Source: Shimia aestuarii (lineage in GTDB: Bacteria; Pseudomonadota; Alphaproteobacteria; Rhodobacterales; Rhodobacteraceae). Taken from it: a stretch of 64,000 bases of DNA. Below the pieces are notes generated by a model. That model was not told the DNA's origin. It did no database searches and saw nothing but the letters and a program-made list of their open reading frames with translations. Positions 1 to 64,000 of this stretch are shown in pieces. Numbering within the stretch: the stretch's first letter is position 1; each line of letters begins with the position of its first letter. A program made the translations under genes and the position numbers. The DNA is taken from positions 1 through 64,000 of the forward strand of contig NZ_JAKVRD010000005.1 of assembly GCF_022814865.1 (NCBI RefSeq), written 5' to 3'.

Positions 1-113
1 CGCGGAAACAAATCCGAAATCGGCATGAACGCCGACCCGATAATCCCAAACGCATGCTCAATTCCATGCATCTGCAACGTCTTCACAAAAGCTTCTTCGG
101 TCGTCATCTTCAT
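1..113 (-). CDS. xsc: Sulfoacetaldehyde acetyltransferase, N-terminal fragment (cut by window edge)
   Basis: Only the first 37 codons are in the window, read leftward from an ATG at 113. The start MKMTTEEAFVK and the segment HAFGIIGSAFMPISD are, from memory of the family, characteristic of Xsc. Xsc is a thiamine-diphosphate enzyme that converts sulfoacetaldehyde plus phosphate to acetyl phosphate and sulfite, the common C-S cleavage step of taurine, isethionate and sulfoacetate catabolism. An AAGGA Shine-Dalgarno lies about 10 nt upstream. The gene follows the SDR at 172-933 by 58 bp on the same strand, so it is probably the third gene of that operon. The catalytic and ThDP-binding regions are outside the window. 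Another IlvB-family enzyme cannot be fully excluded from this much sequence. Confidence 0.85.
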   Translation of the reverse strand, partial: MKMTTEEAFVKTLQMHGIEHAFGIIGSAFMPISDLFP

Positions 114-171
114 CTCAGAGGTGTCCTTTATCACTAGATATCGATTGTTTCTGGGCCGCCATTGCAGCGCA

Positions 172-933
172 TCAGAGCGTCATACCGCCATCCACCACCA
201 ACACATGGCCGGTCACCATGCTGGCACCCGCGCAGAGATAGAGCGCGGCTTCGGCGATATCGTCCGGTGTCGAGCGGCGTTTCAGCACGGATTGATCCCG
301 CGCCCATTGCTTGCGTTCTTCGGGCCAATCTTCCGTCCATGGCGTGCTTGTCTGCCCGGGAGCAACTGCGTTGACGCGCACGTCGGGCGCCAACCCGCGA
401 GCAAGGCCGCGGGTCAGGCTCACCAAGCCAGATTTGCTGGCGGCATAGGCAATCGAGCTGCCTTGCTCCCCGATCCCGGCGATGGAGGTGATGTTTACGA
501 CGGCCCCGCGACGCTCTTTCAAGGCGCCAGCGGCGGCATGTGCACACCGAAACGCACCGATCAGGTTGGTATTGAGCAGAAGCTGCCAGAACTCCTCGGT
601 CATCTTATCCAGCTCCGAGGGCGGGATCTTGTCGGCGGTGCCTGCTGTGCCAGCGTTGTTGATGAGGAAGTCCAGCCCCCCCATGTGTGCGATCGCGGCC
701 TCGACCATGGCCTCGGCATTTCCCGGGACGGATACGTTGCCCGGTGCCGAAATCACATCAAGCCCCTGCGAAGTCAATTCGGCGACCTTAGCCGGGCCCG
801 CCGGATCGGACTCCAGATGGTTGATCGCCACGCGGGCGCCCATCTCGGCCAGCATGGTCACGGTCGCAAGTCCGATGCCCGACGCGCCGCCCGTCACCAG
901 CGCACATTTTCCCTTGAGGTCTGCCTTGATCAC
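172..933 (-). CDS. Short-chain dehydrogenase/reductase (classical SDR)
   Basis: 253-aa classical SDR, an NAD(P)-dependent alcohol or ketone oxidoreductase of the cytoplasm. Visible hallmarks are the dinucleotide motif TGGASGIG (residues 14-21), NNAG (92-95) and the catalytic triad Ser150, Tyr163, Lys167. I chose the GTG at 933 because AAGGAGG sits just upstream and the codon overlaps the stop of the 3-hydroxyacyl-CoA dehydrogenase as GTGA. It is therefore the second gene of a 3HCDH-SDR-xsc operon. The neighbourhood suggests it oxidises a hydroxyl group on an intermediate upstream of sulfoacetaldehyde or of an acyl-CoA. The substrate cannot be read from sequence, since the FabG-like fold is shared by many SDRs. 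Confidence 0.85.
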   Translation of the reverse strand: MIKADLKGKCALVTGGASGIGLATVTMLAEMGARVAINHLESDPAGPAKVAELTSQGLDVISAPGNVSVPGNAEAMVEAAIAHMGGLDFLINNAGTAGTADKIPPSELDKMTEEFWQLLLNTNLIGAFRCAHAAAGALKERRGAVVNITSIAGIGEQGSSIAYAASKSGLVSLTRGLARGLAPDVRVNAVAPGQTSTPWTEDWPEERKQWARDQSVLKRRSTPDDIAEAALYLCAGASMVTGHVLVVDGGMTL

Positions 934-1880
934 CTGTCTTCCTCCTTCAAATCCGCAAATAGCGCCTTCAACCGCAAGAGCTTTAGGTCGCGTGCATGAA
1001 ACAACGTCTCAACCGGCGCATCGCCGTAGTCGAAGAACCCGGCACCTGCGCGGACCCCGGACCGCCCAGCCGCGATCAGGCGATCAAGCACCGGGGTTTC
1101 GCCTGTGTTCTCGGGCGGTTGATAGCTGCGACCGGCAATGCCATTGCGCACCATCTCAAGCCCGGTGAAATCCATCTTTCGCATGTGCCCTAAGACCGCC
1201 AACCGATGCACAAGCCCGTGCTGGATCGAGAGGTCAATCGTCTCAGGCGTGGCCCAGCCGTCCTCGATCATCCGCAGACATTCGAGGTTCAACGCCGCCT
1301 GAAGACGATTTGCGACATAGCCGGGAACCAGCGTATCGAACACGACGGGCACTTTGCCGAACCCTTCGTAGAGGGCGCGCAGCTCGGTGATCACTTGGTG
1401 ATCGGTATCAGGGCCGGGTGCCAGGTCCACAAGATCGACGATATAGGGAGGCGTATACCAATGCGCGACGGCCGCCCTTGATTGCCGGGCATTGGGGATG
1501 AGCGGAAAGACATCGAGATACGAGGTATTCGACGCAAGGATCGCCGCCGCAGGCGCATGGGCATCGACCTGCGCAAAAACCGCGCGCTTGATCTCTGGGT
1601 CTTCTATCACGGCCTCAACCACGAGGTCCGCCGCCTCGACGGCCGCTGCCAATGTGTCGGCATAGGCGATCCGTTCCACGGCGGCTTTTGCCGATACGGC
1701 GCTCTCGGTCCCGGCTTCTTGCAAGGTGGCAAGGGCGGTCTGGATTAGGCTAGGCGCACGCGCCAAGATCTCGGGAGCGTGGTCATAAAGCGTGACATGG
1801 CATCCGCCCAATGCATGCACCAAGGCCAAGGCGTGCCCCATGGTGCCCGCTCCAAGGACTGCAACGCGTTCGATCGCCAC
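930..1880 (-). CDS. 3-hydroxyacyl-CoA dehydrogenase family protein
   Basis: 316-aa single-function member of the 3-hydroxyacyl-CoA dehydrogenase superfamily. It has an N-terminal Rossmann domain with GAGTMG at residues 10-15, a helical C-terminal domain, and the catalytic His in VAHWYTPPYI, where canonical beta-oxidation enzymes have a GLHFFNP-like stretch. The divergent active-site segment and short length resemble L-gulonate, carnitine and pyridine-carboxylate dehydrogenases as much as true HAD enzymes, so the substrate need not be a CoA thioester. GTG start at 1880 with GGAGGAG upstream. It is first in the operon with the SDR and xsc. The promoter region 1881-2087 carries palindromic sites shared with other genes of the cluster. 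Confidence 0.8.
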   Translation of the reverse strand: MAIERVAVLGAGTMGHALALVHALGGCHVTLYDHAPEILARAPSLIQTALATLQEAGTESAVSAKAAVERIAYADTLAAAVEAADLVVEAVIEDPEIKRAVFAQVDAHAPAAAILASNTSYLDVFPLIPNARQSRAAVAHWYTPPYIVDLVDLAPGPDTDHQVITELRALYEGFGKVPVVFDTLVPGYVANRLQAALNLECLRMIEDGWATPETIDLSIQHGLVHRLAVLGHMRKMDFTGLEMVRNGIAGRSYQPPENTGETPVLDRLIAAGRSGVRAGAGFFDYGDAPVETLFHARDLKLLRLKALFADLKEEDR

Positions 1881-1964
1881 TGCCTGGTCTCCTCCGCTTG
1901 AATCCGGGGCTCTCCTCAGACCGCCCTAGCTCTGCTTCCAAAGCTCGCGGTCCACCCAAGACTA

Positions 1965-1987
1965 TTTTTGAAACTTAATTTCAAAAA
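1965..1987. promoter_or_regulatory. Perfect palindrome, candidate IclR operator (site A)
   Basis: Two perfect 9-bp arms, TTTTTGAAA and TTTCAAAAA, are separated by 5 bp. The core TGAAAC-TTA-ATTTCA (1969-1983) recurs at 2022-2036 and, with mismatches, at 6437-6451 and 21937-21951. The site lies between the divergent 3HCDH-SDR-xsc operon and the ThDP gene at 2088. A smaller dyad (GCTTGA and TCAAGC arms, 2000-2015) lies between sites A and B. Assignment to the IclR protein at 7710-8513 is inference. Confidence 0.6.
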
Positions 1988-2021
1988 TTATGCGCCAAAG
2001 CTTGAAATCTCAAGCCATAAA

Positions 2022-2036
2022 TGAAACTTTATTTCA
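2022..2036. promoter_or_regulatory. Candidate IclR operator (site B)
   Basis: TGAAAC-TTT-ATTTCA differs from site A only in the central triplet. It lies 51 bp before the start of the ThDP gene at 2088. The centre-to-centre distance to site A is 53 bp, about five helical turns, which would suit two dimers on one DNA face. Confidence 0.55.
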
Positions 2037-2087
2037 AATTTGTTCGGAATCTGACTCTAACCTTAACCTGCAACGGGAAAATTCCTC

Positions 2088-3785
2088 ATGAATACCACAC
2101 CATGCGAGTCCTCTGACGGCGCACAGTACATCGCCGACTCACTTAAGCAGCTTGGCGTAAGCCACGTCTTCTTCATGGACGCGATCCTGCGCCCCACCTT
2201 GGTGCGTATGGAAGAGCACGGGATCACACGCATCCTCGCCCACTCCGAAAAATCGGCCGCCTACATGGCCGACGGCTACGCCCGTGTCAGCAATCGCGTC
2301 GGCGTCTGCATGGCGCAATCGGTCGGGGCGGCCAACTTGGCGGCGGGACTACAGGACGCCTATCTCCACCGTGCACCGCTGGTCGCGATGACGGGCCGCA
2401 AAGAACCGATGCTGCGCCACCGGAACGCCTATCAAGAGGTGCCGCATACGCCGCTGTTTTCCTCGACAACCAAAGACTCGATGGACGTGGCCGAAGCGCG
2501 TGAACTGCCGCACCTTCTGGCCCAAGCTTTCCGCGAGGCGACGGATGGCTCGCCCCGTCCGGTGCACCTCGATCTCAACGGGCTTGGCGGCGAAATCATT
2601 GAGAAGGGAGAGGTTCCGAACCCGACGCTCCCCGATGCTGCACTTGGTCGTCTACCAGAACATCGCCCCCTTGCTTCTCCGGCGATGATCAAGGCCGCCG
2701 CCGAGCGTCTTGCCAAGGCGAAGCGCCCTGTGCTTGTCGTTGGGGCGGGCGCGATCCAGGTCGACGCCCATGACGAGATCACAGAGATGGTCGAGAAGCT
2801 GAACATTCCGATCGCGACCTCGTTGGGCGGACGCACCATCGTGCCAACCACTCATCCCTTGCATATCGGGACCGTCGGCACCTACTCTGCACCGCCGGGC
2901 AACCGTCTGGTATACGAGGCCGATCTGGTGATCTATGTCGGCTGCCACGCTGGCGACCAGCCGACCAACAACTACAAGGTGCCTGCACCCGGCACGCCGA
3001 TCATCCAGATTGATCTCGACGGACAGGAGATCGGGCGCAACTACCCGGATACAACTGCGGTCTGGGGGTGCCCACGTCAGGCCATCGCCGATCTTACCGC
3101 GGCCAGCGAACAGGCCGCCGGGTGGTCCGATTGGGCCAAACATGCCGCTGCAGTCGTTGCAGATTGGCGCGCAGAGCTTGCCGCCCTCGCCACTGCCGAT
3201 GCCGCCCCGATCACTGTTGAACGCCTTTGCCACGAGATTTCGCAGGCATTGCCGGAAGATGGGATCTTGGTCGCCGACACGGGCTATTCTGGCATCTGGA
3301 CCGCCACGATGCTCGAACTGCCGCTCAAAGGGCAGAGCTATCTGCGCGCGGCGGGATCGCTCGGCTGGGCCTTCCCGGCAGCCTTGGGTGCGCAATGCGG
3401 CGCCCCGGATCGCCCCGTGGTCTGTTTTTCTGGCGACGGTGCCTTCTACTACCACCTGTCCGAGCTCGAGACCCAACGACGCTGGAACCTGCCTGTGGTG
3501 ACCGTGATCAACAACAACTCGGGTTTCGGGCAGGGCACGCCGAAGGTGGCCTCGTTCTATGAAGGGCGCGAAGGCGGAAGCCCCGAAGAGATCAACCGCT
3601 TCGGCCCCACCGACTTCGCAGCCGTCGCGCGCGATTTCGGGGTCGAGGGCATCCGCATCGAAGATCCAGCCGATCTCGCACCGGCGCTTGCCCGTGCCAT
3701 TGCCGCGCGCAAACCAGTGCTTCTCGATGTTGTCACTGACATTCACCCGCGTGCGCCTGAAGCTTGGGAGCCTCCCGCGGCCTAA
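2088..3785 (+). CDS. Thiamine-diphosphate-dependent enzyme, IlvB/acetolactate-synthase-like
   Basis: 565 aa with the three-domain order of ThDP decarboxylases and synthases: N-terminal Pyr domain with the cofactor-activating Glu54 in AHSEKSAAYMADGYAR, a central domain, and a C-terminal PP domain with the ThDP motif GDG (449-451) followed by NNN (475-477). The family splits C-C bonds next to a carbonyl (2-oxoacid decarboxylases, acetolactate synthase, 2-hydroxyacyl-CoA lyase, Xsc). It is not a second Xsc, since its N-terminus differs completely. It stands alone on the plus strand, divergent from the xsc operon, with operator sites A and B in its promoter and an intrinsic terminator after it. 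Reaction unknown. A small regulatory ilvH partner is absent, arguing against a biosynthetic acetolactate synthase. Confidence 0.8.
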   Translation: MNTTPCESSDGAQYIADSLKQLGVSHVFFMDAILRPTLVRMEEHGITRILAHSEKSAAYMADGYARVSNRVGVCMAQSVGAANLAAGLQDAYLHRAPLVAMTGRKEPMLRHRNAYQEVPHTPLFSSTTKDSMDVAEARELPHLLAQAFREATDGSPRPVHLDLNGLGGEIIEKGEVPNPTLPDAALGRLPEHRPLASPAMIKAAAERLAKAKRPVLVVGAGAIQVDAHDEITEMVEKLNIPIATSLGGRTIVPTTHPLHIGTVGTYSAPPGNRLVYEADLVIYVGCHAGDQPTNNYKVPAPGTPIIQIDLDGQEIGRNYPDTTAVWGCPRQAIADLTAASEQAAGWSDWAKHAAAVVADWRAELAALATADAAPITVERLCHEISQALPEDGILVADTGYSGIWTATMLELPLKGQSYLRAAGSLGWAFPAALGAQCGAPDRPVVCFSGDGAFYYHLSELETQRRWNLPVVTVINNNSGFGQGTPKVASFYEGREGGSPEEINRFGPTDFAAVARDFGVEGIRIEDPADLAPALARAIAARKPVLLDVVTDIHPRAPEAWEPPAA

Positions 3786-3802
3786 CACCCGCCCCAAGCA
3801 AG

Positions 3803-3840
3803 AAACGCGACGCCGCAGAAAACGGCGTCGCGTTTTTCTT
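3803..3840 (+). terminator. Intrinsic terminator of the 2088-3785 gene
   Basis: A 13-bp perfect stem (3803-3815 with 3823-3835), a 7-nt loop and a T-rich tail ending at 3840. It separates two convergent transcription units. Confidence 0.9.
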
Positions 3841-3883
3841 TTCACAAAGGCCTGATCCCAATAGATCGGCCCCGGGCTCTCTC

Positions 3884-4654
3884 CTAGATCACCATCGCCT
3901 GACCGCCATTGATATCAAGCGAGGCGCCATTGACGAAACCAGCCTCCTCGGAGGCGAAATAGGCGACCGCTGCGGCGATATCCTCGACGGTGCCATGCCG
4001 GCGGACAGGGATCGAGTTCAGAACCTTCTGCCGCTCCGCTTCGGTTTGCCGTTCCGCCAAGAGCCGCTCCACCCGCGCCGTCAGAACCGCCCCCGGGCAA
4101 AGCGTGTTACAGGTGATCCCCAGCGGGCCGAACTCCTGTGCGATCTGAAGCGTAAAGGCCTGCATTGCCCCTTTCGAGGCCGCATAGTTCGCACCTGCAA
4201 ACAGGCTCCCGAACCGCCCGGCCTTTGATCCCATGTTGATCACCCGGCCATAGCCCGCCTTGACCATATACGGCAGGACGGCGCGGGTCGTGCGCACACA
4301 GGCCGTGACATTCACGTCCATCACCAGATCCCAATCCTCTTCGCTCTGCTCGAGAAAGCGGAAAGGCGTATGCAGGGATCCACCGATGTTGTTGACCAGA
4401 ACGTCGATCGGCCCGGCCTCACCCATCTCTGCCACAGCGGCCTCGATGTCTTGCGCGGACGTCATGTCGAGGCAGACCGCACGCAGATCAAGATCGGCCG
4501 CCGTCGCTTGCGCCTCAGCCGCTGCCAAGGCCTTCGCGTCCCGGTCCCACACGGTCACCGCCGCGCCTTCCTCGGCCAGGCGCAGGGCCATGCCCAGCCC
4601 CAGCCCGCTTCCTGCGGCGGTGATAAGCGCCCTGCGTCCCTCAAAGCGGCGCAT
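3884..4654 (-). CDS. Short-chain dehydrogenase/reductase
   Basis: 256-aa SDR with a slightly atypical nucleotide motif, TAAGSGLGLG (12-21), NNIGG at 88-92, and Ser143, Tyr157 and Lys161 as the catalytic residues. It probably oxidises or reduces a small alcohol or carbonyl with NAD(P). Its ATG lies 14 bp inside the upstream ThDP gene (4641-6332), so the two are translationally coupled and likely act on successive intermediates. It is only distantly similar to the SDR at 172-933, so this is not a recent duplication. Substrate unknown. Confidence 0.85.
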   Translation of the reverse strand: MRRFEGRRALITAAGSGLGLGMALRLAEEGAAVTVWDRDAKALAAAEAQATAADLDLRAVCLDMTSAQDIEAAVAEMGEAGPIDVLVNNIGGSLHTPFRFLEQSEEDWDLVMDVNVTACVRTTRAVLPYMVKAGYGRVINMGSKAGRFGSLFAGANYAASKGAMQAFTLQIAQEFGPLGITCNTLCPGAVLTARVERLLAERQTEAERQKVLNSIPVRRHGTVEDIAAAVAYFASEEAGFVNGASLDINGGQAMVI

Positions 4655-6332
4655 TGTCTACCGCCTCATGGTGGCTCGCTTCCGGGTCGACCTTGACATC
4701 GACAACCACAGGACCGCCCATCCGGTGCGCCTCTTCAATGGCGTCACGAAGTTCGTCACGGTGATAGACGCTGATACCCTTCGCGCCCATGCCCTCGGCG
4801 ATCTTGGCGAAATCGGCATCGTTGAAATCAACCGCAATCTGCTTGTCGCCGAGATTGTCCCGCACCATCCCCAGGCCCGCGTTGTTCGAGACGACGAACA
4901 CCACGTCGAGGTTCTGCTGCACGGCGGTTGGCAACACCTGCACGGTCATCATAAAGCCGCCGTCGCCCGCAAGGCAGGTGACGCGCTTCTGTGGGCGCAC
5001 GATCTTGGCCGCCGCCGCCGCGGGTCCGCCCCAGCCCATGACACCGGTCCCGCCCGGTACAAGCAACTGTCCGGCATGGGGCATACGCAGGCCAAAGGTC
5101 GCCCAGATACGCTGTGCGCCGGCGTCCAGCGCAAGGATATCATCCGGCCCAAGGAACTCCTGCAATCCGCGCACCACGTCGGTGTGGTGCACCGTGCCCT
5201 GTGCTGCTGGCAGGTCCGGCATATCGAAATAGCCGTTGCGGGTTTTGATATCCAAGCCCGCTTCGATCCGCGCCTTGGCCCGTTCTTCCGACAGGCCAAT
5301 CTCAGAGAGCATCGCGAGCACATCTGCCACGTCCCCTGTGATCGCCTGATCGACAGGATAGACCCAGCCCGCATTGCGCGGGTCGATATCGACCTGCACC
5401 AAGGTCTGATCGCCGGGCCGGATCATTCCGGGATCGCGGAACCGGGTGTAGTCCGGTCCCATCGAGGCCCCCAACATCACAACAAGATCCGCCTGCGCCA
5501 CCATCCGGTTGGCCGTGCGGTGGCCCCAGGTGCCCATCATCCCGGCGCAGACCGGCGAGGTCTCGGGGATGACGCCCTTGGCGTTGTAGCTCGTGACGAC
5601 CATGATACCGGCCTTCTCGGCCAAGGCTTGAAGCGCCCCGCCTGCCTCGGCGGTCACGATGCCGTTCCCGGCCACGATCACGGGCCGCTCGGCCTTGTCC
5701 AAAAGCGTGGCCAACTGCGCCACCGCCGCCGGATCTGGCCGCGAGGGCGTATAGGAGAGATAGCCTGCACTCGGATAGATCACCGGCTTGGCATCCTCAG
5801 GAAACTCCTGTCGGATGATCGGTGTCTTCATGACAACCGCTGCCGGACCCATCCGCGGCAACGACGCATGCTTGATCGCCATCTGCGTGCCAAAGACCGC
5901 TTCTTCCGGGCTTGTCGCATAGGTCGCGTATTTGGTGATCGGCTTGAGCGACGCCAGCGCGTTGGCGCCGCCATAGTCGCCGGTCATCGTCTGGTAGCAC
6001 CCCATCTGCCCATAGCCGTCATAGTCCGAGGTTTCGGTCAGAACCACCATCGGCGACCCGGCAAAATGCGCCTCGAGAATACCGAGACCGCCCATCGTGG
6101 TAATCCAAGGCCCCTGCCCCATGAGAACCGATGGCTTCCCTTCGATCCGACCAGCGGCCTGCGCCATAATCGAAGCGATCCATTCATTGCGGCATAGCAC
6201 AACATCAAAGTCGTCCTTTGCATCATAGAAGGCCGGCAAGGACCAGGTCACCCCAAGCCCAGGCAGGGTAAATGCCCGCTCTACGCCGCTTTCTATCAAC
6301 GTGCGCACCACCATTTCATTCGTCTTTGGCAT
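4641..6332 (-). CDS. Thiamine-diphosphate-dependent enzyme, second IlvB-like protein
   Basis: 563 aa from the ATG at 6332, which has GAGAGGA 8 nt upstream. The frame is open for 14 more codons, but they look like leader sequence. Pyr domain with Glu50 in CRNEWIASIMAQAAGR, central domain, and PP domain with GDG (456-458) and NN (483-484). The pattern MGQGPWITTMGG near residue 80 differs clearly from both Xsc and the protein at 2088-3785. It is the third ThDP enzyme of this cluster. First gene of a two-gene operon with the SDR at 3884-4654. Likely a decarboxylase or lyase of a 2-oxo or 2-hydroxy acid or its CoA ester. The precise reaction is not deducible. Confidence 0.8.
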   Translation of the reverse strand: MPKTNEMVVRTLIESGVERAFTLPGLGVTWSLPAFYDAKDDFDVVLCRNEWIASIMAQAAGRIEGKPSVLMGQGPWITTMGGLGILEAHFAGSPMVVLTETSDYDGYGQMGCYQTMTGDYGGANALASLKPITKYATYATSPEEAVFGTQMAIKHASLPRMGPAAVVMKTPIIRQEFPEDAKPVIYPSAGYLSYTPSRPDPAAVAQLATLLDKAERPVIVAGNGIVTAEAGGALQALAEKAGIMVVTSYNAKGVIPETSPVCAGMMGTWGHRTANRMVAQADLVVMLGASMGPDYTRFRDPGMIRPGDQTLVQVDIDPRNAGWVYPVDQAITGDVADVLAMLSEIGLSEERAKARIEAGLDIKTRNGYFDMPDLPAAQGTVHHTDVVRGLQEFLGPDDILALDAGAQRIWATFGLRMPHAGQLLVPGGTGVMGWGGPAAAAAKIVRPQKRVTCLAGDGGFMMTVQVLPTAVQQNLDVVFVVSNNAGLGMVRDNLGDKQIAVDFNDADFAKIAEGMGAKGISVYHRDELRDAIEEAHRMGGPVVVDVKVDPEASHHEAVDNAPL

Positions 6333-6436
6333 CTGTCCGGTCCTCTCCCGTTGCCGTCGGCCTGCCATATTCATCGTGCCGACGCTTCTGTTCGACGGCC
6401 AAGCTAACGGTTTCGAAATTGGCTTGCAATTATTTT

Positions 6437-6451
6437 TGAAATTGTGTTTTA
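6437..6451. promoter_or_regulatory. Candidate IclR operator (site C, degenerate)
   Basis: TGAAAT-TGT-GTTTTA, preceded by a run of four Ts as in site A. It lies in the 273-bp divergent space between the ThDP-SDR operon (start 6332) and the epimerase gene (start 6606). The match is weaker than at A and B. Confidence 0.4.
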
Positions 6452-6605
6452 AATTTATTTATCAGCACGGCGATGCAAGCGACCCACCACGGCCAAGGGA
6501 ATAGAAACCTTGGATAAATCCGCGATCAGAGGTTCGCAAAGTGTAACCCGCGCCGCCAAATCGCGACCCGATCGAGGTCTGCAACACGTCAAGAAGGGAC
6601 AATCA

Positions 6606-7535
6606 ATGACAGCGAAGGAACGGGTTTTCATCACCGGCGCCACGGGGTTCCTCGGCTCATGGATCATTGCTCGGATGGTCGAACACGGGGTCGAGGTCGT
6701 CGCCACCGATGTCAGCGACAACTACGCGCGTCTGACCGCCCTGCGCCCTGATCTGAGCCCTGACCAGAACCCGGCACTCATCGATTTCCGACACTGCGAT
6801 GTCACCGATGCGGCCCAAATCGAAAGCCTGATCGCCGAAACACGGCCCACCGGCATCATCCATTTGGCCGCCCTGCAGATTCCCCAGTGTCGAGAAATGC
6901 CGGGGCTGGCGGTCTCGGTGAATATTGGGGGCCACATCAACATGTTCGAAGCCGCGCGCAAGGCCGGGGTCGAAAGGGTGATCTACACCAGTTCCATCGC
7001 CGCCAAGCCGCGCGGCCCCGCCAATGCGCCGTCCAACCTCTACGGTGTGTTCAAAAAGACAGACGAAGAAATCGCGCGCATCTATTGGGATGACTATCAG
7101 ATGTCGAGCCTCGGATTGCGCCCATATGTCGTCTACGGCGTCGGGCGTGACGATGGCGAAACCTCGGCCATTACCCGCGCCATCGAGGCCGCTGCCCTTG
7201 GTCGCCCGTATGAAATTCCCTTCTCCACAAGAAGCTGCTTTCAATTCGCAGGGGACGTGGCCGATGTCTTCGTCAAGGCCGCCTCGGCCTCGTGGAACGG
7301 CGCGCTGCTCTCGGACATCTCGGAAACCACCCACAGCACCGACGAGGTGCTCGCTGCGATCCACGCCGAGGTGCCGGGCGCCAGGGTCACCTGCGCCGAC
7401 ACCGTGCGGATATCGCCCAGTGACGGTTTCGAGACCTCTGCCCTGCGCCAAGTGATTGGCGACATCGAAGAGCGCCCCTTGCAGGAAGGCGTGCGCGAAA
7501 CGATTGAACTTTATCGCCAAATCGCGGCGCGCTGA
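6606..7535 (+). CDS. NAD-dependent epimerase/dehydratase family protein
   Basis: 309-aa extended SDR. GATGFLG at residues 11-17 is the NAD-binding loop. YTSSIAAKP followed by NLYGVFKK gives the Ser and the YxxxK catalytic residues. Family members epimerise, dehydrate or oxidise nucleotide sugars, lactones or sugar acids. The ATG at 6606 is preferred over the longer open frame because GAAGGGAC lies just upstream. Its place inside a catabolic cluster, divergent from a ThDP enzyme and followed by an IclR gene, suggests it acts on a small hydroxylated acid or uronate-like compound. This is inference. Confidence 0.75.
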   Translation: MTAKERVFITGATGFLGSWIIARMVEHGVEVVATDVSDNYARLTALRPDLSPDQNPALIDFRHCDVTDAAQIESLIAETRPTGIIHLAALQIPQCREMPGLAVSVNIGGHINMFEAARKAGVERVIYTSSIAAKPRGPANAPSNLYGVFKKTDEEIARIYWDDYQMSSLGLRPYVVYGVGRDDGETSAITRAIEAAALGRPYEIPFSTRSCFQFAGDVADVFVKAASASWNGALLSDISETTHSTDEVLAAIHAEVPGARVTCADTVRISPSDGFETSALRQVIGDIEERPLQEGVRETIELYRQIAAR

Positions 7536-7709
7536 GGCTGAAACTCCTGCCAGTTTGCCCCGTTTCGCGATCCTTGCACGATAGGTGCCCGAGCTTTCGG
7601 CGTTTGCTTTGCGAAGCGCCAATAGCTATGAGGTTCCATTAGATTGCAAATCTGTCCGCCAAGGGCCCCTACGCCTCGCGGCGCGGACTTCCAGCACGGG
7701 ACGGCATAA

Positions 7710-8513
7710 GTGAAGAGAAAAGACTCCCCGCCAGCAGAAAGCGGCCAGAAGGATTACAGGATCAACTCCGGCCTGGCTCGCGGGTTGGCCGTGCTCAAGG
7801 CCTTCGGACCCGACAACCGCCCGATCGGCAATGCGGAAATCTCTGCCCGTGTGAACCTGCCCAAGGCCACTGTCTCGCGTCTGACCTTTACCCTGACGGA
7901 ATTGGGCTACCTCAATCACGACGAAGAAACCGGCTGGTATTCGCTCGGGCCTTCGGTTCTGACACTGGGCTATGATGTCATGGCACAGATGGAAATCCGT
8001 GACATCGCGCGCCCCTATATGCAGGAACTGGCCAATTACGCCGATGCGTCGGTCTATCTCGGGACGCTGAGCGGCTCTGAACTGATCTATGTCGAGGCCT
8101 GCCGCACCCCCGCCTCTATGGCGATCCGGCTGGGCGTCGGCTCCCGCATCCCACTGTTCACAACGGGCATGGGACGCGCCTTCATGGCGACCATCCCCGC
8201 GAAAGAGCGCGAGGCCCTGATTGCCAAGATCTCTCCGGACTATGGCGAGGACTGGCCCAAGGTCGAGGCCGATTTGCACCGCGCCATCGACTACGCCAAC
8301 ACCCACGGCTTTGCCCTGAGTGGCGGTGACTGGATCGCCGAGGCCAATTCCGCCGGCACCGTGATTCGCCGCGCCGATGGCTATCCGCTCTATGGCATCA
8401 ACGTCGGCGGGCTCCGCTCGATTGTCTCAACCGAACGGCTTGAGAAAGATCTCGGCCCGCGGCTCGTTGAATGTGCGCGGCAAATCGAACAGGTGGCCCG
8501 CGGCATCCTCTGA
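7710..8513 (+). CDS. IclR-family transcriptional regulator (first)
   Basis: 267 aa, GTG start. Residues about 20-80 form the winged helix-turn-helix (recognition region NLPKATVSRLTFTLTELGYL). The rest is the IclR effector-binding domain, ending in VSTERLEKDLGPRLVECARQIE. IclR proteins typically sense a pathway intermediate and repress or activate adjacent catabolic operons. It sits in the middle of the region and is the obvious candidate to bind the TGAAAC-N3-ATTTCA sites at 1969, 2022, 6437 and 21937. The effector is unknown. It converges on the thioesterase gene, with 11 bp between stops. Confidence 0.9.
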   Translation: MKRKDSPPAESGQKDYRINSGLARGLAVLKAFGPDNRPIGNAEISARVNLPKATVSRLTFTLTELGYLNHDEETGWYSLGPSVLTLGYDVMAQMEIRDIARPYMQELANYADASVYLGTLSGSELIYVEACRTPASMAIRLGVGSRIPLFTTGMGRAFMATIPAKEREALIAKISPDYGEDWPKVEADLHRAIDYANTHGFALSGGDWIAEANSAGTVIRRADGYPLYGINVGGLRSIVSTERLEKDLGPRLVECARQIEQVARGIL

Positions 8514-8524
8514 GATGCGCCTCC

Positions 8525-9349
8525 TCAGCCGGTGATCCTGAGCTCTTCCGGCAAAGGCACGGCCCTCCGGGTGTCGTGATCAAGCAGGATCGACAGGACT
8601 TCGCCCACGGCGACGCACTCCCCCGTGAGCGCATCTTCGATCTGGTGCCCAAAGCGGTAGATCTTGTTTCCAAGCTCAATCGCATGGCTGGTCTGGCGCA
8701 AAACCGCGCCGGGCTGGGGCGACCGCAGGCAATCGAGTTTCATTTCCAGCACCACACGCCCAAGACCCCGCTCCCGCAGCCAGCCCGTATCCGCACCGAT
8801 CAAGGACCAGGCGATCTGTCCGCCGTTGCTAAAGCTGGAAATCAACCGCTCGGCCCGCCATGCGCCAGTGTGATCAAGGTCGGATGGCATCACCTGCGTG
8901 ATACATGAGACCAGCGCCTGTCCCGCCTCGATCCGCTTTTCCATATCCGCAACCGACGCCCCCGGCCCAAGCGCCAATCCACGTGGCGCCACCTCCGGAA
9001 ACTCGGAGAGCGGCACAGGGTTCAGCCCCGGCGCTTCCCCCTCAAGACGATCCAACGTGCTGCAATTCAACGCACTACCGTCCACCGTGAGCCGATGCAT
9101 CAAGTACATCGCGCCATCCGGCCCCTGCACCGGCAGGGTAAAGATACGCGCCACATCGTCGGCATAAAGTTCGCGATGAAATCGGGTATGCGCAGACACC
9201 ATCGCCGTGCCAGATAGCCCATGGCGCATGCGAAAATAGGCCCCGGCCTCTCGAAACCGCTGGTGGAAGAACTGTACGTTCAAATGCTGGTTGGAATCGC
9301 ATTCCCAGGCCTGAACGGTCCCTACATGGGTCAGATCGCCTTCCAACAT
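8525..9349 (-). CDS. Acyl-CoA thioesterase, double hotdog fold
   Basis: 274 aa from the ATG at 9349, which follows GGAGAGGGAA. The frame is open upstream but the preceding residues look non-coding. Two hotdog halves are visible: residues about 5-140, with DSNQHLNVQFF resembling the acid-containing active-site helix of 4-hydroxybenzoyl-CoA thioesterases, and residues about 165-270. It probably hydrolyses an acyl-CoA or acyl-carrier thioester, perhaps releasing CoA from a dead-end intermediate. Last gene of the minus-strand group acyl-CoA synthetase, two acyl-CoA dehydrogenases, thioesterase, 104 bp after the preceding stop. Confidence 0.75.
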   Translation of the reverse strand: MLEGDLTHVGTVQAWECDSNQHLNVQFFHQRFREAGAYFRMRHGLSGTAMVSAHTRFHRELYADDVARIFTLPVQGPDGAMYLMHRLTVDGSALNCSTLDRLEGEAPGLNPVPLSEFPEVAPRGLALGPGASVADMEKRIEAGQALVSCITQVMPSDLDHTGAWRAERLISSFSNGGQIAWSLIGADTGWLRERGLGRVVLEMKLDCLRSPQPGAVLRQTSHAIELGNKIYRFGHQIEDALTGECVAVGEVLSILLDHDTRRAVPLPEELRITG

Positions 9350-9453
9350 TTCCCTCTCCTCGCCTCTTCCACTGTCGGGCGCCCAATCGGCACACCGCGC
9401 GTCAAACTGAGCAACACTCTTCCCAGAGGAAGACCCCCTGTCAAAGCGTGACG

Positions 9454-10533
9454 TCACGCCGCCGCGTTGAATCGCTCCAAGTGCTGCTGCCGATTGCCGC
9501 CAAGCTGGGCCAAGACCAAAAGCCGTTTGACCATGTGCCCCACCGGCAATTCATCGGTCACCCCCATGCCGCCGTGCAACTGCACCGCATCACGCTGCAC
9601 TTTGCGCGCGTTATCCGAGATCTTTACCCGAGCCGCCGAGATCAGCCGCGCTCGGAAGGCGTCATCTTTGCTTTCCTGCGCCTCAGCGGCCAATTGCAAC
9701 ATCGAACGCGCCTCTTCGCGGGCAATGAACATATCAGCCATCCGGTGCTGCACGGCCTGAAACCGGCCAATCGGGCGGCCAAACTGTTCTCGCAACTTCA
9801 CATAGTCCAAGGTCGCACGATAAAGCGCATCAATCACACCCGCGCTCTCGGCAAGAATGGCCACACGGCCCATATCTGCCCCGAACCGCAGGGCCGCGCC
9901 GATGTCGGCAATGGTATCGGCCTCGCGCACGGTCACGCCGTCAAACACCACCCGCGCCACCGGCTGACCATCGAGGAGACGATAGCGCTCGACCTGCGCC
10001 GCGGTCGCAGGCACCGGACAGAGAACCTCTGCCCCATCCCGCTCTGCCACGACCCAGAAGGTCGCCGCGATATTCCCCCCCATGACAAGCGGCGACGTCC
10101 CGGAAAGCTTTAGCGTCCCGTCATCGCTCCGCGCCGTGATAGGCTTGCCCCGCGCGCCCTCTGCCATCACGTCAATCCGCGCGCCGGACAGGATCGGGTC
10201 AAGCGTGTCCTGCGCCTGCGCCTCTGGCAAAGCCCGCGCCAGCGTGGCCGCGCATTGCATCACCGCGCTCACCGGTTCCAACACCAACCCGGCGCCAAGC
10301 GCCTCTAGCAAACCGGTGATCTGCACCGGCTGAAGGCCTAGCCCTCCGAGCGCCTCTGGAAGTGGTGCCGCCAGCCAGCCGAGCTCGGCCATGTCCGCCC
10401 AATTCTTCTGCGCCAGTGTCTCATCCGCCAGCATCGCTGCGCGCTGCGCCAACCCGTAGCGATCCGCCACGAAACGCTCTGCCGTCTCCCGCAGAAGCGT
10501 CGCCTCTTCCGAGGGAATATCAAACCTGATCAT
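9454..10533 (-). CDS. Acyl-CoA dehydrogenase (second of an adjacent pair)
   Basis: 359 aa, ATG at 10533 with GGAGG upstream. Acyl-CoA dehydrogenase fold: helical N-domain, a middle beta-domain (about 115-210) and a C-terminal helical bundle with REQFGRPIGRFQAVQHRMADM and LHGGMGVTDE. FAD-dependent alpha,beta-desaturation of an acyl-CoA is the expected chemistry. It lacks the IYGGSNEIQ segment seen in its neighbour. Adjacent unequal ACAD genes often encode heteromeric alpha2beta2 enzymes, as in actinobacterial steroid side-chain dehydrogenases, so this could be the partner subunit. The gap to the upstream ACAD gene is 13 bp. Confidence 0.85.
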   Translation of the reverse strand: MIRFDIPSEEATLLRETAERFVADRYGLAQRAAMLADETLAQKNWADMAELGWLAAPLPEALGGLGLQPVQITGLLEALGAGLVLEPVSAVMQCAATLARALPEAQAQDTLDPILSGARIDVMAEGARGKPITARSDDGTLKLSGTSPLVMGGNIAATFWVVAERDGAEVLCPVPATAAQVERYRLLDGQPVARVVFDGVTVREADTIADIGAALRFGADMGRVAILAESAGVIDALYRATLDYVKLREQFGRPIGRFQAVQHRMADMFIAREEARSMLQLAAEAQESKDDAFRARLISAARVKISDNARKVQRDAVQLHGGMGVTDELPVGHMVKRLLVLAQLGGNRQQHLERFNAAA

Positions 10534-10546
10534 CTTGTTGCCCTCC

Positions 10547-11704
10547 TCAAAGCCCAAGCACCTGGCCAGCGAGAATCCCTCGCTGAATTTCATTGCTGCC
10601 GCCGTAAATCGATAGTTTGCGCCAGTTGAGGAACTGATAGGCCACGTTCTCAAACGGCTCTTCCGCGCAGGGGCTTTCCCGTTCCGGCAACATCGCCGGG
10701 CCCGCCACATCGAGCATCAATTCGGTCAAGCCCTGCTGAACTTCGGTGCCCCGCACCTTGAGAAGCGATGTCTCCGCCCCGATCCGCTCGCCCGCCTCTG
10801 CCGCAGCCAAGAGCCGTAGCGTAAATGCTTCAATCGCCATGACGTCGATCTCGAACCCTGCCAAAGCCGCGACAATCGCCGGGTCATCGGCGCGCCCGGC
10901 GGCTTCTGCCATGATCCGCACGCGCTGCAAAAGGTGCTTCGAACGGCCAACGCCGCCGATCCCAAGCCGTTCATGCTCGAGAAGCGCCTTGGCATAGGTC
11001 CAGCCTTTGTTGACCTCGCCCACAACCATGTCATCGGGGACGAACACATCGTCGAGGAATATCTCGTTCACCTCTTCGGTCCCGTCCGCAAGCCGGATCG
11101 GGCGACGCGACACACCCGGTGACGCCATATCGACCAACATCATCGAGATGCCTTCCTGCTTCTTCACCTCCGGGTCGGTACGCACCAGGCAGAAGATCCA
11201 GTTGGCGTATTGCGCGTAGGTCGTCCATGTCTTGGAACCTGAGAGCTTCCAGCCCCCCTCGCATCGCACCGCCCGCATCCGCAACGAGGCAAGGTCCGAC
11301 CCTGCCCCGGGTTCGCTAAACCCCTGACACCACCAGTCCTCTCCCGACAGGATTCGCGGCAGGAACCGCGTCCGCTGCGCCTCGCTGCCAAACCGCATCA
11401 GGATCGGCCCGATCATCTTGAGACCGAAGCCAGGCAAGGGCGGCGTGTGGAGACGGAACATCTCTTCATCTGCGATCAGCCGCTCGCGCGCCGACCACCC
11501 CGGCCCGCCGTGTTCTGCGGGCCAGGCCGGTGCCACCCAGCCTTTTTCGTAAAGGCTGCGCTGCCAACGCGCGAAATCCTCACGTGCCAGAGGCGCCCCC
11601 AACGCGACCTTCTCGCGCGTTTCTGGGTGCAGGGTCTTGGCAACGAAATCCCGGATCTCGGCACGGAAAGCCGCGTCCTCTGCACTGTTCAGAAGATCGC
11701 TCAT
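10547..11704 (-). CDS. Acyl-CoA dehydrogenase (first of an adjacent pair)
   Basis: 385 aa, close to the family norm of about 380. FSEPGAGSDLASL in the middle domain and IYGGSNEIQRGILAGQVLGL at the C-terminus are classic ACAD signatures that contact FAD and close the active site. It is translationally coupled to the acyl-CoA synthetase through an ATGA overlap at 11701-11704. It should therefore act on the thioester that enzyme makes, introducing a double bond. Electrons would go to ETF, which is not encoded here. Substrate chain type unknown; the paired layout suggests bulky or branched acyl groups. Confidence 0.9.
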   Translation of the reverse strand: MSDLLNSAEDAAFRAEIRDFVAKTLHPETREKVALGAPLAREDFARWQRSLYEKGWVAPAWPAEHGGPGWSARERLIADEEMFRLHTPPLPGFGLKMIGPILMRFGSEAQRTRFLPRILSGEDWWCQGFSEPGAGSDLASLRMRAVRCEGGWKLSGSKTWTTYAQYANWIFCLVRTDPEVKKQEGISMMLVDMASPGVSRRPIRLADGTEEVNEIFLDDVFVPDDMVVGEVNKGWTYAKALLEHERLGIGGVGRSKHLLQRVRIMAEAAGRADDPAIVAALAGFEIDVMAIEAFTLRLLAAAEAGERIGAETSLLKVRGTEVQQGLTELMLDVAGPAMLPERESPCAEEPFENVAYQFLNWRKLSIYGGSNEIQRGILAGQVLGL

Positions 11705-13890
11705 TCCGCGCCCTCCGTCTTGACGATCAACGCATCCACCGCGACGCAGCCTTCACCATCCGGCAAGACAAGCAGCGGGTTGATATCAATGCTCTCGATC
11801 TCGTCCGCATGGGCAACGGCAAGCTGCGACAACCGCAGTACCGCCTCCTCCAACGCGCCCCGATCGGCTGCCGGGCTGCCACGGAATCCCGCCAGCAAAT
11901 CGCCCAGACGTGTTTCGTCGATCATCTCTGCAACATCGCGGTGCGAGAGCGGCGCGCGGCGCAGCGCGACGTCGTTCATCAACTCGGTCATGATGCCGCC
12001 CACCCCCAGAAGAACCATGGGCCCAAAGACGGGATCATTCTGAACCCCGAGGATAGCCTCGACCCCGCCCTTGACCATTTTCTGCACAAGGCACGGCGCC
12101 GGCGCTCCGTTCAGGGTCTGGCCACTGAGCTTCTTGCTCAGGTCCGCAAAGGCGTCTTGAACGTCCTGCGGCCCCGAGAGACCCAGATGCACCAAACCGG
12201 CTTCGGTTTTGTGTTCGAAATCATCCGCAAGCCCCTTCATCACAACCGGATAGCCAATCGACTCCGCCGCCTTCAAAGCATCGGCCTCGGTCGTCACCAA
12301 CGCTTCGCCGACCATCGGCATGCCATAGGCCGCCAGTGCCGCCTTCGCCGCATATTCCGAAACGCTGCGCCCATGCCCGGCAAGGTTCTGGCACACTGTC
12401 GCGCCCGCATCCGCCTCAAGCAAATGCTCCACCGGCGCCTCGCGGCCCCTCTCTCTGCGTTCGTGATAGTCGATGAACCGTTTCAACGCCCGCAACATCG
12501 GCTGACTGCCGCGGAACACGGGCACCGAACCATCCTCGACCAACGCGTCATACCCCGCCTCGACGACCTTACCGCCATCATAGACCGCGATCACAGGCTT
12601 GCCTGCGCGCTTTGCCACCTCAAGCAGTGGCCCCGTCAGGCGATCTCGCCATGCCTCGCGCACCTGGTGAATGAAGACCACCATGATATCGGTGTTCTCA
12701 TCGTCCAGCACGGCCTCAAGCGCTGCCCCCCAACGCTCTGGGTGGGTCATCACATTGCCCGAAAGATCGAGCGGATTTGCCGGCGGCGTGAAATCCAGCA
12801 GCGGTTTGAGACGCGCCACGGTCTCGTCGCTGAAGTCCTCCAGCTCGAGCCCCAACGCATCGGCCTGATCTGCGGTCACCCCGCTCCAGCCGCCCGAGAA
12901 TGTCACCACGGAAATCCGCTTACCGCGCGGCGCGTGGCATTTCTCGAACAAAGCCGCCACATCGGCGAGTTCCAGCGGATCATCCACTGAAACGATATTT
13001 TCCTGCCGGAACACGGCCTCATAGGTGCGGAACGCCCCCGCCAACTTTCCGGTATGCGCCAGCGCTGTGCTTGCCGCGCGCTGGCTCCGGCCGAGCTTCA
13101 TCACGATCAACGGCTTGTCGGCCTCTTGTGCCCGCGCCGCAAGATCAAGGAAGCGCGATGGCGTCCGCAACCCTTCAAGCACCATGCACACCGACGCAAT
13201 CTGGGGATCCTGAAGCGCCCAACGCGCATAATCGGCGGCTTCCACATTCAACTCGTTGCCTGTCGAAACCAGATAGCGCATGTGCACGCCCTGATCGTGC
13301 GCCCGCGCCAGCAACACCATGAGCAACTGCCCGCTTTGGGAAATCAGCGCCGTCCGCCCGGGCGAAAGGTCCGCCGGGAAGGTTGCCGAGGTCAGCCCCA
13401 TGAAACCGCTCTCGAGATTGGCAAGGCCAAGGCAGTTCGGCCCGCAAATGGCGATCCGGTTGCGGTTGGCGACCTCGCGAAGTTGCTCCTCAAGCGCCTT
13501 GCCCTCTTCGCCTGTCTCGCCGAAACCCGAGGCAAGGATCACCGCCCCGCGCACACCCTTACGGCCGCATTCCTCAAGGATTTGCGGCAACGCCCGTTGC
13601 GGCACGAACATGAGCGCCGCGTCGACATCGCCGGGGATCGCTTCGACCGACGGGTAGCAGGGGATGCCATGAAGCTCGTCATACTTCGGATTGACGGGGT
13701 AGATATCGCCGGAAAACCCAAGCCGCCGCAGAACCGGCAGAGCCGCACCACTCCATCCTTCGGTATTGGCGCTCGCCCCGATCACCGCGACACTACGCGG
13801 GTTCAGCAATCCCGAAAGCTGTTCAAATATCTCTGGCGTCCCCGCCCCTTCCGCTGCCGCAGATGTCGCGCGTGATGCATCCGGTGCCAT
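11701..13890 (-). CDS. Acyl-CoA synthetase (ADP-forming), fused alpha-beta type
   Basis: 729 aa from the ATG at 13890 (GGAGGG upstream). Domain order: CoA-binding Rossmann domain (about 25-125), succinyl-CoA-ligase-like domains (about 145-460) with the presumptive phosphohistidine His279 in LAHTGKLAG, then a C-terminal ATP-grasp domain (from about 500, KGLADDFEHKTEAGLVHLGL). The reaction is acid + CoA + ATP to acyl-CoA + ADP + Pi. It heads the operon with two ACADs and the thioesterase, so it is the likely activating enzyme of the pathway. A palindromic motif shared with the 15004 operon lies 65 bp upstream. Use of an ADP-forming ligase instead of an AMP-forming one is notable for catabolism. 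Confidence 0.85.
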   Translation of the reverse strand: MAPDASRATSAAAEGAGTPEIFEQLSGLLNPRSVAVIGASANTEGWSGAALPVLRRLGFSGDIYPVNPKYDELHGIPCYPSVEAIPGDVDAALMFVPQRALPQILEECGRKGVRGAVILASGFGETGEEGKALEEQLREVANRNRIAICGPNCLGLANLESGFMGLTSATFPADLSPGRTALISQSGQLLMVLLARAHDQGVHMRYLVSTGNELNVEAADYARWALQDPQIASVCMVLEGLRTPSRFLDLAARAQEADKPLIVMKLGRSQRAASTALAHTGKLAGAFRTYEAVFRQENIVSVDDPLELADVAALFEKCHAPRGKRISVVTFSGGWSGVTADQADALGLELEDFSDETVARLKPLLDFTPPANPLDLSGNVMTHPERWGAALEAVLDDENTDIMVVFIHQVREAWRDRLTGPLLEVAKRAGKPVIAVYDGGKVVEAGYDALVEDGSVPVFRGSQPMLRALKRFIDYHERRERGREAPVEHLLEADAGATVCQNLAGHGRSVSEYAAKAALAAYGMPMVGEALVTTEADALKAAESIGYPVVMKGLADDFEHKTEAGLVHLGLSGPQDVQDAFADLSKKLSGQTLNGAPAPCLVQKMVKGGVEAILGVQNDPVFGPMVLLGVGGIMTELMNDVALRRAPLSHRDVAEMIDETRLGDLLAGFRGSPAADRGALEEAVLRLSQLAVAHADEIESIDINPLLVLPDGEGCVAVDALIVKTEGAE

Positions 13891-13954
13891 TGCTCTCTCC
13901 CTCCACAAGATTCGTCGCGAAGGTATCCATGAAGCAGGAGGGGCGTCAATAATA

Positions 13955-13978
13955 TTTTAAAATCTGTGTCCGCATTGC
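13955..13978. promoter_or_regulatory. Candidate operator for the second IclR regulator (site 1)
   Basis: TTTTAAAAT, 8 bp, then GCATTGC. The GCATTGC core is flanked by C and G, making an odd palindrome around the central T. The same composite motif, with identical spacing, occurs at 14923-14946. It lies in the 118-bp gap between the second iclR gene and the acyl-CoA synthetase gene. Confidence 0.6.
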
Positions 13979-14008
13979 GAACATTGAGCCGCGACCAAGT
14001 GGAACTCC

Positions 14009-14818
14009 CTAGTCCGGATAGAGGCGCCGCAACCGCATTCGGATCATCTGGGCCGTCGAAAGCAAGGCTGCTGCATATTCCTCCTCAACCCGATCAGGCG
14101 TGAGCACCGACGACAGACCCGAAAGCGAAAGCAATAGAGGATCTCCATCATCAGCAACGCGGATCGTGGTCGCGACGGCGTTGATCTCGGGCCACCACGC
14201 CCCAAAAGAGGCTGTGTAGCCATGGCTCGCAAACCGTTCGACCTCGGCAAGCACCCCCTCGCGCAACGCCGGGGATGGCGCGTCTTGCTCCGCCTCCAGC
14301 CGTGCAAGCGCCTCTTGCCTCTGCGCCTCGGGCATCTCGGCCAGATAGGCCCGCCCGATCGCTGTCGGCAGGTAAGGCAGCAACGCCCCAACCTCGAGAT
14401 TGAGAACGATCGCCTCCGGTCGACGCACCAGCTCCAGATAGCGCACCCCACCATCCACAGGGATGCCCAGCGCCACAGAAAAAGGCCCCAACTCGGAAAG
14501 CGCCTCCATCGCGGGGCGCATGATATCGCGCAAACCGGTGCTGGCGAATCCGGCCTGGCTTAGCTCGAAAACCCGCGCCGTAAGGCTGTAGCGGGATGTG
14601 CGCGGATGATAGGCAAGATAGCGGAGCTTCCGTAGCGTGTGGGTAAAGCGCGCCACGGTCGGACGCGGCATCCCGGTGCGGTCGGCAAGCTCCTGATTGC
14701 TCAGAGCGCGATCCTCTGGACGAAAGGCCGTCAAGATCGCAAGCCCCTTCTCCAGAGACGCCACGAACTGCCGGTCCGCACCGCCCTCTGCTTTGCCGTT
14801 GGATGCCTCGCCCGCCAT
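14009..14818 (-). CDS. IclR-family transcriptional regulator (second)
   Basis: 269 aa. After a short polar N-terminus, residues about 18-75 form the winged HTH (TGMPRPTVARFTHTLRKLRYL) and residues about 90-265 the effector domain, with GALLPYLPTAIGRAYLAEMP near the usual ligand pocket. The layout (LEKGLAILTAF at the HTH start) resembles the PcaR/PobR-type subgroup. It sits between two operons, acyl-CoA synthetase/ACAD to one side and DUF35/thiolase/FadJ to the other, each preceded by the TTTTAAAAT-N8-GCATTGC motif. It is therefore probably the local regulator of the beta-oxidation module. Effector unknown. Confidence 0.9.
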   Translation of the reverse strand: MAGEASNGKAEGGADRQFVASLEKGLAILTAFRPEDRALSNQELADRTGMPRPTVARFTHTLRKLRYLAYHPRTSRYSLTARVFELSQAGFASTGLRDIMRPAMEALSELGPFSVALGIPVDGGVRYLELVRRPEAIVLNLEVGALLPYLPTAIGRAYLAEMPEAQRQEALARLEAEQDAPSPALREGVLAEVERFASHGYTASFGAWWPEINAVATTIRVADDGDPLLLSLSGLSSVLTPDRVEEEYAAALLSTAQMIRMRLRRLYPD

Positions 14819-14922
14819 TCACCGCCCTCTCTTGGATATCATCTCAATTGATACGGTGACGCGCCAAGCCGCGCAACCGCCGCGGCTTCACAGGCGCGAT
14901 TCACTTCCTCGCACAATCTACT

Positions 14923-14946
14923 TTTTAAAATTATTGTTTGCATTGC
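14923..14946. promoter_or_regulatory. Candidate operator for the second IclR regulator (site 2)
   Basis: TTTTAAAAT, 8 bp, GCATTGC, here flanked by T and A. The flanking pair differs from site 1 (C and G) but remains complementary, so the 9-bp palindrome is conserved by a paired change. It lies in the 185-bp divergent space between iclR (start 14818) and the DUF35 gene (start 15004). Confidence 0.6.
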
Positions 14947-15003
14947 AGACGCATATTGCGCAAGAACCCTAGTCATCGAACTCTGCGCAACAGGGAGGAC
15001 AGC

Positions 15004-15432
15004 ATGAGTCACACCGGACAGGATACCGACCCGGCGGTCGCCCCGGCCTCGGGGCCGGACCACGAATTCCAAACCCATGTGGCGGATGGCAAGCTCTGGC
15101 TGCAACATTGCAAGGACTGCGACACAGCGATCTTCATGCCGCGCGTCCTCTGCCCATCCTGCGCCTCCCTAGCCCTTGAGTGGCGTCCGGCCTCCGGCCT
15201 TGGCACCATCTATTCGCAAGCAACACTGCGCCCTCGGGCCAAGCCCGGCGCGCCCGAACGGCCTCCGCACTCCGTCGTCCTTGTCGATCTTGATGAGGGG
15301 CCGCGGATGATGAGTCACCTTCCCGGCGTCTCACCCGAAGACATCCACATCGGGATGCGCGTGCGGGCGCGCATTGATGGCGACACCGGCAGCCACCTCG
15401 TTGCCTTTTTCCCCGAGGAGAGCCAGCCATGA
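15004..15432 (+). CDS. DUF35 OB-fold/zinc-ribbon protein, acyl-CoA-associated
   Basis: 142 aa, ATG at 15004 after GGGAGGA. N-terminal rubredoxin-like zinc ribbon with Cys pairs in HCKDCDTAIFMPRVLCPSC, followed by an OB-fold domain (DUF35). DUF35 proteins pair with thiolase-superfamily enzymes, as in archaeal HMG-CoA synthesis complexes and the Ltp2-ChsH2 retro-aldolase of steroid degradation, where they bind the CoA tail or channel substrate. The stop overlaps the start of the thiolase-fold gene (ATGA, 15429-15432), which strongly supports a stable complex with it. Confidence 0.88.
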   Translation: MSHTGQDTDPAVAPASGPDHEFQTHVADGKLWLQHCKDCDTAIFMPRVLCPSCASLALEWRPASGLGTIYSQATLRPRAKPGAPERPPHSVVLVDLDEGPRMMSHLPGVSPEDIHIGMRVRARIDGDTGSHLVAFFPEESQP

Positions 15433-16586
15433 CATCTCCTTCCCCCCTTCGCGGCAAATCCGCCATCGTCGGCGTCGGTACGGCAGGTCTCGGCGAGGCC
15501 CCCGGCTTCAACGCGATGGACATTCAGGCCCTCGCCGTGCGCGCTGCGCTCGATGATGCTGGCCTGTCCCTGACCGATGTTGATGGCCTCTTCTGTGCCA
15601 ACATGAGCCATACCTTCCCGGCGATCTCGACCGTCGAGTATCTCGGCCTCAATCCCCGCTGGATCGACGGCACCAATACCGGCGGCTCGAGCTTTGTCGC
15701 CCACGCGCTCTCGGCAACAATGGCCCTCGAAGCGGGCCTTTGCGACGTGGCACTTATCTGCTACGGCGCGACAATGCGGTCCGGTGCGGGCCGCATGGTC
15801 CCCCCGGCAGAACAGCCCGCATATGAAGTGCCGCATGGCCCGCGCTACCCGATGACAGCCTACGCGCTGGCCGCAGCGCGCCACATGGCCCAATTCGGCA
15901 CCACCCGCGAACAACTCGCCGCCGTCGCCGTTGCCGCGCGTGATTGGGCCCGCCTCAACCCCGACGCCTTCGAAAGAGACCCGCTGAGCGTCGAGGAGGT
16001 GCTCGCCTCGCGCATGGTGATGGAACCGCTGAGCCTGCGGGATTGCTGCCTGCTGACCGATGGGGCCGGTGCCATCGTCATGACCCGCGCCGACCGCGCC
16101 CGCGACCTCGCACACAAGCCCGCCTATTTCCTCGGCGGCGGCGTGGCGTCTTACAACCGCGCGATCTCTGAAATGCCGGACCTGACCAGCACCGCCGCCA
16201 AAGACTCCGGCAAACGCGCATTCACCATGGCAGGGCTCTCACAGGGCGATATCGACATCCTGCAACTCTACGATGCCTTTACCATCAATGTGATCCTCTT
16301 CCTCGAAGATCTGGGGTTCTGCCCCAAGGGGGAAGGCGGTGCCTTTGTCCAAGACGGCCGCATCGCGCCCGGTGGCGCATTGCCGGTGAATACCAATGGC
16401 GGCGGCCTCTCGTTCTGCCATCCGGGCATGTATGGCGTCTTTACCCTGATCGAAGCCACTCGCCAGCTGCGCGGCGCGGCCGAGGCCCGGCAGGTCGACA
16501 AGGCCGACACTGTGCTCTGCCACGGCAACGGCATCACGCTGTCGCACCAGGCCACCGCCATCTTCGGAAGTGACAACGCACTCTAA
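15429..16586 (+). CDS. Thiolase-fold protein, SCP2/lipid-transfer type without the nucleophilic Cys
   Basis: 385 aa, thiolase superfamily (SCP-x thiolase/lipid-transfer branch). The usual nucleophilic Cys motif is replaced by DGTNTGGSSFVAHA (81-92). The second-half motif NTNGGGLSFCHPGMYG keeps the His of the canonical GHP motif, and the C-terminal CxG acid/base Cys is not in its usual form. Loss of the Cys is typical of retro-aldolases such as Ltp2, not of thiolytic enzymes. With the coupled DUF35 gene, I infer cleavage of a hydroxyacyl-CoA into an aldehyde or ketone plus a shorter acyl-CoA. Ordinary thiolysis is the less likely alternative. The FadJ-like gene follows after 18 bp. Confidence 0.75.
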   Translation: MTSPSPLRGKSAIVGVGTAGLGEAPGFNAMDIQALAVRAALDDAGLSLTDVDGLFCANMSHTFPAISTVEYLGLNPRWIDGTNTGGSSFVAHALSATMALEAGLCDVALICYGATMRSGAGRMVPPAEQPAYEVPHGPRYPMTAYALAAARHMAQFGTTREQLAAVAVAARDWARLNPDAFERDPLSVEEVLASRMVMEPLSLRDCCLLTDGAGAIVMTRADRARDLAHKPAYFLGGGVASYNRAISEMPDLTSTAAKDSGKRAFTMAGLSQGDIDILQLYDAFTINVILFLEDLGFCPKGEGGAFVQDGRIAPGGALPVNTNGGGLSFCHPGMYGVFTLIEATRQLRGAAEARQVDKADTVLCHGNGITLSHQATAIFGSDNAL

Positions 16587-16604
16587 CCTAGGGGATCCAA
16601 GCTG

Positions 16605-18659
16605 ATGACAGACCTGATTTCAACACACACACACGGCGCGCTTGGCATCATCCGCATGACACGCGGACCGGTCAATGCGCTTGGGCACGCACTGCGCGTG
16701 GCCATCTCGCAGGCCCATCGCACCTTCGAAAGCGACCCCGCGATTGCCGCCATCGTCCTGACGGGCCAAGGTCGCTTTTTCTCGGCTGGCGCCGACATTA
16801 CCGAATTCGATTCCGGACGCCGCGCACCGTTCCTGACCGACCTCATTGCCCAACTCGAAGCGAGCACAAAACCGGTCATCGCGCTGGTCAACGGCATCGC
16901 CTATGGCGGCGGCTTTGAACTGGCACTGGGCTGTCACGGTCTCGCCGCCCTGTCCGATGCCAAGGTCGCCTTCCCGGAGATTACCCTTGGCAATATCCCC
17001 GGCGCGGGCGGCACTCAGAAACTGCCCCGGTTGATCGGCGGCCCCGCCGCGCTCGACATCATCCTGAGTGGCAAACCCATTTCCGCCAAACGCGCCCATG
17101 ATCTTGGGATTGCGCAAAGCATCGACGGCACCGAAGCCGAAGCACTGACGCGGATCGAGGCGGATTTGGCCGACGGCCCGCCACAACGCCTGCCCCGCGA
17201 TCTCACAGTCGAGGGAAGCCCCGAGGACCTGTCCGAAGTCGCTGCGCCCTATCTGCGCCGCGCCCGTGGCGCCCCGGCCCCTGCCAAGGCGCTCGAAGGC
17301 GTGCAAATGGCCTATGACACCCCGCTCGACGCGGGGCTGGCCTGGGAAAGAGAGACCTTCACCGCGCTCAATACCTCGCCAGAAGCCAAGGCCCTGCGCC
17401 ACGTCTTCTTTGCCGAACGCGAGGCCCGCAAAATCGAAGATGTCCCGCCCCAAACGCCCAAGCGCGCGCTGGCAAGCGCCGGGGTGATCGGTGCGGGCAC
17501 GATGGGCGCCGGCATCGCCAAATGCCTTGCCGATGCCGGACTTTCGGTAACGGTCATCGAACAAGAACAAGACCGCCTCGATCAAGGCCTTGCCCGCATT
17601 CGCGCGATCTACGACGAAGCCCAGAGCAAGGGCCGCCTCTCCAAGGCCGACGCCGAAGCACGCCTCGCGCGCATCTCCGGCAGCACCTCGATGGACGCGC
17701 TTTGCGAGGCCGACATTGTGGTCGAAGCCGTGTTCGAAGCGATGGATATCAAACGCAGCGTTTTTGCCGCGCTCGACAAGATCTGCAAACCGGGCGCGAT
17801 CCTCGCCACCAACACCTCGACGCTCGACGTCAACGAGATCGCCGCAGCCACATCCCGCCCCGAGGACGTGATCGGCCTACATTTCTTTAGCCCTGCACAT
17901 ATCATGAAGCTGCTCGAGGTGGTGCGCGCCGACAAGACCGCACCCGATGTGATTGCCACGGCCATGGCCTTGGGGCCGCGTCTCGGCAAGGTGCCGGTTC
18001 TGGTTGGGGTTTGTGACGGCTTTGCCGGCAATCGCATGTTCATCAATTTCAACCGCGAGGCACAGATCCTGATTGAGGAAGGCGCCCTGCCTTGGCAGAT
18101 CGACGCCGTGCTGTCGGATTGGGGCCTCGCCATGGGGCCACTGGCCGTGATGGACCTTGCAGGCCTCGACGTGGGCTATCGCATCCGCCAGGCCCGCGGC
18201 CCGCAAAGCCCCTACCCGTTCACCACCGCCGACCGTCTGGCCGAAGCCGGGCATCTCGGACAGAAGACGGGGCGCGGCTGGTATCTCTATCCGGACGGGG
18301 CCCGGCGCGGCCAGCCCGACCCAGAGGTCGAGACGCTTATCAAGGCGGTGTCCCAAGAGAAAGGCATCACCCGGCGCGAAATTTCCGATGAAGAGATCCT
18401 GCACCGCTGCCTCTGGCAACTGGTCAACACGGGCTACCAGATCATCGAAGAGGGCATTGCCCAGCGGCCCAGCGATCTCGATGTGATATTCGTCAACGGC
18501 TATGGCTTCCCCAAGACGCGCGGCGGGCCGATGTTCTTTGCCGAGCAAACGGGTCTGGCCCGTGTTGCCGCTGACGTGCGTCGCTTCCACGCTGAGATCG
18601 GAGCGCACTGGACGCCTTCGGCGCTGCTCTTGGAACAGGCAGAGACAGCCGACGCCTAA
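16605..18659 (+). CDS. Bifunctional enoyl-CoA hydratase/3-hydroxyacyl-CoA dehydrogenase (FadJ/FadB-like)
   Basis: 684 aa, near the usual 700 for FadJ-type proteins. The N-terminal crotonase domain (1-190) has both catalytic glutamates, Glu105 in GGGFELALG and Glu125 in FPEITLGNIPG. The NAD-binding domain has GAGTMG at 296-301, and the C-terminal HAD domain carries LHFFSPA. It hydrates a trans-2-enoyl-CoA and oxidises the 3-hydroxyacyl-CoA. Third gene of the DUF35-thiolase operon and followed by a strong terminator. If the thiolase partner is a retro-aldolase, the hydratase half supplies its substrate and the dehydrogenase half may serve another round. Confidence 0.9.
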   Translation: MTDLISTHTHGALGIIRMTRGPVNALGHALRVAISQAHRTFESDPAIAAIVLTGQGRFFSAGADITEFDSGRRAPFLTDLIAQLEASTKPVIALVNGIAYGGGFELALGCHGLAALSDAKVAFPEITLGNIPGAGGTQKLPRLIGGPAALDIILSGKPISAKRAHDLGIAQSIDGTEAEALTRIEADLADGPPQRLPRDLTVEGSPEDLSEVAAPYLRRARGAPAPAKALEGVQMAYDTPLDAGLAWERETFTALNTSPEAKALRHVFFAEREARKIEDVPPQTPKRALASAGVIGAGTMGAGIAKCLADAGLSVTVIEQEQDRLDQGLARIRAIYDEAQSKGRLSKADAEARLARISGSTSMDALCEADIVVEAVFEAMDIKRSVFAALDKICKPGAILATNTSTLDVNEIAAATSRPEDVIGLHFFSPAHIMKLLEVVRADKTAPDVIATAMALGPRLGKVPVLVGVCDGFAGNRMFINFNREAQILIEEGALPWQIDAVLSDWGLAMGPLAVMDLAGLDVGYRIRQARGPQSPYPFTTADRLAEAGHLGQKTGRGWYLYPDGARRGQPDPEVETLIKAVSQEKGITRREISDEEILHRCLWQLVNTGYQIIEEGIAQRPSDLDVIFVNGYGFPKTRGGPMFFAEQTGLARVAADVRRFHAEIGAHWTPSALLLEQAETADA

Positions 18660-18687
18660 GGGCCTAAGACCCCTCTCCCCCAAAGCC

Positions 18688-18722
18688 AACGGCCACCGCA
18701 TCGCGGTGGCCGTTTTCGTTTC
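18688..18722 (+). terminator. Intrinsic terminator after the FadJ-like gene
   Basis: A 12-bp perfect stem (18688-18699 with 18703-18714), a 3-nt loop and TTCGTTTC. It separates this operon from the convergent TRAP operon. Confidence 0.9.
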
Positions 18723-18739
18723 AGTGGTCGTTTCCCGGC

Positions 18740-20026
18740 TCAGGCGTAGCCAAAGAGCTTTGGGAAATACATCGTGAAGAACGGCACGTATGTGATCAAC
18801 AACAGCACCACGATCTCGGCGGCGATAAACGGCAGGATCGCCCAACTGAGCCGCGCAAGACTGACGTTCGACACCCCGCAGGCCGCGAACAACACCAACC
18901 CGAATGGCGGCGACGCAAGACCGATGGTCAGGTTCATACAGGTGATAAGACCAAAGTGGATCGGATCGACCCCATATTGATACGCGATCGGCGCCAAGAG
19001 CGGCCCCAGAACGATGATCGCAAACCCCATGTCGAGGAACATCCCAATGATCAGGAACAGCACATTGACCAGCATCAGGAAGACGAACTTGTTCTCGGTG
19101 ATGGACACGAACACAAGCGTGACGTGCTCGACGAGGTTGTAGTAGCTCACCAGCCAGCTAAAGCTCTTGGCACAGGCGAGAAGGAACATGATCATCGCCG
19201 TCGCTTTCACCGTATGCGCCAAGATCGGCACGATATCCGAAAGCTTCAGGCTACGATAAAAGATGAAGCCGATGGCAAGCCCATACATCACCGCGACCGC
19301 CGAGGCCTGGGTCGGGCTGAAGAAACCACCAAGGATCCCGCCCATGATCAGCGCCGGCAGCATCAGCGCCGGAATACCATGCAGCACTGCGATCAGCAGG
19401 CGGATGACGCCGACGAACGGTGCCCGCTCACCAAAGCCTTTGCGCACAGCGATGATATAGGCCGTCACCATCAGCGCCAACGCGACAAGAATCCCCGGCA
19501 GCATGCCCCCAAGGAAAAGGCCCGCGATCGAGACGTTCATCACCGACGCATAAAGGAGCATCGGAATACTCGGCGGAATGATCGGCCCGATCACCGAACT
19601 CGAGGCGGTCACCGCGGCGCTATACTCTTCGCTATAGCCGTTCTCCTTCATGGACGGGATCATGATCCCCCCCACCGCAACCGTATCAGACACGGCCGAG
19701 CCGGTGATCCCGGCAAAGAACATGCTGGCCACGATATTGGTGTGCGCAAGCCCGCCCCGGATCCAGCCCACAAGCGACGACGCCAAGGTCATGAGCTTGT
19801 TGGTGATCCCCGCGCGGTTCATGATCTCCCCAGCCATGATGAAGAAGGGGATCGCAAGCAGAAGCAGGTTCTCCGTGCTGGTGAACATGCGCTGCGGGAT
19901 CTGTGTGAACAGGCGCGGGTCGCCGATGTCGATATAGACAAAGATCGTCATCAACACGAGGCAGAAGGCAATCGGCACCCCCAAGAGGAGCATCGGGACA
20001 AAGCTTCCAAAAATGATTCCGATCAT
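18740..20026 (-). CDS. dctM: TRAP transporter large permease subunit
   Basis: 428-aa hydrophobic protein with the DctM layout of about 11-12 membrane segments. It has an N-terminal hydrophobic stretch, the conserved NRAGITNKLM and GITGSAVSDTVAVGGIMIPSM regions, and PIIPPSIPMLLYA. It forms the sodium-driven translocation channel of the tripartite ATP-independent periplasmic system. It starts inside the dctQ stop (ATGA, 20023-20026). With DctP and DctQ it imports a small organic anion, most likely the growth substrate of the adjacent cluster. Confidence 0.93.
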   Translation of the reverse strand: MIGIIFGSFVPMLLLGVPIAFCLVLMTIFVYIDIGDPRLFTQIPQRMFTSTENLLLLAIPFFIMAGEIMNRAGITNKLMTLASSLVGWIRGGLAHTNIVASMFFAGITGSAVSDTVAVGGIMIPSMKENGYSEEYSAAVTASSSVIGPIIPPSIPMLLYASVMNVSIAGLFLGGMLPGILVALALMVTAYIIAVRKGFGERAPFVGVIRLLIAVLHGIPALMLPALIMGGILGGFFSPTQASAVAVMYGLAIGFIFYRSLKLSDIVPILAHTVKATAMIMFLLACAKSFSWLVSYYNLVEHVTLVFVSITENKFVFLMLVNVLFLIIGMFLDMGFAIIVLGPLLAPIAYQYGVDPIHFGLITCMNLTIGLASPPFGLVLFAACGVSNVSLARLSWAILPFIAAEIVVLLLITYVPFFTMYFPKLFGYA

Positions 20027-20556
20027 TGATCAACTCCGGCGGTAGGCATTTCATCTGAGGTGGATTCGGTGGGCTCACGCGGGTCGGGAAGCGTCGCACC
20101 GATACTGAACAGCCCCAACAGCACACCGCCGACAGGAACCGAAAGATAGTAGTAGAACAGGTTGATATCGAGATAGAGCGAGGTCTGATACTTGCCGACA
20201 AACAAGGCCATCTTGACCCCATAGTAGACCATGACCCAGACAATGATCAGCGCCAGGACAAGATACCCGATACGCATGAGCAACTGGAGCCTGGGGCCGA
20301 GCACGGAATAGACCATATCGACACCGATATGCCCCCCGTGCCGCGCGACAACGCCCGCGCCAACAAAGACCGCCCAGGCAAACAATAGGTTGTTGACCTC
20401 TTCGATCCAGACCAATGAATTCCCGACAACCTGATCGACGATGATGCCATTTGCCGTGTTGAGAAACAGCAAGGCGGTCAGCATCATCGCCAGCGCCATG
20501 GCAGCTTTTTCAAGCCAGTCGAGAAAGGTCTGATATCCGGAGAGAAGCTTGTTCAT
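20023..20556 (-). CDS. dctQ: TRAP transporter small permease subunit
   Basis: 177 aa with four predicted membrane helices (about 15-40, 50-70, 88-110, 130-155), the DctQ family pattern. ATG at 20556 with AAGGAG 8 nt upstream. It is the accessory membrane subunit that holds DctM and helps dock DctP. A 246-bp untranslated gap with a large inverted repeat separates it from dctP. This is unusual spacing within a TRAP operon and may lower permease expression relative to the binding protein. Confidence 0.9.
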   Translation of the reverse strand: MNKLLSGYQTFLDWLEKAAMALAMMLTALLFLNTANGIIVDQVVGNSLVWIEEVNNLLFAWAVFVGAGVVARHGGHIGVDMVYSVLGPRLQLLMRIGYLVLALIIVWVMVYYGVKMALFVGKYQTSLYLDINLFYYYLSVPVGGVLLGLFSIGATLPDPREPTESTSDEMPTAGVDQ

Positions 20557-20720
20557 TCGACATACTCCTTACCCGTCGTGACATGATGCCGGAGGCTCCC
20601 GGCGCCCCGAAGCTAGGTTTCGGAACAGGTCTGATCACGCGGGATTGTGTGCAGGTGCCCGGAGACCGGTCATCCCGGCCGATACGGCCGCGATATCCGA
20701 TCTGCGGGGGTATGAACGGG

Positions 20721-20777
20721 AGGTTGCCACCCGGGATGCGCGCCCGTCAACAAGCGCGTCCCCCCCGGCAGCAACCT
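20721..20777 (-). repeat. Inverted repeat in the dctP-dctQ gap
   Basis: Arms AGGTTGC (20721-20727) and GCAACCT (20771-20777) enclose further G/C-rich complementarity. There is no T-run on the minus strand, so it is not a simple terminator. It is more likely an intercistronic stem-loop that stabilises dctP mRNA or reduces read-through. Confidence 0.5.
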
Positions 20778-20802
20778 TACGTTCGGTCCCGGAGTGGTGG
20801 CC

Positions 20803-21837
20803 TTACTCCATTTCGGCGGCTTTCGCCGCAGCCATGACCTTCTCGACCCATGCTTCGCCGTCATCGCCGATCTTACGAACGATCGTATCGATATAGGGCT
20901 GCTGACCGAGAGAACGGAATTCCTCGATCTCTGCATCGGTCGGGTAGTAGAAGGTCGCGCCTTCGGCCTCCATGGCCGACTTCACAACCAGGCCACTCAG
21001 CATCGACTGCGCGTTGCCGACCCGGCTGCACACATCGCCTGCCTGTAGGATCAGCGTCTGGTTCTTCGGCGAAAGCGACTGGAAGAACTCTTCGTTGATC
21101 AGGATCGGGTGCAGGTTGTAGCTGTGCCGCGTGACGGTGACATGCGGGTTCACTTCATAGAGCTTCTTGGAATACATCGAGTAGAGCTCGGTGTCGTGCC
21201 CTTCAGCCATGCCCGACTGCAACGAGGTATAAAGCTCGCTCCAGGTAATCGTCACCGTGTTGGCGCCCCAGGCGCGGAACATGGCAAGCAGACCGGGGTT
21301 CTCCGGAACGCGCATCTTCATGCCGTCGAGATCGGCCACGCTGTGCACGGGCTTCTCGGCATAGATGTTGCGGAAGCCTGCGCCTTCCGGCCATGCCAGA
21401 ACCCGCAGACCGGTTTTCTTGAGAAAGCTGTCGGCAAGCTCGTCACCAAGCGGCCCTTCCATCACCTTCCACGCGGTCAGGCTATCGCGAAACACATACG
21501 GAATCTGCGTGACACTGATCTCGGGCGCGAACGGCACCATGATCGAGGTATAGGCCCCCACCATCTGGATCACACCGGTCTGGGCCGATTCGATCATCGT
21601 GCGGGCGTTGCCAAGGGCTCCGTCCGGGTGCACCTCAAGCTCGATCTCGCCTTCAGAGGCGACCTCGAGATAATTTTTCATCGCCGAAACGCATGCCGTC
21701 CGCCCCGAACCGGGCAGGCGCACATCACCTTCCGAGCTATGCCCCAGCTTGATGACAATGGGTTCAGCGACAGCTGCGCCGGTCATCGACCCAACGGCCA
21801 CCGACATCCCCAAAGCGAATGCTGCAAGTTTGTTCAT
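20803..21837 (-). CDS. dctP: TRAP transporter periplasmic substrate-binding protein
   Basis: 344 aa. A type I signal peptide ends near AVAEP (about residue 24). The DctP fold carries GFRNIYA (Arg156) and LDGMKMRVPEN (Arg176); the second Arg sits where most DctP proteins bind the ligand carboxylate. An organic acid ligand is therefore likely, although sulfonate-binding TRAP proteins use the same fold. Lead gene of dctP-dctQ-dctM. A copy of the TGAAAC-N3-ATTTCA-like motif is 100 bp upstream, linking it to the xsc/ThDP promoters. The Cys pair (residues 49 and about 272) could form a disulfide. Confidence 0.93.
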   Translation of the reverse strand: MNKLAAFALGMSVAVGSMTGAAVAEPIVIKLGHSSEGDVRLPGSGRTACVSAMKNYLEVASEGEIELEVHPDGALGNARTMIESAQTGVIQMVGAYTSIMVPFAPEISVTQIPYVFRDSLTAWKVMEGPLGDELADSFLKKTGLRVLAWPEGAGFRNIYAEKPVHSVADLDGMKMRVPENPGLLAMFRAWGANTVTITWSELYTSLQSGMAEGHDTELYSMYSKKLYEVNPHVTVTRHSYNLHPILINEEFFQSLSPKNQTLILQAGDVCSRVGNAQSMLSGLVVKSAMEAEGATFYYPTDAEIEEFRSLGQQPYIDTIVRKIGDDGEAWVEKVMAAAKAAEME

Positions 21838-22161
21838 TATGTTTCCTCCCTGTTCCGATTTTACTCGTCCAATTGAGCCAAGGCGTCCTCGCGCCGGATC
21901 TGGCGTTTCCCTGCAGCCCGGAACTTCAGCTACTTTTGGAACACTATTTCAAAAAAAATTTCTTGTCGACATTTTTTCTGCCCACCCCCGATTGAGGCCA
22001 CCCGAACACCCCCTCGCGCCATCGCAACAAACCCTGAAAAGCAAGCCTCCTCAAAAGCTTCGCCCTACGCCACACAGCCTATGCAGCCAACGATGCCAAC
22101 ATGATGACGGCCGGCCCAAGCCATCTCGCAAGCGCCTAAGACAAATGTCTTTTGATGAAAC
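21838..22161. other. Non-coding stretch upstream of dctP
   Basis: No gene is seen. It contains the dctP ribosome site (GGGAGGAAAC at its left end) and operator site D (21937-21951) followed by an A-run. The rest shows no clear signal. Confidence 0.6.
21937..21951. promoter_or_regulatory. Candidate IclR operator (site D) before dctP
   Basis: TGGAAC-ACT-ATTTCA with T-rich left and A-rich right flanks, as at site A. It matches the site A/B core except for one arm position and the spacer. It lies 100 bp before the dctP start. Confidence 0.5.
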
Positions 22162-22238
22162 TGGCGATCCCTGAAGGACTCGAACCCTCAACCTGCTGAT
22201 TAGAAGTCAGCTGCTCTATCCAGTTGAGCTAAGGGACC
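22162..22238 (-). tRNA. tRNA-Arg (anticodon TCT)
   Basis: A cloverleaf can be folded on the minus strand. The 7-bp acceptor begins GGTCCCT and pairs with AGGGATC. The D-arm contains AGCTCAACTGGATAGAGC, the anticodon loop CTTCTAA has anticodon TCT, and the T-arm is GGGTTCGAGTCC. Discriminator G and an encoded CCA (22162-22164) complete it. Reads AGA/AGG codons, which are rare in this GC-rich genome. No integrase or attachment-site repeat is seen beside it. Confidence 0.95.
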
Positions 22239-22311
22239 GCTTGGCCCTTTCCTAGATCAACCTTTCCGCTTTGCCCAGAGGGTTTCTTGACCTGTGCAGG
22301 CACCCTTTAAT

Positions 22312-22336
22312 GAAAAGGCCCGCGCGGTGGCGGGCC
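22312..22336 (-). terminator. Intrinsic terminator of the complex I subunit gene
   Basis: 7-bp G/C stem (22317-22323 with 22330-22336) followed on the minus strand by TTTTCA. It lies 15 bp past the stop at 22352. Confidence 0.75.
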
Positions 22337-22351
22337 GTATCTTTGCGCGGG

Positions 22352-22663
22352 TCAGTGGGTCCAGGGACCGCGTCGATTGGTGGCGAAATTGTCACCATAG
22401 CCGCCGGGACGGATGTTGGGTTTGCGCTTGTGCGGCTCGACGACCTGTACCTCGATGCCGTTCTCGCGGGCATAGTCGAGCGCGGCCTCTTTGGTATCAA
22501 AACGCATCTTGACCTGTGTCTGCATATCGCCTGACGCGGTCCACCCCATGAGAGGATCAAGCTCGCGGGCTTCGGACGGTCCATATTCCAGAACCCAATG
22601 ATGGGTCTTGGCGGTGCCCGACGTCATGGCGTTGCGGGCAGGCTGATAGATGCGTGCGATCAT
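22352..22663 (-). CDS. NDUFS4-like accessory subunit of respiratory complex I
   Basis: 103 aa, ATG at 22663 with GGAG upstream. It matches the ETC complex I subunit conserved region (homologue of the mitochondrial 18-kDa NDUFS4 subunit): [16 protein letters not shown], the [20 protein letters not shown] segment, and the C-terminal FATNRRGPW ending. In alphaproteobacteria this small protein is a supernumerary subunit near the N-module of NADH:quinone oxidoreductase. It stands alone, with the tRNA downstream on the same strand. Confidence 0.9.
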
Positions 22664-23105
22664 TTCCGACTCCTTCAGACCCCTGCTTTATCGGGAATTT
22701 GGCCTCGGCGGGCAAGCGTGGAATTGGTCGCATGCCATGAAAAAAGCGCGCAATCGCCGGAAGCTATCGGGGGAGGAAGTATGCAAGCAGCCTTGGATGC
22801 CGACCGACCCGCGGGGAGCGAGGGGTGTGAGTGCGGGCTAGTGACAACCAAGTCTGCTGCTTGCAATCACGATCTTATAGAGACCGGGACTTTGTTGACA
22901 AGACAAATAGTTAGAAAAGTTGCACCAGACAGGGGCGTATGTTTATGAAAATTTCAAGATCGGCCAGAACATCTAACCAATTTGAAAACTTACGTCGCGG
23001 AAACCGACGCGTTCAACCCATTTTGCGACCTCACCGACAAGGCCCCATTCAGGACTTGCACAAGAACAAAAAGGGATCACATTAGGGACAACCGGAGGAT
23101 CAGCG
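22664..23105. other. Non-coding leader region of uvrB
   Basis: 442 bp without a convincing gene. Short frames here lack ribosome sites and family features. It holds the divergent promoters of the complex I subunit and uvrB genes and a LexA-like half-conserved site at 23064-23078. Confidence 0.6.
23064..23078. promoter_or_regulatory. Possible LexA (SOS) box upstream of uvrB
   Basis: GAAC-N7-GATC, one mismatch from the alphaproteobacterial LexA direct repeat (GTTC-N7-GTTC, here on the reverse strand as GAAC-N7-GAAC). It lies 28 bp before the uvrB start. SOS control of uvrB is common, but the mismatch keeps confidence low. Confidence 0.35.
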
Positions 23106-25292
23106 ATGCCCTATGCCCATTCCGACAAATCTTTGCCCATGATGCAGGACCTGCCCACGCGCGAAAAACTCGAGGGCGGCAAGACCTTTGTCATGCACAC
23201 AGACTTTGCCCCGGCGGGCGATCAGCCGACGGCGATCGTCGAGTTGTCGGACGCCATCAAGGACGGGGAGCGCAATCAAGTGCTTCTCGGCGCGACGGGG
23301 ACGGGCAAGACATTCACCATGGCCAAGGTCATCGAAGAGACCCAGCGCCCCGCCATCATCCTCGCCCCGAACAAGACCCTCGCGGCCCAGCTTTATGGCG
23401 AGATGAAAGGGTTTTTCCCCGAGAACTCGGTCGAGTATTTCGTCTCTTTCTACGACTACTACCAACCCGAGGCCTACGTGCCGCGCAGCGATACCTATAT
23501 CGAGAAGGAATCGCAGATCAACGAACAGATCGACCGCATGCGCCACTCGGCGACACGCGCCCTTCTCGAACGCGATGACGTCATCATCGTGGCCTCGGTC
23601 TCCTGCATCTACGGCATTGGCTCGGTCGAAACCTACTCGGCGATGACCCAAGATCTCGAGGTCGGCAAGGAATACGACCAACGCGCCGTCATGGCCGAAC
23701 TCGTGGCGCAACAATACCGTCGCAACGATCAGGCGTTCCAACGTGGCTCTTTCCGGGTCCGCGGCGACAGCCTCGAGATATTCCCCGCCCACCTCGAAGA
23801 CCGCGCCTGGAAGCTTTCCTTCTTCGGAGAAGAGTTGGAGGCGATCACCGAGTTTGACCCCCTGACCGGCGAACGCACCGGCACGATGGAGAAAATCCGC
23901 GTCTACGCCAATTCGCACTACGTGACGCCGAAACCGACGCTGAAACAGGCGGTCATCTCGATCAAGGAGGAACTCCGCCAACGCCTCGACATCCTCACCG
24001 GCGAAGGCAAACTCCTCGAGGCCCAGCGCCTTGAGCAGCGCACCAATTTCGACATCGAGATGCTCGAGGCAACGGGCCATTGCAACGGCATCGAGAACTA
24101 TTCCCGCTACCTCACCGGCCGCGCCCCCGGCGAGCCACCGCCAACGCTTTTCGAATTCATCCCCGACAACGCCATCGTTTTCGCCGATGAATCCCACGTC
24201 TCCGTGCCGCAGATCGGCGGCATGTATCGCGGCGACCACCGACGCAAGTTCACGCTGGCGGAGCACGGCTTCCGCCTGCCCTCCTGCATGGACAACCGCC
24301 CCCTCAAATTCGAGGAATGGGACGCCATGCGCCCGCAGAGCGTCTTCGTCTCGGCCACCCCCGCGGCATGGGAGCTTGAACAATCCGGCGGCGTTTTCAC
24401 CGAACAGGTCATCCGCCCCACCGGCCTCCTCGACCCCGAGGTCGAGATTCGCCCCGTCGAGACACAGGTCGACGATCTCCTCGACGAAATCCGCCACGTG
24501 ACCGCGCAGGGCTTCCGCACCCTTGTCACCACGCTGACCAAGCGCATGGCCGAAGACCTGACGGAATACCTGCATGAACAGGGCATCAAAGTCCGATACA
24601 TGCATTCCGACATCGACACGCTCGAACGCATCGAGATTCTCCGCGACCTGCGCCTCGGCGCCTTCGACGTGCTGATCGGCATCAACCTGTTGCGCGAGGG
24701 TCTCGACATTCCCGAATGTGGCCTCGTGGCGATCCTCGACGCCGACAAGGAAGGCTTCCTGCGTTCTGAGACCTCGCTCATCCAGACCATTGGCCGCGCC
24801 GCCCGCAACGCCGAAGGCCGCGTCATCATGTATGCCGACCGCATCACCGGCTCGATGGACCGCGCGCTCAATGAAACCAACCGCCGCCGCGCCCGCCAGA
24901 TCGCCTATAACGAGGAACACGGCATCACGCCCGCGACGGTCAAAAAGAACGTCGAGGACGTCATGGCCGGCCTCTACCAAGGCGACGTGGACATGAACCG
25001 CGTCACGGCTCAGGTCGACAAACCCCTGCACGGCGCCAATCTCGAAGCCCATCTCGACGGCCTGCGCGCCGACATGCGCAAGGCCGCCGAGAACCTCGAG
25101 TTCGAAGAAGCCGCCCGCCTGCGCGACGAGGTCAAACGGCTTGAGGCGGTGGACCTCGTGGTCGCCGACGACCCGCTGGCACGGCAGAGCGCGGTGGAAG
25201 CCGCCAGCGACGCGGCGACCAAGGCGCGCGGCCGCTCAACGGCTGGTAAGCCGGGGCAGCGCGGGGGAAATGTGAAGAGGCGGGGGCGGTAG
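23106..25292 (+). CDS. uvrB: UvrABC excinuclease subunit B
   Basis: 728 aa, slightly longer than the usual 670-700. Walker [14 protein letters not shown] starts at residue 63, the beta-hairpin region is [16 protein letters not shown], and helicase motifs include [21 protein letters not shown] and [11 protein letters not shown]-terminal UVR domain ([19 protein letters not shown]) binds UvrC. It loads onto lesions with UvrA and hands DNA to UvrC in nucleotide-excision repair. ATG at 23106 with GGAGG 7 nt upstream. The C-terminus beyond the UVR domain adds a low-complexity basic tail. Its stop shares one base with the next gene's GTG. Confidence 0.98.
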
Positions 25293-25861
25293 TGGATAAC
25301 TTCGAAGCCTTGATAAGGCTCTTGCTCGAGGAAGAAGGGTATTGGACACGCCAATCACACAAGGTTTGTCTACCAAAAACCGTCAAGAAGCGCCTCGGCA
25401 AGCCCTCTATGCCTCGACCGGAGATCGACCTTCTCGCATTCAAGCCTGCAACCAACACCGTCATCCTATTGGAGGTCAAATCATATTTGGACTCACCCGG
25501 AGTAAAACTAGCTAGTCTCGAAAGTAACTTCGAAACCCCAACCGGACGCTACAAGCTCTTCACTTGTGAACAATACTCCAGCGCGGTTGTCGACCAACTC
25601 CGCATTGAGCTTACAGAGAAGGGCTTGGCCAACGAGAAGACCACCTTCAAGCTTGGGCTTGCTGCGGGCAATATCTACAAGAACCAAGACAAAGAGATGA
25701 AAGAGCTCTTCCTACGAAGAGGTTGGGAACTCTGGACACCTGACGCAATTTGGATGCGAACAAAGAAGCTATCGAGTCTCGGATATGCCAATGACCCCTT
25801 TGTGCTTGCAGCCAAAGTGCTCGTAAGGGGGAACCAACGCAACAATGGCGATAGCGCGTAG
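25292..25861 (+). CDS. Predicted PD-(D/E)XK nuclease-like protein coupled to uvrB
   Basis: 189 aa, GTG start overlapping the uvrB stop by one base (TAGTG). I do not recognise a named family. Residues 40-63 carry a nuclease-core signature: Glu44 and Asp46 in RPEIDLLAF, then a beta-strand, then Glu61-Val-Lys63 in VILLEVKSY. An N-terminal helix (EALIRLLLEEEGYW) and an alternating beta/alpha remainder fit the restriction-endonuclease-like fold. Base composition and codon use are visibly more AT-rich than in uvrB, suggesting acquisition by transfer. The position would give co-expression with uvrB. A role in DNA repair or defence is inference. Confidence 0.65.
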   Translation: MDNFEALIRLLLEEEGYWTRQSHKVCLPKTVKKRLGKPSMPRPEIDLLAFKPATNTVILLEVKSYLDSPGVKLASLESNFETPTGRYKLFTCEQYSSAVVDQLRIELTEKGLANEKTTFKLGLAAGNIYKNQDKEMKELFLRRGWELWTPDAIWMRTKKLSSLGYANDPFVLAAKVLVRGNQRNNGDSA

Positions 25862-26173
25862 CTCCATAAATGCGGTTTGTCTCTGAGTTGTTCTAGGCGC
25901 GATAGAAAACAGTAGGGCGGGTTTCAGCCCGCCAACACCGCCGGACCAAAGCCCGACCTACCCCCTCCAACCCACCCAAAGCGCCCGATCCCGAGGGTGG
26001 GCGCAATCGCGCCCGCCCTGGGGGGCGGGTCGAGCGCGATGCATGATGCTGTGCATCATGCGTTCTTGTGGGTAGGACACCACAGCCCCTTGCCTTCCCG
26101 CACATTCCCCGCCACTTTCGCCAAAGGCACGCCACTAGGCTCACCCATTCCCGACACCACAAGGAAAAGAGCC
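25862..26173. other. Structured intergenic region after the nuclease-like gene
   Basis: No gene. It contains a hairpin GGCGGG-loop-CCCGCC (25916-25933), a second 10-bp stem with an AATC loop (25995-26004 with 26009-26018), and the dispersed repeat at 26016-26076. Either hairpin could end transcription of uvrB and the nuclease-like gene, but neither has a good T-run. Confidence 0.6.
26016..26076. repeat. Dispersed palindromic repeat, copy 1
   Basis: About 61 bp, matching 59036-59099 at most positions. Its core is a perfect 9-bp inverted repeat, GCATGATGC-TGT-GCATCATGC (26041-26061). The conserved left block is CCTGGGGGGCGGG and the right block GTTC-TGTGG-TAGG. The loop and a few flank bases differ between copies while the stem is kept. 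Confidence 0.85.
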
Positions 26174-26662
26174 ATGCCCGAGAAAGATCCGTTCCAGCCC
26201 CTCGACGCCGACTCCCGCGCCCTTGCGCGGCAATTGATCGACACCGCCACCTCCGGCGCACTGGCGACGACCAACCCGGAAACCGGCGCACCCAATGTCA
26301 CGCGCATCGCCATCGGCACCGACACAGACGGCACGCCCGTAACGCTGATCTCCGGCCTTGCCTCGCATACGCCCGCGCTGCGCGCCGATCCGCGCTGTGC
26401 GCTGATGCTGGGCGAGCCGCCCGCCAAGGGCGATCCCCTCGCCTTTCCGCGCCTCATGCTCGACTGTCGCGCGGCCTTCATCGAGCGCACCGACCCCGCC
26501 TTCGCCCCCTTGCGCGATCATTTCCTCGCCCAGCGCCCGAAGTCGAAACTCTATATCGACCTGCCCGATTTCGCCTTTGCCCGGCTCGAAATCGACCGCG
26601 CGACGCTCAACGGCGGTTTTGGCAAGGCCTTCCGCCTCGCCGCCGACGACCTCTCCGCCTGA
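26174..26662 (+). CDS. Pyridoxamine 5'-phosphate oxidase-fold (HugZ-like) protein
   Basis: 162 aa, ATG at 26174 with AAGGA upstream; the frame stays open further left but lacks a start signal. Split-barrel flavin-binding fold: SGALATTNPETGAPNVTRI, a Gly-rich strand, then DPRCALMLGEP and PRLMLDCRA. It resembles the short HugZ/HutZ-type heme-utilisation proteins and general PNPOx-like FMN proteins. Without the C-terminal heme-binding His region of full HugZ, a flavin or F420-like reductase role is equally possible. No heme uptake genes are nearby. Confidence 0.7.
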   Translation: MPEKDPFQPLDADSRALARQLIDTATSGALATTNPETGAPNVTRIAIGTDTDGTPVTLISGLASHTPALRADPRCALMLGEPPAKGDPLAFPRLMLDCRAAFIERTDPAFAPLRDHFLAQRPKSKLYIDLPDFAFARLEIDRATLNGGFGKAFRLAADDLSA

Positions 26663-26671
26663 CACACCGCC

Positions 26672-27487
26672 CTACTGCGCGAGCCCCAATGCTTCCAAAT
26701 GGGCGACACTCTCCTCCACCCGGTCAAAATCGTTGATCTCGACAATCAAGTGCGGCGCCGCATGACACCCCTCGAGCGCCTTGAACACCCCGTGCCACGG
26801 GATATTCCCCGCCCCGAGGTGCCAATGCCGGTCGGCATAGCCATCCGTGTCCTGCAAATGCACATGGCCAAGCATTTCGCCCGCGTGGCTGATATACCGA
26901 TCCACCGCCGGCGCGCCACAGATCGTATGCGCCCAATGCGCGTGGCCCGTATCGACAGAGAGCCGCAGCGCCGCGCTATCGGCGGCCTCGATGACGGCCA
27001 TACGGTCGGCCGGATCGGTGTCCTTGATGTTCTCCATGACCATCACGACGCCTAAATCCTCGGCCCGCGCAATCGCCGGGCCAAGTGTTTCGAGGATCGC
27101 ATTGATCCGCTTGTCCCGCCCCTTCGGTCCGTTGTCGAGGTTGTCACGATCCCACGGATCATAGGGCGAATGGATGACCATCTGCCCGGCGCCGAGCTTT
27201 TCGCAGACATCCAAAGCCTGTTCCATCCGGGCTTGCACAATGGCCCGCACCTCACGGTCCCCGGTGTGCAGCTCAAACCCCGAGAACGGCCCGTGAATGC
27301 CAAGCCGCCCGTCCCATCCGTCGAGCGCGTTCTTGGCAAGGTCGATGAACGGGTCCGGGTTGCGTAGAATGTCCGCCATGCAGAATTCCGGCAGTTCCAG
27401 ATCGCGATCCTTCTCAAAGAGCCAGTCCCGATGCTTTGGCAGATCCAGCACCGTCAACTGTGCTCCGACCACAGGCAGTTCGCTCAT
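26672..27487 (-). CDS. TIM-barrel sugar phosphate isomerase/epimerase family protein
   Basis: 271 aa. AP-endonuclease-2/xylose-isomerase-like barrel with the expected metal ligands on successive strands: Glu in VMVMENIKDT, Asp-His in LSVDTGHAHWAH, the His pair in GHVHLQDTDG and Glu in LIVEINDF. These usually coordinate a divalent metal for aldose-ketose isomerisation or epimerisation. It has no sugar-catabolic neighbours and convergently faces the PNPOx-like gene, so the substrate is unknown. The gene reads as complete with a good start. Confidence 0.8.
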   Translation of the reverse strand: MSELPVVGAQLTVLDLPKHRDWLFEKDRDLELPEFCMADILRNPDPFIDLAKNALDGWDGRLGIHGPFSGFELHTGDREVRAIVQARMEQALDVCEKLGAGQMVIHSPYDPWDRDNLDNGPKGRDKRINAILETLGPAIARAEDLGVVMVMENIKDTDPADRMAVIEAADSAALRLSVDTGHAHWAHTICGAPAVDRYISHAGEMLGHVHLQDTDGYADRHWHLGAGNIPWHGVFKALEGCHAAPHLIVEINDFDRVEESVAHLEALGLAQ

Positions 27488-27599
27488 CTTAACCCTCCTG
27501 AAACCTCTCTAACCGCAATTGCCACAAGAGTTGCACCGACGCGATACCGACGCAATACCGACGTGATACCGACAAGGGATTTCCCGGCTTTCAGGCAAA

Positions 27600-27636
27600 G
27601 AAAAACCCACCGCACGCAGCCCGCGCCCGGTGGGTG
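27600..27636 (-). terminator. Intrinsic terminator of the rhodanese-like gene
   Basis: 8-bp stem (27605-27612 with 27628-27635) followed on the minus strand by TTTTTC. It lies 19 bp past the stop at 27655. Confidence 0.8.
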
Positions 27637-27654
27637 AAAAACGGCTGAAACGCC

Positions 27655-28236
27655 TTATTTTGTGACCGTCAGGCCCAACATCCGCCAGCCCGTCATACCC
27701 GCACGATAGTAATAGATCTTCTCTGCCGGATACCCCGCCTCAATCATCCGCCGCGCCGCCGTAGGCGACTGCCCACACCACGGCCCGTTACAGTAAAGCG
27801 CGACCCTCTTGGCGTCATCACAGATGAACCCGTCAAAGTCGATTTCACAGCCCAGTTCGTCAAGCCGATCCGCCGCCTGAGTATAGGGGATGTTGATCGC
27901 CCCCGGGATCGCGCCGCCGTCAAAGTTCGATTTGACCCGGCCATCCACGACGATGACCTCGGGATCCTGAAGAAATTCAAGCATTTCCAACTCGCCAATC
28001 GGCGTCACACCCGGCGCCGGGATCATCGGCTGAATACAGAAATTCGGGCAGGGCCGCGAGGTCTTGGCCCAGTCCCCCTCGATCTTGTTCTCGGTGTCCT
28101 GAATACGTTCAATCGTCACCGGGCCGGTGGCCGTTTCGATCTCGACCGAGGCGAGGTCGGGTCGGATATTGACCTCCTGCGCCAAGGCTGGCACCGCCAT
28201 CAAAAGGGCTGCGCACGCTGCCATCATCGTTTTCAT
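27655..28236 (-). CDS. Periplasmic rhodanese-like protein
   Basis: 193 aa from the ATG at 28236 (AGGAGGAG upstream). Signal peptide MKTMMAACAALLMAVPALAQ with likely cleavage after AQ. A rhodanese domain (about 85-185) has the presumptive active-site Cys in YCNGPWCGQS and a second Cys shortly after. N-terminal Cys residues in RPCPNFCIQP may be structural. Sulfurtransferase or thiol-redox chemistry in the periplasm is expected, possibly linked to c-type cytochrome or sulfur-compound metabolism. It is single-gene, with its own terminator. Confidence 0.8.
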   Translation of the reverse strand: MKTMMAACAALLMAVPALAQEVNIRPDLASVEIETATGPVTIERIQDTENKIEGDWAKTSRPCPNFCIQPMIPAPGVTPIGELEMLEFLQDPEVIVVDGRVKSNFDGGAIPGAINIPYTQAADRLDELGCEIDFDGFICDDAKRVALYCNGPWCGQSPTAARRMIEAGYPAEKIYYYRAGMTGWRMLGLTVTK

Positions 28237-28359
28237 GGTCTCTCCTCCTAAACTAGCACCCTCCCCCAAGTTTGTCCGGCAAACGAGGAACACATGCAAG
28301 CTTCAATACCTGAGGCCGCCCAATTGGACGGCCTCATCGCAAATCAACGAACGCGCGGC

Positions 28360-28767
28360 TTAGCGCACCACATGCACCGCGCATTTGGCATGACGCACAA
28401 GCTGCGTCGCCGTGCTGCCAAGAAGCAGGTCCTGCATCCCCGGACGGTGCGACGCGACCACGATCAGGCCCGGCTTGTGCTCATCCGCCCAATCGAGAAT
28501 CGTGCGCCCCGAATGACCATCGACCACAACGCATTCGGCGTTGGAAATACCGGTCGCCATACCCTCAAGCGACTTGATGATCGTCTTCTTGGCATCCTCG
28601 TGAAACCCTTCCGGGATGTAGTTCACCGCATAGCTCGGCACCTGCTCCATCACGTGCAAAAGGGTAATCTTGCCGCCTTCCGTGCCAAGCTTGGATGCGA
28701 CCTCAAGGGCCGTTTCCGGGTGGCGATCGCCGTCGAAAGAGACGGGAACGAGAATATGTTCATACAT
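28360..28767 (-). CDS. Universal stress protein, UspF type
   Basis: 135 aa from the ATG at 28767 with AGGAG upstream. Usp fold, starting MYEHILVPVSFDGD. The C-terminal nucleotide loop SHRPGMQDLLLGSTATQL is the UspF/UspG version of the ATP-binding motif. Likely a dimer that binds ATP in stress or stationary phase. A dyad (28311-28318 with 28329-28336) downstream could be a terminator, although it lacks a T-run. Confidence 0.9.
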   Translation of the reverse strand: MYEHILVPVSFDGDRHPETALEVASKLGTEGGKITLLHVMEQVPSYAVNYIPEGFHEDAKKTIIKSLEGMATGISNAECVVVDGHSGRTILDWADEHKPGLIVVASHRPGMQDLLLGSTATQLVRHAKCAVHVVR

Positions 28768-28877
28768 GTTGAATCTCCTGTTTCCTGTCAGCAGTTTAGA
28801 GCCAAGCACCGGGCCGCACATTGATGCAGGTCACGCTTTTCCTCGGCGCCGATCACGCCCGATCCGTGCCCCGCGCG

Positions 28878-29198
28878 TCAGTTGAACGCCGCCACCACGT
28901 CATACATGACCGGCTCGAAACTACGGCAAAGCTGGTTGATCTGCCGATTGCGTTCGCGCATCTCATCGCTGCGCAGCATGGCCTGGAAATCCTCGCGCCG
29001 CTCCCATTGCGAGTAGTTCGCGATCCGTGTCTGCGCGTCGTTGACATGAAGCCCCGCCGCGATGAATCCCGGCTGTTTCGAGATGAAACTCTCATAGGCA
29101 TCGGTCAACGCGTCGAGCAGGTCCTGACAGGTGCCCGGCGTCATCTCGAAAGTGGTGATGACCGTCTGGTACGTGGCGTCCTTGCTGATCTTGGGCAT
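28878..29198 (-). CDS. Antibiotic biosynthesis monooxygenase (ABM) domain protein
   Basis: 106 aa from the ATG at 29198, which has AAGGAGG upstream; the longer open frame is discarded. Small dimeric alpha-beta barrel (ferredoxin-like): FEMTPGTCQDLLDALTDAYESF, PGFIAAGLHVN, ANYSQWERREDFQAM. ABM proteins include quinone monooxygenases, heme oxygenases (IsdG) and many uncharacterised stress proteins. There is no obvious heme ligand, so the function is open. Divergent from the exported protein at 29302. Confidence 0.75.
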   Translation of the reverse strand: MPKISKDATYQTVITTFEMTPGTCQDLLDALTDAYESFISKQPGFIAAGLHVNDAQTRIANYSQWERREDFQAMLRSDEMRERNRQINQLCRSFEPVMYDVVAAFN

Positions 29199-29301
29199 GG
29201 TGTCCTCCTTTGGCTGCCTGCCGGGATCATCGGCAGAATGGCGAGACTGCGCGTTAACTGAAAGTAAACCATCCCGGCTCATTCCTTGCAAAGAGGTTAA
29301 T

Positions 29302-29970
29302 ATGATCCGCTGGTTTTTCCTTCTCGTCCTGTGCGCTGGACCTGCCTTCTCCGGCCCTTGGCTGCGGGACAAGGGCACGGCGTTTACATCGACCACAGTC
29401 GAGATTTCCCCGGCCGATCCGGCGCGCAGCGCGCCCTTTCCTCCGCCCTACCCCATAGATGCCTATACCGCGGTCTATGGCGAATACGGCCTGACCCCTC
29501 GCCTGACGCTCGGCTTCGATGGCGGTTCGGACACTTATGGCAACGGCACCGGACTGCTCTTCCTGCGCTTTCCCCTCCGCGAAGGGAGAACCGCCCGCAT
29601 GGCGGGCGAGATTGCGCTCGGCGCACACTGGAGCCTCACCGAACTGACCCCCCTGCTCCGCCCCGGTGCGTCTTGGGGGCGTGGCCTGACGCTCTTTGAC
29701 AAACCCGGCTGGGCTGCACTCGACGCGACCGTGCTGATCCCCGGCGATGGCGGCCGCATGGTGCCAAAGCTGGATGCGACGCTCGGCCTCGATACTGGCG
29801 AGCGCATGAAAGTCATGCTTGGCCTCACCGTCGAACGCCCCGCCCCGACGCTCTCGGCCTCCGTTGCCTTTCGCGCTTGGGACAAGGTGCACCTGACCGT
29901 CGGGATCAAGATACGTGGCGACAGGTCGCGGCCCGATTGCCTGACGCTGGGCTTCTGGCAGACCTTCTGA
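29302..29970 (+). CDS. Exported hypothetical protein, beta-rich
   Basis: 222 aa from the ATG at 29302 with AGAGG upstream. Signal peptide MIRWFFLLVLCAGPAFSG. The mature part is dominated by alternating hydrophobic/polar strands (TAVYGEYGLTPRLTLGFDGG, LTVERPAPTLSASVAFRAW), suggesting a small outer-membrane barrel or a periplasmic beta-sandwich. I do not recognise the family. A single mature-region Cys lies near the C-terminus. The next gene also encodes a small exported protein. Confidence 0.6.
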   Translation: MIRWFFLLVLCAGPAFSGPWLRDKGTAFTSTTVEISPADPARSAPFPPPYPIDAYTAVYGEYGLTPRLTLGFDGGSDTYGNGTGLLFLRFPLREGRTARMAGEIALGAHWSLTELTPLLRPGASWGRGLTLFDKPGWAALDATVLIPGDGGRMVPKLDATLGLDTGERMKVMLGLTVERPAPTLSASVAFRAWDKVHLTVGIKIRGDRSRPDCLTLGFWQTF

Positions 29971-30071
29971 TCCGTCAGCCGCGAATTGATCTCTCCTGCG
30001 GCCTCAGGCATACTCTCGACAAGTGCACCGTGAAAACACGGGCACCGACATATCGAGTTCGAGGCCGAGTC

Positions 30072-30392
30072 ATGAAACATGTTCTGGTTGCCCTGATGCT
30101 GGCTGCCATCACCGTTCCCGCCGTTCCGACCCCCGCCGATGCGGGCACGCTCCGGCGCGCCTGCCTGAAATCGGACCGAAGCGCCGCCAGCCGCCGGATG
30201 TGCCGCTGTATGCAACAGGTGGCCGACCGTGCTTTGCCACGTGGCGACCAACGCCTCGCTGCGTCCTTCTTCGACGACCCACACCGCGCTCAGGAAATCC
30301 GCCAATCGGATCGCCTGAGCCACGAACGGTTCTGGAAGCGCTACAAGGAATTCAGCGCCACATTCGCCGCCTCCTGCGGGCACCTGAACTGA
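30072..30392 (+). CDS. Small exported Cys-containing protein
   Basis: 106 aa from the ATG at 30072. Signal peptide MKHVLVALMLAAITVPAVP and cleavage near ADAG. The mature part has four Cys, in RRACLKS, RMCRCMQQ and ASCGHLN, and is strongly basic and helical. Similar proteins in this bacterial group are sometimes labelled arginine transporter, a label I would not trust. Function unknown. The C-rich arrangement suggests two disulfides in the periplasm. Followed by the LysR gene. Confidence 0.65.
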   Translation: MKHVLVALMLAAITVPAVPTPADAGTLRRACLKSDRSAASRRMCRCMQQVADRALPRGDQRLAASFFDDPHRAQEIRQSDRLSHERFWKRYKEFSATFAASCGHLN

Positions 30393-30496
30393 TGCCGTGC
30401 ACGGCCCGGCATTCACTTTCTTGAAATCCAGCCCCAGAAACCTTGACCTGAGCCGCTTCTGAATTCACAAATCCGGAAACTTCCGGAGGTTCAGAC

Positions 30497-31462
30497 ATGA
30501 TCTCGAAAGGCGTGACCCTGCGGGGTCTCGAGGTATTCGAGGCTCTCGCCCGAAGCGGCTCCGTTGCGCAGGCGGCAAGCGAAACCGGTCTCTCGCAACC
30601 TGCGGTCAGCCAGCAAATCCGCAACCTCGAAGCCGCGCTTGACACGGCGTTGGTCGATCATGGCAAACGCCCCATGCGCCTGACGGCTGCCGGGCGTAGC
30701 TTCCTTTCCCGCACCAATCGCGTCCTCTCCGAGCTCCGCCTCGCGCAATCGGAACTGACGGTGATGGACCTGTCGCATCTGACCTCGCTCTCGCTCGGCA
30801 TGATCGACGATTTCGATAATGATCTGACGCCGCGCCTCGCGACGGTTCTGGCCGAGAGCCTGACCAACTGTCGCTTTCGTCTCATCACCGCACCAAGCCA
30901 CGAGATCAGCAAGGCTATGACGGAACGCCACTTGCATCTTGGCGTTGCCGCAAGCACCGGAGAGATGCTCGCAGGGGTGACGGAATACCCGCTGGTGCGC
31001 GATCCGTTCATCATTGTCGCCCCGCGCGGACAGTTTCCCGGCGGCGCGCCCTCCATCGACGCGCTCTCGCAATTGCCCTTTCTACGCTACGAACGCGCCC
31101 AACTCATAAGCCGCACCATCGACGCGCAATTCACCCGCCTTGGCCTCGAGTTTCCCGAGCGTTTCGAAATCGGAAGCCACCTTGCCCTCATGGCCATGGT
31201 TGCGCGCGGTATTGGCTGGGCTGTGACGACGCCGCTTGGCTACATGCGCGCGGTGCGGTTCCATGACGAAGTCGAGGCCTGCCCCCTGCCCTTCGCCCCG
31301 TTCAGTCGCACCATCTCGCTTTTCGCGAGCGCCGACTGGGCCGACCGCGTGCCGCGCGACGTTCATGCGATCCTGCGCCGCCTCCTACAGGAACAGGTGA
31401 TCGCGCCAACGCTGACCAAGCTACCTTGGCTTGCCGACGACCTGCACCTGACCAACTCCTAG
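30497..31462 (+). CDS. LysR-family transcriptional regulator
   Basis: 321 aa. N-terminal winged HTH (residues about 8-66: GSVAQAASETGLSQPAVSQQIRNLE) and a periplasmic-binding-like effector domain (about 95-300). LTTR proteins usually regulate a divergent or nearby gene in response to a small metabolite. Here no divergent gene is adjacent. The gene ends 3 bp from the convergent LMW-PTP stop. The target is not deducible. Confidence 0.92.
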   Translation: MISKGVTLRGLEVFEALARSGSVAQAASETGLSQPAVSQQIRNLEAALDTALVDHGKRPMRLTAAGRSFLSRTNRVLSELRLAQSELTVMDLSHLTSLSLGMIDDFDNDLTPRLATVLAESLTNCRFRLITAPSHEISKAMTERHLHLGVAASTGEMLAGVTEYPLVRDPFIIVAPRGQFPGGAPSIDALSQLPFLRYERAQLISRTIDAQFTRLGLEFPERFEIGSHLALMAMVARGIGWAVTTPLGYMRAVRFHDEVEACPLPFAPFSRTISLFASADWADRVPRDVHAILRRLLQEQVIAPTLTKLPWLADDLHLTNS

Positions 31463-31465
31463 GCC

Positions 31466-31897
31466 TTAAAGCGTCGCCATCAACCCGCGCGCGCATGCCT
31501 CAACAAGGTCGAGTGCCGCATCGAAATCGCGGGTATAGTAGGGGTCTGGCACTTCGCTCATACCCCGCTCCGGGGCGTAATCCGTAAAGAGCCGCACAGG
31601 CGTCGCGTTCCCCGCCGGGCGCAACCGCTCCATGTTGGCGATATTGCTCGCATCCATGCCGATGATGAGGTCGAAGCGATCAAAATCCTCGGCGGAGAAC
31701 TGACGCGCACGCAGATCGGACAAGTCATAGCCCCGCGCCTTCGCCGCTGCCTGCATCGCGCCATAGGGAGGCTCGCCGACATGCCAATCGCTCGTGCCAG
31801 CGCTATCGGTCTCCACGTCCTGCGCCATCTCACGAAAGACGCCCTCCGCTGTGGGCGAGCGACAGATATTGCCAAGGCAAACGAACAGGATTTTCAT
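31466..31897 (-). CDS. Low-molecular-weight protein-tyrosine phosphatase
   Basis: 143 aa from the ATG at 31897 (GGGGAGG upstream). The P-loop CLGNICR (Cys7 to Arg13, CX5R) and the general acid in VPDPYYTRD identify a class II Cys-based phosphatase, cytoplasmic. Typical partners are bacterial tyrosine kinases in polysaccharide export, but none is nearby. Its ATG overlaps the stop of the upstream DgoK-like gene as ATGA, so both are made from one transcript. Confidence 0.92.
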   Translation of the reverse strand: MKILFVCLGNICRSPTAEGVFREMAQDVETDSAGTSDWHVGEPPYGAMQAAAKARGYDLSDLRARQFSAEDFDRFDLIIGMDASNIANMERLRPAGNATPVRLFTDYAPERGMSEVPDPYYTRDFDAALDLVEACARGLMATL

Positions 31898-32589
31898 GAA
31901 ACGCCTCCCCGCGCGCGCACCGCCGCCTCTAGCCCGGCAAGAAGCATGTCCGTGTCGTCCTCGCGCCGCACCGGCACGCCCTGCGCCGCAAGCGCGCCCT
32001 GAAGCGCCTCTGCCGCGCGGCCCTCTCCGATCAAGACCACCTCCTGACCAAGCCAATAGACCCGCGCCGCCGCAAGCTCCGCCCCAAGAAGCGCCCCCCA
32101 AAGCGTTCCGGCGTCACCTGCCCGCGCGATATAGGCCGCAAGGCGCTCAGGCCGTGCCATCGCATCGTCAAGCGCCCGGCGCATCACCGCATCGTCCCAA
32201 GCCTCGTCGACCTCCATCGCGGCGGCAAGCTGGCCTGTGACAAAACGCTGAAAACTGATCACCTCGCCCGCGCTCACATGTGCCCAGACCGTCGCTTCAC
32301 CGGCGACACAGATGACACCGTCCCAATTCGGATTGGCGCTCGCATAGCCTGCGATCCGCGCCTCTGCGCCGCCACTGAACTGCCCGTCCCAAGCAAGCGG
32401 CGGGAAAAGCCAGCCACCACCGACACCCGCCTCCAACTCTGGCACCGCCTTGCACGGTAGCGTGCGCGGTGTGCCGCCCCCGCCAAGCAACACAATCGGG
32501 GCCTTGCCGCCATCCGTGGGTTGGCGCGCGGGCATATCCCACATCCGCGCCATGCGCCCGATCTTCTCTGCCGCTATCCATGTCGCCAT
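31894..32589 (-). CDS. DgoK-like protein lacking the N-terminal phosphate-binding motif
   Basis: 231 aa. Residues about 40-230 align by eye with 2-dehydro-3-deoxygalactonokinase (DgoK): RTLPCKAVPEL, the EARIAGYASANPNWDGVICVAGEATVWAHVSAGE stretch (97-106 core), and FQRFVTGQLAA. A full DgoK is about 290-300 aa and opens with a DWGTS phosphate-1 loop. Here the N-terminus reads MATWIAAEKIGRMARMWDM, with the Asp and the Gly-Thr-Ser changed and about 60 residues missing after it. It is therefore likely a non-catalytic or repurposed kinase remnant. ATG at 32589. Coupled to the LMW-PTP gene. Confidence 0.6.
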   Translation of the reverse strand: MATWIAAEKIGRMARMWDMPARQPTDGGKAPIVLLGGGGTPRTLPCKAVPELEAGVGGGWLFPPLAWDGQFSGGAEARIAGYASANPNWDGVICVAGEATVWAHVSAGEVISFQRFVTGQLAAAMEVDEAWDDAVMRRALDDAMARPERLAAYIARAGDAGTLWGALLGAELAAARVYWLGQEVVLIGEGRAAEALQGALAAQGVPVRREDDTDMLLAGLEAAVRARGGVS

Positions 32590-32709
32590 CGCACCTGTCT
32601 CCCCTGTTTCCCCCCGGTATCCCCGAAGCGTCCGCCCAAGGTCAACTCCCCCTTGCCGCCTCGCGCACATCACGCCATCCTGACCACGACCTAAGCAGGA
32701 GTGCGACAC

Positions 32710-33408
32710 ATGAGCCGCGACAAGATCGTGATCCTGACCGGCGCCGGGATTTCCGCCGAAAGCGGCCTTGGCACATTTCGCGACGAGGGCGGCCTCTGGG
32801 CACAGCACCGGATCGAGGATGTCGCCACCCCCGAAGGGTTTCACCGCGACCCCGATCTCGTGCATGGCTTCTACAACGCCCGGCGCGCCCATGCCGCCAA
32901 GGCATCGCCCAACGCTGCACACACGGCGCTTGCCCGGCTCGAGGCCGAACATCCCGGAGACGTTCTCATTGTGACGCAGAATGTCGATGCGCTGCATGAA
33001 AAGGCAGGCTCCAAAAACGTGCTGCATATGCATGGCACGCTTGCAGGTGCGCTTTGCGGCCGATGCGATCACCGCTGGCCCGCGCCGCCCGAAATGCACA
33101 AGGACGATCTTTGCCCCGCCTGCGGCAGTGCCGCGACACGGCCTGACGTGGTGTGGTTCGGCGAGATGCCCTATCACATGGATGATATCTGGACCCATCT
33201 GGCACAGGCCGACACTTTCGTCGCCATCGGCACCTCGGGCGAGGTCTACCCGGCGGCGGCTTTCGTGCAAGAGGCCGCGATGGGCGGCGCGCATACGATC
33301 GAGCTGAACCTCGAACCGTCCACCCGCGTCTCGGATTTCGCCGAAACCTGTTTCGGCCCGGCAACCCGCATCGTCCCCGATTGGGTGACACAAGAGCTGT
33401 CGCGCTAG
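32710..33408 (+). CDS. cobB: NAD-dependent protein deacylase (sirtuin)
   Basis: 232 aa. I chose the ATG at 32710 over the GTG at 32701 because AGGAG lies 8 nt upstream of it. Sirtuin motifs: GAGISAESGLGTFRD (11-25), TQNVDALHEKAG, catalytic His108 in HMHGT, four zinc Cys at 116, 119, 135 and 138, GTSGEVYPAA and ELNLEP. It removes acetyl or acyl groups from lysines, for example on acyl-CoA synthetases. Its stop and that of the convergent monooxygenase share the palindrome CTAG at 33405-33408. Confidence 0.95.
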   Translation: MSRDKIVILTGAGISAESGLGTFRDEGGLWAQHRIEDVATPEGFHRDPDLVHGFYNARRAHAAKASPNAAHTALARLEAEHPGDVLIVTQNVDALHEKAGSKNVLHMHGTLAGALCGRCDHRWPAPPEMHKDDLCPACGSAATRPDVVWFGEMPYHMDDIWTHLAQADTFVAIGTSGEVYPAAAFVQEAAMGGAHTIELNLEPSTRVSDFAETCFGPATRIVPDWVTQELSR

Positions 33409-34604
33409 CTGCGCACATGCCCCTCGATTTCGGTGAGCTTGTTGAGAATCCGGTTATGCACCGGCTTCACAACCGTCCCAAGCCGCAACGCCGCCCCCCG
33501 TAGAAGGCGCGCAGGCGGGCGATCATCGGTAAAGAGCCGCACAAGTGCATTGGTCCCATGATAGAGCGGCAAGACAGTGCGTCGATGCGCTGCCTCATAG
33601 CGTTTCAAGGCGCGGGCATCGCCCGCATCCCCGCCCCGCTCCAACGCTTTTCTGATCTCCGCCGCCAAGAGGCTCGCCCCCGAAAGTCCGAGGTTATAGC
33701 CATGCGCCGTCACCGGGTGCATCCCGACTGCCGCATCGCCGACAAGTGCGAACCGATGCCCCACGAAGCGCCGCGCCAGCACCGCGACAAGCGGATAAGG
33801 GTGGCGCGGGCTCGAAAGATGCATCGCCCCGAGCCGCCCCTCGAACCGCGCCGCGACATCAGCGGCAAAACCCGCGTCGCTCATCGCCATGACCTGCTCG
33901 GCCCGATCCGCCGGAAGCGTGACCACCACAGACGAGACATTCCCCGCCATCGGCAGGATCGCGAGCGTCTGATCATAGTGGAAACACTCAAACGCCGTAT
34001 CGTCATGCGGCAACTCATGGGTCATCTCGCAGACAATCACGACCCGCCCGAAATCGCGCGAATCCGCCGCCAGCCCCATCTTGCGCCGCACACCCGAAAA
34101 CCGGCTATCCGCCGCAATGAGGAGCCTGCCCTGCAAACGCCGCCCATCGGCAAGCCCGACACGCGCGCCGCCCGCATCCGTCGCCACGCTCTCGACCTCG
34201 GCCTCGCAGATCAGGCTTACATCCGGATCATCCTTGATGACCTCATAGGCCGTGCGCCGAATCTCGTGGTTCTGGACGATGCGGCCAAGGTAATCCGCGC
34301 CCGCTTTGCGTGCGTCAAAGTTCAACGCAAAGGCCGACGTGCCGTTCAACACCTTTGCATCCCGGATCGTCCCAATGCGCCCCTCGTCAAGGCGCGCCCA
34401 CATGCCATAGTCGCGCATCAAAGCCTCGGAAGTATGGGTGAGCGCGATATCGCGCCCGTCTTCCGGTGGGTTGGCGAGAACGCTTTCAGAGAGCTTCTCG
34501 ACAATCGCAATCTGCTGGCCGCTGCCCTGCATAGCGCGCGCAAAACCAAGCCCCGCCGGACCGGCCCCAACCACAACGATGTCGAAATTACTCTGCTCGG
34601 CCAT
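33405..34604 (-). CDS. FAD-dependent monooxygenase, UbiH/UbiF-like
   Basis: 399 aa from the ATG at 34604 with GGGAGG upstream. FAD-binding GAGPAGLGFARAM at the N-terminus, and a second FAD motif GDAAVGMHPVTAHGYNLGLSGAS near residue 290, as in ubiquinone-ring hydroxylases. In UbiH/F/I the motif usually reads GDAAH; here the His is Val, a minor variant. The probable role is aromatic hydroxylation in ubiquinone biosynthesis, but a standalone monooxygenase is possible. No ubi genes are adjacent. Confidence 0.8.
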   Translation of the reverse strand: MAEQSNFDIVVVGAGPAGLGFARAMQGSGQQIAIVEKLSESVLANPPEDGRDIALTHTSEALMRDYGMWARLDEGRIGTIRDAKVLNGTSAFALNFDARKAGADYLGRIVQNHEIRRTAYEVIKDDPDVSLICEAEVESVATDAGGARVGLADGRRLQGRLLIAADSRFSGVRRKMGLAADSRDFGRVVIVCEMTHELPHDDTAFECFHYDQTLAILPMAGNVSSVVVTLPADRAEQVMAMSDAGFAADVAARFEGRLGAMHLSSPRHPYPLVAVLARRFVGHRFALVGDAAVGMHPVTAHGYNLGLSGASLLAAEIRKALERGGDAGDARALKRYEAAHRRTVLPLYHGTNALVRLFTDDRPPARLLRGAALRLGTVVKPVHNRILNKLTEIEGHVRS

Positions 34605-34725
34605 GATGACCTCCCTCAATGCTCGCCGCACCATAGGCGGCAGAGGGCGGCGCGTTGTTGACTTGTGTCAACTCGAGACGCGCGGGTTGGCCAAGGCCCC
34701 CATCGGAGCCTTGGCCGGGACGGGT

Positions 34726-35220
34726 TTAGTCGTCCATTTTCATCTCGCCATGGTTCATATGACCCATACCGTGCATCGGCTTACGCTCGAGATCGACCGG
34801 GATTTCGACAGCGACCTCGCCCGCCTTTTCAAAGACGAGGGTGACATTGACCACGTCGCCATGCTCAAGACCTTTGTTGAGGCCCATGAACATCACATGA
34901 TCGCCACCGCGCGCCAGCGCATGTTCACCGCCTGCGGGAATGGCAAAACCTTCCGGCACGTGCAGCATCTGCATGACGCCCTCGGCGTTTTCCTTGTGGG
35001 TGTGCAGCTCGACAACCTGCGACACGTCCGAACGCGCGTCGATAAGCTGATCCGCCTCGTCGCCGGTGTTCTCGATGACCATGAAGGCCGCGCCGGATTT
35101 CGACATCTTGGTCGCGACGCGCGCATAGGGGTCTTTAACCGTGATGATGCTCTCGGCGAGTGCGGGGGCGGCAAAGGCGATGGTGGCCACGGCGGCCGCG
35201 GCGAAGGATTTGAAGGACAT
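34726..35220 (-). CDS. Periplasmic copper chaperone PCu(A)C
   Basis: 164 aa, ATG at 35220. Signal peptide ending near ALAES (about 22). The PCuAC copper site is visible: His in ELHTHKENAEGVMQM, Met, then GGDHVMFMGL. A Met/His-rich tail HGMGHMNHGEMKMDD follows the domain and could add Cu(I)/Cu(II) binding capacity. It delivers copper to the CuA or CuB site of cytochrome c oxidase. A small exported protein upstream on the same strand likely belongs to the operon. Confidence 0.9.
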   Translation of the reverse strand: MSFKSFAAAAVATIAFAAPALAESIITVKDPYARVATKMSKSGAAFMVIENTGDEADQLIDARSDVSQVVELHTHKENAEGVMQMLHVPEGFAIPAGGEHALARGGDHVMFMGLNKGLEHGDVVNVTLVFEKAGEVAVEIPVDLERKPMHGMGHMNHGEMKMDD

Positions 35221-35273
35221 CTCGTCTCTCCTGAAACTGTCTTTGGAATTGGGGGTGGGTCGGAATGCGCCCT

Positions 35274-35630
35274 TTAAAGGACGCGGTTCTCCGGTGGCCC
35301 GCGCGCGACCGTGCTCACAGGTCGAATCACGCGCAAGCTGCGCTCCTGTGGCACGACGATCTTTTCCCCACGCCCTTCCACGGCATGCAGAACCACATCC
35401 GGCACCGCCACGGCATTCAGCAGGGACAGGCTGAACTCCGGACAGATATGCGCCGGCCCCGTGGGGTTGCCTTCGGCATCCACCGGCATCATGACCGGCC
35501 CGGACGCCCCGGTGCATAGCTCCATCTCGCCCACGGGCATCGCCATGCCACGGGCAATCGCCATGCTGTGCCCGGTGAGGACAAGCACGGAGACGAGCAG
35601 AATCGCGATGGACTGGCGCAGTCGGTTCAT
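35274..35630 (-). CDS. Exported small protein, DUF2946-like
   Basis: 118 aa. N-terminal membrane/signal segment SIAILLVSVLVLTGHSMAIA, then ELCTGASGPVMMPVDAEG and HICPEFSLSLLNA with two Cys in an arrangement like DUF2946 proteins, which are often found beside copper genes. Only 53 bp separate it from the downstream PCuAC gene, suggesting a copper-linked pair. The ribosome site is weak. The frame is open upstream, but those residues are compositionally implausible. Confidence 0.65.
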   Translation of the reverse strand: MNRLRQSIAILLVSVLVLTGHSMAIARGMAMPVGEMELCTGASGPVMMPVDAEGNPTGPAHICPEFSLSLLNAVAVPDVVLHAVEGRGEKIVVPQERSLRVIRPVSTVARGPPENRVL

Positions 35631-35691
35631 GGCGCAACTATAGGCATTGCCACGCCGGAATGTGAAGCGGCGAAACGAAGCGGCAAAAACG

Positions 35692-35721
35692 GAAAAACCC
35701 CACCTGCAAAACAGGCGGGGC
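35692..35721 (-). terminator. Intrinsic terminator of rpmB
   Basis: 9-bp stem with one G-U pair (arms around CCCCGCCTG and CAGGTGGGG on the minus strand), a 5-nt loop and TTTTTCC. Confidence 0.85.
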
Positions 35722-35749
35722 GTTCCAAATCTTTCGCGGTCAGGCGATA

Positions 35750-36040
35750 TCAGGCGTTTGCGGCCTGTGCCTTGGCGATCTCTTTCTTCACCTTCAGCGC
35801 GTTTGCCGAAAGCTCGGTGTCCTTCGCCTTGGCGAGGAACTTGTCGAGACCACCGCGGTGATCCACGGTGCGCAGGGCCGACGCCGAGATGCGCAGCTTG
35901 ACGCCACGACCAAGGGTTTCCGACTGCAGCGTCACGTCGTTCAGGTTCGGGAGGAAACGACGCTTGGTTTTGTTGTTGGCGTGGCTGACATTGTTGCCAG
36001 TCATCGGGCCTTTTCCGGTCAGTTCGCAACGGCGCGACAT
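35750..36040 (-). CDS. rpmB: 50S ribosomal protein L28
   Basis: 96 aa, full length for the alphaproteobacterial form. N-terminal [20 protein letters not shown], then [15 protein letters not shown] and [20 protein letters not shown] are diagnostic. Structural protein of the large ribosomal subunit near the E-site. Single gene with its own terminator; L33 (rpmG) is not adjacent. Confidence 0.98.
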
Positions 36041-36201
36041 GGGTTCATCCTCGTTTTACGGTCCACGGGGAATCGGCCCCCGTCAAAGCAATAAGGCGCC
36101 GCCAAGGGCAGCGCCCGGAAATTTGTCTGGCGTCATTAGGCGCTAATCTCGGTGCCGTCAAGTGATTCAGCACAAGGAAATGTCCCGCGCGGTCGAAACT
36201 T

Positions 36202-37011
36202 CTATGTCTTGGCCGCAGCCGCCTCTCGCGCGGCCTGTTGCCCCCGTGCCGCCTGTGCAAGAGCGGCTCGCCCGCGCGCCTCGGCGGTTTCGGCCAGGTG
36301 GCGCCAATAGGTTGCCGACTCGCGCCGCCCAGCCCGATGCAGGCCGATGATCTCGCTCGGATCGACCTGTCCGCGCAACAAAAGCCCCTGCACCCGGCCA
36401 AACCCGCCGCTTTCGCCAAGAACCCGCGTCGCCGGATGACCGCCACAGCCAAGCCGACACAAGGCGAGCTTGGGAAACGCCTCCTGGATCAGTCCCGCAT
36501 TGTAGATATCGAGCGGGCGGAACGGATCGGCAAGGATGACCCCTTTCATGCCGCGCTTGGCCCGCCGCGCCACATCTCCGAGCGCCGCATCGAATCCAAC
36601 GGCGCTATCGCGATACCGGCGGTCCCGCGGGACAACCTCTGGTGCGATCGAGAATTGAGGCGAGATCAGAATGGCATGCTGAAGTCCAAGCGCCTTGGAA
36701 AACCGCAGCACCCCGTACCCCCCCATCGAGAACCCCGTGCCCACCACTCGGCGATAGGGCGCCACGATCTCGCGCAACCGCGCCTCGAAGGCGTCGGTCT
36801 CTTGGTTGATGTACCAATCATTGCACCGCGCTTGCAGGTGTAGATGGGCGTAGTTTTTCTTTACGAACCTCTGCACCGGACGGCTTTCGCTGAAGGCGCC
36901 ATCCGGCGTGACCCGTTGACGAAACGTCACGATGAGCTTGGGCGCCTCTGCATTGAAAAGGCACGCCCGAAGGCGTTCCCCGTCAAAAAGGATACGCCCC
37001 TCTGCCGTCAT
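36202..37011 (-). CDS. Alpha/beta-hydrolase-fold protein of unknown function
   Basis: 269 aa. A nucleophile elbow is visible as GTGFSMGGYG (Ser95), with a candidate Asp in ILADPFRPLD and His in GCGGHPATR (about 192), in the right order for an alpha/beta hydrolase. The C-terminal ~30 residues are Ala-rich and helical. It shares ATGA with the upstream meaB gene, so it is co-translated. The link to B12-dependent mutase function is only contextual. Substrate unknown. Confidence 0.65.
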   Translation of the reverse strand: MTAEGRILFDGERLRACLFNAEAPKLIVTFRQRVTPDGAFSESRPVQRFVKKNYAHLHLQARCNDWYINQETDAFEARLREIVAPYRRVVGTGFSMGGYGVLRFSKALGLQHAILISPQFSIAPEVVPRDRRYRDSAVGFDAALGDVARRAKRGMKGVILADPFRPLDIYNAGLIQEAFPKLALCRLGCGGHPATRVLGESGGFGRVQGLLLRGQVDPSEIIGLHRAGRRESATYWRHLAETAEARGRAALAQAARGQQAAREAAAAKT

Positions 37012-37985
37012 CCGCCGAGATGCTCTTCCAGCATCCGTTGCGCGGCAAGGCTCGGTGTCGTCTCGCCGTCCTCGACCTCGAGCGCGAGCGCTGCCATCGC
37101 TTCGCGTGCCGGGGATTGGCGCAGCTTTGCAAGAAGCCCCTGCCGCACCTCTTCTTCGAACCAATAGCGTGCCTGCGCCGCACGCCGCGCGTCCCAATGG
37201 CCGTTGTCGCGCCGCCAATCGACAAGCGTTGTCATCTCGCCCCATGCGGTCTCAAGCCCGTCCTCCTGAAGCGCCGAAACCGTCATCGCCTTGGGGAACC
37301 CTTCCGGGTCTTGCGGGCGTTTGCGCAAGAGGCGAAGCGCGCCGGCATAGTCCGCACAGGTCCGCATCGCCGTCGCCTTGAGATCGCCATCGGCCTTGTT
37401 GACGAGGATGATATCGGCCATCTCCATGATGCCGCGTTTGACGCCCTGCAACTCATCCCCACCTGCCGGAGCAAGAAGGAGCATGAACAGGTCCGACATT
37501 TCCGCGACCACGGTTTCCGACTGCCCGACACCCACGGTCTCGATCAAGATGACATCGAACCCCGCCGCCTCGCAAAGTGCCACCGCCTCACGCGTGCGCC
37601 GCGCCACACCGCCAAGATGCGATTGGCTCGGCGAGGGACGGATAAAGGCGTTGGGGTTGCGCGAAAGCTGTTCCATCCGGGTCTTGTCGCCAAGGATCGA
37701 TCCGCCCGAGCGTGCCGAAGAAGGGTCGACCGCGAGCACCGCAACGCGCAGCCCTTTTTCCGTGAGCATCATGCCGAAGCTCTCGATGAAGGTCGACTTG
37801 CCGACGCCCGGGGTCCCCGAAAGGCCGATCCGAAGCGCCTGTTTCCCCGAGCCGCGCAACGCTTCAAGTAGCTCGCTCGCCTGTGCCCGGTGATCCGCGC
37901 GCCCGCTTTCCACAAGGGTGATCGCCCGCGCAAGCGCCCGGCGGTCCTGCTTCAATATCCTGTCACGCATCTGTGTGATATCCAT
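37008..37985 (-). CDS. meaB: Methylmalonyl-CoA mutase-associated GTPase MeaB (ArgK family)
   Basis: 325 aa from the ATG at 37985. G-domain motifs: GTPGVGKST (57-65), DPSSARSGGSILGDKTRM, ETVGVGQSE and NKADG. MeaB gates cofactor loading and protects adenosylcobalamin-dependent methylmalonyl-CoA mutase, needed here for propionyl-CoA or ethylmalonyl-CoA pathway flux. The mutase gene itself is not in the window. It is followed, with a 4-bp overlap, by the hydrolase-like gene. Confidence 0.93.
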   Translation of the reverse strand: MDITQMRDRILKQDRRALARAITLVESGRADHRAQASELLEALRGSGKQALRIGLSGTPGVGKSTFIESFGMMLTEKGLRVAVLAVDPSSARSGGSILGDKTRMEQLSRNPNAFIRPSPSQSHLGGVARRTREAVALCEAAGFDVILIETVGVGQSETVVAEMSDLFMLLLAPAGGDELQGVKRGIMEMADIILVNKADGDLKATAMRTCADYAGALRLLRKRPQDPEGFPKAMTVSALQEDGLETAWGEMTTLVDWRRDNGHWDARRAAQARYWFEEEVRQGLLAKLRQSPAREAMAALALEVEDGETTPSLAAQRMLEEHLGG

Positions 37986-38054
37986 AGCGCCTCTCACCCT
38001 CCAGCGCCTCGCAAAGCGCAGCGCGAATTCGTTCGTTGTTTTCAAGGAAGCTTC

Positions 38055-38786
38055 ATGCCTTGTGCGCCCGCTCAATGTCCACCCCGACATGCACCCCTGC
38101 GCCGATTTTGCGCCCTTCTGGCGTTTCTCTTGGCGCCTCTACCGGGCCACGCGGAACAGCTCTGGTTTGTTGAAACCCTTGGCCTCAAGGTTGGCGAGTT
38201 CCGTCTCGCCGTCACCGAAACGGAAACACGCTATGCCGGGCGCGCGGTTTTCCGAACGACCGGGCTCGCCGATCTTCTGGCCGGTGTCCGTGTCGATCTT
38301 TCCACGACCGGCATCCGTGGGAACACCCACCCGCGCCCGCACATCTACCAAGGCGACATTCATACCGGCCGCCGACAGGCCCGTGCTGAGGTCGACTTCT
38401 CGACGACCCCGCCCCGCGTCCTGCAAAGCCTGGCGCCCCCGGCAAGCCCGATCACGCCGGCAGCTCTTGCCGAGACGATTGATCCTCTGACCCTTCTCTG
38501 GCTGACACTGCGCGATCAAAAAACCGTTCCCTGCCCCCCGCAACGCCGACATTTCGACGGCACCCGCGTCGCCTCAGTCGATTTTCCCCGCCAAACCCGC
38601 ACGGACCGGACCATAACCTGCCATGGCACATACCGCCGCCTCTTTGGCTATTCCGCTGAAGAACTCTCCGAACGCCAAAGCGCACCGCTGAGTGTCACCT
38701 ATCAGCGCAACGGCCTCTTCTGGCGCGCCACCCGGCTGACCCTGAAGGCCCGCCACGGACGCGCAACCCTGATCCGGCAGGACTAG
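38055..38786 (+). CDS. Exported DUF3108-like protein
   Basis: 243 aa from the ATG at 38055 with AAGGAA upstream. A signal peptide (LRRFCALLAFLLAPLPGHA) is followed by a beta-rich periplasmic domain (LWFVETLGLKVGEFRLAV, ARAEVDFSTTPPRVLQSL) like the DUF3108 family. It ends 33 bp before hrpB on the same strand. Function unknown; an envelope role is plausible. Two Cys near the centre could be disulfide-bonded. Confidence 0.65.
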   Translation: MPCAPAQCPPRHAPLRRFCALLAFLLAPLPGHAEQLWFVETLGLKVGEFRLAVTETETRYAGRAVFRTTGLADLLAGVRVDLSTTGIRGNTHPRPHIYQGDIHTGRRQARAEVDFSTTPPRVLQSLAPPASPITPAALAETIDPLTLLWLTLRDQKTVPCPPQRRHFDGTRVASVDFPRQTRTDRTITCHGTYRRLFGYSAEELSERQSAPLSVTYQRNGLFWRATRLTLKARHGRATLIRQD

Positions 38787-38819
38787 ACGCGCCGCGCGCC
38801 CTGCCCGATAAGGGCGATC

Positions 38820-41264
38820 ATGACGACCCTGCCCATCCATGACGCCCTCGCGCCGCTGATCTCTGCGCTGCAAGCGCGCGGCCGCGCCGTGTTGCAAGCC
38901 CCGCCCGGTGCAGGCAAGACCACCGTCGTGCCGCTTGCGCTTCTCGAGGCCGGGTTGGTCTCGGGCAAGATCCTCATGCTCGAACCCCGCCGCCTCGCCG
39001 CCCGCGCCGCCGCCGAACGCATGGCCGAAACCTTGGGCGAAAAACCGGGACAGACCGTCGGCTACCGCGTGCGCGGAGAAAGCAAGACCTCCCCCCGGAC
39101 CAAGATCGAAGTCGTCACCGAGGGCATCCTCACCCGCATGATCCAATCCGACGCCGAGCTTTCGGGCATCGGCGCGGTGCTGTTCGACGAATTCCACGAA
39201 CGTTCCCTCAACGCCGATCTCGGCCTCGCCCTCTGCCTCGAGATTGCGGACGCCCTGCGCGACGATCTCATGCTACTGGCCATGTCCGCCACGCTCGACG
39301 CCGAGCCCGTCGCCGCGCTCATGGGCGATGTGCCGGTGATTACCTCCGAGGGACGCGCCTACCCCGTCGAAACGCGCTGGCTCGACCGCCCGCTCGCCAA
39401 ACAGGACCGACTTGAAGACGCCACGGCCCGCTTGATCGAAAAAGCAGCAAGCGAAACCGACGGCGGCATCCTCGTCTTCCTCCCCGGCGAAGGCGAAATC
39501 CGCCGCACGGCCCAGCGCCTCAAACTGCCGCCCGAGTGTCATATCCGCCCGCTCTTCGGCGCCATGCCCTTTGCCGAGCAGCGCGCCGCGATCCGCCCCG
39601 AACCCAGCGGTCGCAAGGTCGTCCTCGCGACCTCGATCGCCGAAACCTCGCTCACCATCGAAGATATCCGCGTCGTCGTCGACGCAGGCCGCGCCCGGCG
39701 TGCGCGCTTTGATCCCGGCTCTGGCATGTCGCGCCTTGTCACGGAAAAAGTGAGCCGCGCCGAAGCGACCCAACGCACGGGCCGCGCGGGGCGTGTCGCG
39801 GAAGGCACCTGCTATCGTCTCTGGACCAAGGGCGAGGAAGGCGCGCTCCTGCCCTTTCCACCCGCCGAGATCGAGGCCGCAGACCTCACCGGCCTCGCCC
39901 TCGAGCTGGCACTTTGGGGCGCCGTGCCCTCCGACCTCGCCTTCCTGACCCAACCCAACCCCGGCTCCTATGCCGAGGCGCAGAACGTCCTCAAAATGCT
40001 TGGCGCGCTCGACGCCCAACACCGCATCACCGACCATGGCCGCGCCCTCGCGGCCTTGCCGCTCCATCCGCGCCTTGGCCATATGCTCGCCCTCGCTGGC
40101 CCCGACGCCGCGCCGCTCGCGGCCCTCCTTGCCGCGCGTGATCCGCTCTCCCGTGGCGCCCCCGTGGACCTATCGCTCCGGCTTGAAGCCCTGCGCGATC
40201 TGAAGGCCTTTACCGAACGCCGCCCCTACCAAGTCAACCGCGCCGCGCTGCATACGATCCGCGACGAGGCCAAGCGCCTCGCGGCTGCCACGAAGACCCG
40301 CTCCAAAGACAGGATGAGCGCCGCCGAAATTGCCGCCCTCGCCTACCCCGACCGCATCGGCCTGCACCGCAAGGGCGACGCACCGCGCTTTGTCCTCTCC
40401 GGCGGCAAAGGGGCCATTCTGGACGAAGACGACCCCCTCGCGTCTACCCGCCTCATTGTCGTGACCGATACCGACGGCAACCCGCGCGAGGCCCGCATCC
40501 GCCAAGCCATCGCCATCTCCGAACCCGAGATCCGCGCCCGGTTCTCGGATCAGATCACCTGGCAAGATAGCTGCGCTTGGTCCAAGCGCGAGCGCCGCGT
40601 CATCGCCCGGCGACAGGAAATGTTCGGCGCCATCGCCCTTGATGATCGTCTCTGGAAAGACGCCCCCGACGAGGCCATCGCACGCGCCATGCTCGACGGG
40701 GTGCGCGATCTTGGCCTGACGCTTTCCGATGCCACCCGTCGCTTCGTCGCCCGTGTCGATCTTCTGCGTGCCGCGGGACATGACCTCCCCGATATGTCGT
40801 CCCATGCCCTGCTCGAAACTCTCGAAGACTGGCTCCTGCCGCACCTTTCCGGTGTGAGGACCGCCGAGCACTGGAAAAAGTTCGATCTCCTTGATCCGCT
40901 GCGCGCCCGTCTCGACTGGCCGCAGATGCAGCTCCTCGACCGCGAGGCACCCGCGCATTTCACGACACCGCTCGATCGCAAAATCCCCATCGACTACGCC
41001 GGCGACCACCCCGAAATCTCGCTGCGCCTTCAAGAGATGTTCGGCCAGAAGACCCACCCCACCGTGGGCTGCACCCCCCTGCGCGTGACGCTCCTGTCGC
41101 CCGCCGGGCGGCCCGTGCAGACGACGATGGACATTCCCGGGTTCTGGGCGACGTCCTACGCCGATGTGCGCAAGGAGATGCGGGGACGCTATCCGAAACA
41201 CCCCTGGCCCGAAGACCCGACCGAGGCCGATCCGACCCTACGCGCCAAGCGCCGGAAAACGTGA
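38820..41264 (+). CDS. hrpB: ATP-dependent RNA helicase HrpB
   Basis: 814 aa, typical length. PPGAGKTT (28-35), DEFH box (123-126, LFDEFHERS), SATLD, ATSIAETSLTIEDI and QRTGRAGRVAEG define a DEAH/RHA helicase, with the HrpB C-terminal domain after residue 560. ATG at 38820 with AAGGG upstream. Role in bacteria is not well defined; RNA remodelling or ribosome-related functions are proposed. Separated by 101 bp of A/T-rich sequence from the NUDIX gene. Confidence 0.95.
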   Translation: MTTLPIHDALAPLISALQARGRAVLQAPPGAGKTTVVPLALLEAGLVSGKILMLEPRRLAARAAAERMAETLGEKPGQTVGYRVRGESKTSPRTKIEVVTEGILTRMIQSDAELSGIGAVLFDEFHERSLNADLGLALCLEIADALRDDLMLLAMSATLDAEPVAALMGDVPVITSEGRAYPVETRWLDRPLAKQDRLEDATARLIEKAASETDGGILVFLPGEGEIRRTAQRLKLPPECHIRPLFGAMPFAEQRAAIRPEPSGRKVVLATSIAETSLTIEDIRVVVDAGRARRARFDPGSGMSRLVTEKVSRAEATQRTGRAGRVAEGTCYRLWTKGEEGALLPFPPAEIEAADLTGLALELALWGAVPSDLAFLTQPNPGSYAEAQNVLKMLGALDAQHRITDHGRALAALPLHPRLGHMLALAGPDAAPLAALLAARDPLSRGAPVDLSLRLEALRDLKAFTERRPYQVNRAALHTIRDEAKRLAAATKTRSKDRMSAAEIAALAYPDRIGLHRKGDAPRFVLSGGKGAILDEDDPLASTRLIVVTDTDGNPREARIRQAIAISEPEIRARFSDQITWQDSCAWSKRERRVIARRQEMFGAIALDDRLWKDAPDEAIARAMLDGVRDLGLTLSDATRRFVARVDLLRAAGHDLPDMSSHALLETLEDWLLPHLSGVRTAEHWKKFDLLDPLRARLDWPQMQLLDREAPAHFTTPLDRKIPIDYAGDHPEISLRLQEMFGQKTHPTVGCTPLRVTLLSPAGRPVQTTMDIPGFWATSYADVRKEMRGRYPKHPWPEDPTEADPTLRAKRRKT

Positions 41265-41365
41265 TGAACTCGTAAATATGCGGGGGGTTGAAGTCTTTAA
41301 CAAAAAACGTATATACAACAGCGATACAAAAAACGCGAACACACGAGCAGAAACCCGATAGTCCC

Positions 41366-41824
41366 ATGACGGATGCCTTCAAGAATGCGCTTCAAAGCGT
41401 CGTGACTCCGCTATTCCGCCGCCCCCGGCGGCTGCAGGTGGCTGCGCTGTGCTACCGTGAGGATGGGCCGAAGAAGAAGGTTCTCCTCGTGACAAGCCGT
41501 GACACCGGTCGCTGGATCGTGCCCAAGGGCTGGCCCATCGACGGTCTCGACGCCCCCGGCGCCGCGATGCAGGAAGCCTGGGAAGAGGCAGGCGTCAAAA
41601 AGGGCGAGATCGACACGGATTCGGTCGGCACCTACGAATATGACAAACGCCTCGACAGCGGCATGCCCGTTCCGGTTGAAACCAAGGTCTACGCCGTTGA
41701 GGTCAAGACCCTCAAGGACGACTACCCCGAGGCCGACGAGCGCACCCGCAAATGGGTTGCCCCCGAAGAGGCCGCCGAGATGGTGGATGAGCCGGGGCTG
41801 CAGTCGATCCTGCGACAAATGTGA
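41366..41824 (+). CDS. NUDIX hydrolase, DIPP-like
   Basis: 152 aa from the ATG at 41366. WIVPKGWPIDGLDAPGAAMQ followed by EAWEEAGVKKG is a NUDIX box in the alphaproteobacterial diphosphoinositol/dinucleoside polyphosphate phosphohydrolase style, with REUXEE degenerated to QEAWEE. It hydrolyses a nucleoside or inositol pyrophosphate bond using Mg2+. It ends 90 bp before the phosphate transporter gene, whose leader holds a possible Pho box. A shared link to phosphate economy is speculation. Confidence 0.85.
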   Translation: MTDAFKNALQSVVTPLFRRPRRLQVAALCYREDGPKKKVLLVTSRDTGRWIVPKGWPIDGLDAPGAAMQEAWEEAGVKKGEIDTDSVGTYEYDKRLDSGMPVPVETKVYAVEVKTLKDDYPEADERTRKWVAPEEAAEMVDEPGLQSILRQM

Positions 41825-41828
41825 ACCA

Positions 41829-41849
41829 TTTGTAACGGTTCCATGACAG
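41829..41849 (-). promoter_or_regulatory. Possible PhoB box before the phosphate transporter
   Basis: On the reverse strand CTGTCAT-GGAA-CCGTTAC. The first half matches the PhoB repeat CTGTCAT exactly, and the second half matches at the C, G, T and A positions with the right 11-bp period. PhoB boxes may act in either orientation. The second half is weak. Confidence 0.35.
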
Positions 41850-41861
41850 AATCCTTGCTCT

Positions 41862-41905
41862 GAACGGTTTTCCGTTCTACCCCGCCGTGACTTTAAAGAC
41901 GGCGG
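41862..41905 (+). promoter_or_regulatory. Paired hairpins in the Pit leader
   Basis: Hairpin 1 is GAACGG-TTTT-CCGTTC (41862-41877). Hairpin 2 has 7-bp arms CCGCCGT (41882-41888) and ACGGCGG (41899-41905); its right arm touches the GGAG ribosome site that precedes the ATG at 41915. Possible translational control or mRNA stabilisation. Confidence 0.4.
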
Positions 41906-41914
41906 AGCGAAAAC

Positions 41915-43396
41915 ATGCGCTATGACAGCGACGGCAAGGAATGGTCCACACTCGACCGAGACCTGCACCGGATTTCCAATCTCGAATACGCGACGAACTA
42001 CGTCTCGCGCCCGATGGTCGGGCTTGGCATTGCGCTGGTGTTCATCGTGGTCGCTGGTCTCGCCGCCGGGGTGCTCTTCGGCTCTTACCCCTCGAACATG
42101 ATCGTCATCGCCGCCGCTGCCTTCGGCGCGTACATGGCGATCAACATCGGCGCCAATGACGTCGCCAACAACATGGGGCCGGCCGTGGGTGCCAACGCGC
42201 TCACCATGGGCGGCGCCATCGTCATCGCCGCGCTCTGCGAAAGCGCGGGCGCGCTTCTGGCAGGGGGCGACGTGGTCTCAACCATTTCGAAGGGCATTAT
42301 TGACCCCGCCGGAATCGAGAATTCGCGCATCTTCATCTGGGCGATGATGGCCGCACTGATCTCATCGGCGCTCTGGGTCAACCTTGCGACCTACGTCGGC
42401 GCACCCGTCTCGACAACCCACTCCGTCGTCGGCGGCGTCATGGGCGCAGGCATTGCCGCCGCCGGTTTCTCCGCCGTGAGCTGGCCCACCATGGCCACGA
42501 TCGCCGCTTCTTGGGTGATTTCCCCGGTCCTTGGCGGGGTGATCGCCGCCGCCTTCCTCGCTTTCATCAAGGCCAAGATCATCTATCAGGAAGACAAGAT
42601 CGCCGCCGCCCGCCGCTGGGTGCCGGTGCTGGTCGGGATCATGGCTGCCGCATTTGCCTCCTACCTTGCCCTGAAGGGCCTCAAACGCATCGTCAAAATC
42701 GACCTCACCACTGCGCTGATGATCGGCGTCGTCATCGGCGCGCTCACCTATGTCATCACCGCGCCCCTGATCCGCAAGCAATCCGTCGGCCTTGAGAACC
42801 GTAACAAGTCGCTGAAGGTGCTCTTCGGCCTGCCGCTCGTGTTCTCCGCCGCGATGCTCTCCTTCGCGCACGGGGCCAATGACGTCGCCAACGCGGTTGG
42901 CCCGCTTGCCGCGATCGTCCACGCCTCCGAGTTCGGCAACTTCGCCGCCAAGGTCGCGATCCCGACATGGGTCATGATCATCGGGGCCTTCGGGATTTCC
43001 TTTGGCCTCTTCCTCTTCGGCCCGAAACTGATCCGCATGGTCGGTAGCCAGATCACCAAGCTGAACCCGATGCGCGCCTATTGCGTCGCGCTCTCCGCCG
43101 CCATCACGGTCATCGTGGCAAGCTGGCTCGGCCTTCCCGTCTCCTCGACCCATATCGCTGTTGGCGGGGTCTTTGGCGTCGGTTTCTTCCGCGAATGGCA
43201 TGCCGAGCGCCGCTTGCGCAAATTCGCCGCCGAACGCCCGGAAGCCGCCCGCATCGCGCCCGAGGAACGCCGCCGCCGCAAGCTCGTGCGCCGCAGCCAC
43301 TTTATGACCATCGTCGCCGCATGGGTGATTACCGTGCCCGCCGCTGCGGTGATGTCAGGTGTGATCTTCCTGATCCTGAACGCGCTGATGCACTAA
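41915..43396 (+). CDS. pit: Inorganic phosphate transporter, PiT family
   Basis: 493 aa with about 11 membrane helices. The two PiT signature repeats are visible: GANDVANNMGPAVGANAL (about 76) and AHGANDVANAVGPLAA (about 325), plus GLPVSSTHIAVGGVFGV near the C-terminus. Proton- or sodium-coupled low-affinity phosphate uptake across the inner membrane. An N-terminal soluble extension of about 35 residues precedes the first helix. No PhoU-like (pit accessory) gene is adjacent, which is unusual, as many Pit genes have one. Confidence 0.93.
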   Translation: MRYDSDGKEWSTLDRDLHRISNLEYATNYVSRPMVGLGIALVFIVVAGLAAGVLFGSYPSNMIVIAAAAFGAYMAINIGANDVANNMGPAVGANALTMGGAIVIAALCESAGALLAGGDVVSTISKGIIDPAGIENSRIFIWAMMAALISSALWVNLATYVGAPVSTTHSVVGGVMGAGIAAAGFSAVSWPTMATIAASWVISPVLGGVIAAAFLAFIKAKIIYQEDKIAAARRWVPVLVGIMAAAFASYLALKGLKRIVKIDLTTALMIGVVIGALTYVITAPLIRKQSVGLENRNKSLKVLFGLPLVFSAAMLSFAHGANDVANAVGPLAAIVHASEFGNFAAKVAIPTWVMIIGAFGISFGLFLFGPKLIRMVGSQITKLNPMRAYCVALSAAITVIVASWLGLPVSSTHIAVGGVFGVGFFREWHAERRLRKFAAERPEAARIAPEERRRRKLVRRSHFMTIVAAWVITVPAAAVMSGVIFLILNALMH

Positions 43397-43415
43397 CCGA
43401 ACCTTGGGGCAGACC

Positions 43416-44813
43416 TTAACCGCCCCATGGCCCGTGATGATCGCCCGTCTGGTCGGTGCGCCGGAACCCGTGCGCGCCGAAGAAATCGCGCTGACCTTGG
43501 ATAAGGTTCGCCGTGCCACGTCCCTGTCGCATCGCGTCGAACCACTGAAGGCTCGCACTCATCGCGGGCACGGGCAACCCCGCCACAACCGCCGCCGCCA
43601 CAACCTCGCGCAATGCAGGCACGGTACGGTCAAGCCGCGCCGCCATGCCGGGAGCCAGCAGCAAGGAGCCCTCCTCCGTAGCGCGAAGCGCATCAGCGAG
43701 ATTATCAAGAAGGCCCGAGCGGATGATGCACCCCGCCCGCCAGATTTCCGCAATCCGCGCAAGGTCGAGCGACCACTTGAACGCTTCGGACGCGGCCTGC
43801 AAAACCGCAAAACCCTGTGCATGGGAAAGGATACGCGCCGCCTCAAACGCCTTGGCAAGGGTGTCGACCTCTGGCATTTCCATGCCTCCTGCCGCACCGA
43901 ACCGCGTTTCGAACGTTCCGCGCAGCGCCTTATCCGACGACCAACTCCGCGCGCCCACCGCCGCCTCGATGCCGCTTGCCGACTGGCCAAGCTTCAAGGC
44001 CTCGATCACCGTCCAGCGCCCGGTGCCTTTTTGCCCGGCGCGATCCTCGATCAGGTCGACCATCGCCTGCCCCGTCTCGGGATCCACCGTCTGCAAGACC
44101 GCCGCCGTTGCATCCACAAGGTAGCTCTGCAGCGGTCCTTTGCGCCAGGTCTCGAATAGCGCGCCGATCCCCGCCGCACTTTGCCCCGCGCCGTCGCGCA
44201 TGAGGCCATAGATTTCGGCGATGATCTGCATATCGGCATATTCAATGCCGTTGTGCACCGTCTTGACGAAATGCCCCGCCCCGTCCGGCCCAACCCGGTC
44301 AACGCAAGGCGCGCCCTCAAACCGCGCGGCAATTGCCTCGGCCATCGGTTGCAGGCGCTGCCAGCTTTCCGCGCTGCCTCCCATCATCATCGACGGCCCC
44401 GTCCGCGCGCCCTCTTCGCCGCCCGAGACACCAAGCCCGACAAAATGCAGCCCCTGCGCCGCAAGCACATCGTTGCGCCGCCGCGTGTCATTGAAATCGG
44501 CGTTGCCCGCGTCGATGATCGTGTCCCCCTTTGCGAGATGCGGCGCGGCCTTGGCAATCATCTCGTCCATCGGTGCCCCCGACGGGATCATGAAAAGAAG
44601 AACGCGTGGCGGCTCGAGCGCGGCAATGAACTCTTCAAGGCGCTCCTGCCCCGTGATCCCCGCCGCGAGCGGGCCGGCCTCTTTGAGGAATGGCGCGATC
44701 CAGTCGCTCTCGCGGTTGCTCACCGCAACGCGAAACCCTTTCTCGGCGAGGTTCAACGCAAGTGCGCTTCCCATCGTGCCAAGCCCGTATACCCCGATAT
44801 CGGCAAGCTGCAT
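43416..44813 (-). CDS. gnd: 6-phosphogluconate dehydrogenase, decarboxylating
   Basis: 465 aa. GLGTMGSALALNLAEKGF binds NADP, GVSGGEEGARTGPSMMMGG and HFVKTVHNGIEYADMQ (catalytic Lys) are diagnostic, and the C-terminal tail is present. Oxidative decarboxylation of 6-phosphogluconate to ribulose 5-phosphate. No zwf or pgl is nearby. In many roseobacters the Entner-Doudoroff route dominates, so presence of full-length Gnd is worth noting. The extreme C-terminus (after FFGAHGF) is short, as in other homologues. Confidence 0.95.
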   Translation of the reverse strand: MQLADIGVYGLGTMGSALALNLAEKGFRVAVSNRESDWIAPFLKEAGPLAAGITGQERLEEFIAALEPPRVLLFMIPSGAPMDEMIAKAAPHLAKGDTIIDAGNADFNDTRRRNDVLAAQGLHFVGLGVSGGEEGARTGPSMMMGGSAESWQRLQPMAEAIAARFEGAPCVDRVGPDGAGHFVKTVHNGIEYADMQIIAEIYGLMRDGAGQSAAGIGALFETWRKGPLQSYLVDATAAVLQTVDPETGQAMVDLIEDRAGQKGTGRWTVIEALKLGQSASGIEAAVGARSWSSDKALRGTFETRFGAAGGMEMPEVDTLAKAFEAARILSHAQGFAVLQAASEAFKWSLDLARIAEIWRAGCIIRSGLLDNLADALRATEEGSLLLAPGMAARLDRTVPALREVVAAAVVAGLPVPAMSASLQWFDAMRQGRGTANLIQGQRDFFGAHGFRRTDQTGDHHGPWGG

Positions 44814-44898
44814 CGCGGCCTGTCCTCTCGCGCTGTTTCCGCTAACACGACAAGACTGCCCCTTAGCGCCCCCGGCTGCAACCCTTCGGGGGGATTGT

Positions 44899-45957
44899 TC
44901 AGGCGGATTGCTTCTGCACCCGCACCAAACGCCTCATATCGCGCGGAAAAAGCTGGGGGGAACCCGCGCCCTTGGCCTCCGCCTCGCGGATAAGCTCGGC
45001 CACACAGGCGTTGATCGGGGTCTTGATCCCCTTTTCGCGCCCAAGCTCGACGATCATCCCCTGCAATTCGTCGATCTCTGTGCGCCGCCCTTCCTGAAGG
45101 TCTTCCCACATGGAACTGCGCGCATTGGGATCAATGGTCAGCATCGAGCGCGCCACCCAATTGAACAGAAGCGAAGGCAAGCGCAGAATCTTCGGCATGA
45201 TGCGGATCGGAAGACGGCGGTTCAAAGGCATGACCGCCTCGATCTCTGCCGCTTCCAGCACCCGGATCGCTTCGGAAAGCTGATCCGCCATGATCCGCCG
45301 CCAGCCCATGCTCCGCAACTGATCGCGCAGCGGCATGCCCGCAAGCGCGTTCAGCGCGTTGTTGAGGTTGATGAGCAACTTGCCCCACTGGATCGGCACC
45401 ATCGCGTCACGCTCATGCACCGTCAGCCCCTTGACGCTGAGCGTCCAGGCAAGCCAGCCCGGCCCTTTCTCGATCACGATGTCGCCGCTCGTGCCGCGAT
45501 GGAACCGCCCGCCACCCATCGACACGATATTGAACGGCACCATGCCTGCGCGCACATCAAACCCCGGCAGCGCCGATTTGAGCACACCACCATTGCCAAC
45601 CCCGTTCTGCAGGCTCACGACCACGGCCTCGGGCTTCGCATGCGCGCGGATCAGGTCCGCCATCTCGGCGGTATCGCCGCTTTTCACAGTGACAAGGATG
45701 ATATCTGCCGCTGCAAGGCAAGCCGGGTCCACCGAGCGATAGAACATGTCCGGCGCAAGCTCTTCGTCCAAACCTTCGAAATCCGTGAGCGTAAGCCCCT
45801 GCCGCGCCAACACCTCTTCAAGGCGCGGCCGCACGAGAAGCGTCACATGATGCGCCCCTCGGGCCAGCATCCCTCCCACGAAACACCCCACGCTCCCGGC
45901 GCCTGCAACGACGATCTGCGGATAGGGAACCTTCTCTTCGGATGTCTTTTCGCTCAT
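44899..45957 (-). CDS. 2-dehydropantoate 2-reductase-like protein
   Basis: 352 aa from the ATG at 45957 with GAGGA upstream. KPR fold: GAGSVGCFVGGMLARGAHHV nucleotide motif, catalytic Lys in WGKLLINLNNALNALAG, C-terminal helical domain ending GIKTPINACVAELI. PanE reduces ketopantoate to pantoate for CoA synthesis. This protein is about 50 residues longer than classical PanE and has an insertion after the Lys region, so a paralogue acting on another 2-oxoacid is possible. Lies 85 bp from gnd, same strand. Confidence 0.75.
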   Translation of the reverse strand: MSEKTSEEKVPYPQIVVAGAGSVGCFVGGMLARGAHHVTLLVRPRLEEVLARQGLTLTDFEGLDEELAPDMFYRSVDPACLAAADIILVTVKSGDTAEMADLIRAHAKPEAVVVSLQNGVGNGGVLKSALPGFDVRAGMVPFNIVSMGGGRFHRGTSGDIVIEKGPGWLAWTLSVKGLTVHERDAMVPIQWGKLLINLNNALNALAGMPLRDQLRSMGWRRIMADQLSEAIRVLEAAEIEAVMPLNRRLPIRIMPKILRLPSLLFNWVARSMLTIDPNARSSMWEDLQEGRRTEIDELQGMIVELGREKGIKTPINACVAELIREAEAKGAGSPQLFPRDMRRLVRVQKQSA

Positions 45958-46152
45958 CTGCAATCCTCGACCAAAAGGTCTCCCGGCCCATTCGGGGCCG
46001 GGCGGCGTCATTGGAACCAGAGACACTCGTCAAACATCACAGGACACTCGGCGCACCAAAGCGCACCGGAGCTTTCGCTGGCTAGTATGCCAATAGGGCA
46101 GAATTGAGGCAACTGGCGGCCTCGAACGCCTCGTGTCGGGCTGTTCCTGCAA

Positions 46153-46190
46153 AACGAAAACGCCCCGCCTGACTTGGCATCAGACGGGGC
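46153..46190 (-). terminator. Intrinsic terminator after argF
   Basis: 11-bp stem with one G-U pair (46162-46172 with 46180-46190), a 7-nt loop, and GTTTTCG on the minus strand. Confidence 0.85.
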
Positions 46191-46219
46191 GGAATTGTCT
46201 CTTCTGGGCGTATTGCGCG

Positions 46220-47146
46220 TTACTTGCCGAGGCACCAGCGCATGACGGCCTTCTGTGCGTGAAGCCGGTTTTCCGCCTCGTCAAAGACAACCGAATGCGG
46301 CCCGTCCATGACCTCATTGGTGGCTTCCTCGTTCCGGTGCGCCGGCAGGCAGTGCATGAAAAGAGCGTCCGGCTTGGCGTGGCGCATAAGCTCTGCATTG
46401 ACCTGATAGGGGCGCAGCTGGTTATGCCGACGTTCCCGCGCCGAGGGCGCATCATGCATCGACACCCAAGTATCCGTGACAACAAGGTCCGCGCCTTCGA
46501 CGGCTTTCACCGGGTCGCGCTCGATCACGACATTCGCGCCCTTGGCGCGTGCCTCCTCAACGAACACCTGCTCGGGATCAAGCGGCTCTGGCCCGGTAAA
46601 GGTCAGATCAAAGCCGAACTGCCCTGCCGCATGGGCAAAGCTCGCAAACACATTGTTGCCGTCGCCCGACCAGACGACCTTTTTGCCCGCGATCGGCCCA
46701 CGCTTTTCCTCGAAGGTGACGATATCGGCCATGATCTGGCACGGATGGGTGCGGTCGGTGAGGCCATTGATGACCGGCACACTCGCATGTTCCGCCATCT
46801 CCAGAAGCGTCGCCTCCTCGAAGGTCCGGATCATGATGAGATCGACATACCGGCTCAGAACCTTGGCCGTATCCGCCACCGTCTCGCCATGGCCAAGCTG
46901 CATCTCACTGCCCGAAAGGACCATGGTCTGCCCGCCCATCTGTCGCACACCGACGTCGAACGAAACGCGCGTCCGGGTCGAGGGCTTTTCAAAGATGAGC
47001 GCGACCATGTGGTCTTTGAGCGGCTGCTCATCATCCGCCGCGCCGCGCGGACGGCCATTGCGCGCGGCTTTCATAGCGTGCGCGTGGTCGATCATGCCCC
47101 GCAGGTCATCCTGCGATGTCTTGTTGATATCGAGAAAGTGCTTCAT
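46220..47146 (-). CDS. argF: Ornithine carbamoyltransferase
   Basis: 308 aa from the ATG at 47146 with AAGG upstream; the open frame upstream belongs to argD. Carbamoyl-phosphate site [12 protein letters not shown], ornithine site [10 protein letters not shown], and [12 protein letters not shown] are diagnostic. It makes citrulline from ornithine and carbamoyl phosphate. Immediately follows argD (4-bp gap), giving an argD-argF operon ended by the terminator at 46153-46190. Confidence 0.97.
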
Positions 47147-47150
47147 GGCC

Positions 47151-48332
47151 TTAATCCTTTGCTGCGGCAACCTGCGCGGCGGCCTTGTCGAGCCGCGCCA
47201 CGGCTTCGCTGATTTCATCTTCGGAAATGGTCAGGGGCGGCAACAGGCGCACGACGTTATCCGCCGCGGGCACGGTCGCCACCTCGTTGGCATAGCCCGC
47301 CTGCACCACGTCAATATTGGTCGCCTTGCATTTGAGGCCGAGCATCAGGCCAAGACCGCGCACTTCCTCGAACACATCCGGATGCGCGGCGACAAGCCCC
47401 TCGAGCTTTTGGCGGAACAGGCCCGACTTGCGGCTCACCTCGTCAAGGAATTCCGGCGTCGCCACCACGTCCATGACCGCACAGCCCACGGCACAGCCAA
47501 GCGGGTTGCCGCCATAGGTCGAGCCATGCGTGCCCGCCGTCATGCCACTCGCGGCCTCTTCGGTTGCCAGCACGGCCCCAAGCGGAAAGCCCCCGCCGAT
47601 ACCCTTCGCCACCATCATGATATCCGGCGTGATACCCGCCCATTCATGCGCGAAAAGCTTGCCCGTCCGGCCCACGCCGCATTGCACCTCGTCGAGGATC
47701 AACAAGATGCCCGCATCGTCGCAAATCTCGCGCAAGGCGCGCAATTCCGCATCCGGCAGCGGGCGAATACCGCCCTCGCCCTGCACCGGCTCGATGATGA
47801 CCGCCGCGGTCTCATCGGTGATCGCCGCCTTGAGCGCATCCCAATCCATCCAAGGTACATGTTTGAACCCCGGCAGAAGCGGCGCAAACCCTTTGACGAG
47901 CTTCTCGCCCCCGGCCGCCGCAATCCCGGCGGACGAGCGGCCATGAAAGGCCCCCTCAAAGCCGATGATCTCGACCTTCTCGGACTGACCTTTGTCATAC
48001 CAATACTTGCGCGCCATCTTCACCGCGAGTTCGCAGGATTCCGTGCCTGAGTTGGTGAAGAATACCGTGTCGGCAAAGCTCTGCTCGACAAGCTTGTCGG
48101 CCAGCGCCTGCTGCTGCGGGATCTGGTAGAGGTTCGAGACATGCCAAAGCTTGCCCGCTTGCTCGGTGAGCGCCGCGACAAGGATCGGGTTGGCATGGCC
48201 AAGCACATTGACCGCGATCCCCGCGCCGAGGTCGATGAAACGTCGCCCGTCCGCCTCGATCATCCAGCTGCCCTCGCCCTTGACGAAGTTCAAAGGTGCG
48301 CGGTTATAGGTCGGCAAAACAGAAGGGATCAT
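47151..48332 (-). CDS. argD: Acetylornithine aminotransferase
   Basis: 393 aa from the ATG at 48332. Class-III aminotransferase: [38 protein letters not shown], and the PLP Lys in [17 protein letters not shown]. Converts N-acetylglutamate semialdehyde to N-acetylornithine and may also serve succinyldiaminopimelate. Heads the argD-argF operon; a hypothetical ARG box was not recognised upstream. Confidence 0.96.
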
Positions 48333-48617
48333 GGTCCTGTCCTTATCAAAGAAGCCCTGTGGTTGCCCCAGAGGGGCGGGCAAGTCAACAATGTGAGAGA
48401 GTGAGTGCGCCGATCCGGCGCAGATCATGGGGTTTTCCCGCCGTCATGTCATGACGAAAGGCGCGGCAGGCTCAGGCCCGTCGCGTGCGTCGCAGGCGTC
48501 GAAGCCCTTTATGCGCAAATGCGTATCCCATGGCGCTCTCTCTAGCGCCTGCCTCCGCGCTTGCCTAGCCCCTATTTCCCCCTTGCCGCGGATCGCGTTT
48601 GCCGACAAGGATCGCGC

Positions 48618-49511
48618 ATGCACGCGCCCGAACCCCAACAGATCGCCCAGAACCCGGCCCTCGCCGCCGCCCTGACCGTGACCGCCGCCGCCTTTGCCGC
48701 CGGCACTACGCTGCTCGCCAAGGCGATCGGCACCGGTGTGCTTGGCGATCCGCTGCACCCGTTGCAGATAAGTCAGGGTCGGTTTCTCTTTGCCTTCCTC
48801 GCGTTCTCCATTGGCGCGATGGCCCTGCGTCCGCGCTTGACACGGCCCGCCCTGCACCTGCATTTCGGTCGTTCTGCCCTCGGCTGGGGGGGCGTGACGT
48901 TGATGTTCGGCGCCGCGACTTTCATCCCGCTCTCCGATGCCACCGCAATCTCCTTTCTCAACCCGGTCTTTGCCATGATCCTCGCCATTCCCTTCCTTGG
49001 CGAGAAGGTCGGCCGCTGGCGCTGGGGCTCGGCTGTGCTTGCGCTGATCGGTGCGACAGTGCTCATGCGGCCGGGCGGGGCGAGCCTCGAGTTCGGCGCG
49101 CTCTTGGCCCTTGCCGCAGCTCTGGCCATGGGCGGCGAGATGATCTTTATCAAGCTCCTGTCGGGGCGCGAGAAACCGTTTCAGATCCTGCTCATCAACA
49201 ACGCCATCGGCCTGATACTGGCCAGCCTCGCCGCGAGCTTTGTCTGGCAGACTCCAAGCCCCGCACAATGGGCAGCCCTTGCGGGGATTGGCCTCTTGAT
49301 GGGGTCGGCGCAGATCTGTTTCGTGAACGCCATGCGGCTTGCGGATGCGAGCTTTGTCTCGCCCTTCTTCTACCTCGCGCTGGCCTTCGCGACTCTCTAT
49401 GACGCGCTGGTCTTTGGGGTGCGGCCCGACGTGGTGTCTTGGATCGGGGCCGCGCTCATCCTCATTGGCGCCGCGGTCCTTGCATGGCGCGAAACCCGCA
49501 AACCGGTTTAG
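48618..49511 (+). CDS. DMT-superfamily (EamA) transporter
   Basis: 297 aa from the ATG at 48618 with AAGGA upstream. Ten hydrophobic segments in two EamA repeats: SALGWGGVTLMFGAATFIPLSDATAISFLNP region in repeat 1 and ALAGIGLLMGSAQICFVNAM in repeat 2. Inner-membrane exporter of a small metabolite, substrate unknown. Divergent from argD. Confidence 0.85.
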   Translation: MHAPEPQQIAQNPALAAALTVTAAAFAAGTTLLAKAIGTGVLGDPLHPLQISQGRFLFAFLAFSIGAMALRPRLTRPALHLHFGRSALGWGGVTLMFGAATFIPLSDATAISFLNPVFAMILAIPFLGEKVGRWRWGSAVLALIGATVLMRPGGASLEFGALLALAAALAMGGEMIFIKLLSGREKPFQILLINNAIGLILASLAASFVWQTPSPAQWAALAGIGLLMGSAQICFVNAMRLADASFVSPFFYLALAFATLYDALVFGVRPDVVSWIGAALILIGAAVLAWRETRKPV

Positions 49512-49577
49512 ATACGGGCGTGCTCCCGCCCCTTTGAGACGCTGGCCAAGGCCAGCGCCACAAAGCGTTGGGCGTGG

Positions 49578-49624
49578 CTGGGGGCGCTGCCCCCAGACCC
49601 CCGAGGTATTTCCGCCAAGAAGAA
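49578..49624. repeat. Dispersed intergenic hairpin repeat typical of Rhodobacterales
   Basis: An 8-bp perfect stem CTGGGGGC-GCT-GCCCCCAG (49578-49596) is followed by a conserved tail containing ACCCCCGAGGTATTT and CCAAGAAGAA. From memory, this stem-plus-tail recurs in many genomes of the group. It may end transcription of the DMT gene. Confidence 0.6.
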
Positions 49625-49682
49625 ATCAGGGGCAGGCTCAAGGCGTCGTCTTGGCCGAAACACGCCCGCCAGAGGCCGCGTT

Positions 49683-50483
49683 TCAGCTCTTGAGGCGGTA
49701 GCCGCTCTTAAGCATGGCCCAAGCCACTAGGCACAGGACCATAGTCGCGCCGCTCACCACGAGAACGCCAAAGCCCGGCGCGCTGTCCGAGACGCCGATC
49801 ACACCATAGCGCGCACCGTCGATGAGATAGAAGATCGGGTTCATATGGGTCACCCGCGCGAGCCCTTCGGGCAACGCCTCGACCGAATAGAACGTCCCCG
49901 ACAGGAAGGCGAGCGGCGTGATGATGAAGTTGGTGATCGCCGCCATCTGGTCAAACTTGCCGGCGATGATCCCCGCCATGATCCCGAGCGCCCCGAGGAA
50001 CGCCCCACCAAGCAACACGAAGACAAACACCCAGCCCGGGTGCGCCACGCCATGCCCAAGGACCAGCACCAGCCCCGCAAGGATCGCCACCGCCACGGCC
50101 AATCCGCGCACCACGCCCCCCGCAAGATACCCGATGAGCAGTTCGAGCGGCGACAAAGGCGGCATCAGGGTATCGACGATATTGCCCTGCACCTTCGAGA
50201 TCATGATCGAAGACGAGGTGTTGGCGAAACTGTTCTGGATCACCGTCATCATCAGGATCCCCGGCGCGAGAAACTCGAGGAACGGCACGCCCATGACATC
50301 GCCCCGGCGCGAGCCGACCGCGATGGTGAAGATCATCAGGAACAACCCCGCCGTCACCAGCGGCGCCAAAAGCGTCTGTGTCCAGACCACGCTAAAGCGC
50401 AGAATCTCGCGCCGTGCCAGCGTGGCGAGTCCCAGCCAGTTGACCCAACCAAAGCGTCGAACTCCCATTTCCGTGCCGTTCAT
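49683..50483 (-). CDS. ABC-2 type transporter permease
   Basis: 267 aa from the ATG at 50483 (GAGGA 7 nt upstream). Six membrane segments of the ABC-2 (NodJ/YhhJ-like) permease fold, with SSSIMISKVQGNIVDTLMPP in the cytoplasmic loop and FLSGTFYSVEALPEGLARVT before the last helices. Expected to export a polysaccharide, lipid or drug with an ATPase. No ATP-binding gene is adjacent on either side, so the partner must be elsewhere. Divergent from gcrA. Confidence 0.88.
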   Translation of the reverse strand: MNGTEMGVRRFGWVNWLGLATLARREILRFSVVWTQTLLAPLVTAGLFLMIFTIAVGSRRGDVMGVPFLEFLAPGILMMTVIQNSFANTSSSIMISKVQGNIVDTLMPPLSPLELLIGYLAGGVVRGLAVAVAILAGLVLVLGHGVAHPGWVFVFVLLGGAFLGALGIMAGIIAGKFDQMAAITNFIITPLAFLSGTFYSVEALPEGLARVTHMNPIFYLIDGARYGVIGVSDSAPGFGVLVVSGATMVLCLVAWAMLKSGYRLKS

Positions 50484-50518
50484 GCCGTTTCCTCGTTCAT
50501 TTGCGCTGATTCTCTGCC

Positions 50519-50546
50519 TTGTAACTCGCTCACGCCTGACTACAAT
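50519..50546 (+). promoter_or_regulatory. Candidate sigma-70 promoter of gcrA
   Basis: -35-like TTGTAA (50519-50524), 16-bp spacer, -10-like TACAAT (50541-50546). A GANTC site (GATTC, 50508-50512), the CcrM target that GcrA recognises when methylated, is just upstream. Confidence 0.4.
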
Positions 50547-50569
50547 AGAGGGCCAATCTCGCAATGCGG

Positions 50570-50596
50570 AGCGGCCCTGTCGGGGGGCCGCTTTTT
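50570..50596 (+). terminator. Terminator-like hairpin inside the gcrA leader
   Basis: 8-bp G/C stem AGCGGCCC (50570-50577) with GGGCCGCT (50585-50592), a 7-nt loop, and TTTTA directly after. It ends 18 bp before the gcrA ATG. No upstream plus-strand gene needs it, so it may be an attenuator or a structured leader. Confidence 0.6.
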
Positions 50597-50614
50597 AGCT
50601 AAGGAATTCAACGG

Positions 50615-51202
50615 ATGTCGTGGACCGACGAGCGCGTAGAGCTCTTGAAGAAAATGTGGGGCGAGGGCCAGTCGGCCAGCCAGATCGCCAAGGAACTCGG
50701 CGGCGTGACCCGTAACGCGGTGATCGGCAAGGTGCATCGCCTTGGTCTTTCCAACCGCAACGCCACCCCCAAGGCCGAAGCCAAGCCCAAGGCAGAGCCC
50801 AAGCCCAAGCCCGCGGCCAAGCCCAAGGCAGAGGCCAAGCCCAAACCCAAGCCCGCCGCAGAGGCCAAGCCCGCGCCCAAGGAAGAGCCTGCCGCCGCCA
50901 AACCGGCGATGAGCCCGGCGCGCAAGGCGATCATCCCCGCCGGACAGCCGCTGCCGCCGCAGCCCTCCGCGAATGAGATCAGCCCCGAAGCGCTCGCCAA
51001 GGTGAGCGAGGTCGAGAAGGCCGCCAAGAAACTCTCGCTGATGGAACTGACCGAACGGACCTGCAAATGGCCCGTCGGTGACCCCGCGACGGATGATTTC
51101 TGGTTCTGTGGCCTGCCCGTGCAACAGGGCAAACCCTATTGCGAGGCCCATGTCGGCGTCGCCTTCCAACCCATGTCCTCGCGCCGCGACCGCAAACGGT
51201 AA
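50615..51202 (+). CDS. gcrA: Cell-cycle regulator GcrA
   Basis: 195 aa. N-terminal HTH MSWTDERVELLKKMWGEGQS to HRLGLSNR (1-47), then a low-complexity linker (50-96) of KPKAEP-type repeats, then the sigma-70-binding C-domain with CKWPVGDP, FWFCGLPVQ and PYCEAHV. GcrA works with RNA polymerase sigma-70 at promoters carrying methylated GANTC, coupling CcrM methylation to cell-cycle transcription. The Lys/Pro/Ala linker is longer than I expect for Caulobacter GcrA. Coupled hairpin and promoter features lie in the leader. Confidence 0.95.
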   Translation: MSWTDERVELLKKMWGEGQSASQIAKELGGVTRNAVIGKVHRLGLSNRNATPKAEAKPKAEPKPKPAAKPKAEAKPKPKPAAEAKPAPKEEPAAAKPAMSPARKAIIPAGQPLPPQPSANEISPEALAKVSEVEKAAKKLSLMELTERTCKWPVGDPATDDFWFCGLPVQQGKPYCEAHVGVAFQPMSSRRDRKR

Positions 51203-51233
51203 CATCCGCGCGCCTTCACGACAGACCCCCTGC

Positions 51234-51266
51234 AAAATGCCGGCACCCGCGTGTCGGCATTTTCTT
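51234..51266 (+). terminator. Intrinsic terminator of gcrA
   Basis: Stem AAAATGCCG (51234-51242) with CGGCATTTT (51255-51263), then TCTTT. Confidence 0.85.
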
Positions 51267-51411
51267 TGCGCCGCACCCGGCTCCTCCTCAGACAAAGACC
51301 TTGATCGCACGCGCTCCTTTGGCGATCCTGCCCCAAGGCGGCTTCGCTCTATTCTTACAGGGGCCGACCCGGCGCATTTCGCCAGAGCATTGCATTCAGA
51401 AGGTATTTGAC

Positions 51412-52548
51412 ATGGAATTCAGCAGACGGACCTTTATTGGCGGAGCCGCATCTTCGCTTGCGCTCGCCGGACGGCCAGCACAGGCACGTGCCGCATCCCT
51501 CGGAGACATGGCCGCCGAGAAAGGCATCGTCTTCGGATCGGCTCTCGACTACCCCGATGAGCACATCTTCGACACCCCTGCCATCGCCGAACTCTACCAA
51601 CAGCAATGCCGCCAATTCGTGACCGGCCATCAATTCCTCATGGGGCCGAACAAACGCTTCATCACCTCGCGGTTTTCCTTTGACCGCGCCGACCGGGCGG
51701 TGAATTTCGCCCGCGCTTCGGGCATCCCGATGGCCGGCCATGCCGCCATCTTTCATAGCTGGGTGCCAGAGTGGCTGGGCCGGGCCGTGGCCAACAAGGG
51801 CGCGCGCAAAGTCATCGAGGATCACGTTCAGGACGTGATGGGGCACTACAAGGGACAGATGAAATACTGGGTGGTCGTCAATGAACCCTTCGACTGGCAG
51901 AAACGCCGCGCGGACTACCTGATCCCGACGCCCTTTGCCGAAGGCCTCGGCGCGGAGTATATCGACGTCGCCTTCGCCGCCGCCGCCAAGGCAGACCCCT
52001 CCGCTCGCCTTGTGCTCAACGAGGTGGGTCTCGAATATGACTACCCCGATCACCGCCGCAAGAGAGCGCTCATTCTCGAGACCATCAAGCGGCTGAAATC
52101 CAAAGGCATCCCGATCCACGCGATCGGCCTGCAGAGCCACCTGCGCCCGAATTTCCCCTTTAGCTCTGCGCGGCTCAAGGGGTTCATGAACGAGGTCGAG
52201 CGCCTTGGCCTGAAGATCATGATCACCGAGATGGATGTGTGGGACAACGGCTTGCCAACGGACATTGCACAGCGCGACAAGCGGATCGCGAAAGAACTGA
52301 CCCGCTATCTCAACACTGTCCTGTCCGGCACGGCCTGCGACCACGTCATGATGTGGGGGCTGATCCACAAATGGAACTGGATGAACCTGCCCGCGCAGCC
52401 CGTGCCAAAAGGCATGTCGCAGTATGACTTCCGCTATCCACGCAAGGACGGCACGCCGCACCGCCCCTCTCTCTTCGACGACGACCTGAGCCCCACCCCA
52501 GCCTGGCACGCCGTCGCCTCGGCCCTCGAGAAGGCGCGCAAACGCTAG
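51412..52548 (+). CDS. Tat-exported glycoside hydrolase family 10 (endo-xylanase-like)
   Basis: 378 aa. Twin-arginine signal SRRTFIGGAASSLALAG (Arg5-Arg6) indicates export of a folded protein. GH10 TIM barrel with acid/base Glu158 in WVVVNEPFDW and nucleophile Glu273 in IMITEMDVWDN, plus HAIGLQSHL and HVMMWGLIHKWNW. GH10 enzymes cleave beta-1,4-xylan and some related glycans. No carbohydrate-binding module is present and no other xylan genes are near, so it may process an exopolysaccharide or a small algal glycan. Its stop shares CTAG with the convergent dehydrogenase. Confidence 0.92.
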   Translation: MEFSRRTFIGGAASSLALAGRPAQARAASLGDMAAEKGIVFGSALDYPDEHIFDTPAIAELYQQQCRQFVTGHQFLMGPNKRFITSRFSFDRADRAVNFARASGIPMAGHAAIFHSWVPEWLGRAVANKGARKVIEDHVQDVMGHYKGQMKYWVVVNEPFDWQKRRADYLIPTPFAEGLGAEYIDVAFAAAAKADPSARLVLNEVGLEYDYPDHRRKRALILETIKRLKSKGIPIHAIGLQSHLRPNFPFSSARLKGFMNEVERLGLKIMITEMDVWDNGLPTDIAQRDKRIAKELTRYLNTVLSGTACDHVMMWGLIHKWNWMNLPAQPVPKGMSQYDFRYPRKDGTPHRPSLFDDDLSPTPAWHAVASALEKARKR

Positions 52549-53288
52549 ACCTCGAACTGGCCGCGCATCGCCGCTGCCTGGGCAAAGAAACGCTGGCGCA
52601 CTTCGGCGGCATAGGGGTTGGCCGCCTCGATCGCGTGCAAGACGGTTGGCGGATCATGGCGCACCATCTCGACCGCCTCGCGCATGAGGTCAAAGCTCAC
52701 CGTCGTCATGCGCTCGGGCAAGGGCCCCATCTCGACAAGCACCTTGGCAATGAGATGGGTCAGCCCCTGCACCATCGCCGCCTCCCGGTCATGCGCCTCT
52801 GCCGTCGTCAGAAGCGCCCGAAGCCCGCAGGCGCGCAGGAAGGCCGCGACCCTGAGATGCGCCCGCCCCCGCACCGGACAGATCGCAACCTTCTGCCCCG
52901 GCGCACGGCCAAAGCTCTGCGGACCAAAAAGCGGATGCGTGCCAACGATCTCGACATGCGCCGGAAGCGCTTCGCGCATTGTCGCCACCGGGCCGACCTT
53001 GACCGACCCGACATCGACCACAACCGCTCCGGGCTGCAACAGCGGGGCGAGTTGCCCGCAGAGATGTGCCATCCGCGCGACCGGCACCGCGATCACGACA
53101 ATCTCGGCCCGCGCCACCTCTTCCAGCGATCCCATGGTGAGGTGGCGCCCATCGGCAAGCTCTGCCCGCGCATAGGCCGGATCATGCACCACGACCTCGA
53201 AATGCTCCGCCAGACCCCCGGCAGCAAGCCGCCCGAACGCGCCAAACCCAATCAGGCCAAGGCGTCTTTGATGTTGAATATCGCCCAT
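52545..53288 (-). CDS. Prephenate dehydrogenase-like protein
   Basis: 247 aa, compact. N-terminal Rossmann GFGAFGRLAAGGLAEHFEV, then VVDVGSVKVGP and IVGTHPLFGPQS (catalytic His of TyrA-like enzymes), and a shortened C-terminal helical domain. Single-domain TyrA homologues of this size occur in Rhodobacterales; oxidation of prephenate or arogenate is likely. No ACT or chorismate-mutase domain. If another full-length tyrA exists, this could be a paralogue. Confidence 0.75.
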   Translation of the reverse strand: MGDIQHQRRLGLIGFGAFGRLAAGGLAEHFEVVVHDPAYARAELADGRHLTMGSLEEVARAEIVVIAVPVARMAHLCGQLAPLLQPGAVVVDVGSVKVGPVATMREALPAHVEIVGTHPLFGPQSFGRAPGQKVAICPVRGRAHLRVAAFLRACGLRALLTTAEAHDREAAMVQGLTHLIAKVLVEMGPLPERMTTVSFDLMREAVEMVRHDPPTVLHAIEAANPYAAEVRQRFFAQAAAMRGQFEV

Positions 53289-53474
53289 ATCTCCGGGCTC
53301 TCCTTTGCAAGAGCCGCGCGCGGATGGGATGATTTGCCTCTTCGTTCAACCGGCCGCGCCGCGGCGGTTGAACATGATGAACGCCCCGCCACTTATGTGG
53401 ACAGGGGGTAATACACGGTGGTGATGAGGCGCGTGTGTGTCATGGCGTCGGGATCGCACGAGGGCCGCGCCCTG

Positions 53475-54701
53475 TCAAGCCGAGGCGTCCGCCCTAGGCG
53501 GCCCCTCCCGCAGGTCGATCCGGCGCACGTAGAGCGACGCCGCCAACCCAAGAAGCGCCGAGCCAAGCATGATCGCGAGAAGCAGCCAGAGACCGTTTGC
53601 CTCCGTCAGAACGCTGGTGGTGAGCGTCGTCAGCGCCGCGCCGCCCACAACCATGAGCGCCCCCGCCAGCCCCGAGGCACTCCCCGCCAAATGCGGGCGC
53701 ACCGACATCGTGCCGGCATTGGCCGAAGGCAGCGTCAGCCCGTTGCCAAGCCCGACACACATGACCGAGCCGAAATAGGTCCAGACTGTCACCACGTCGA
53801 GCGCCACAAGCGCAAGCCCTACGAGCAGCCCACAGCACGCCACGACCCGGCCAAGGATCATCATCGTTGTCAGGCCATAGCGTGTCGCAAGCCGCCCCGA
53901 GAGGAAATTGCCAAAGGCGAATCCCCCGGTGATCGAGCCGATCCCGATCCCGACCTGCGCGGGACCAAGGCCAAAGGCGCTCTTGCCGACAAAGGCCGCG
54001 CCGGTGATGAACGCATAAAACGCCCCGACCGAGAACGCGACGCAGAGCGCATAACCCCAAAACCGGCGTGAGCGGAGCAGGTCGGGATAGGCCCGAAACT
54101 GCGCCGCAAAGGTCGCCGAGGGACTGGCGTTTGTCTCGCCAAGGTCGCGCCAGACAAGGATAAAAAGCGCCACGCCTAAGAGGGTGAACACGGCGAAATT
54201 CGCGCGCCAGCCAAAGATCTCATCCAGAAATCCGCCGAACCCCGGCCCAAGCATCGGAGCAAGCGCCATAACCATGCCGATCTGGCCAAGCATCGCCGCC
54301 GCCTCCCGGTCGCTCACCATGTCGCGCACCACCGCGCGGCTGATCGCCGTGCCACCGATGACCGCCGCCTGCAAAAGGCGGAACCCGAGGAAGACCCAGA
54401 TATCCTGCGCCAGCCAGCACCCAAGCGACGCGCCCGCAAAAAGCGCCATCGCGACTAGCAACACCGGCCGCCGCCCATAGCGATCCGAAAGCGGGCCAAG
54501 GATAATCTGCAAGACACCGGTCACAAGCAGATAGCCCGCCACGGCAAGGTTCACGACCGCATACTCAACGCCAAAATCCTCCGCCATGTGCTGCAACGAA
54601 GGCAGGAACATGTTGAGCGTCAGGATCGAGACCCCCGTGAGGATGATAAGCGTGGCAAGGTGCGGTGGCCCGCGCCTCGCCGCTTCTGAATCAATCGCCA
54701 C
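53475..54701 (-). CDS. MFS drug exporter, Bcr/CflA family
   Basis: 408 aa, GTG start at 54701. Twelve membrane segments; motif A GPLSDRYGRRPVLLV after TM2 and RLLQAAVIGGTAISRAVVRDM are typical of Bcr/CflA (DHA1). Proton-driven efflux of small molecules. It overlaps the end of the upstream AsmA gene by 11 bp, so it is probably co-expressed with it. There is no ATG start in the first 30 codons. Confidence 0.9.
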   Translation of the reverse strand: MAIDSEAARRGPPHLATLIILTGVSILTLNMFLPSLQHMAEDFGVEYAVVNLAVAGYLLVTGVLQIILGPLSDRYGRRPVLLVAMALFAGASLGCWLAQDIWVFLGFRLLQAAVIGGTAISRAVVRDMVSDREAAAMLGQIGMVMALAPMLGPGFGGFLDEIFGWRANFAVFTLLGVALFILVWRDLGETNASPSATFAAQFRAYPDLLRSRRFWGYALCVAFSVGAFYAFITGAAFVGKSAFGLGPAQVGIGIGSITGGFAFGNFLSGRLATRYGLTTMMILGRVVACCGLLVGLALVALDVVTVWTYFGSVMCVGLGNGLTLPSANAGTMSVRPHLAGSASGLAGALMVVGGAALTTLTTSVLTEANGLWLLLAIMLGSALLGLAASLYVRRIDLREGPPRADASA

Positions 54702-56637
54702 CGAGCAGGCTCTTTAGCTTGTCTTTGACCTCGTCTTCGACTTTTTGCTTGATCGCATCCTCGGTCGACTGGCCTTCTTGCGTGTCGATCGTGCCGATCT
54801 TCTCCTCAAGCTTCGCCTTGGCCTTGGACTTAAGCTCTTCGCGCACTTCGTCCTTCTTCTCTTCGAGATCGACCTCGATATCGCGGCCAAAGGCCTTGTC
54901 GAGACGCGGGATGATCTTGGGATTGTCCCAGCTGCCCTTGATCTCGACCGGCACGGCAAGCCCGTCCTCGGCCTCGTTCTTGATCTGCGGCGTGAAGAGG
55001 TAATTGATCGTGCGTGCCCCGATGCCAATCGTGCCCGCGCCCTTGGCGATCACATGCGGCAGGTCGAGAAGCAGGTCATTGTTCGTCATCACCCCGCTTG
55101 TCAGGGTCCAGCTCGCCGAAAGGGAATCGAAAACCGTTGTCCCGCTCGCCCCCGGCTGCCCGCGCAGCAGACGATCAAGGTCGATGCCTGAAATCTTGCC
55201 CTGCCCGATATCGAAAGACCCCGACCCCGAAAGCGAATTCATGATCGCATGGACCGAATTGCCCGAGGCAAGGATCTGGCTCTTCATCGTGCCAACGCCC
55301 GACATGCGATCAATGCCGGCCATATCCGTAAGCAAAGTCTTCAACTCAAGCCCCGTCACCGTGATATCGCTGCTGACCGAAAGCCCGCTACGGTTGTTGG
55401 CGACCATCTGACCGCTCGCCACACCGTCAAACATGTGCAACTCGCGCAAACTTACGACCGCGCGGGAATTATCGATGGCGATCCCGACGCGCGTGCGCCC
55501 AAGCACCATGTCGCCAAGATCAATGCTCTCTGCGGCAAGGGAAATATCCCCGTCGATGATGCCAAGCCCCGACGCGTCAATCGGCGCCTTGGACCAACCA
55601 CCGCCCGAAGACGTATCACCGCCCCCGCCTCCGCCACCCTGCAACGCCGCAAGGGTCATCGCACCGCCGGCGATCCGCGCATTGACGCGCGGGCGCGGCC
55701 CGTCCATCGACACATCCGCCTCGACACTGACCGTATTGCCAAGCGCCGTGGCCGTGCCTTCCCGGAGTGCGATCTTGCCGTCCTTGGTATAGGTCACATT
55801 GCCCGCAAAGACCGCCTTCCCGGCGATTCCCGCCTCACCAAGGCCAAGCGCCGCCATAAAGGCATTGGGGTTCGGCACATCCGCCTCCACGCGTCCCGCC
55901 GCCTGCGGGTCCATCCCGGCGCGCCCGTCAAAGGCCACGCTTGCCCCCGCCGCCGCCACATTGGCGCGCAACGTGGAAATCTCGCCGCCAAGGAACCCTT
56001 CAAGGTTGTCGATCACCGCCGCGATCTCGACCGCCTCCTCCGCGGGTCGCAGCGTCAGGTCAACCTCCGCAGGCCCCGCCCGGTCCGGCCAGACAAGGGT
56101 CGCGTCCACGTCCTTGATGTCGAAACTCTCGCCCCCCTGATCGAGATAGCGCAGCCGCGCATCACGCACCGCAAGGCTCTCAAGGACAAGACCGCCCATC
56201 GCGCCGCCGCCTTCCGTCGTCGCCGTGGTCGCCTCGCCCGCCTCAGCCCCTTCCGGGAACAGGTCCCAGTTCGCCGTGCCATCCGCCTGCACCTCGAGAA
56301 GGACATCCGGCGCGTTAAGGTCGATCTGCGTGATGCGGATCGTCCCCCCGATAAGGCTCATCGCATCAACCCCGATCTGCGCACTCTCGGCGCGGAACAT
56401 CGGCCCATTGTCGGACCATTCCGCATTGGCAAAGCGCACCGGCCCGGTCTTGACGCCGAGGATCGGATACCAACTGATCCCCACATCGCCCTCAAACACC
56501 AACTCGCGCCCGGTCTGCGAGCGCACCTGATCCGCCGCAATCTTGGCAATCTTCTCGCCCGGCAGCAGCACCAACAAGGCCACCAGCCCCAGCACAACCA
56601 CCACGACAACCATCAAAAGAATACGGATCAAACGCAT
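54691..56637 (-). CDS. AsmA family protein
   Basis: 648 aa from the ATG at 56637. One N-terminal membrane anchor (ILLMVVVVVVLGLVALLVLL), then an AsmA/DUF748 domain with ISWYPILGVKTGPVRFANA and GTIRITQIDLNAPDVLLE, a Gly-rich linker (GGGGGGGDTSSGGG), then the C-terminal AsmA domain (GSGSFDIGQGKISGIDL, NYLFTPQIKNEA), and a Lys/Glu-rich tail of about 60 residues. AsmA-like proteins bridge the envelope and are implicated in lipid transport to the outer membrane. The tail may be a coiled coil. Confidence 0.9.
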   Translation of the reverse strand: MRLIRILLMVVVVVVLGLVALLVLLPGEKIAKIAADQVRSQTGRELVFEGDVGISWYPILGVKTGPVRFANAEWSDNGPMFRAESAQIGVDAMSLIGGTIRITQIDLNAPDVLLEVQADGTANWDLFPEGAEAGEATTATTEGGGAMGGLVLESLAVRDARLRYLDQGGESFDIKDVDATLVWPDRAGPAEVDLTLRPAEEAVEIAAVIDNLEGFLGGEISTLRANVAAAGASVAFDGRAGMDPQAAGRVEADVPNPNAFMAALGLGEAGIAGKAVFAGNVTYTKDGKIALREGTATALGNTVSVEADVSMDGPRPRVNARIAGGAMTLAALQGGGGGGGDTSSGGGWSKAPIDASGLGIIDGDISLAAESIDLGDMVLGRTRVGIAIDNSRAVVSLRELHMFDGVASGQMVANNRSGLSVSSDITVTGLELKTLLTDMAGIDRMSGVGTMKSQILASGNSVHAIMNSLSGSGSFDIGQGKISGIDLDRLLRGQPGASGTTVFDSLSASWTLTSGVMTNNDLLLDLPHVIAKGAGTIGIGARTINYLFTPQIKNEAEDGLAVPVEIKGSWDNPKIIPRLDKAFGRDIEVDLEEKKDEVREELKSKAKAKLEEKIGTIDTQEGQSTEDAIKQKVEDEVKDKLKSLLGGD

Positions 56638-56751
56638 CGGACCACCCTCGGCAATAGACTCTAGGCCCAGCCTACGCCCGCCCCCCGCGCCCCGCAACGG
56701 GGAAGATCAACCCGTATTCCCAAACCCGCGCCCATCGCCTATAGAGCGCGC

Positions 56752-58149
56752 ATGTCAAGCAATCCGCCCGACCTCCGCCCCGATCTCGCGCGTGCCCGCG
56801 TCACCGAAACCAACCGTCCCGGCCAGCCGACCATCGGCATGGTCTCCTTGGGCTGTCCCAAGGCGTTGGTCGATAGCGAGCGTATCCTGACCCGCCTGCG
56901 GGCCGAGGGCTACGGGATATCGCCCGACTATTCCGGCGCGGATGCCGTCATCGTCAACACCTGCGGCTTTCTTGATTCCGCCAAGGCCGAGAGTCTTGAA
57001 GCCATTGGCGAGGCGCTCAATGAGAACGGCAAAGTGATCGTCACAGGCTGTCTCGGCGCGGAACCCGACTATATCACCGGCGCGCACCCCAAGGTTCTCG
57101 CCGTCACCGGACCGCACCAATACGAACAGGTCCTCGACGCCGTGCATTCCGCCGTGCCGCCCGATCCGAACCCGTTTGTCGATCTCCTGCCCGCCTCCGG
57201 CGTCTCGCTCACGCCGCGCCATTTCAGCTACCTGAAGATTTCCGAGGGCTGCAACCACGCCTGCAAGTTCTGCATCATCCCCGATATGCGCGGCAAACTC
57301 GCCTCCCGCCCGGCCCACGCCATCCTGCGCGAGGCGGAAAAGCTCGTAGAGAACGGCGTGAAGGAACTCCTCGTCATCTCGCAGGACACCTCCGCCTATG
57401 GGCTCGACCGCAAGTACTCCACCCACCCGTGGAAAGACCGCGAAGTGCGCAGCCATATCACCGACCTCTCCCGCGAGTTGGGCCAGCTCGGAGCATGGGT
57501 GCGCCTGCACTACGTCTACCCCTACCCCCATGTGCGCGACCTGATCCCGCTCATGGCCGAGGGCCTCATCCTGCCCTATCTCGACATCCCCTTCCAACAT
57601 AGCCACCCCGATACGCTCAAACGCATGGCCCGCCCCGCCGCCGGTGCCAAGACGCTCGACGAGATCGCCAAGTGGCGCGAAACCTGCCCCGACATCACCC
57701 TCCGGTCGACCTTCATCGTCGGCTATCCCGGCGAGACCGAGGCGGAATTCAAACACCTCCTCGACTGGATGGACGAAGCGCAACTCGACCGGGTGGGATG
57801 TTTCCAATACGAAAACGTCGACGGCGCCCGCTCCAACGCGCTGCCCGATCACGTGCCCGAGGAGGTCAAACAAGACCGCTGGGACCGCTTCATGGAAAAG
57901 GCCCAAGCCATCTCCGAGGCCAAACTCGCCGCCAAGGTGGGCAAGGTCATGGACGTGATCGTCGACGACATCGACGAAGACGGCATCGCCACCTGCCGCA
58001 CCAAGGCCGACGCCCCCGAGATCGACGGCAACCTGTTTATTGATGAGGGGACGGAAGGGCTGTCGGTCGGCGAGATCGTCTCGGTCGAGGTCGATGAAGC
58101 CGGGGAATATGATCTTTGGGGAGAGATTAGAACTCAGCTTCGCCGATAA
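56752..58149 (+). CDS. rimO: Ribosomal protein S12 methylthiotransferase RimO
   Basis: 465 aa. N-terminal MTTase domain with three cluster Cys (35, 71, 100), radical-SAM motif [11 protein letters not shown] (Cys167, 171, 174), and a C-terminal TRAM domain. It adds a methylthio group to Asp88 of S12 using two iron-sulfur clusters. The 3' end overlaps by 23 bp the AT-rich reading frame on the other strand, indicating the island was inserted right at the rimO tail. The final ~30 codons have a less GC-rich look than the body. Confidence 0.97.
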
Positions 58150-58396
58150 CATCCAACACGGCATATGCATCTGGCGTTAGCGAAGAATAGTATTGCGATC
58201 CTGTGCGACGTTCTAACACCAGGTTTTTACGCATGAGGCTCGAAACAGCTGCTTCGTACTCGACCCTCGCCCGTTCTAGATTTGCAACCGTGCGAACATT
58301 CCCCTGCAACCAGTCAAGAAAGAACGTTCTAGCCTCTGAATCTAGCCGTGTAAAATAGTTCGCGTTCCTAGTGCTATGCGTCCACCTTTTCTTGGC
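58127..58396 (-). pseudogene. Continuation of the island protein past an in-frame TAA; winged-helix-like
   Basis: From directly after the TAA (58397-58399) the same frame stays open for 89 codons to a stop at 58127-58129. The product, AKKRWTHSTRNANYFTRL to [12 protein letters not shown], ends in MRKNLVLERRTGSQYYSSL, which looks like the wing of a winged-helix domain. There is no ATG or GTG; the only internal start is a TTG at 58309 without a ribosome site. Either the TAA broke a longer gene, it is read through, or this is a separate gene with an unusual start. It overlaps rimO by 23 bp. Confidence 0.5.
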
Positions 58397-58978
58397 TTAA
58401 ATCTGAAGAACAATTCTCTCACACTCATCTAGACCTTCGACCCTACTGGCTACCTTTGGGAAAGCTACCTCATCAGAGCTGTAGTCCTTAGCTTCCTTGA
58501 TTTCTCGAAATTCATCGATAGCTTTTTTTAGTTCATCTCTGGTCTTAGGATCTTCGATTGTTTCTTCGATCTCTTGATTGATTTGCGCTTCTCGAAGCAG
58601 TTTTTCAGCATATATCTCTTTCTCCCTGTTGCGCTCTTCTGCCCAAGCGTTTTTCTTTTTGAGCCGTCGATGGGAAAATTCATCGTCGCGTGTTCTAGTG
58701 CGGCTCACTGGCTCACTAACAACGCGATGTGCCCAATCATTGATAAATGGCAACCCTAAAGAAAGTGCAAACCCGATTAGCATAGGAAGGAAAGCCAGCG
58801 TCAATAAACTCGTATTTTCATCAAAGTAGTTGAACTTCGTAACTACTCGCACATCAGCAAAAGCAACAAAGAACAGAGCCTTCCAGTTGACAAATATGAA
58901 GGCGATAGCGATGGACCCCAAGACATTACTCTTAACTCTCGCACCCCAAGCTTCATATAATTCTTTCAAATATTCCAT
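58397..58978 (-). CDS. Membrane protein with coiled-coil tail, AT-rich island
   Basis: 193 aa from the ATG at 58978. Two membrane segments (about 20-45, VLGSIAIAFIFVNWKALFFVA; about 58-82, LLTLAFLPMLIGFALSLGL) are followed by a long charged helix (100-185, RRLKKKNAWAEERNREKEIY and on) that should form a coiled coil. No family recognised. The gene is clearly AT-richer than its neighbours, suggesting transfer. In frame with the 89-codon extension after its TAA. Together they would make a membrane-anchored coiled-coil/winged-helix protein. Confidence 0.6.
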   Translation of the reverse strand: MEYLKELYEAWGARVKSNVLGSIAIAFIFVNWKALFFVAFADVRVVTKFNYFDENTSLLTLAFLPMLIGFALSLGLPFINDWAHRVVSEPVSRTRTRDDEFSHRRLKKKNAWAEERNREKEIYAEKLLREAQINQEIEETIEDPKTRDELKKAIDEFREIKEAKDYSSDEVAFPKVASRVEGLDECERIVLQI

Positions 58979-59035
58979 GCGATATCTCTCTGGCTTTGGG
59001 AAAGCAAAACACCCTTTCGTAGTCCAAGTCCAGCG

Positions 59036-59099
59036 CCCTGGGGGGCGGGGTCGGGCGCGATGCATGATGCCCAGCATCATGCGTTCATGTGGATAGGGC
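59036..59099. repeat. Dispersed palindromic repeat, copy 2
   Basis: The perfect 9-bp inverted repeat GCATGATGC-CCA-GCATCATGC (59062-59082), with the same left block (CCTGGGGGGCGGG) and right block (GTTC-TGTGG-TAGG) as copy 1 at 26016-26076. It lies just upstream of the AT-rich gene and 2 bp from the dgkA stop. Confidence 0.85.
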
Positions 59100-59100
59100 G

Positions 59101-59463
59101 CTACGGACCCACCAACCCCACAATCACCACAACCCAAGCCACTCCCGCCGCAATCGCCGTGACCGCGACCGCCGCGCTTCCGGCGTCCTTGGCTTGTCCC
59201 GCCAAAGGGTGCTTATCGAGCGAGATATGATCCACGGCCCGCTCCAACGCCGTGTTGAACAACTCCGCCGCCAGCACCAAAACGCCCAGCGCCAGGATCA
59301 ACGCCCGCTCCGCGACGCCAAGCGGCAACCAAAGCGCAAACCCGGCAGACACCACATTCGCCCAAACCCATGTGCGAAACGAATGCTCATGTCTCCATGC
59401 ATCGACACAGCCGCGCCACGACCACACAAGCCGCCACTTCAGACGTTTCAGGAAATACAACAT
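59101..59463 (-). CDS. dgkA: Diacylglycerol kinase, DgkA type (downstream copy)
   Basis: 120 aa from the ATG at 59463. Three membrane helices and the DgkA signature AELFNTALERAVD with downstream KDAGSAAVAV. Phosphorylates diacylglycerol to phosphatidic acid at the inner membrane. A second homologue (59515-59862) precedes it by 51 bp; the two differ in many positions but keep the ENTAxE core. The last gene of a six-gene minus-strand group. Confidence 0.9.
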   Translation of the reverse strand: MLYFLKRLKWRLVWSWRGCVDAWRHEHSFRTWVWANVVSAGFALWLPLGVAERALILALGVLVLAAELFNTALERAVDHISLDKHPLAGQAKDAGSAAVAVTAIAAGVAWVVVIVGLVGP

Positions 59464-59514
59464 GGACTCCTCCGGGCCAAAATTTTGCCCCGATCCCCCA
59501 TGCAAATCAAGGAT

Positions 59515-59862
59515 TTAGAAGATAAGCGCCACGATCCACGCCACGCCCGTGGCCAGCGCCGTGAGCATCACCGCCGCGCTCGCCGTGTCCTTGGCTTGCC
59601 CCGCCAGCGGGTGCTGCTCCGTCGAGGTATGATCGACGGCGCGTTCCACCGCCGTGTTGATCAACTCCACCACCATCACCAAAAGGCCAAGCGCGAGGAT
59701 CACCGCGCGTTCGCCCCCCGTGAGCGGCAGGACGAACGCCAGCACCGCCGAGACGACATTGCAATAGCCCCAGGCGCGAAAGGAATATTCCTCGCGCCAG
59801 CAATGCAGAAACCCGGCGACACTCCACCGGGTCCGTTCAATCGTGCGCGTGATGAAATACAT
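59515..59862 (-). CDS. dgkA: Diacylglycerol kinase, DgkA type (upstream copy)
   Basis: 115 aa, ATG at 59862 with GGAGGG upstream. VVELINTAVERAVDHTST and HPLAGQAKDTASAAV are the DgkA active-site segments. Together with the adjacent copy it forms a tandem duplication that has diverged substantially, so either the two form hetero-oligomers or one has specialised, for example toward undecaprenol or another lipid alcohol. Starts 54 bp after the four Cys-rich genes. Confidence 0.9.
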   Translation of the reverse strand: MYFITRTIERTRWSVAGFLHCWREEYSFRAWGYCNVVSAVLAFVLPLTGGERAVILALGLLVMVVELINTAVERAVDHTSTEQHPLAGQAKDTASAAVMLTALATGVAWIVALIF

Positions 59863-59916
59863 GCAGCCCTCCGTAACGGGCCGAGCATGCCGCGCCCGCG
59901 CTCTCGATGCAACCGC

Positions 59917-60174
59917 TCAGGACTCTGCGGCGAGATCCTCGAGAAACCCCTTGTTGAGGCAATAATCCGGCGCGTGATCGGCATGGGCATGGCCCTGCTG
60001 CCAGCCCTGACATTCGCCGGTCTTCTGACAATGCGTGCAGTTCAGCACCGCGCTGCGATAGCGCGCCGCGAGATCGGGATGGGCCTCGAACGCCTCGGCC
60101 CAATCCACGCCAAGCTTGTCCGACATCCCCGAGACCAAATCGGCATGTTGGCCGAATTTCTGAAATAGGTTCAT
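59917..60174 (-). CDS. Small Cys-rich protein (DUF6455-like), copy 1 of 4
   Basis: 85 aa. Cys pattern NCTHCQKTGECQGW then PDYCLNKGF, i.e. C-x2-C-x5-C-x2-W-x13-C, shared by the three genes upstream. The N-terminal half is helical (NLFQKFGQHADLVSGMSDKL) without Cys. The four Cys could hold a metal or an iron-sulfur centre. Fourth gene of the run 61003 to 59917, followed by the tandem dgkA genes. Confidence 0.7.
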   Translation of the reverse strand: MNLFQKFGQHADLVSGMSDKLGVDWAEAFEAHPDLAARYRSAVLNCTHCQKTGECQGWQQGHAHADHAPDYCLNKGFLEDLAAES

Positions 60175-60189
60175 TGTATCTTCTCCGTT

Positions 60190-60468
60190 TCAGGCCCTTC
60201 CGGCCGCATCCTTCAATCTGTCGAATAGCTTTGCGTGCGGGCATCCCTCGGGGGCGTGATCTGCCCTCCCCGCCTGATGCGCGAGCCAGTATTCGCAATC
60301 CGCCACATGGGTGCAGCGGCGGCAATTTGTGACGAGGTCGGCATAGCCCTTCTGCGTCAGGTGCCCCTCGGCCATCGCCTCGCTGAGCGAAAGCCCCATG
60401 ACCCGCGCCACGCTCCGCGTCATCCAGAAATGCCGGGCCGGATCGCCCAGCGGCTCTACCTTGCTCAT
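60190..60468 (-). CDS. Small Cys-rich protein (DUF6455-like), copy 2 of 4
   Basis: 92 aa. NCRRCTHVADCEYW ... APEGCPHAKLF gives C-x2-C-x5-C-x2-W-x14-C. It shares the N-terminal PLGDPARHFWMTRSVARV with copy 3 (PLGDTNSHFWLVQRMAQA), showing these two are the closest pair. Start overlaps the copy 3 stop (ATGA, 60465-60468). Role unknown; redox or metal sensing is plausible from the Cys set. Confidence 0.7.
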   Translation of the reverse strand: MSKVEPLGDPARHFWMTRSVARVMGLSLSEAMAEGHLTQKGYADLVTNCRRCTHVADCEYWLAHQAGRADHAPEGCPHAKLFDRLKDAAGRA

Positions 60469-60743
60469 GGCTCCACCTCCTCAAGCGCCTCCTTCAGGCG
60501 AAGGAACCGCTCCCGGTTGATACAGGCTCCCGGCGCGGCCCCGTCCTGTGCGGTCTCCTCGGCCGCAAGCCACCGCTTGCAGCCCTCGGTCCAATCACAA
60601 CCTCGGCAGCTCTGCACCATCTCGGCCCAATCCGCATTGCTGAGGTCCGCCCGCGCCATCGCGGCGACAAGATCGGTCTCGGTCGCCTGCGCCATGCGCT
60701 GCACAAGCCAGAAATGGGAATTCGTGTCGCCAAGTGGTTTCAT
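60465..60743 (-). CDS. Small Cys-rich protein (DUF6455-like), copy 3 of 4
   Basis: 92 aa from the ATG at 60743 (GGAG upstream). SCRGCDWTEGCKRW ... PGACINRERFLRL gives C-x2-C-x5-C-x2-W-x15-C. Start overlaps the stop of copy 4 (ATGA, 60740-60743). The C-terminal helix is highly charged. One of a translationally coupled series, suggesting fixed stoichiometry. Confidence 0.7.
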   Translation of the reverse strand: MKPLGDTNSHFWLVQRMAQATETDLVAAMARADLSNADWAEMVQSCRGCDWTEGCKRWLAAEETAQDGAAPGACINRERFLRLKEALEEVEP

Positions 60744-61003
60744 GCGCTGTCTCCTGCGAGCCGGGTCATCAGGGCGCGGTTGCGGCAATAGACCGGCGGT
60801 GCCTCGGCCCGTGCCTCCTCGCGGTCGAGCCAATGCGCGCAATCCTCGGGGTTCGCACAAGCCACGCAGCGCAGAACCGCCTCCGACACCTCGTCAAATG
60901 TCATGCTTCCGGTAAGCACCGCCGCTTCGAGATCAATGCCAAGCCGATCCGCAACGCGATCCATGAGCGCGGCGTGGTGGCGTAGGGTGGATTGGTCTGT
61001 CAT
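60740..61003 (-). CDS. Small Cys-rich protein (DUF6455-like), copy 4 of 4
   Basis: 87 aa. RCVACANPEDCAHW ... PPVYCRNRALM gives C-x2-C-x5-C-x2-W-x14-C. It lacks the HFW segment of copies 2 and 3 and is more like copy 1 in the N-terminal helix. First gene of the run; the 100-bp space to the IMPACT gene may hold the promoter. All four have neighbours of the same type and no obvious enzyme partner besides the dgkA genes. Confidence 0.7.
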   Translation of the reverse strand: MTDQSTLRHHAALMDRVADRLGIDLEAAVLTGSMTFDEVSEAVLRCVACANPEDCAHWLDREEARAEAPPVYCRNRALMTRLAGDSA

Positions 61004-61103
61004 GGGTGGCGTCCCGGTTTGAAATCGAGTCAGAGGCTAACACGCCCGCGCCCTGCGCCCATTGACCTGCGTCAACCGCCAAAGGGCGCCCTGATGACCT
61101 CGA

Positions 61104-61460
61104 TCAAGCCGCCCGCGCCTCGAGATAGGCCCGCACACAGTCCTGCACCCGCCGGAACCGATCGCCGCCAAGCTTCACGCCCCCATACCAACGCGTCACC
61201 ACGACCACATGATCGTGCAGCCCTTCGCGTTCAAGCATGCGCAGGATGACCATTCCCGCGCCGCTCTCGCCATCGTCGCCCTTGAGCGGCGTGCCATCCG
61301 ACAGAAGCACGGCCCAGGTGTTATGCGTGGCCTTGGCAAACTTCTTGTCCCGCTTGAGCGTCTTGAGGAAGGCATCCGCCTCCTTCCGGCTCGCCACGGG
61401 GCCGCCCGAGACCGCATATTTCGATCCCCGGTCGCTTAGGACATTGGCAAGCTGCAACAT
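61104..61460 (-). CDS. IMPACT/YigZ-domain protein (UPF0029), short form
   Basis: 118 aa. DGTPLKGDDGESGAGMVILR and VVVTRWYGGVKLGGDRFRR are the YigZ N-domain signatures. Classical YigZ proteins are about 200 aa with a second DUF1949 domain; this copy has only the N-terminal domain. Function in bacteria unclear (ribosome or stress links are proposed for eukaryotic IMPACT). Lies 5 bp after the M48 gene on the same strand. Confidence 0.85.
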   Translation of the reverse strand: MLQLANVLSDRGSKYAVSGGPVASRKEADAFLKTLKRDKKFAKATHNTWAVLLSDGTPLKGDDGESGAGMVILRMLEREGLHDHVVVVTRWYGGVKLGGDRFRRVQDCVRAYLEARAA

Positions 61461-61465
61461 GGCCG

Positions 61466-62167
61466 TCAGAGTCCCGCCGCTGTCTCGCGCACCACATCGA
61501 TCCGAAGCGCGTTCGGCGGGTGTGTGCCAAGGAACGCATTGCCCGGATCGGGGATACGCCGGAAATATTCGGCCCCGCGCACCGGATCATAACCCGCCTG
61601 ATGCGCGATCACCGTTCCCATTCGGTCCGCCTCGATCTCGTAATCCTTGGAATACGCCCGCGACCCGACCGTCGCCCCGATATCCAAGGCGGAATCGACC
61701 GTCTCGGCACTCGCCCCCGCCAGCGTGGCAAGAACGCCCACAACCACAGCCCCGGTCACGGTATCGCGTTGCTTGCGCCCGAGATGCCCCTCGATGTGAT
61801 GCGCCGCCTCATGCGACATGACAAAGCCAAGCTCGTCATCATTGCGCGCCCCCGCGATCAGCGCGGCGGTAAAGACGATCTGCGGCCGCCCTGCCCGGTC
61901 AAGACTCTGATAGGCATTGGCCGGTGCATCCGCCCGCGGATCGACGCGAATGTTGAAATCGCAATTGCTCCCCGCCGGAAGTCTGTCCCGGCAATAACGC
62001 TCTGCAACCGGTTCGACCCGTCGCTGCACGGGCAAGAGCCGCGCCTCTGCCCGACTCACGCTATTGGAAGGGGCAGGCTTGGACACAGCCTGCGGTGCAG
62101 GTTCCACACAGCCGACAAGGACAAAAGCCGCACTGACGGCCAAGGCGGTTTGAACGATCTTACGCAA
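61466..62167 (-). CDS. M48-family metalloprotease, lipoprotein
   Basis: About 233 aa. HEAAHHIEGHLGRKQ contains the HExxH zinc site, and EIEADRMG gives the third ligand. The N-terminus, RKIVQTALAVSAAFVLVGC, is a lipobox signal. The best start is a TTG at 62167 (weak GGGTG ahead); no ATG fits, and TTG codons at 62179 and 62278 are alternatives. Periplasmic or outer-membrane BepA/LoiP-like peptidases in this family help outer-membrane quality control. Confidence 0.85.
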   Translation of the reverse strand: MRKIVQTALAVSAAFVLVGCVEPAPQAVSKPAPSNSVSRAEARLLPVQRRVEPVAERYCRDRLPAGSNCDFNIRVDPRADAPANAYQSLDRAGRPQIVFTAALIAGARNDDELGFVMSHEAAHHIEGHLGRKQRDTVTGAVVVGVLATLAGASAETVDSALDIGATVGSRAYSKDYEIEADRMGTVIAHQAGYDPVRGAEYFRRIPDPGNAFLGTHPPNALRIDVVRETAAGL

Positions 62168-62472
62168 TGGGGCACCCAATGTTTGGTGATGATCTTCTAG
62201 CCCGGAACTTAGGAAGGCGCGGCGCAAGGGTCCAGTGGGAAACCGGTGCCGCACTGACCTGTGCGCAAACCTGCGCAACGCCGATCACAACCCCAAGGCC
62301 CTGAGGCGCGGTTAGGCCCCTCCCCGACAATTTGCAACCATCTGACCCGCACCACATACAATGGTTGATTAGTACACCTTTGATCTATACCTTTTAATGT
62401 GTTGGGTGTTTTCCTGATTCTTTTGCATGGTTCTTAAGTGTTGGTAAATCAAGAATACGCTTGTCTTGAGGG
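62168..62472. other. Non-coding stretch between the M48 gene and the membrane protein gene
   Basis: About 305 bp. No RNA gene or repeat recognised. Overlapping frames on the minus strand lack a ribosome site and family features. The AT-rich part (62350-62470) could hold promoters. Confidence 0.5.
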
Positions 62473-63105
62473 TTGGCCGTTTTGAGGAGAGTCACCTTCT
62501 CCACTTCGACCGGTGTCGTGCAGTCCGTGTTCCAATCCCCGGACCATACGACCAAGATAAACGCCGCCCTTGCCCCATCTTCAAGCGACCCCAGTATTCT
62601 TGAGCCTTCAGGGAACACCCAACACCTCCCCGACGCAGACCCTGCCGGTTTCGGCTTCGGGCACGTGATCACGGCGGTTTGGATCAACGAAACCTACGTC
62701 GGGCATTTCGATCACGACCGCCGCAAGGCGTATTTCAACCTGACCGGGCTTGACCTGCCGCCCACCGACCGAACGCATACGCTCCTGCGCCACGCGCTGC
62801 ATGTCATATTGGGTGTCTTCGCGATCACCGCAATTGGCCTTCTCTTTAGCAGCCAGGTTCTTCTCGGTATTCTATTCCTATTCTTCTATTGCGCTTGGGG
62901 CTGTGGCGCGCTCTTGCTCGAAGCCCGCAGGACACACCGCCTGCACGCACGGGTTCTTCGCCTTTGCATGGCGGAAGGCCACCGTCTCTCCCCCGAGCGG
63001 TATGCAGCACAGGCCCCGCTCGACAAGACAACGCCCCCCAAACAGGCCCAGCGCCCCGCCGCAGTGTCCCAAGAACACGCCCTGTTGTCGGTACGCGCCT
63101 CTTAG
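62473..63105 (+). CDS. Membrane protein of unknown function
   Basis: Up to 210 aa. The frame opens at 62470; no ATG is available, so the start (TTG at 62473 or 62482, or GTG further in) is uncertain. A soluble N-terminal domain (DHTTKINAALAPSSSDPSIL, WINETYVGHFDHDRRKAYF) precedes two adjacent membrane helices (about 108-150, LHVILGVFAITAIGLLF), followed by a Pro-rich cytoplasmic tail. Not recognised. The 3' end overlaps the convergent MerR gene by 4 bp (TTAG). Confidence 0.55.
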   Translation: MAVLRRVTFSTSTGVVQSVFQSPDHTTKINAALAPSSSDPSILEPSGNTQHLPDADPAGFGFGHVITAVWINETYVGHFDHDRRKAYFNLTGLDLPPTDRTHTLLRHALHVILGVFAITAIGLLFSSQVLLGILFLFFYCAWGCGALLLEARRTHRLHARVLRLCMAEGHRLSPERYAAQAPLDKTTPPKQAQRPAAVSQEHALLSVRAS

Positions 63106-63527
63106 CGCCGGGTGCTTTCGGCTGACCGCTTGGCCGTGCTGCGCGCCGCGAATTCCATGAGACGCTTGAACTTCGGGCAATCCATATGGGTCTCCGCCGG
63201 GCACTCCGCGACATGACGAAGCGCATCGCGCAACCGCGTGAGGCCACGAATCTGCTGGTCCAACGCATCCGCCCGCAGGTGTAGCTCTGCACGCGGCAGT
63301 TGCGGCGTACCGTCCTTGGCAAACATGCCCTTGATGTCCTCAAGCGAGAACCCCGCCATCTTCCCAAGCGAGATCAGCGCAAGCTGCGTCACGACCGGCG
63401 CATCGAATTGCCGTCGCAACCCGTGCCGTCCGACCGATTGAATAAGCCCGACCTCCTCGTAATAGCGTAGCGTCGAAGACGGCAGACCGCTTTGCTCTGC
63501 GACCGTTCCAATGTCGAGAAGTTTCAT
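63102..63527 (-). CDS. MerR-family transcriptional regulator
   Basis: 141 aa from the ATG at 63527 (GAGG 6 nt upstream). N-terminal MerR winged HTH (MKLLDIGTVAEQSGLPSSTL, RYYEEVGLI), coiled-coil dimerisation helix, and a C-terminal segment HVAECPAETHMDCPKFKRLM with two Cys eight residues apart. It is not SoxR (the Cys pattern differs) and lacks the CueR/ZntR metal loop. Divergent from the MFS gene with a MerR-style dyad between them. Probably controls that exporter. Confidence 0.9.
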   Translation of the reverse strand: MKLLDIGTVAEQSGLPSSTLRYYEEVGLIQSVGRHGLRRQFDAPVVTQLALISLGKMAGFSLEDIKGMFAKDGTPQLPRAELHLRADALDQQIRGLTRLRDALRHVAECPAETHMDCPKFKRLMEFAARSTAKRSAESTRR

Positions 63528-63533
63528 GCTTGA

Positions 63534-63551
63534 CCTCAAGTTGACTTCAAG
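63534..63551. promoter_or_regulatory. Candidate MerR operator between merR and the MFS gene
   Basis: CCTCAAG-TTGA-CTTCAAG. It matches 15 of 18 positions of the SoxR-type box and has 5 of 7 complementary arm positions. It contains a -35-like TTGACT for the plus-strand gene, although no good -10 with 19-bp spacing is seen. It starts 7 bp from the merR start codon. Confidence 0.4.
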
Positions 63552-63595
63552 TGGCAGGGTACATCCTCAATGCCATTCCACGCAAGAGGAACCCC

Positions 63596-64000
63596 ATGAG
63601 CACCCCCGAGAACGCCCACACCCCTCTCTCCGTCCTGAGCACGCTCACGGCCGCAACGCTGACCGCATCGCTCGGCATAAGCATCGCCTCGGTCCTGCTG
63701 CCCACCCTCGCACGCGACTTCACCGCCTCGATGTCGGACGCGCAGTGGATCGTGCTCGCCTACCTGATGTCCATGACCATCGCCATCGTCTCGGCTGGCC
63801 GACTGGGCGACCTGTTCGGCCATCGCCGCATGCTGATCGCAGGTCTTCTGCTGTTCCTCGCCGCATCGGTTCTCTGCGCCCTCGCGCCAAGCCTGACGGT
63901 CCTTCTCTTGGGGCGGACGGCGCAGGGGCTCGGCGGCGCAATCCTCATTGCCCTGCCCATGTCGCTGGCCCGTGATGCCGTTCCCGCCGAACGGCTTGGC
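63596..64000 (+). CDS. MFS transporter, DHA2/EmrB-like, N-terminal part (cut by window edge)
   Basis: 135 codons from the ATG at 63596 (AAGAGGAA upstream), open at the right edge. N-terminus with TM1 (TLTASLGISIASVLLPTLA), the DAQWIVLAYLMSMT region, motif A AGRLGDLFGHRRML and LLGRTAQGLGGAILIALPM. This is the 14-TM EmrB/QacA drug-efflux type. Divergent from merR, whose product probably induces it. The rest of the gene is outside the window. Confidence 0.9.
   Translation, partial: MSTPENAHTPLSVLSTLTAATLTASLGISIASVLLPTLARDFTASMSDAQWIVLAYLMSMTIAIVSAGRLGDLFGHRRMLIAGLLLFLAASVLCALAPSLTVLLLGRTAQGLGGAILIALPMSLARDAVPAERLG

Follow-up and report, generated by a model that had tools for sequence, protein, structure and literature searches.

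Much of the organic sulfur of seawater and sediments is present as organosulfonates, and only a few compounds are known to be degraded through sulfoacetaldehyde acetyltransferase (Xsc). Among the described systems closest to the locus studied here, L-carnitine catabolism employs carnitine 3-dehydrogenase, a beta-keto acid cleavage enzyme (BKACE) and a thioesterase. Sulfopyruvate decarboxylase ComDE is made of two short subunits. For sulfolactate/DHPS catabolism, the enzymes listed in PMC11131964 are HpsOPN, GabD-2, SlcC/SlcD/ComC and SuyAB. We found no description of the present gene set in the open PubMed Central literature, subscription papers being outside the scope of the search. The final steps of the locus are recognisable, but its starting compound and middle steps match no described pathway that we found.

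The window, i.e., the whole stretch of 64,000 nucleotides analysed here, from a marine-type bacterium, contains all the proteins named in the gene inventory of the preliminary description, with the expected domains (xsc as 37 codons). The core of the locus is ThDP2 (4641..6332, reverse strand, probably starting at 6332), an ALS/POX-like ThDP enzyme that putatively yields sulfoacetaldehyde, and its open reading frame overlaps by 14 bp that of its partner, the dehydrogenase SDR2 (3884..4654, reverse). ThDP1 (2088..3785, forward) is an ALS/GCL-like ThDP enzyme. Both have full TPP N, M and C domains, which in ThDP2 lie on one 563-aa chain, in contrast to the two short subunits of ComDE. ThDP1 and ThDP2 were rejected as a second Xsc (TIGR03457, 228.7 and 160.2 bits against a cut-off of 676.4) and as acetolactate synthase (TIGR00118, 326.2 and 252.1 bits against 538.35). 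ThDP1 was under the cut-off of each of the best 25 of its 53 NCBIfam families, and ThDP2, among the best 25 of 55, was under those of the ALS, POX and decarboxylase families listed. The 3HCDH-fold dehydrogenase HCDH (930..1880, reverse), with a PPY/PPH stretch as in lambda-crystallin and FHMPC dehydrogenase, matched 25 NCBIfam families and exceeded the cut-off of none, 3-hydroxyacyl-CoA and carnitine dehydrogenases included; its substrate is probably a free hydroxy acid, judging by its closer resemblance to free-hydroxyacid than to acyl-CoA dehydrogenases. It overlaps by 4 bp the short-chain dehydrogenase SDR1 (172..933, reverse), behind which xsc follows at 58 bp in an HCDH-SDR1-xsc operon. 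EPIM (6600..7535, forward) is an extended-SDR oxidoreductase of the epimerase/dehydratase family with no PDB match at 1e-24; the EPIM and HCDH families include polyhydroxy-acid enzymes. The regulator IclR1 (7710..8513, forward) is kept together with the ThDP2 core.

To the right lie the 4HBT-type thioesterase TE (8525..9349), the small-subunit and large-subunit type acyl-CoA dehydrogenases ACAD2 (9454..10533) and ACAD1 (10547..11704), the NDP-forming acyl-CoA synthetase ACS (11701..13890; CoA_binding_2, Succ_CoA_lig and ATP-grasp_5 domains) and IclR2 (14009..14818), likely the regulator of this acyl-CoA module, all on the reverse strand. On the forward strand follow DUF35 (zf-ChsH2/OB-fold; 15004..15432, start probably near 15004), its thiolase-fold partner THIO (15429..16586) and the crotonase-3HCDH fusion FADJ (16605..18659). 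With 614.8 bits against a cut-off of 421, THIO is by its sequence a DUF35-thiolase of the PRK06158 subfamily (NF004811), predicted to act as a thiolase or aldolase. The ACADs scored 368.2 and 182.6 bits, under the PimC and PimD cut-offs of 623.85 and 652.7. A TRAP importer is encoded on the reverse strand by dctM (large permease, 18740..20026), dctQ (small permease, 20023..20556) and dctP (solute-binding protein, 20803..21837); dctP resembles generic TRAP proteins, an isethionate-binding one ranking low among the matches, which indicates no substrate. A tRNA-Arg (TCT; 22162..22238, reverse) near uvrB marks the right edge. Besides Xsc, family searches of the locus named no sulfonate-specific enzyme. 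A steroid or bile-acid side-chain module was rejected, since no such partners were named in the block.

Only 113 bp of xsc (1..113, reverse) are in the window, where contig C5 terminates, and the TIGR03457 profile (cut-off 676.4 bits) found no whole xsc on any contig of the assembly. Two copies were collapsed by the assembly at the contig end: this genome's two xsc genes have both 127-bp ends in common, and the stretch between them would be identical. The continuation would lie on contig C23, followed there by ackA and a 3-hydroxyisobutyrate-dehydrogenase-like gene. Since gene order in the genus assigns the other copy to the taurine locus, the window operon runs HCDH-SDR1-xsc-ackA across a putative C5-C23 join, by elimination rather than from sequencing reads. 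Extension to the left of position 1, as the preliminary description had proposed, reached the end of C5 and a continuation by elimination, but no whole xsc.

The gene set is more than a group of chance neighbours, because 14-17 of its 18 non-xsc genes are kept as a single block in six other Rhodobacteraceae-type genomes with different surroundings. These six are the Rhodobacteraceae-type genomes with both ThDP1 and HCDH out of 22 loci with a ThDP2 orthologue; 15 of the 22 have neither gene. The block in the six comprises dctPQM, ACS-ACAD1-ACAD2, SDR1-HCDH, ThDP1, SDR2-ThDP2, EPIM and IclR1, and in four also FADJ-THIO-DUF35-IclR2. Genes of the relatives came from an in-house codon-score or longest-ORF caller, which can miss genes; in G825, ThDP2, ackA and xsc were masked by antisense ORFs and recovered by tblastn. 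Across the order, 4 of 390 genomes carry ThDP1, which is missing from all 8 genomes listed for the genus, and the nine same-genus genomes examined all lack island genes at the uvrB site. GC content gave no transfer signal (0.619 vs 0.627). Being rare among kin, differently surrounded and placed at a variable site, the locus is a horizontally acquired genomic island.

The palindrome TTTYRAAA occurs eight times in the 64 kb, seven of them in five island promoters: two sites 13 bp apart between HCDH and ThDP1 (1966..1986), two 23 bp apart between ThDP2 and EPIM (6411..6441), and single sites upstream of ACS-ACAD1-ACAD2 (13955..13962), between IclR2 and DUF35 (14923..14930) and upstream of dctP (21947..21954). 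Seven control palindromes were absent from the island promoters, and none of 3000 shuffles (in-house swap routine) matched all five, the site having been chosen from the same promoters later tested. Upstream of the ThDP2 unit it is present in five of eight tct-type loci, which were not used for choosing it. Across seven genomes it was found in 1/5 ACS promoters and 3/5 IclR2|DUF35 promoters; the Oricola xsc promoter lacks it. The sites in the window suggest one regulator, possibly of the IclR type, common to both modules and dctP.

Linkage to xsc recurs beyond the window. Three Desulfobacterota genomes carry ThDP1-SDR1-HCDH-dctPQM-GntR-ThDP2-ackA-xsc, with SDR1 and HCDH only 33% identical to those of the window, so that we are unsure of their equivalence. 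A ThDP1-like gene is present in nine of 395 Desulfobacterota genomes, including these three; in six at 47-55% identity the cluster was not seen in the stretches examined, some of them short contigs. Oricola has xsc-IclR1-EPIM-tctABC-PhyH-ThDP2-SDR2 behind a molybdopterin-oxidoreductase set, with no ThDP1, HCDH or SDR1 in the stretch examined. In Tropicimonas, which has three xsc copies, xsc lies 10 kb from the block with other genes between. Thus, xsc is near ThDP2 in four lineages (Tropicimonas loosely) and ackA in two (one by elimination). Xsc is clustered with the upstream enzymes in the window, Desulfobacterota and Oricola, but lies outside the block in all six block-bearing relatives, beside tauR in five. 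With xsc density set at one copy per 4 Mb and the zone at 50 kb, a rough binomial gives 1.8e-4 for 4/23 and 2.5e-3 for 3/22 with Tropicimonas excluded. Of the 22 genomes whose ThDP2 orthologue reaches at least 59% identity, 21 have Xsc, against 122/197 (62%) in the family (kinship uncorrected); the exception is a genome with a 59% orthologue (L031). TIGR03457 was matched over its cut-off in all 17 entries for relatives (15 distinct genomes). ThDP2-EPIM pairs also occur on haloarchaeal plasmids that have no xsc. As side observations, Achromobacter has an annotated SMP-30 lactonase close to a ThDP1-like gene, and an Oricola ORF near ThDP2 is a candidate for another. Together with the promoter site common to both modules in the window, the four lineages support the earlier proposal of an apparently undescribed Xsc-feeding catabolic locus.

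Our preferred reading, to which we give a probability of about 0.5, is that of an IclR-controlled, horizontally acquired island catabolising a putative organosulfonate of more than two carbons that bears hydroxyl and carboxyl groups. DctPQM would import the sulfonate, and HCDH, SDR1, EPIM and SDR2 would oxidise its free hydroxyl groups. Carbon-carbon cleavage may fall to both ThDP enzymes, with ThDP1 acting upstream and ThDP2 closing the sequence together with SDR2 to give sulfoacetaldehyde; as a working guess, SDR2 would convert 3-sulfolactate, or some related 2-hydroxy-3-sulfo acid, into its 2-oxo counterpart, which ThDP2 would decarboxylate. Xsc would then form sulfite and acetyl phosphate, and AckA acetate and ATP. 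ACS, ACAD1/2, FADJ, THIO/DUF35 and TE may break down whatever carbon fragment is left over, or else an alternative form of the substrate. More tentatively, this may be a new sulfonate pathway common to Alphaproteobacteria and Desulfobacterota: two uncharacterised acetolactate-synthase-type enzymes in series would cut a C4-or-larger hydroxy-sulfonic acid to sulfoacetaldehyde, with interchangeable front ends (TRAP with HCDH/SDR1/ThDP1, or TTT with a PhyH dioxygenase), one ThDP2-SDR2-Xsc back end and, among Alphaproteobacteria, a single IclR operator.

The preliminary description had proposed CoA activation, desaturation, hydration and cleavage delivering a C2 sulfonate to Xsc, an order that the data do not support: the acyl-CoA module was not seen in the xsc-bearing segments from Desulfobacterota and Oricola, which leaves CoA-first chemistry unsupported, HCDH is free-hydroxyacid-like, and in the Rhodovibrionaceae genome G206 the module stands with SDR1 and BKACE and with no ThDP1, ThDP2 or HCDH within the 31 kb examined. 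That description had also staked the linkage on xsc and the module occurring together; they are apart in most relatives and joined only in the genome of the window and, with 10 kb between, in Tropicimonas. A carnitine-type route with BKACE was rejected, BKACE being absent from the window block; in G903 a candidate ORF starting like BKACE adjoins a ThDP1-like gene. Two independent pathways could share the locus, a sulfonate route (HCDH, SDR1, ThDP1, SDR2, ThDP2, EPIM, xsc, ackA and dctPQM) and an unrelated acid module (ACS, ACADs, DUF35/THIO and FADJ) under IclR2. The Desulfobacterota, Oricola and G206 contexts would fit such a split, as would partial loss of the module in two of the six relatives and an inverted repeat of its own, TTTCGCATAGCGAA, upstream of ACS or DUF35 in two genomes. 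We nevertheless consider it somewhat unlikely, given that ACS-ACAD are contiguous with the rest in seven Rhodobacteraceae-type genomes (window plus six), that TTTYRAAA stands in the window's two promoters for the module and in 3/5 IclR2|DUF35 promoters, and that SDR1 accompanies both modules. The best reading of the module is an accessory part of the pathway.

It is improbable that the ThDP2, SDR2 and EPIM core acts on a sugar acid or some other compound that is not a sulfonate, with xsc a chance neighbour that arose by duplication of the taurine-locus copy. The haloarchaeal loci, the polyhydroxy-acid kinship of EPIM and HCDH, the SMP-30 lactonases (that of Oricola a candidate) and the position of xsc beside tauR in five of six block relatives speak for it, but the four-lineage linkage, with ackA in two, the binomial values and the 21/22 co-occurrence speak for a sulfonate. 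Non-orthologous enzymes might instead run the known route from 3-sulfolactate or dihydroxypropanesulfonate through sulfopyruvate to sulfoacetaldehyde, for which SDR2-ThDP2 is the minimal pair needed and Oricola brings tct-type uptake, SDR, ThDP and Xsc together. This too seems a distinctly unlikely account, as it leaves ThDP1, HCDH, SDR1 and the PhyH protein unexplained, and HpsN, HpsO, HpsP, GabD-2, SlcC, SlcD, ComC and SuyAB, as named in PMC11131964, are not among the locus families shown.

On the preferred reading, the locus points to another natural sulfonate, which may serve both aerobes of the sea and anaerobes of the sediment. The locus supplies named genes for deletion and enzymes for assay, and TTTYRAAA repeats, often 13 bp apart, offer a promoter signature for finding further members. 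Taurine catabolism by tpa-tauR-xsc (here contigs C1 and C16) likewise ends in Xsc, whereas the window block lacks an aminotransferase and has ackA, by elimination, in place of the YeiH-family gene. With sulfolactate/DHPS catabolism, as covered in PMC11131964, the locus shares dehydrogenases feeding sulfopyruvate and the clustering of uptake genes with a regulator, but none of the enzymes of that route is named in the locus, which instead has two ThDP enzymes of the ALS type. L-carnitine catabolism has counterparts in the 3HCDH-fold dehydrogenase, in TE, which matches the model for carnitine 3-dehydrogenase over its C-terminal portion, and in BKACE of the related G206 cluster; HCDH, however, scores far under the cut-offs for carnitine (108 bits against 592 and 91 against 414), and the window block has no BKACE. 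The paired ACADs are nearest PimC/PimD, and the DUF35 and thiolase-fold pair is like that of BbsAB-type modules; the locus differs from both in ACADs under the PimC/PimD cut-offs, in its NDP-forming CoA synthetase and in its linkage to ThDP enzymes.

The island takes up about the first 22 kb of the window, a 64-kb stretch at the start of contig C5 in an assembly of 3.97 Mb and 70 contigs, and each protein named in the preliminary description was found there. At the left edge only the first 37 codons of xsc are present, reading in the same direction as SDR1 and 58 bp behind it. Several of the genes overlap, namely HCDH/SDR1 and ACAD1/ACS (4 bp each) and ThDP2/SDR2 (14 bp).

Full-length xsc is absent from every contig of the assembly. 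C1 and C5 both end in an identical 127 bp from the xsc 5' end, and C23 and C16 both end in an identical 127 bp from near its 3' end; xsc was taken as a collapsed repeat because these paired contig ends carry the same 127 bp. The genome would thus hold two xsc copies, whose likeness would begin 14 bp ahead of the start and run to within about 20-30 bp of the stops, with the middle of the gene inferred from its ends. The last codons of the two copies differ, though the 127 bp are identical at both gene ends, a pattern that suggests a recent event of gene conversion or duplication linking the island with the taurine locus. On C1 there is an aminotransferase-like gene together with a regulator of the MocR type, PdxR by its NCBIfam name, which we call tauR on account of its position beside xsc. 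C16 runs on into a YeiH-family gene (Pfam Cons_hypoth698), and C23 into ackA followed by a 3-hydroxyisobutyrate-dehydrogenase-like gene. Eight same-genus tau loci were fetched for comparison, from 25 genomes with a match (own included): xsc was called in seven, where the next gene was YeiH in three and another gene in four, and ackA was called in none of the eight. The locus of the nearest relative (L121) reads aminotransferase-TauR-xsc-YeiH, then ORFs of 215, about 450 and 643 aa, the same as C1 plus C16. Because of this match C1 was joined to C16, and therefore, by elimination rather than from reads, C5 would join C23, so that xsc in the island would be continued by ackA.

The genes of the island are rare. 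ThDP1 occurs in 4 of 390 genomes of the order (own included) and in none of the eight same-genus genomes listed, ThDP2 in 1 of 385 genomes of the class, which is the present one, and HCDH at 65% or more in 3 of 198 genomes of the family (own included), or 23 of 198 at E 1e-40. Near the right end of the block stand a tRNA-Arg (22162-22238) and uvrB (23139). Nine same-genus genomes were fetched for this site, from 25 with uvrB (own included); none has island genes there, and their neighbours vary beyond a 103-aa gene called in five of them. With different genes in the nine genomes, the site (the tRNA-Arg and the region upstream of uvrB) resembles an insertion hot spot. There is no GC shift, the island being at 0.619 and the rest of the window at 0.627.

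A ThDP2 scan gave, among the 80 matches listed, 22 loci at 59-90% identity and one at 41%. Six of the 22 are of Rhodobacteraceae type with ThDP1, HCDH and SDR1 at 64-85%, one, from Desulfarculaceae, has more distant partners (ThDP1 49%, HCDH and SDR1 33%), and 15 are without ThDP1, HCDH or SDR1 at that identity level. ThDP2-SDR2 is the most constant pair, SDR2 being found at 63% or more in 19 of the 22 loci and EPIM in 17. In extended stretches, the six block relatives hold 14-17 of 18 window genes together. Five share the order dctPQM-(FADJ-THIO-DUF35-IclR2)-ACS-ACAD1-ACAD2-SDR1-HCDH-(LacI)-ThDP1-SDR2-ThDP2-EPIM-IclR1-(TE), FADJ-THIO-DUF35-IclR2 being missing in A. luteum and the Antarcticimicrobium MAG, LacI in two of the six relatives and TE in four. 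In Tropicimonas (L110-L112) the two halves are swapped relative to the other five, and the window order is a circular permutation of the one in Tropicimonas, with the halves meeting at their opposite ends.

The preliminary description had placed xsc and the acyl-CoA module in one candidate pathway. Against xsc as a part of the block, it lies inside the block in none of the six block relatives and adjoins tauR in five of them. In favor of a link, xsc stands in an operon behind HCDH-SDR1 in the window; three Desulfobacterota genomes (G210, G616 and G825) read ThDP1-SDR1-HCDH-dctPQM-GntR-ThDP2-ackA-xsc, with the DctP/Q/M proteins of G210 54-72% identical to those of the window; and in Oricola indica a molybdopterin-oxidoreductase set, which we read as SoeABC (Pfam names the first member only), is followed in a single run by xsc-IclR1-EPIM-tctABC-PhyH-ThDP2-SDR2, ThDP1, HCDH and SDR1 not being found at that locus. 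The link in Tropicimonas is loose, with xsc 10 kb from IclR1, other genes between, and three xsc copies in the genome. With an assumed xsc density of one in 4 Mb and a zone of 50 kb, a rough binomial puts 4 linked lineages out of 23 at 1.8e-4, and 3 out of 22 at 2.5e-3. Of the 22 genomes whose ThDP2 orthologue reaches 59% or above, 21 have xsc (15 of 15 distinct genomes and 6 of 7 in a second set), against 122 of 197 genomes of the family (Fisher p 8e-4, without correction for kinship and against an only partly matched background). The gene is absent in L031, the sole miss of the 22, in L034, the genome with the 41% ThDP2, and in four plasmid records. Taken together, xsc likely, though not certainly, belongs to the ThDP2 locus.

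The palindrome TTTYRAAA occurs eight times in the window, seven of them in five island promoters: two each in HCDH|ThDP1 and ThDP2|EPIM, and one each at ACS, IclR2|DUF35 and dctP. None of the seven palindromes of like form used as controls matched in these promoters, and shuffles meant to keep dinucleotides matched all five in 0 of 3000 and four in 3, figures that overstate the case as TTTYRAAA was chosen after inspecting the same promoters. In 49 intergenic regions from seven genomes (the window and its six relatives) TTTYRAAA has 34 occurrences, spread over 22 regions, against no more than one for any control, and the spacing is 13 bp in 8 of 12 neighboring pairs. Among tct-type loci, which were not used to choose it, the site is upstream of the ThDP2 unit in five of eight; since IclR1 is the regulator common to these loci, it is the likely reader. 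By promoter, the site is found at ThDP2|EPIM in 7/7 genomes, dctP in 6/7, ThDP1 in 4/7, IclR2|DUF35 in 3/5 and ACS in 1/5, and in two genomes a second repeat, TTTCGCATAGCGAA, precedes ACS or DUF35 and fits a candidate IclR2 site. Thus the acyl-CoA module appears co-regulated with the rest of the island in part, and in part separately. A third repeat, TGAAAGCGCTTTC, lies in the LacI|ThDP1 promoters of 4/4 genomes with the LacI gene and 0/3 without; among the seven genomes this putative operator occurs exactly where the LacI gene does.

The best alignments of HCDH are to 5-formyl-3-hydroxy-2-methylpyridine 4-carboxylate 5-dehydrogenase and lambda-crystallin. All three have a PPY/PPH stretch where the acyl-CoA enzyme compared has NPVPVMKLVEV, and the HCDH substrate is more likely to be a free hydroxy acid. 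Neither ThDP1 nor ThDP2 reaches the cut-off of any NCBIfam family among the best 25 of 53 and the best 25 of 55, respectively, and in a tree that carries a long-branch warning they group separately from Xsc, in their own clades. Since the same tree places the tct-type L017 and L030 within the TRAP-type ThDP2 sequences, the TRAP and tct front ends seem to use a single back end. The simplest use of the ThDP2-SDR2 pair, a guess, would be oxidation of a 2-hydroxy-3-sulfo acid and then decarboxylation to sulfoacetaldehyde. In genome G206 (L177/L178, G206:C32) the acyl-CoA module stands beside SDR1, LacI-type and BKACE (beta-keto acid cleavage) genes, with none of ThDP1, ThDP2 and HCDH in the 31 kb covered; there BKACE presumably cuts a 3-oxo acid, a cleavage step whose place ThDP1 and HCDH may take in the window. 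Two internal ORFs of the G206 locus resemble another uptake system.

Some of these genes recur at other loci. ABC transporter genes read as NitT/TauT type, a third uptake type, lie directly behind ThDP2-SDR2 in L031 and near the cluster in Hyphomicrobium (L026, L027). Martelella plasmid pMM593 (L099) has ThDP2 (57%) with IclR, TctABC, SDR, an NAD(P)-dependent oxidoreductase, a TRAP system and a sulfatase-like gene. The Desulfobacterota locus L170 (G821) has ThDP1-like (53%) and IclR1-like (33%) genes and ORFs read as TctABC, an epimerase-type oxidoreductase and an aminotransferase, a partial resemblance to the island, with no xsc in the stretch. On haloarchaeal plasmids (L100, L101) a ThDP2-like gene (39-40%) adjoins an EPIM-type gene, with EthD, VOC and M24 genes, and the ThDP2-like locus of Halorubrum sp. 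PV6 also has thiolase, zinc-ribbon, 3HCDH and enoyl-CoA hydratase genes.

Searches of open papers, PMC11131964 among them, listed no description of this gene set. The observation in the preliminary description is confirmed and its interpretation partly supported, the locus being a horizontally acquired island under at least partly common regulation that most likely breaks down a sulfonate via Xsc.
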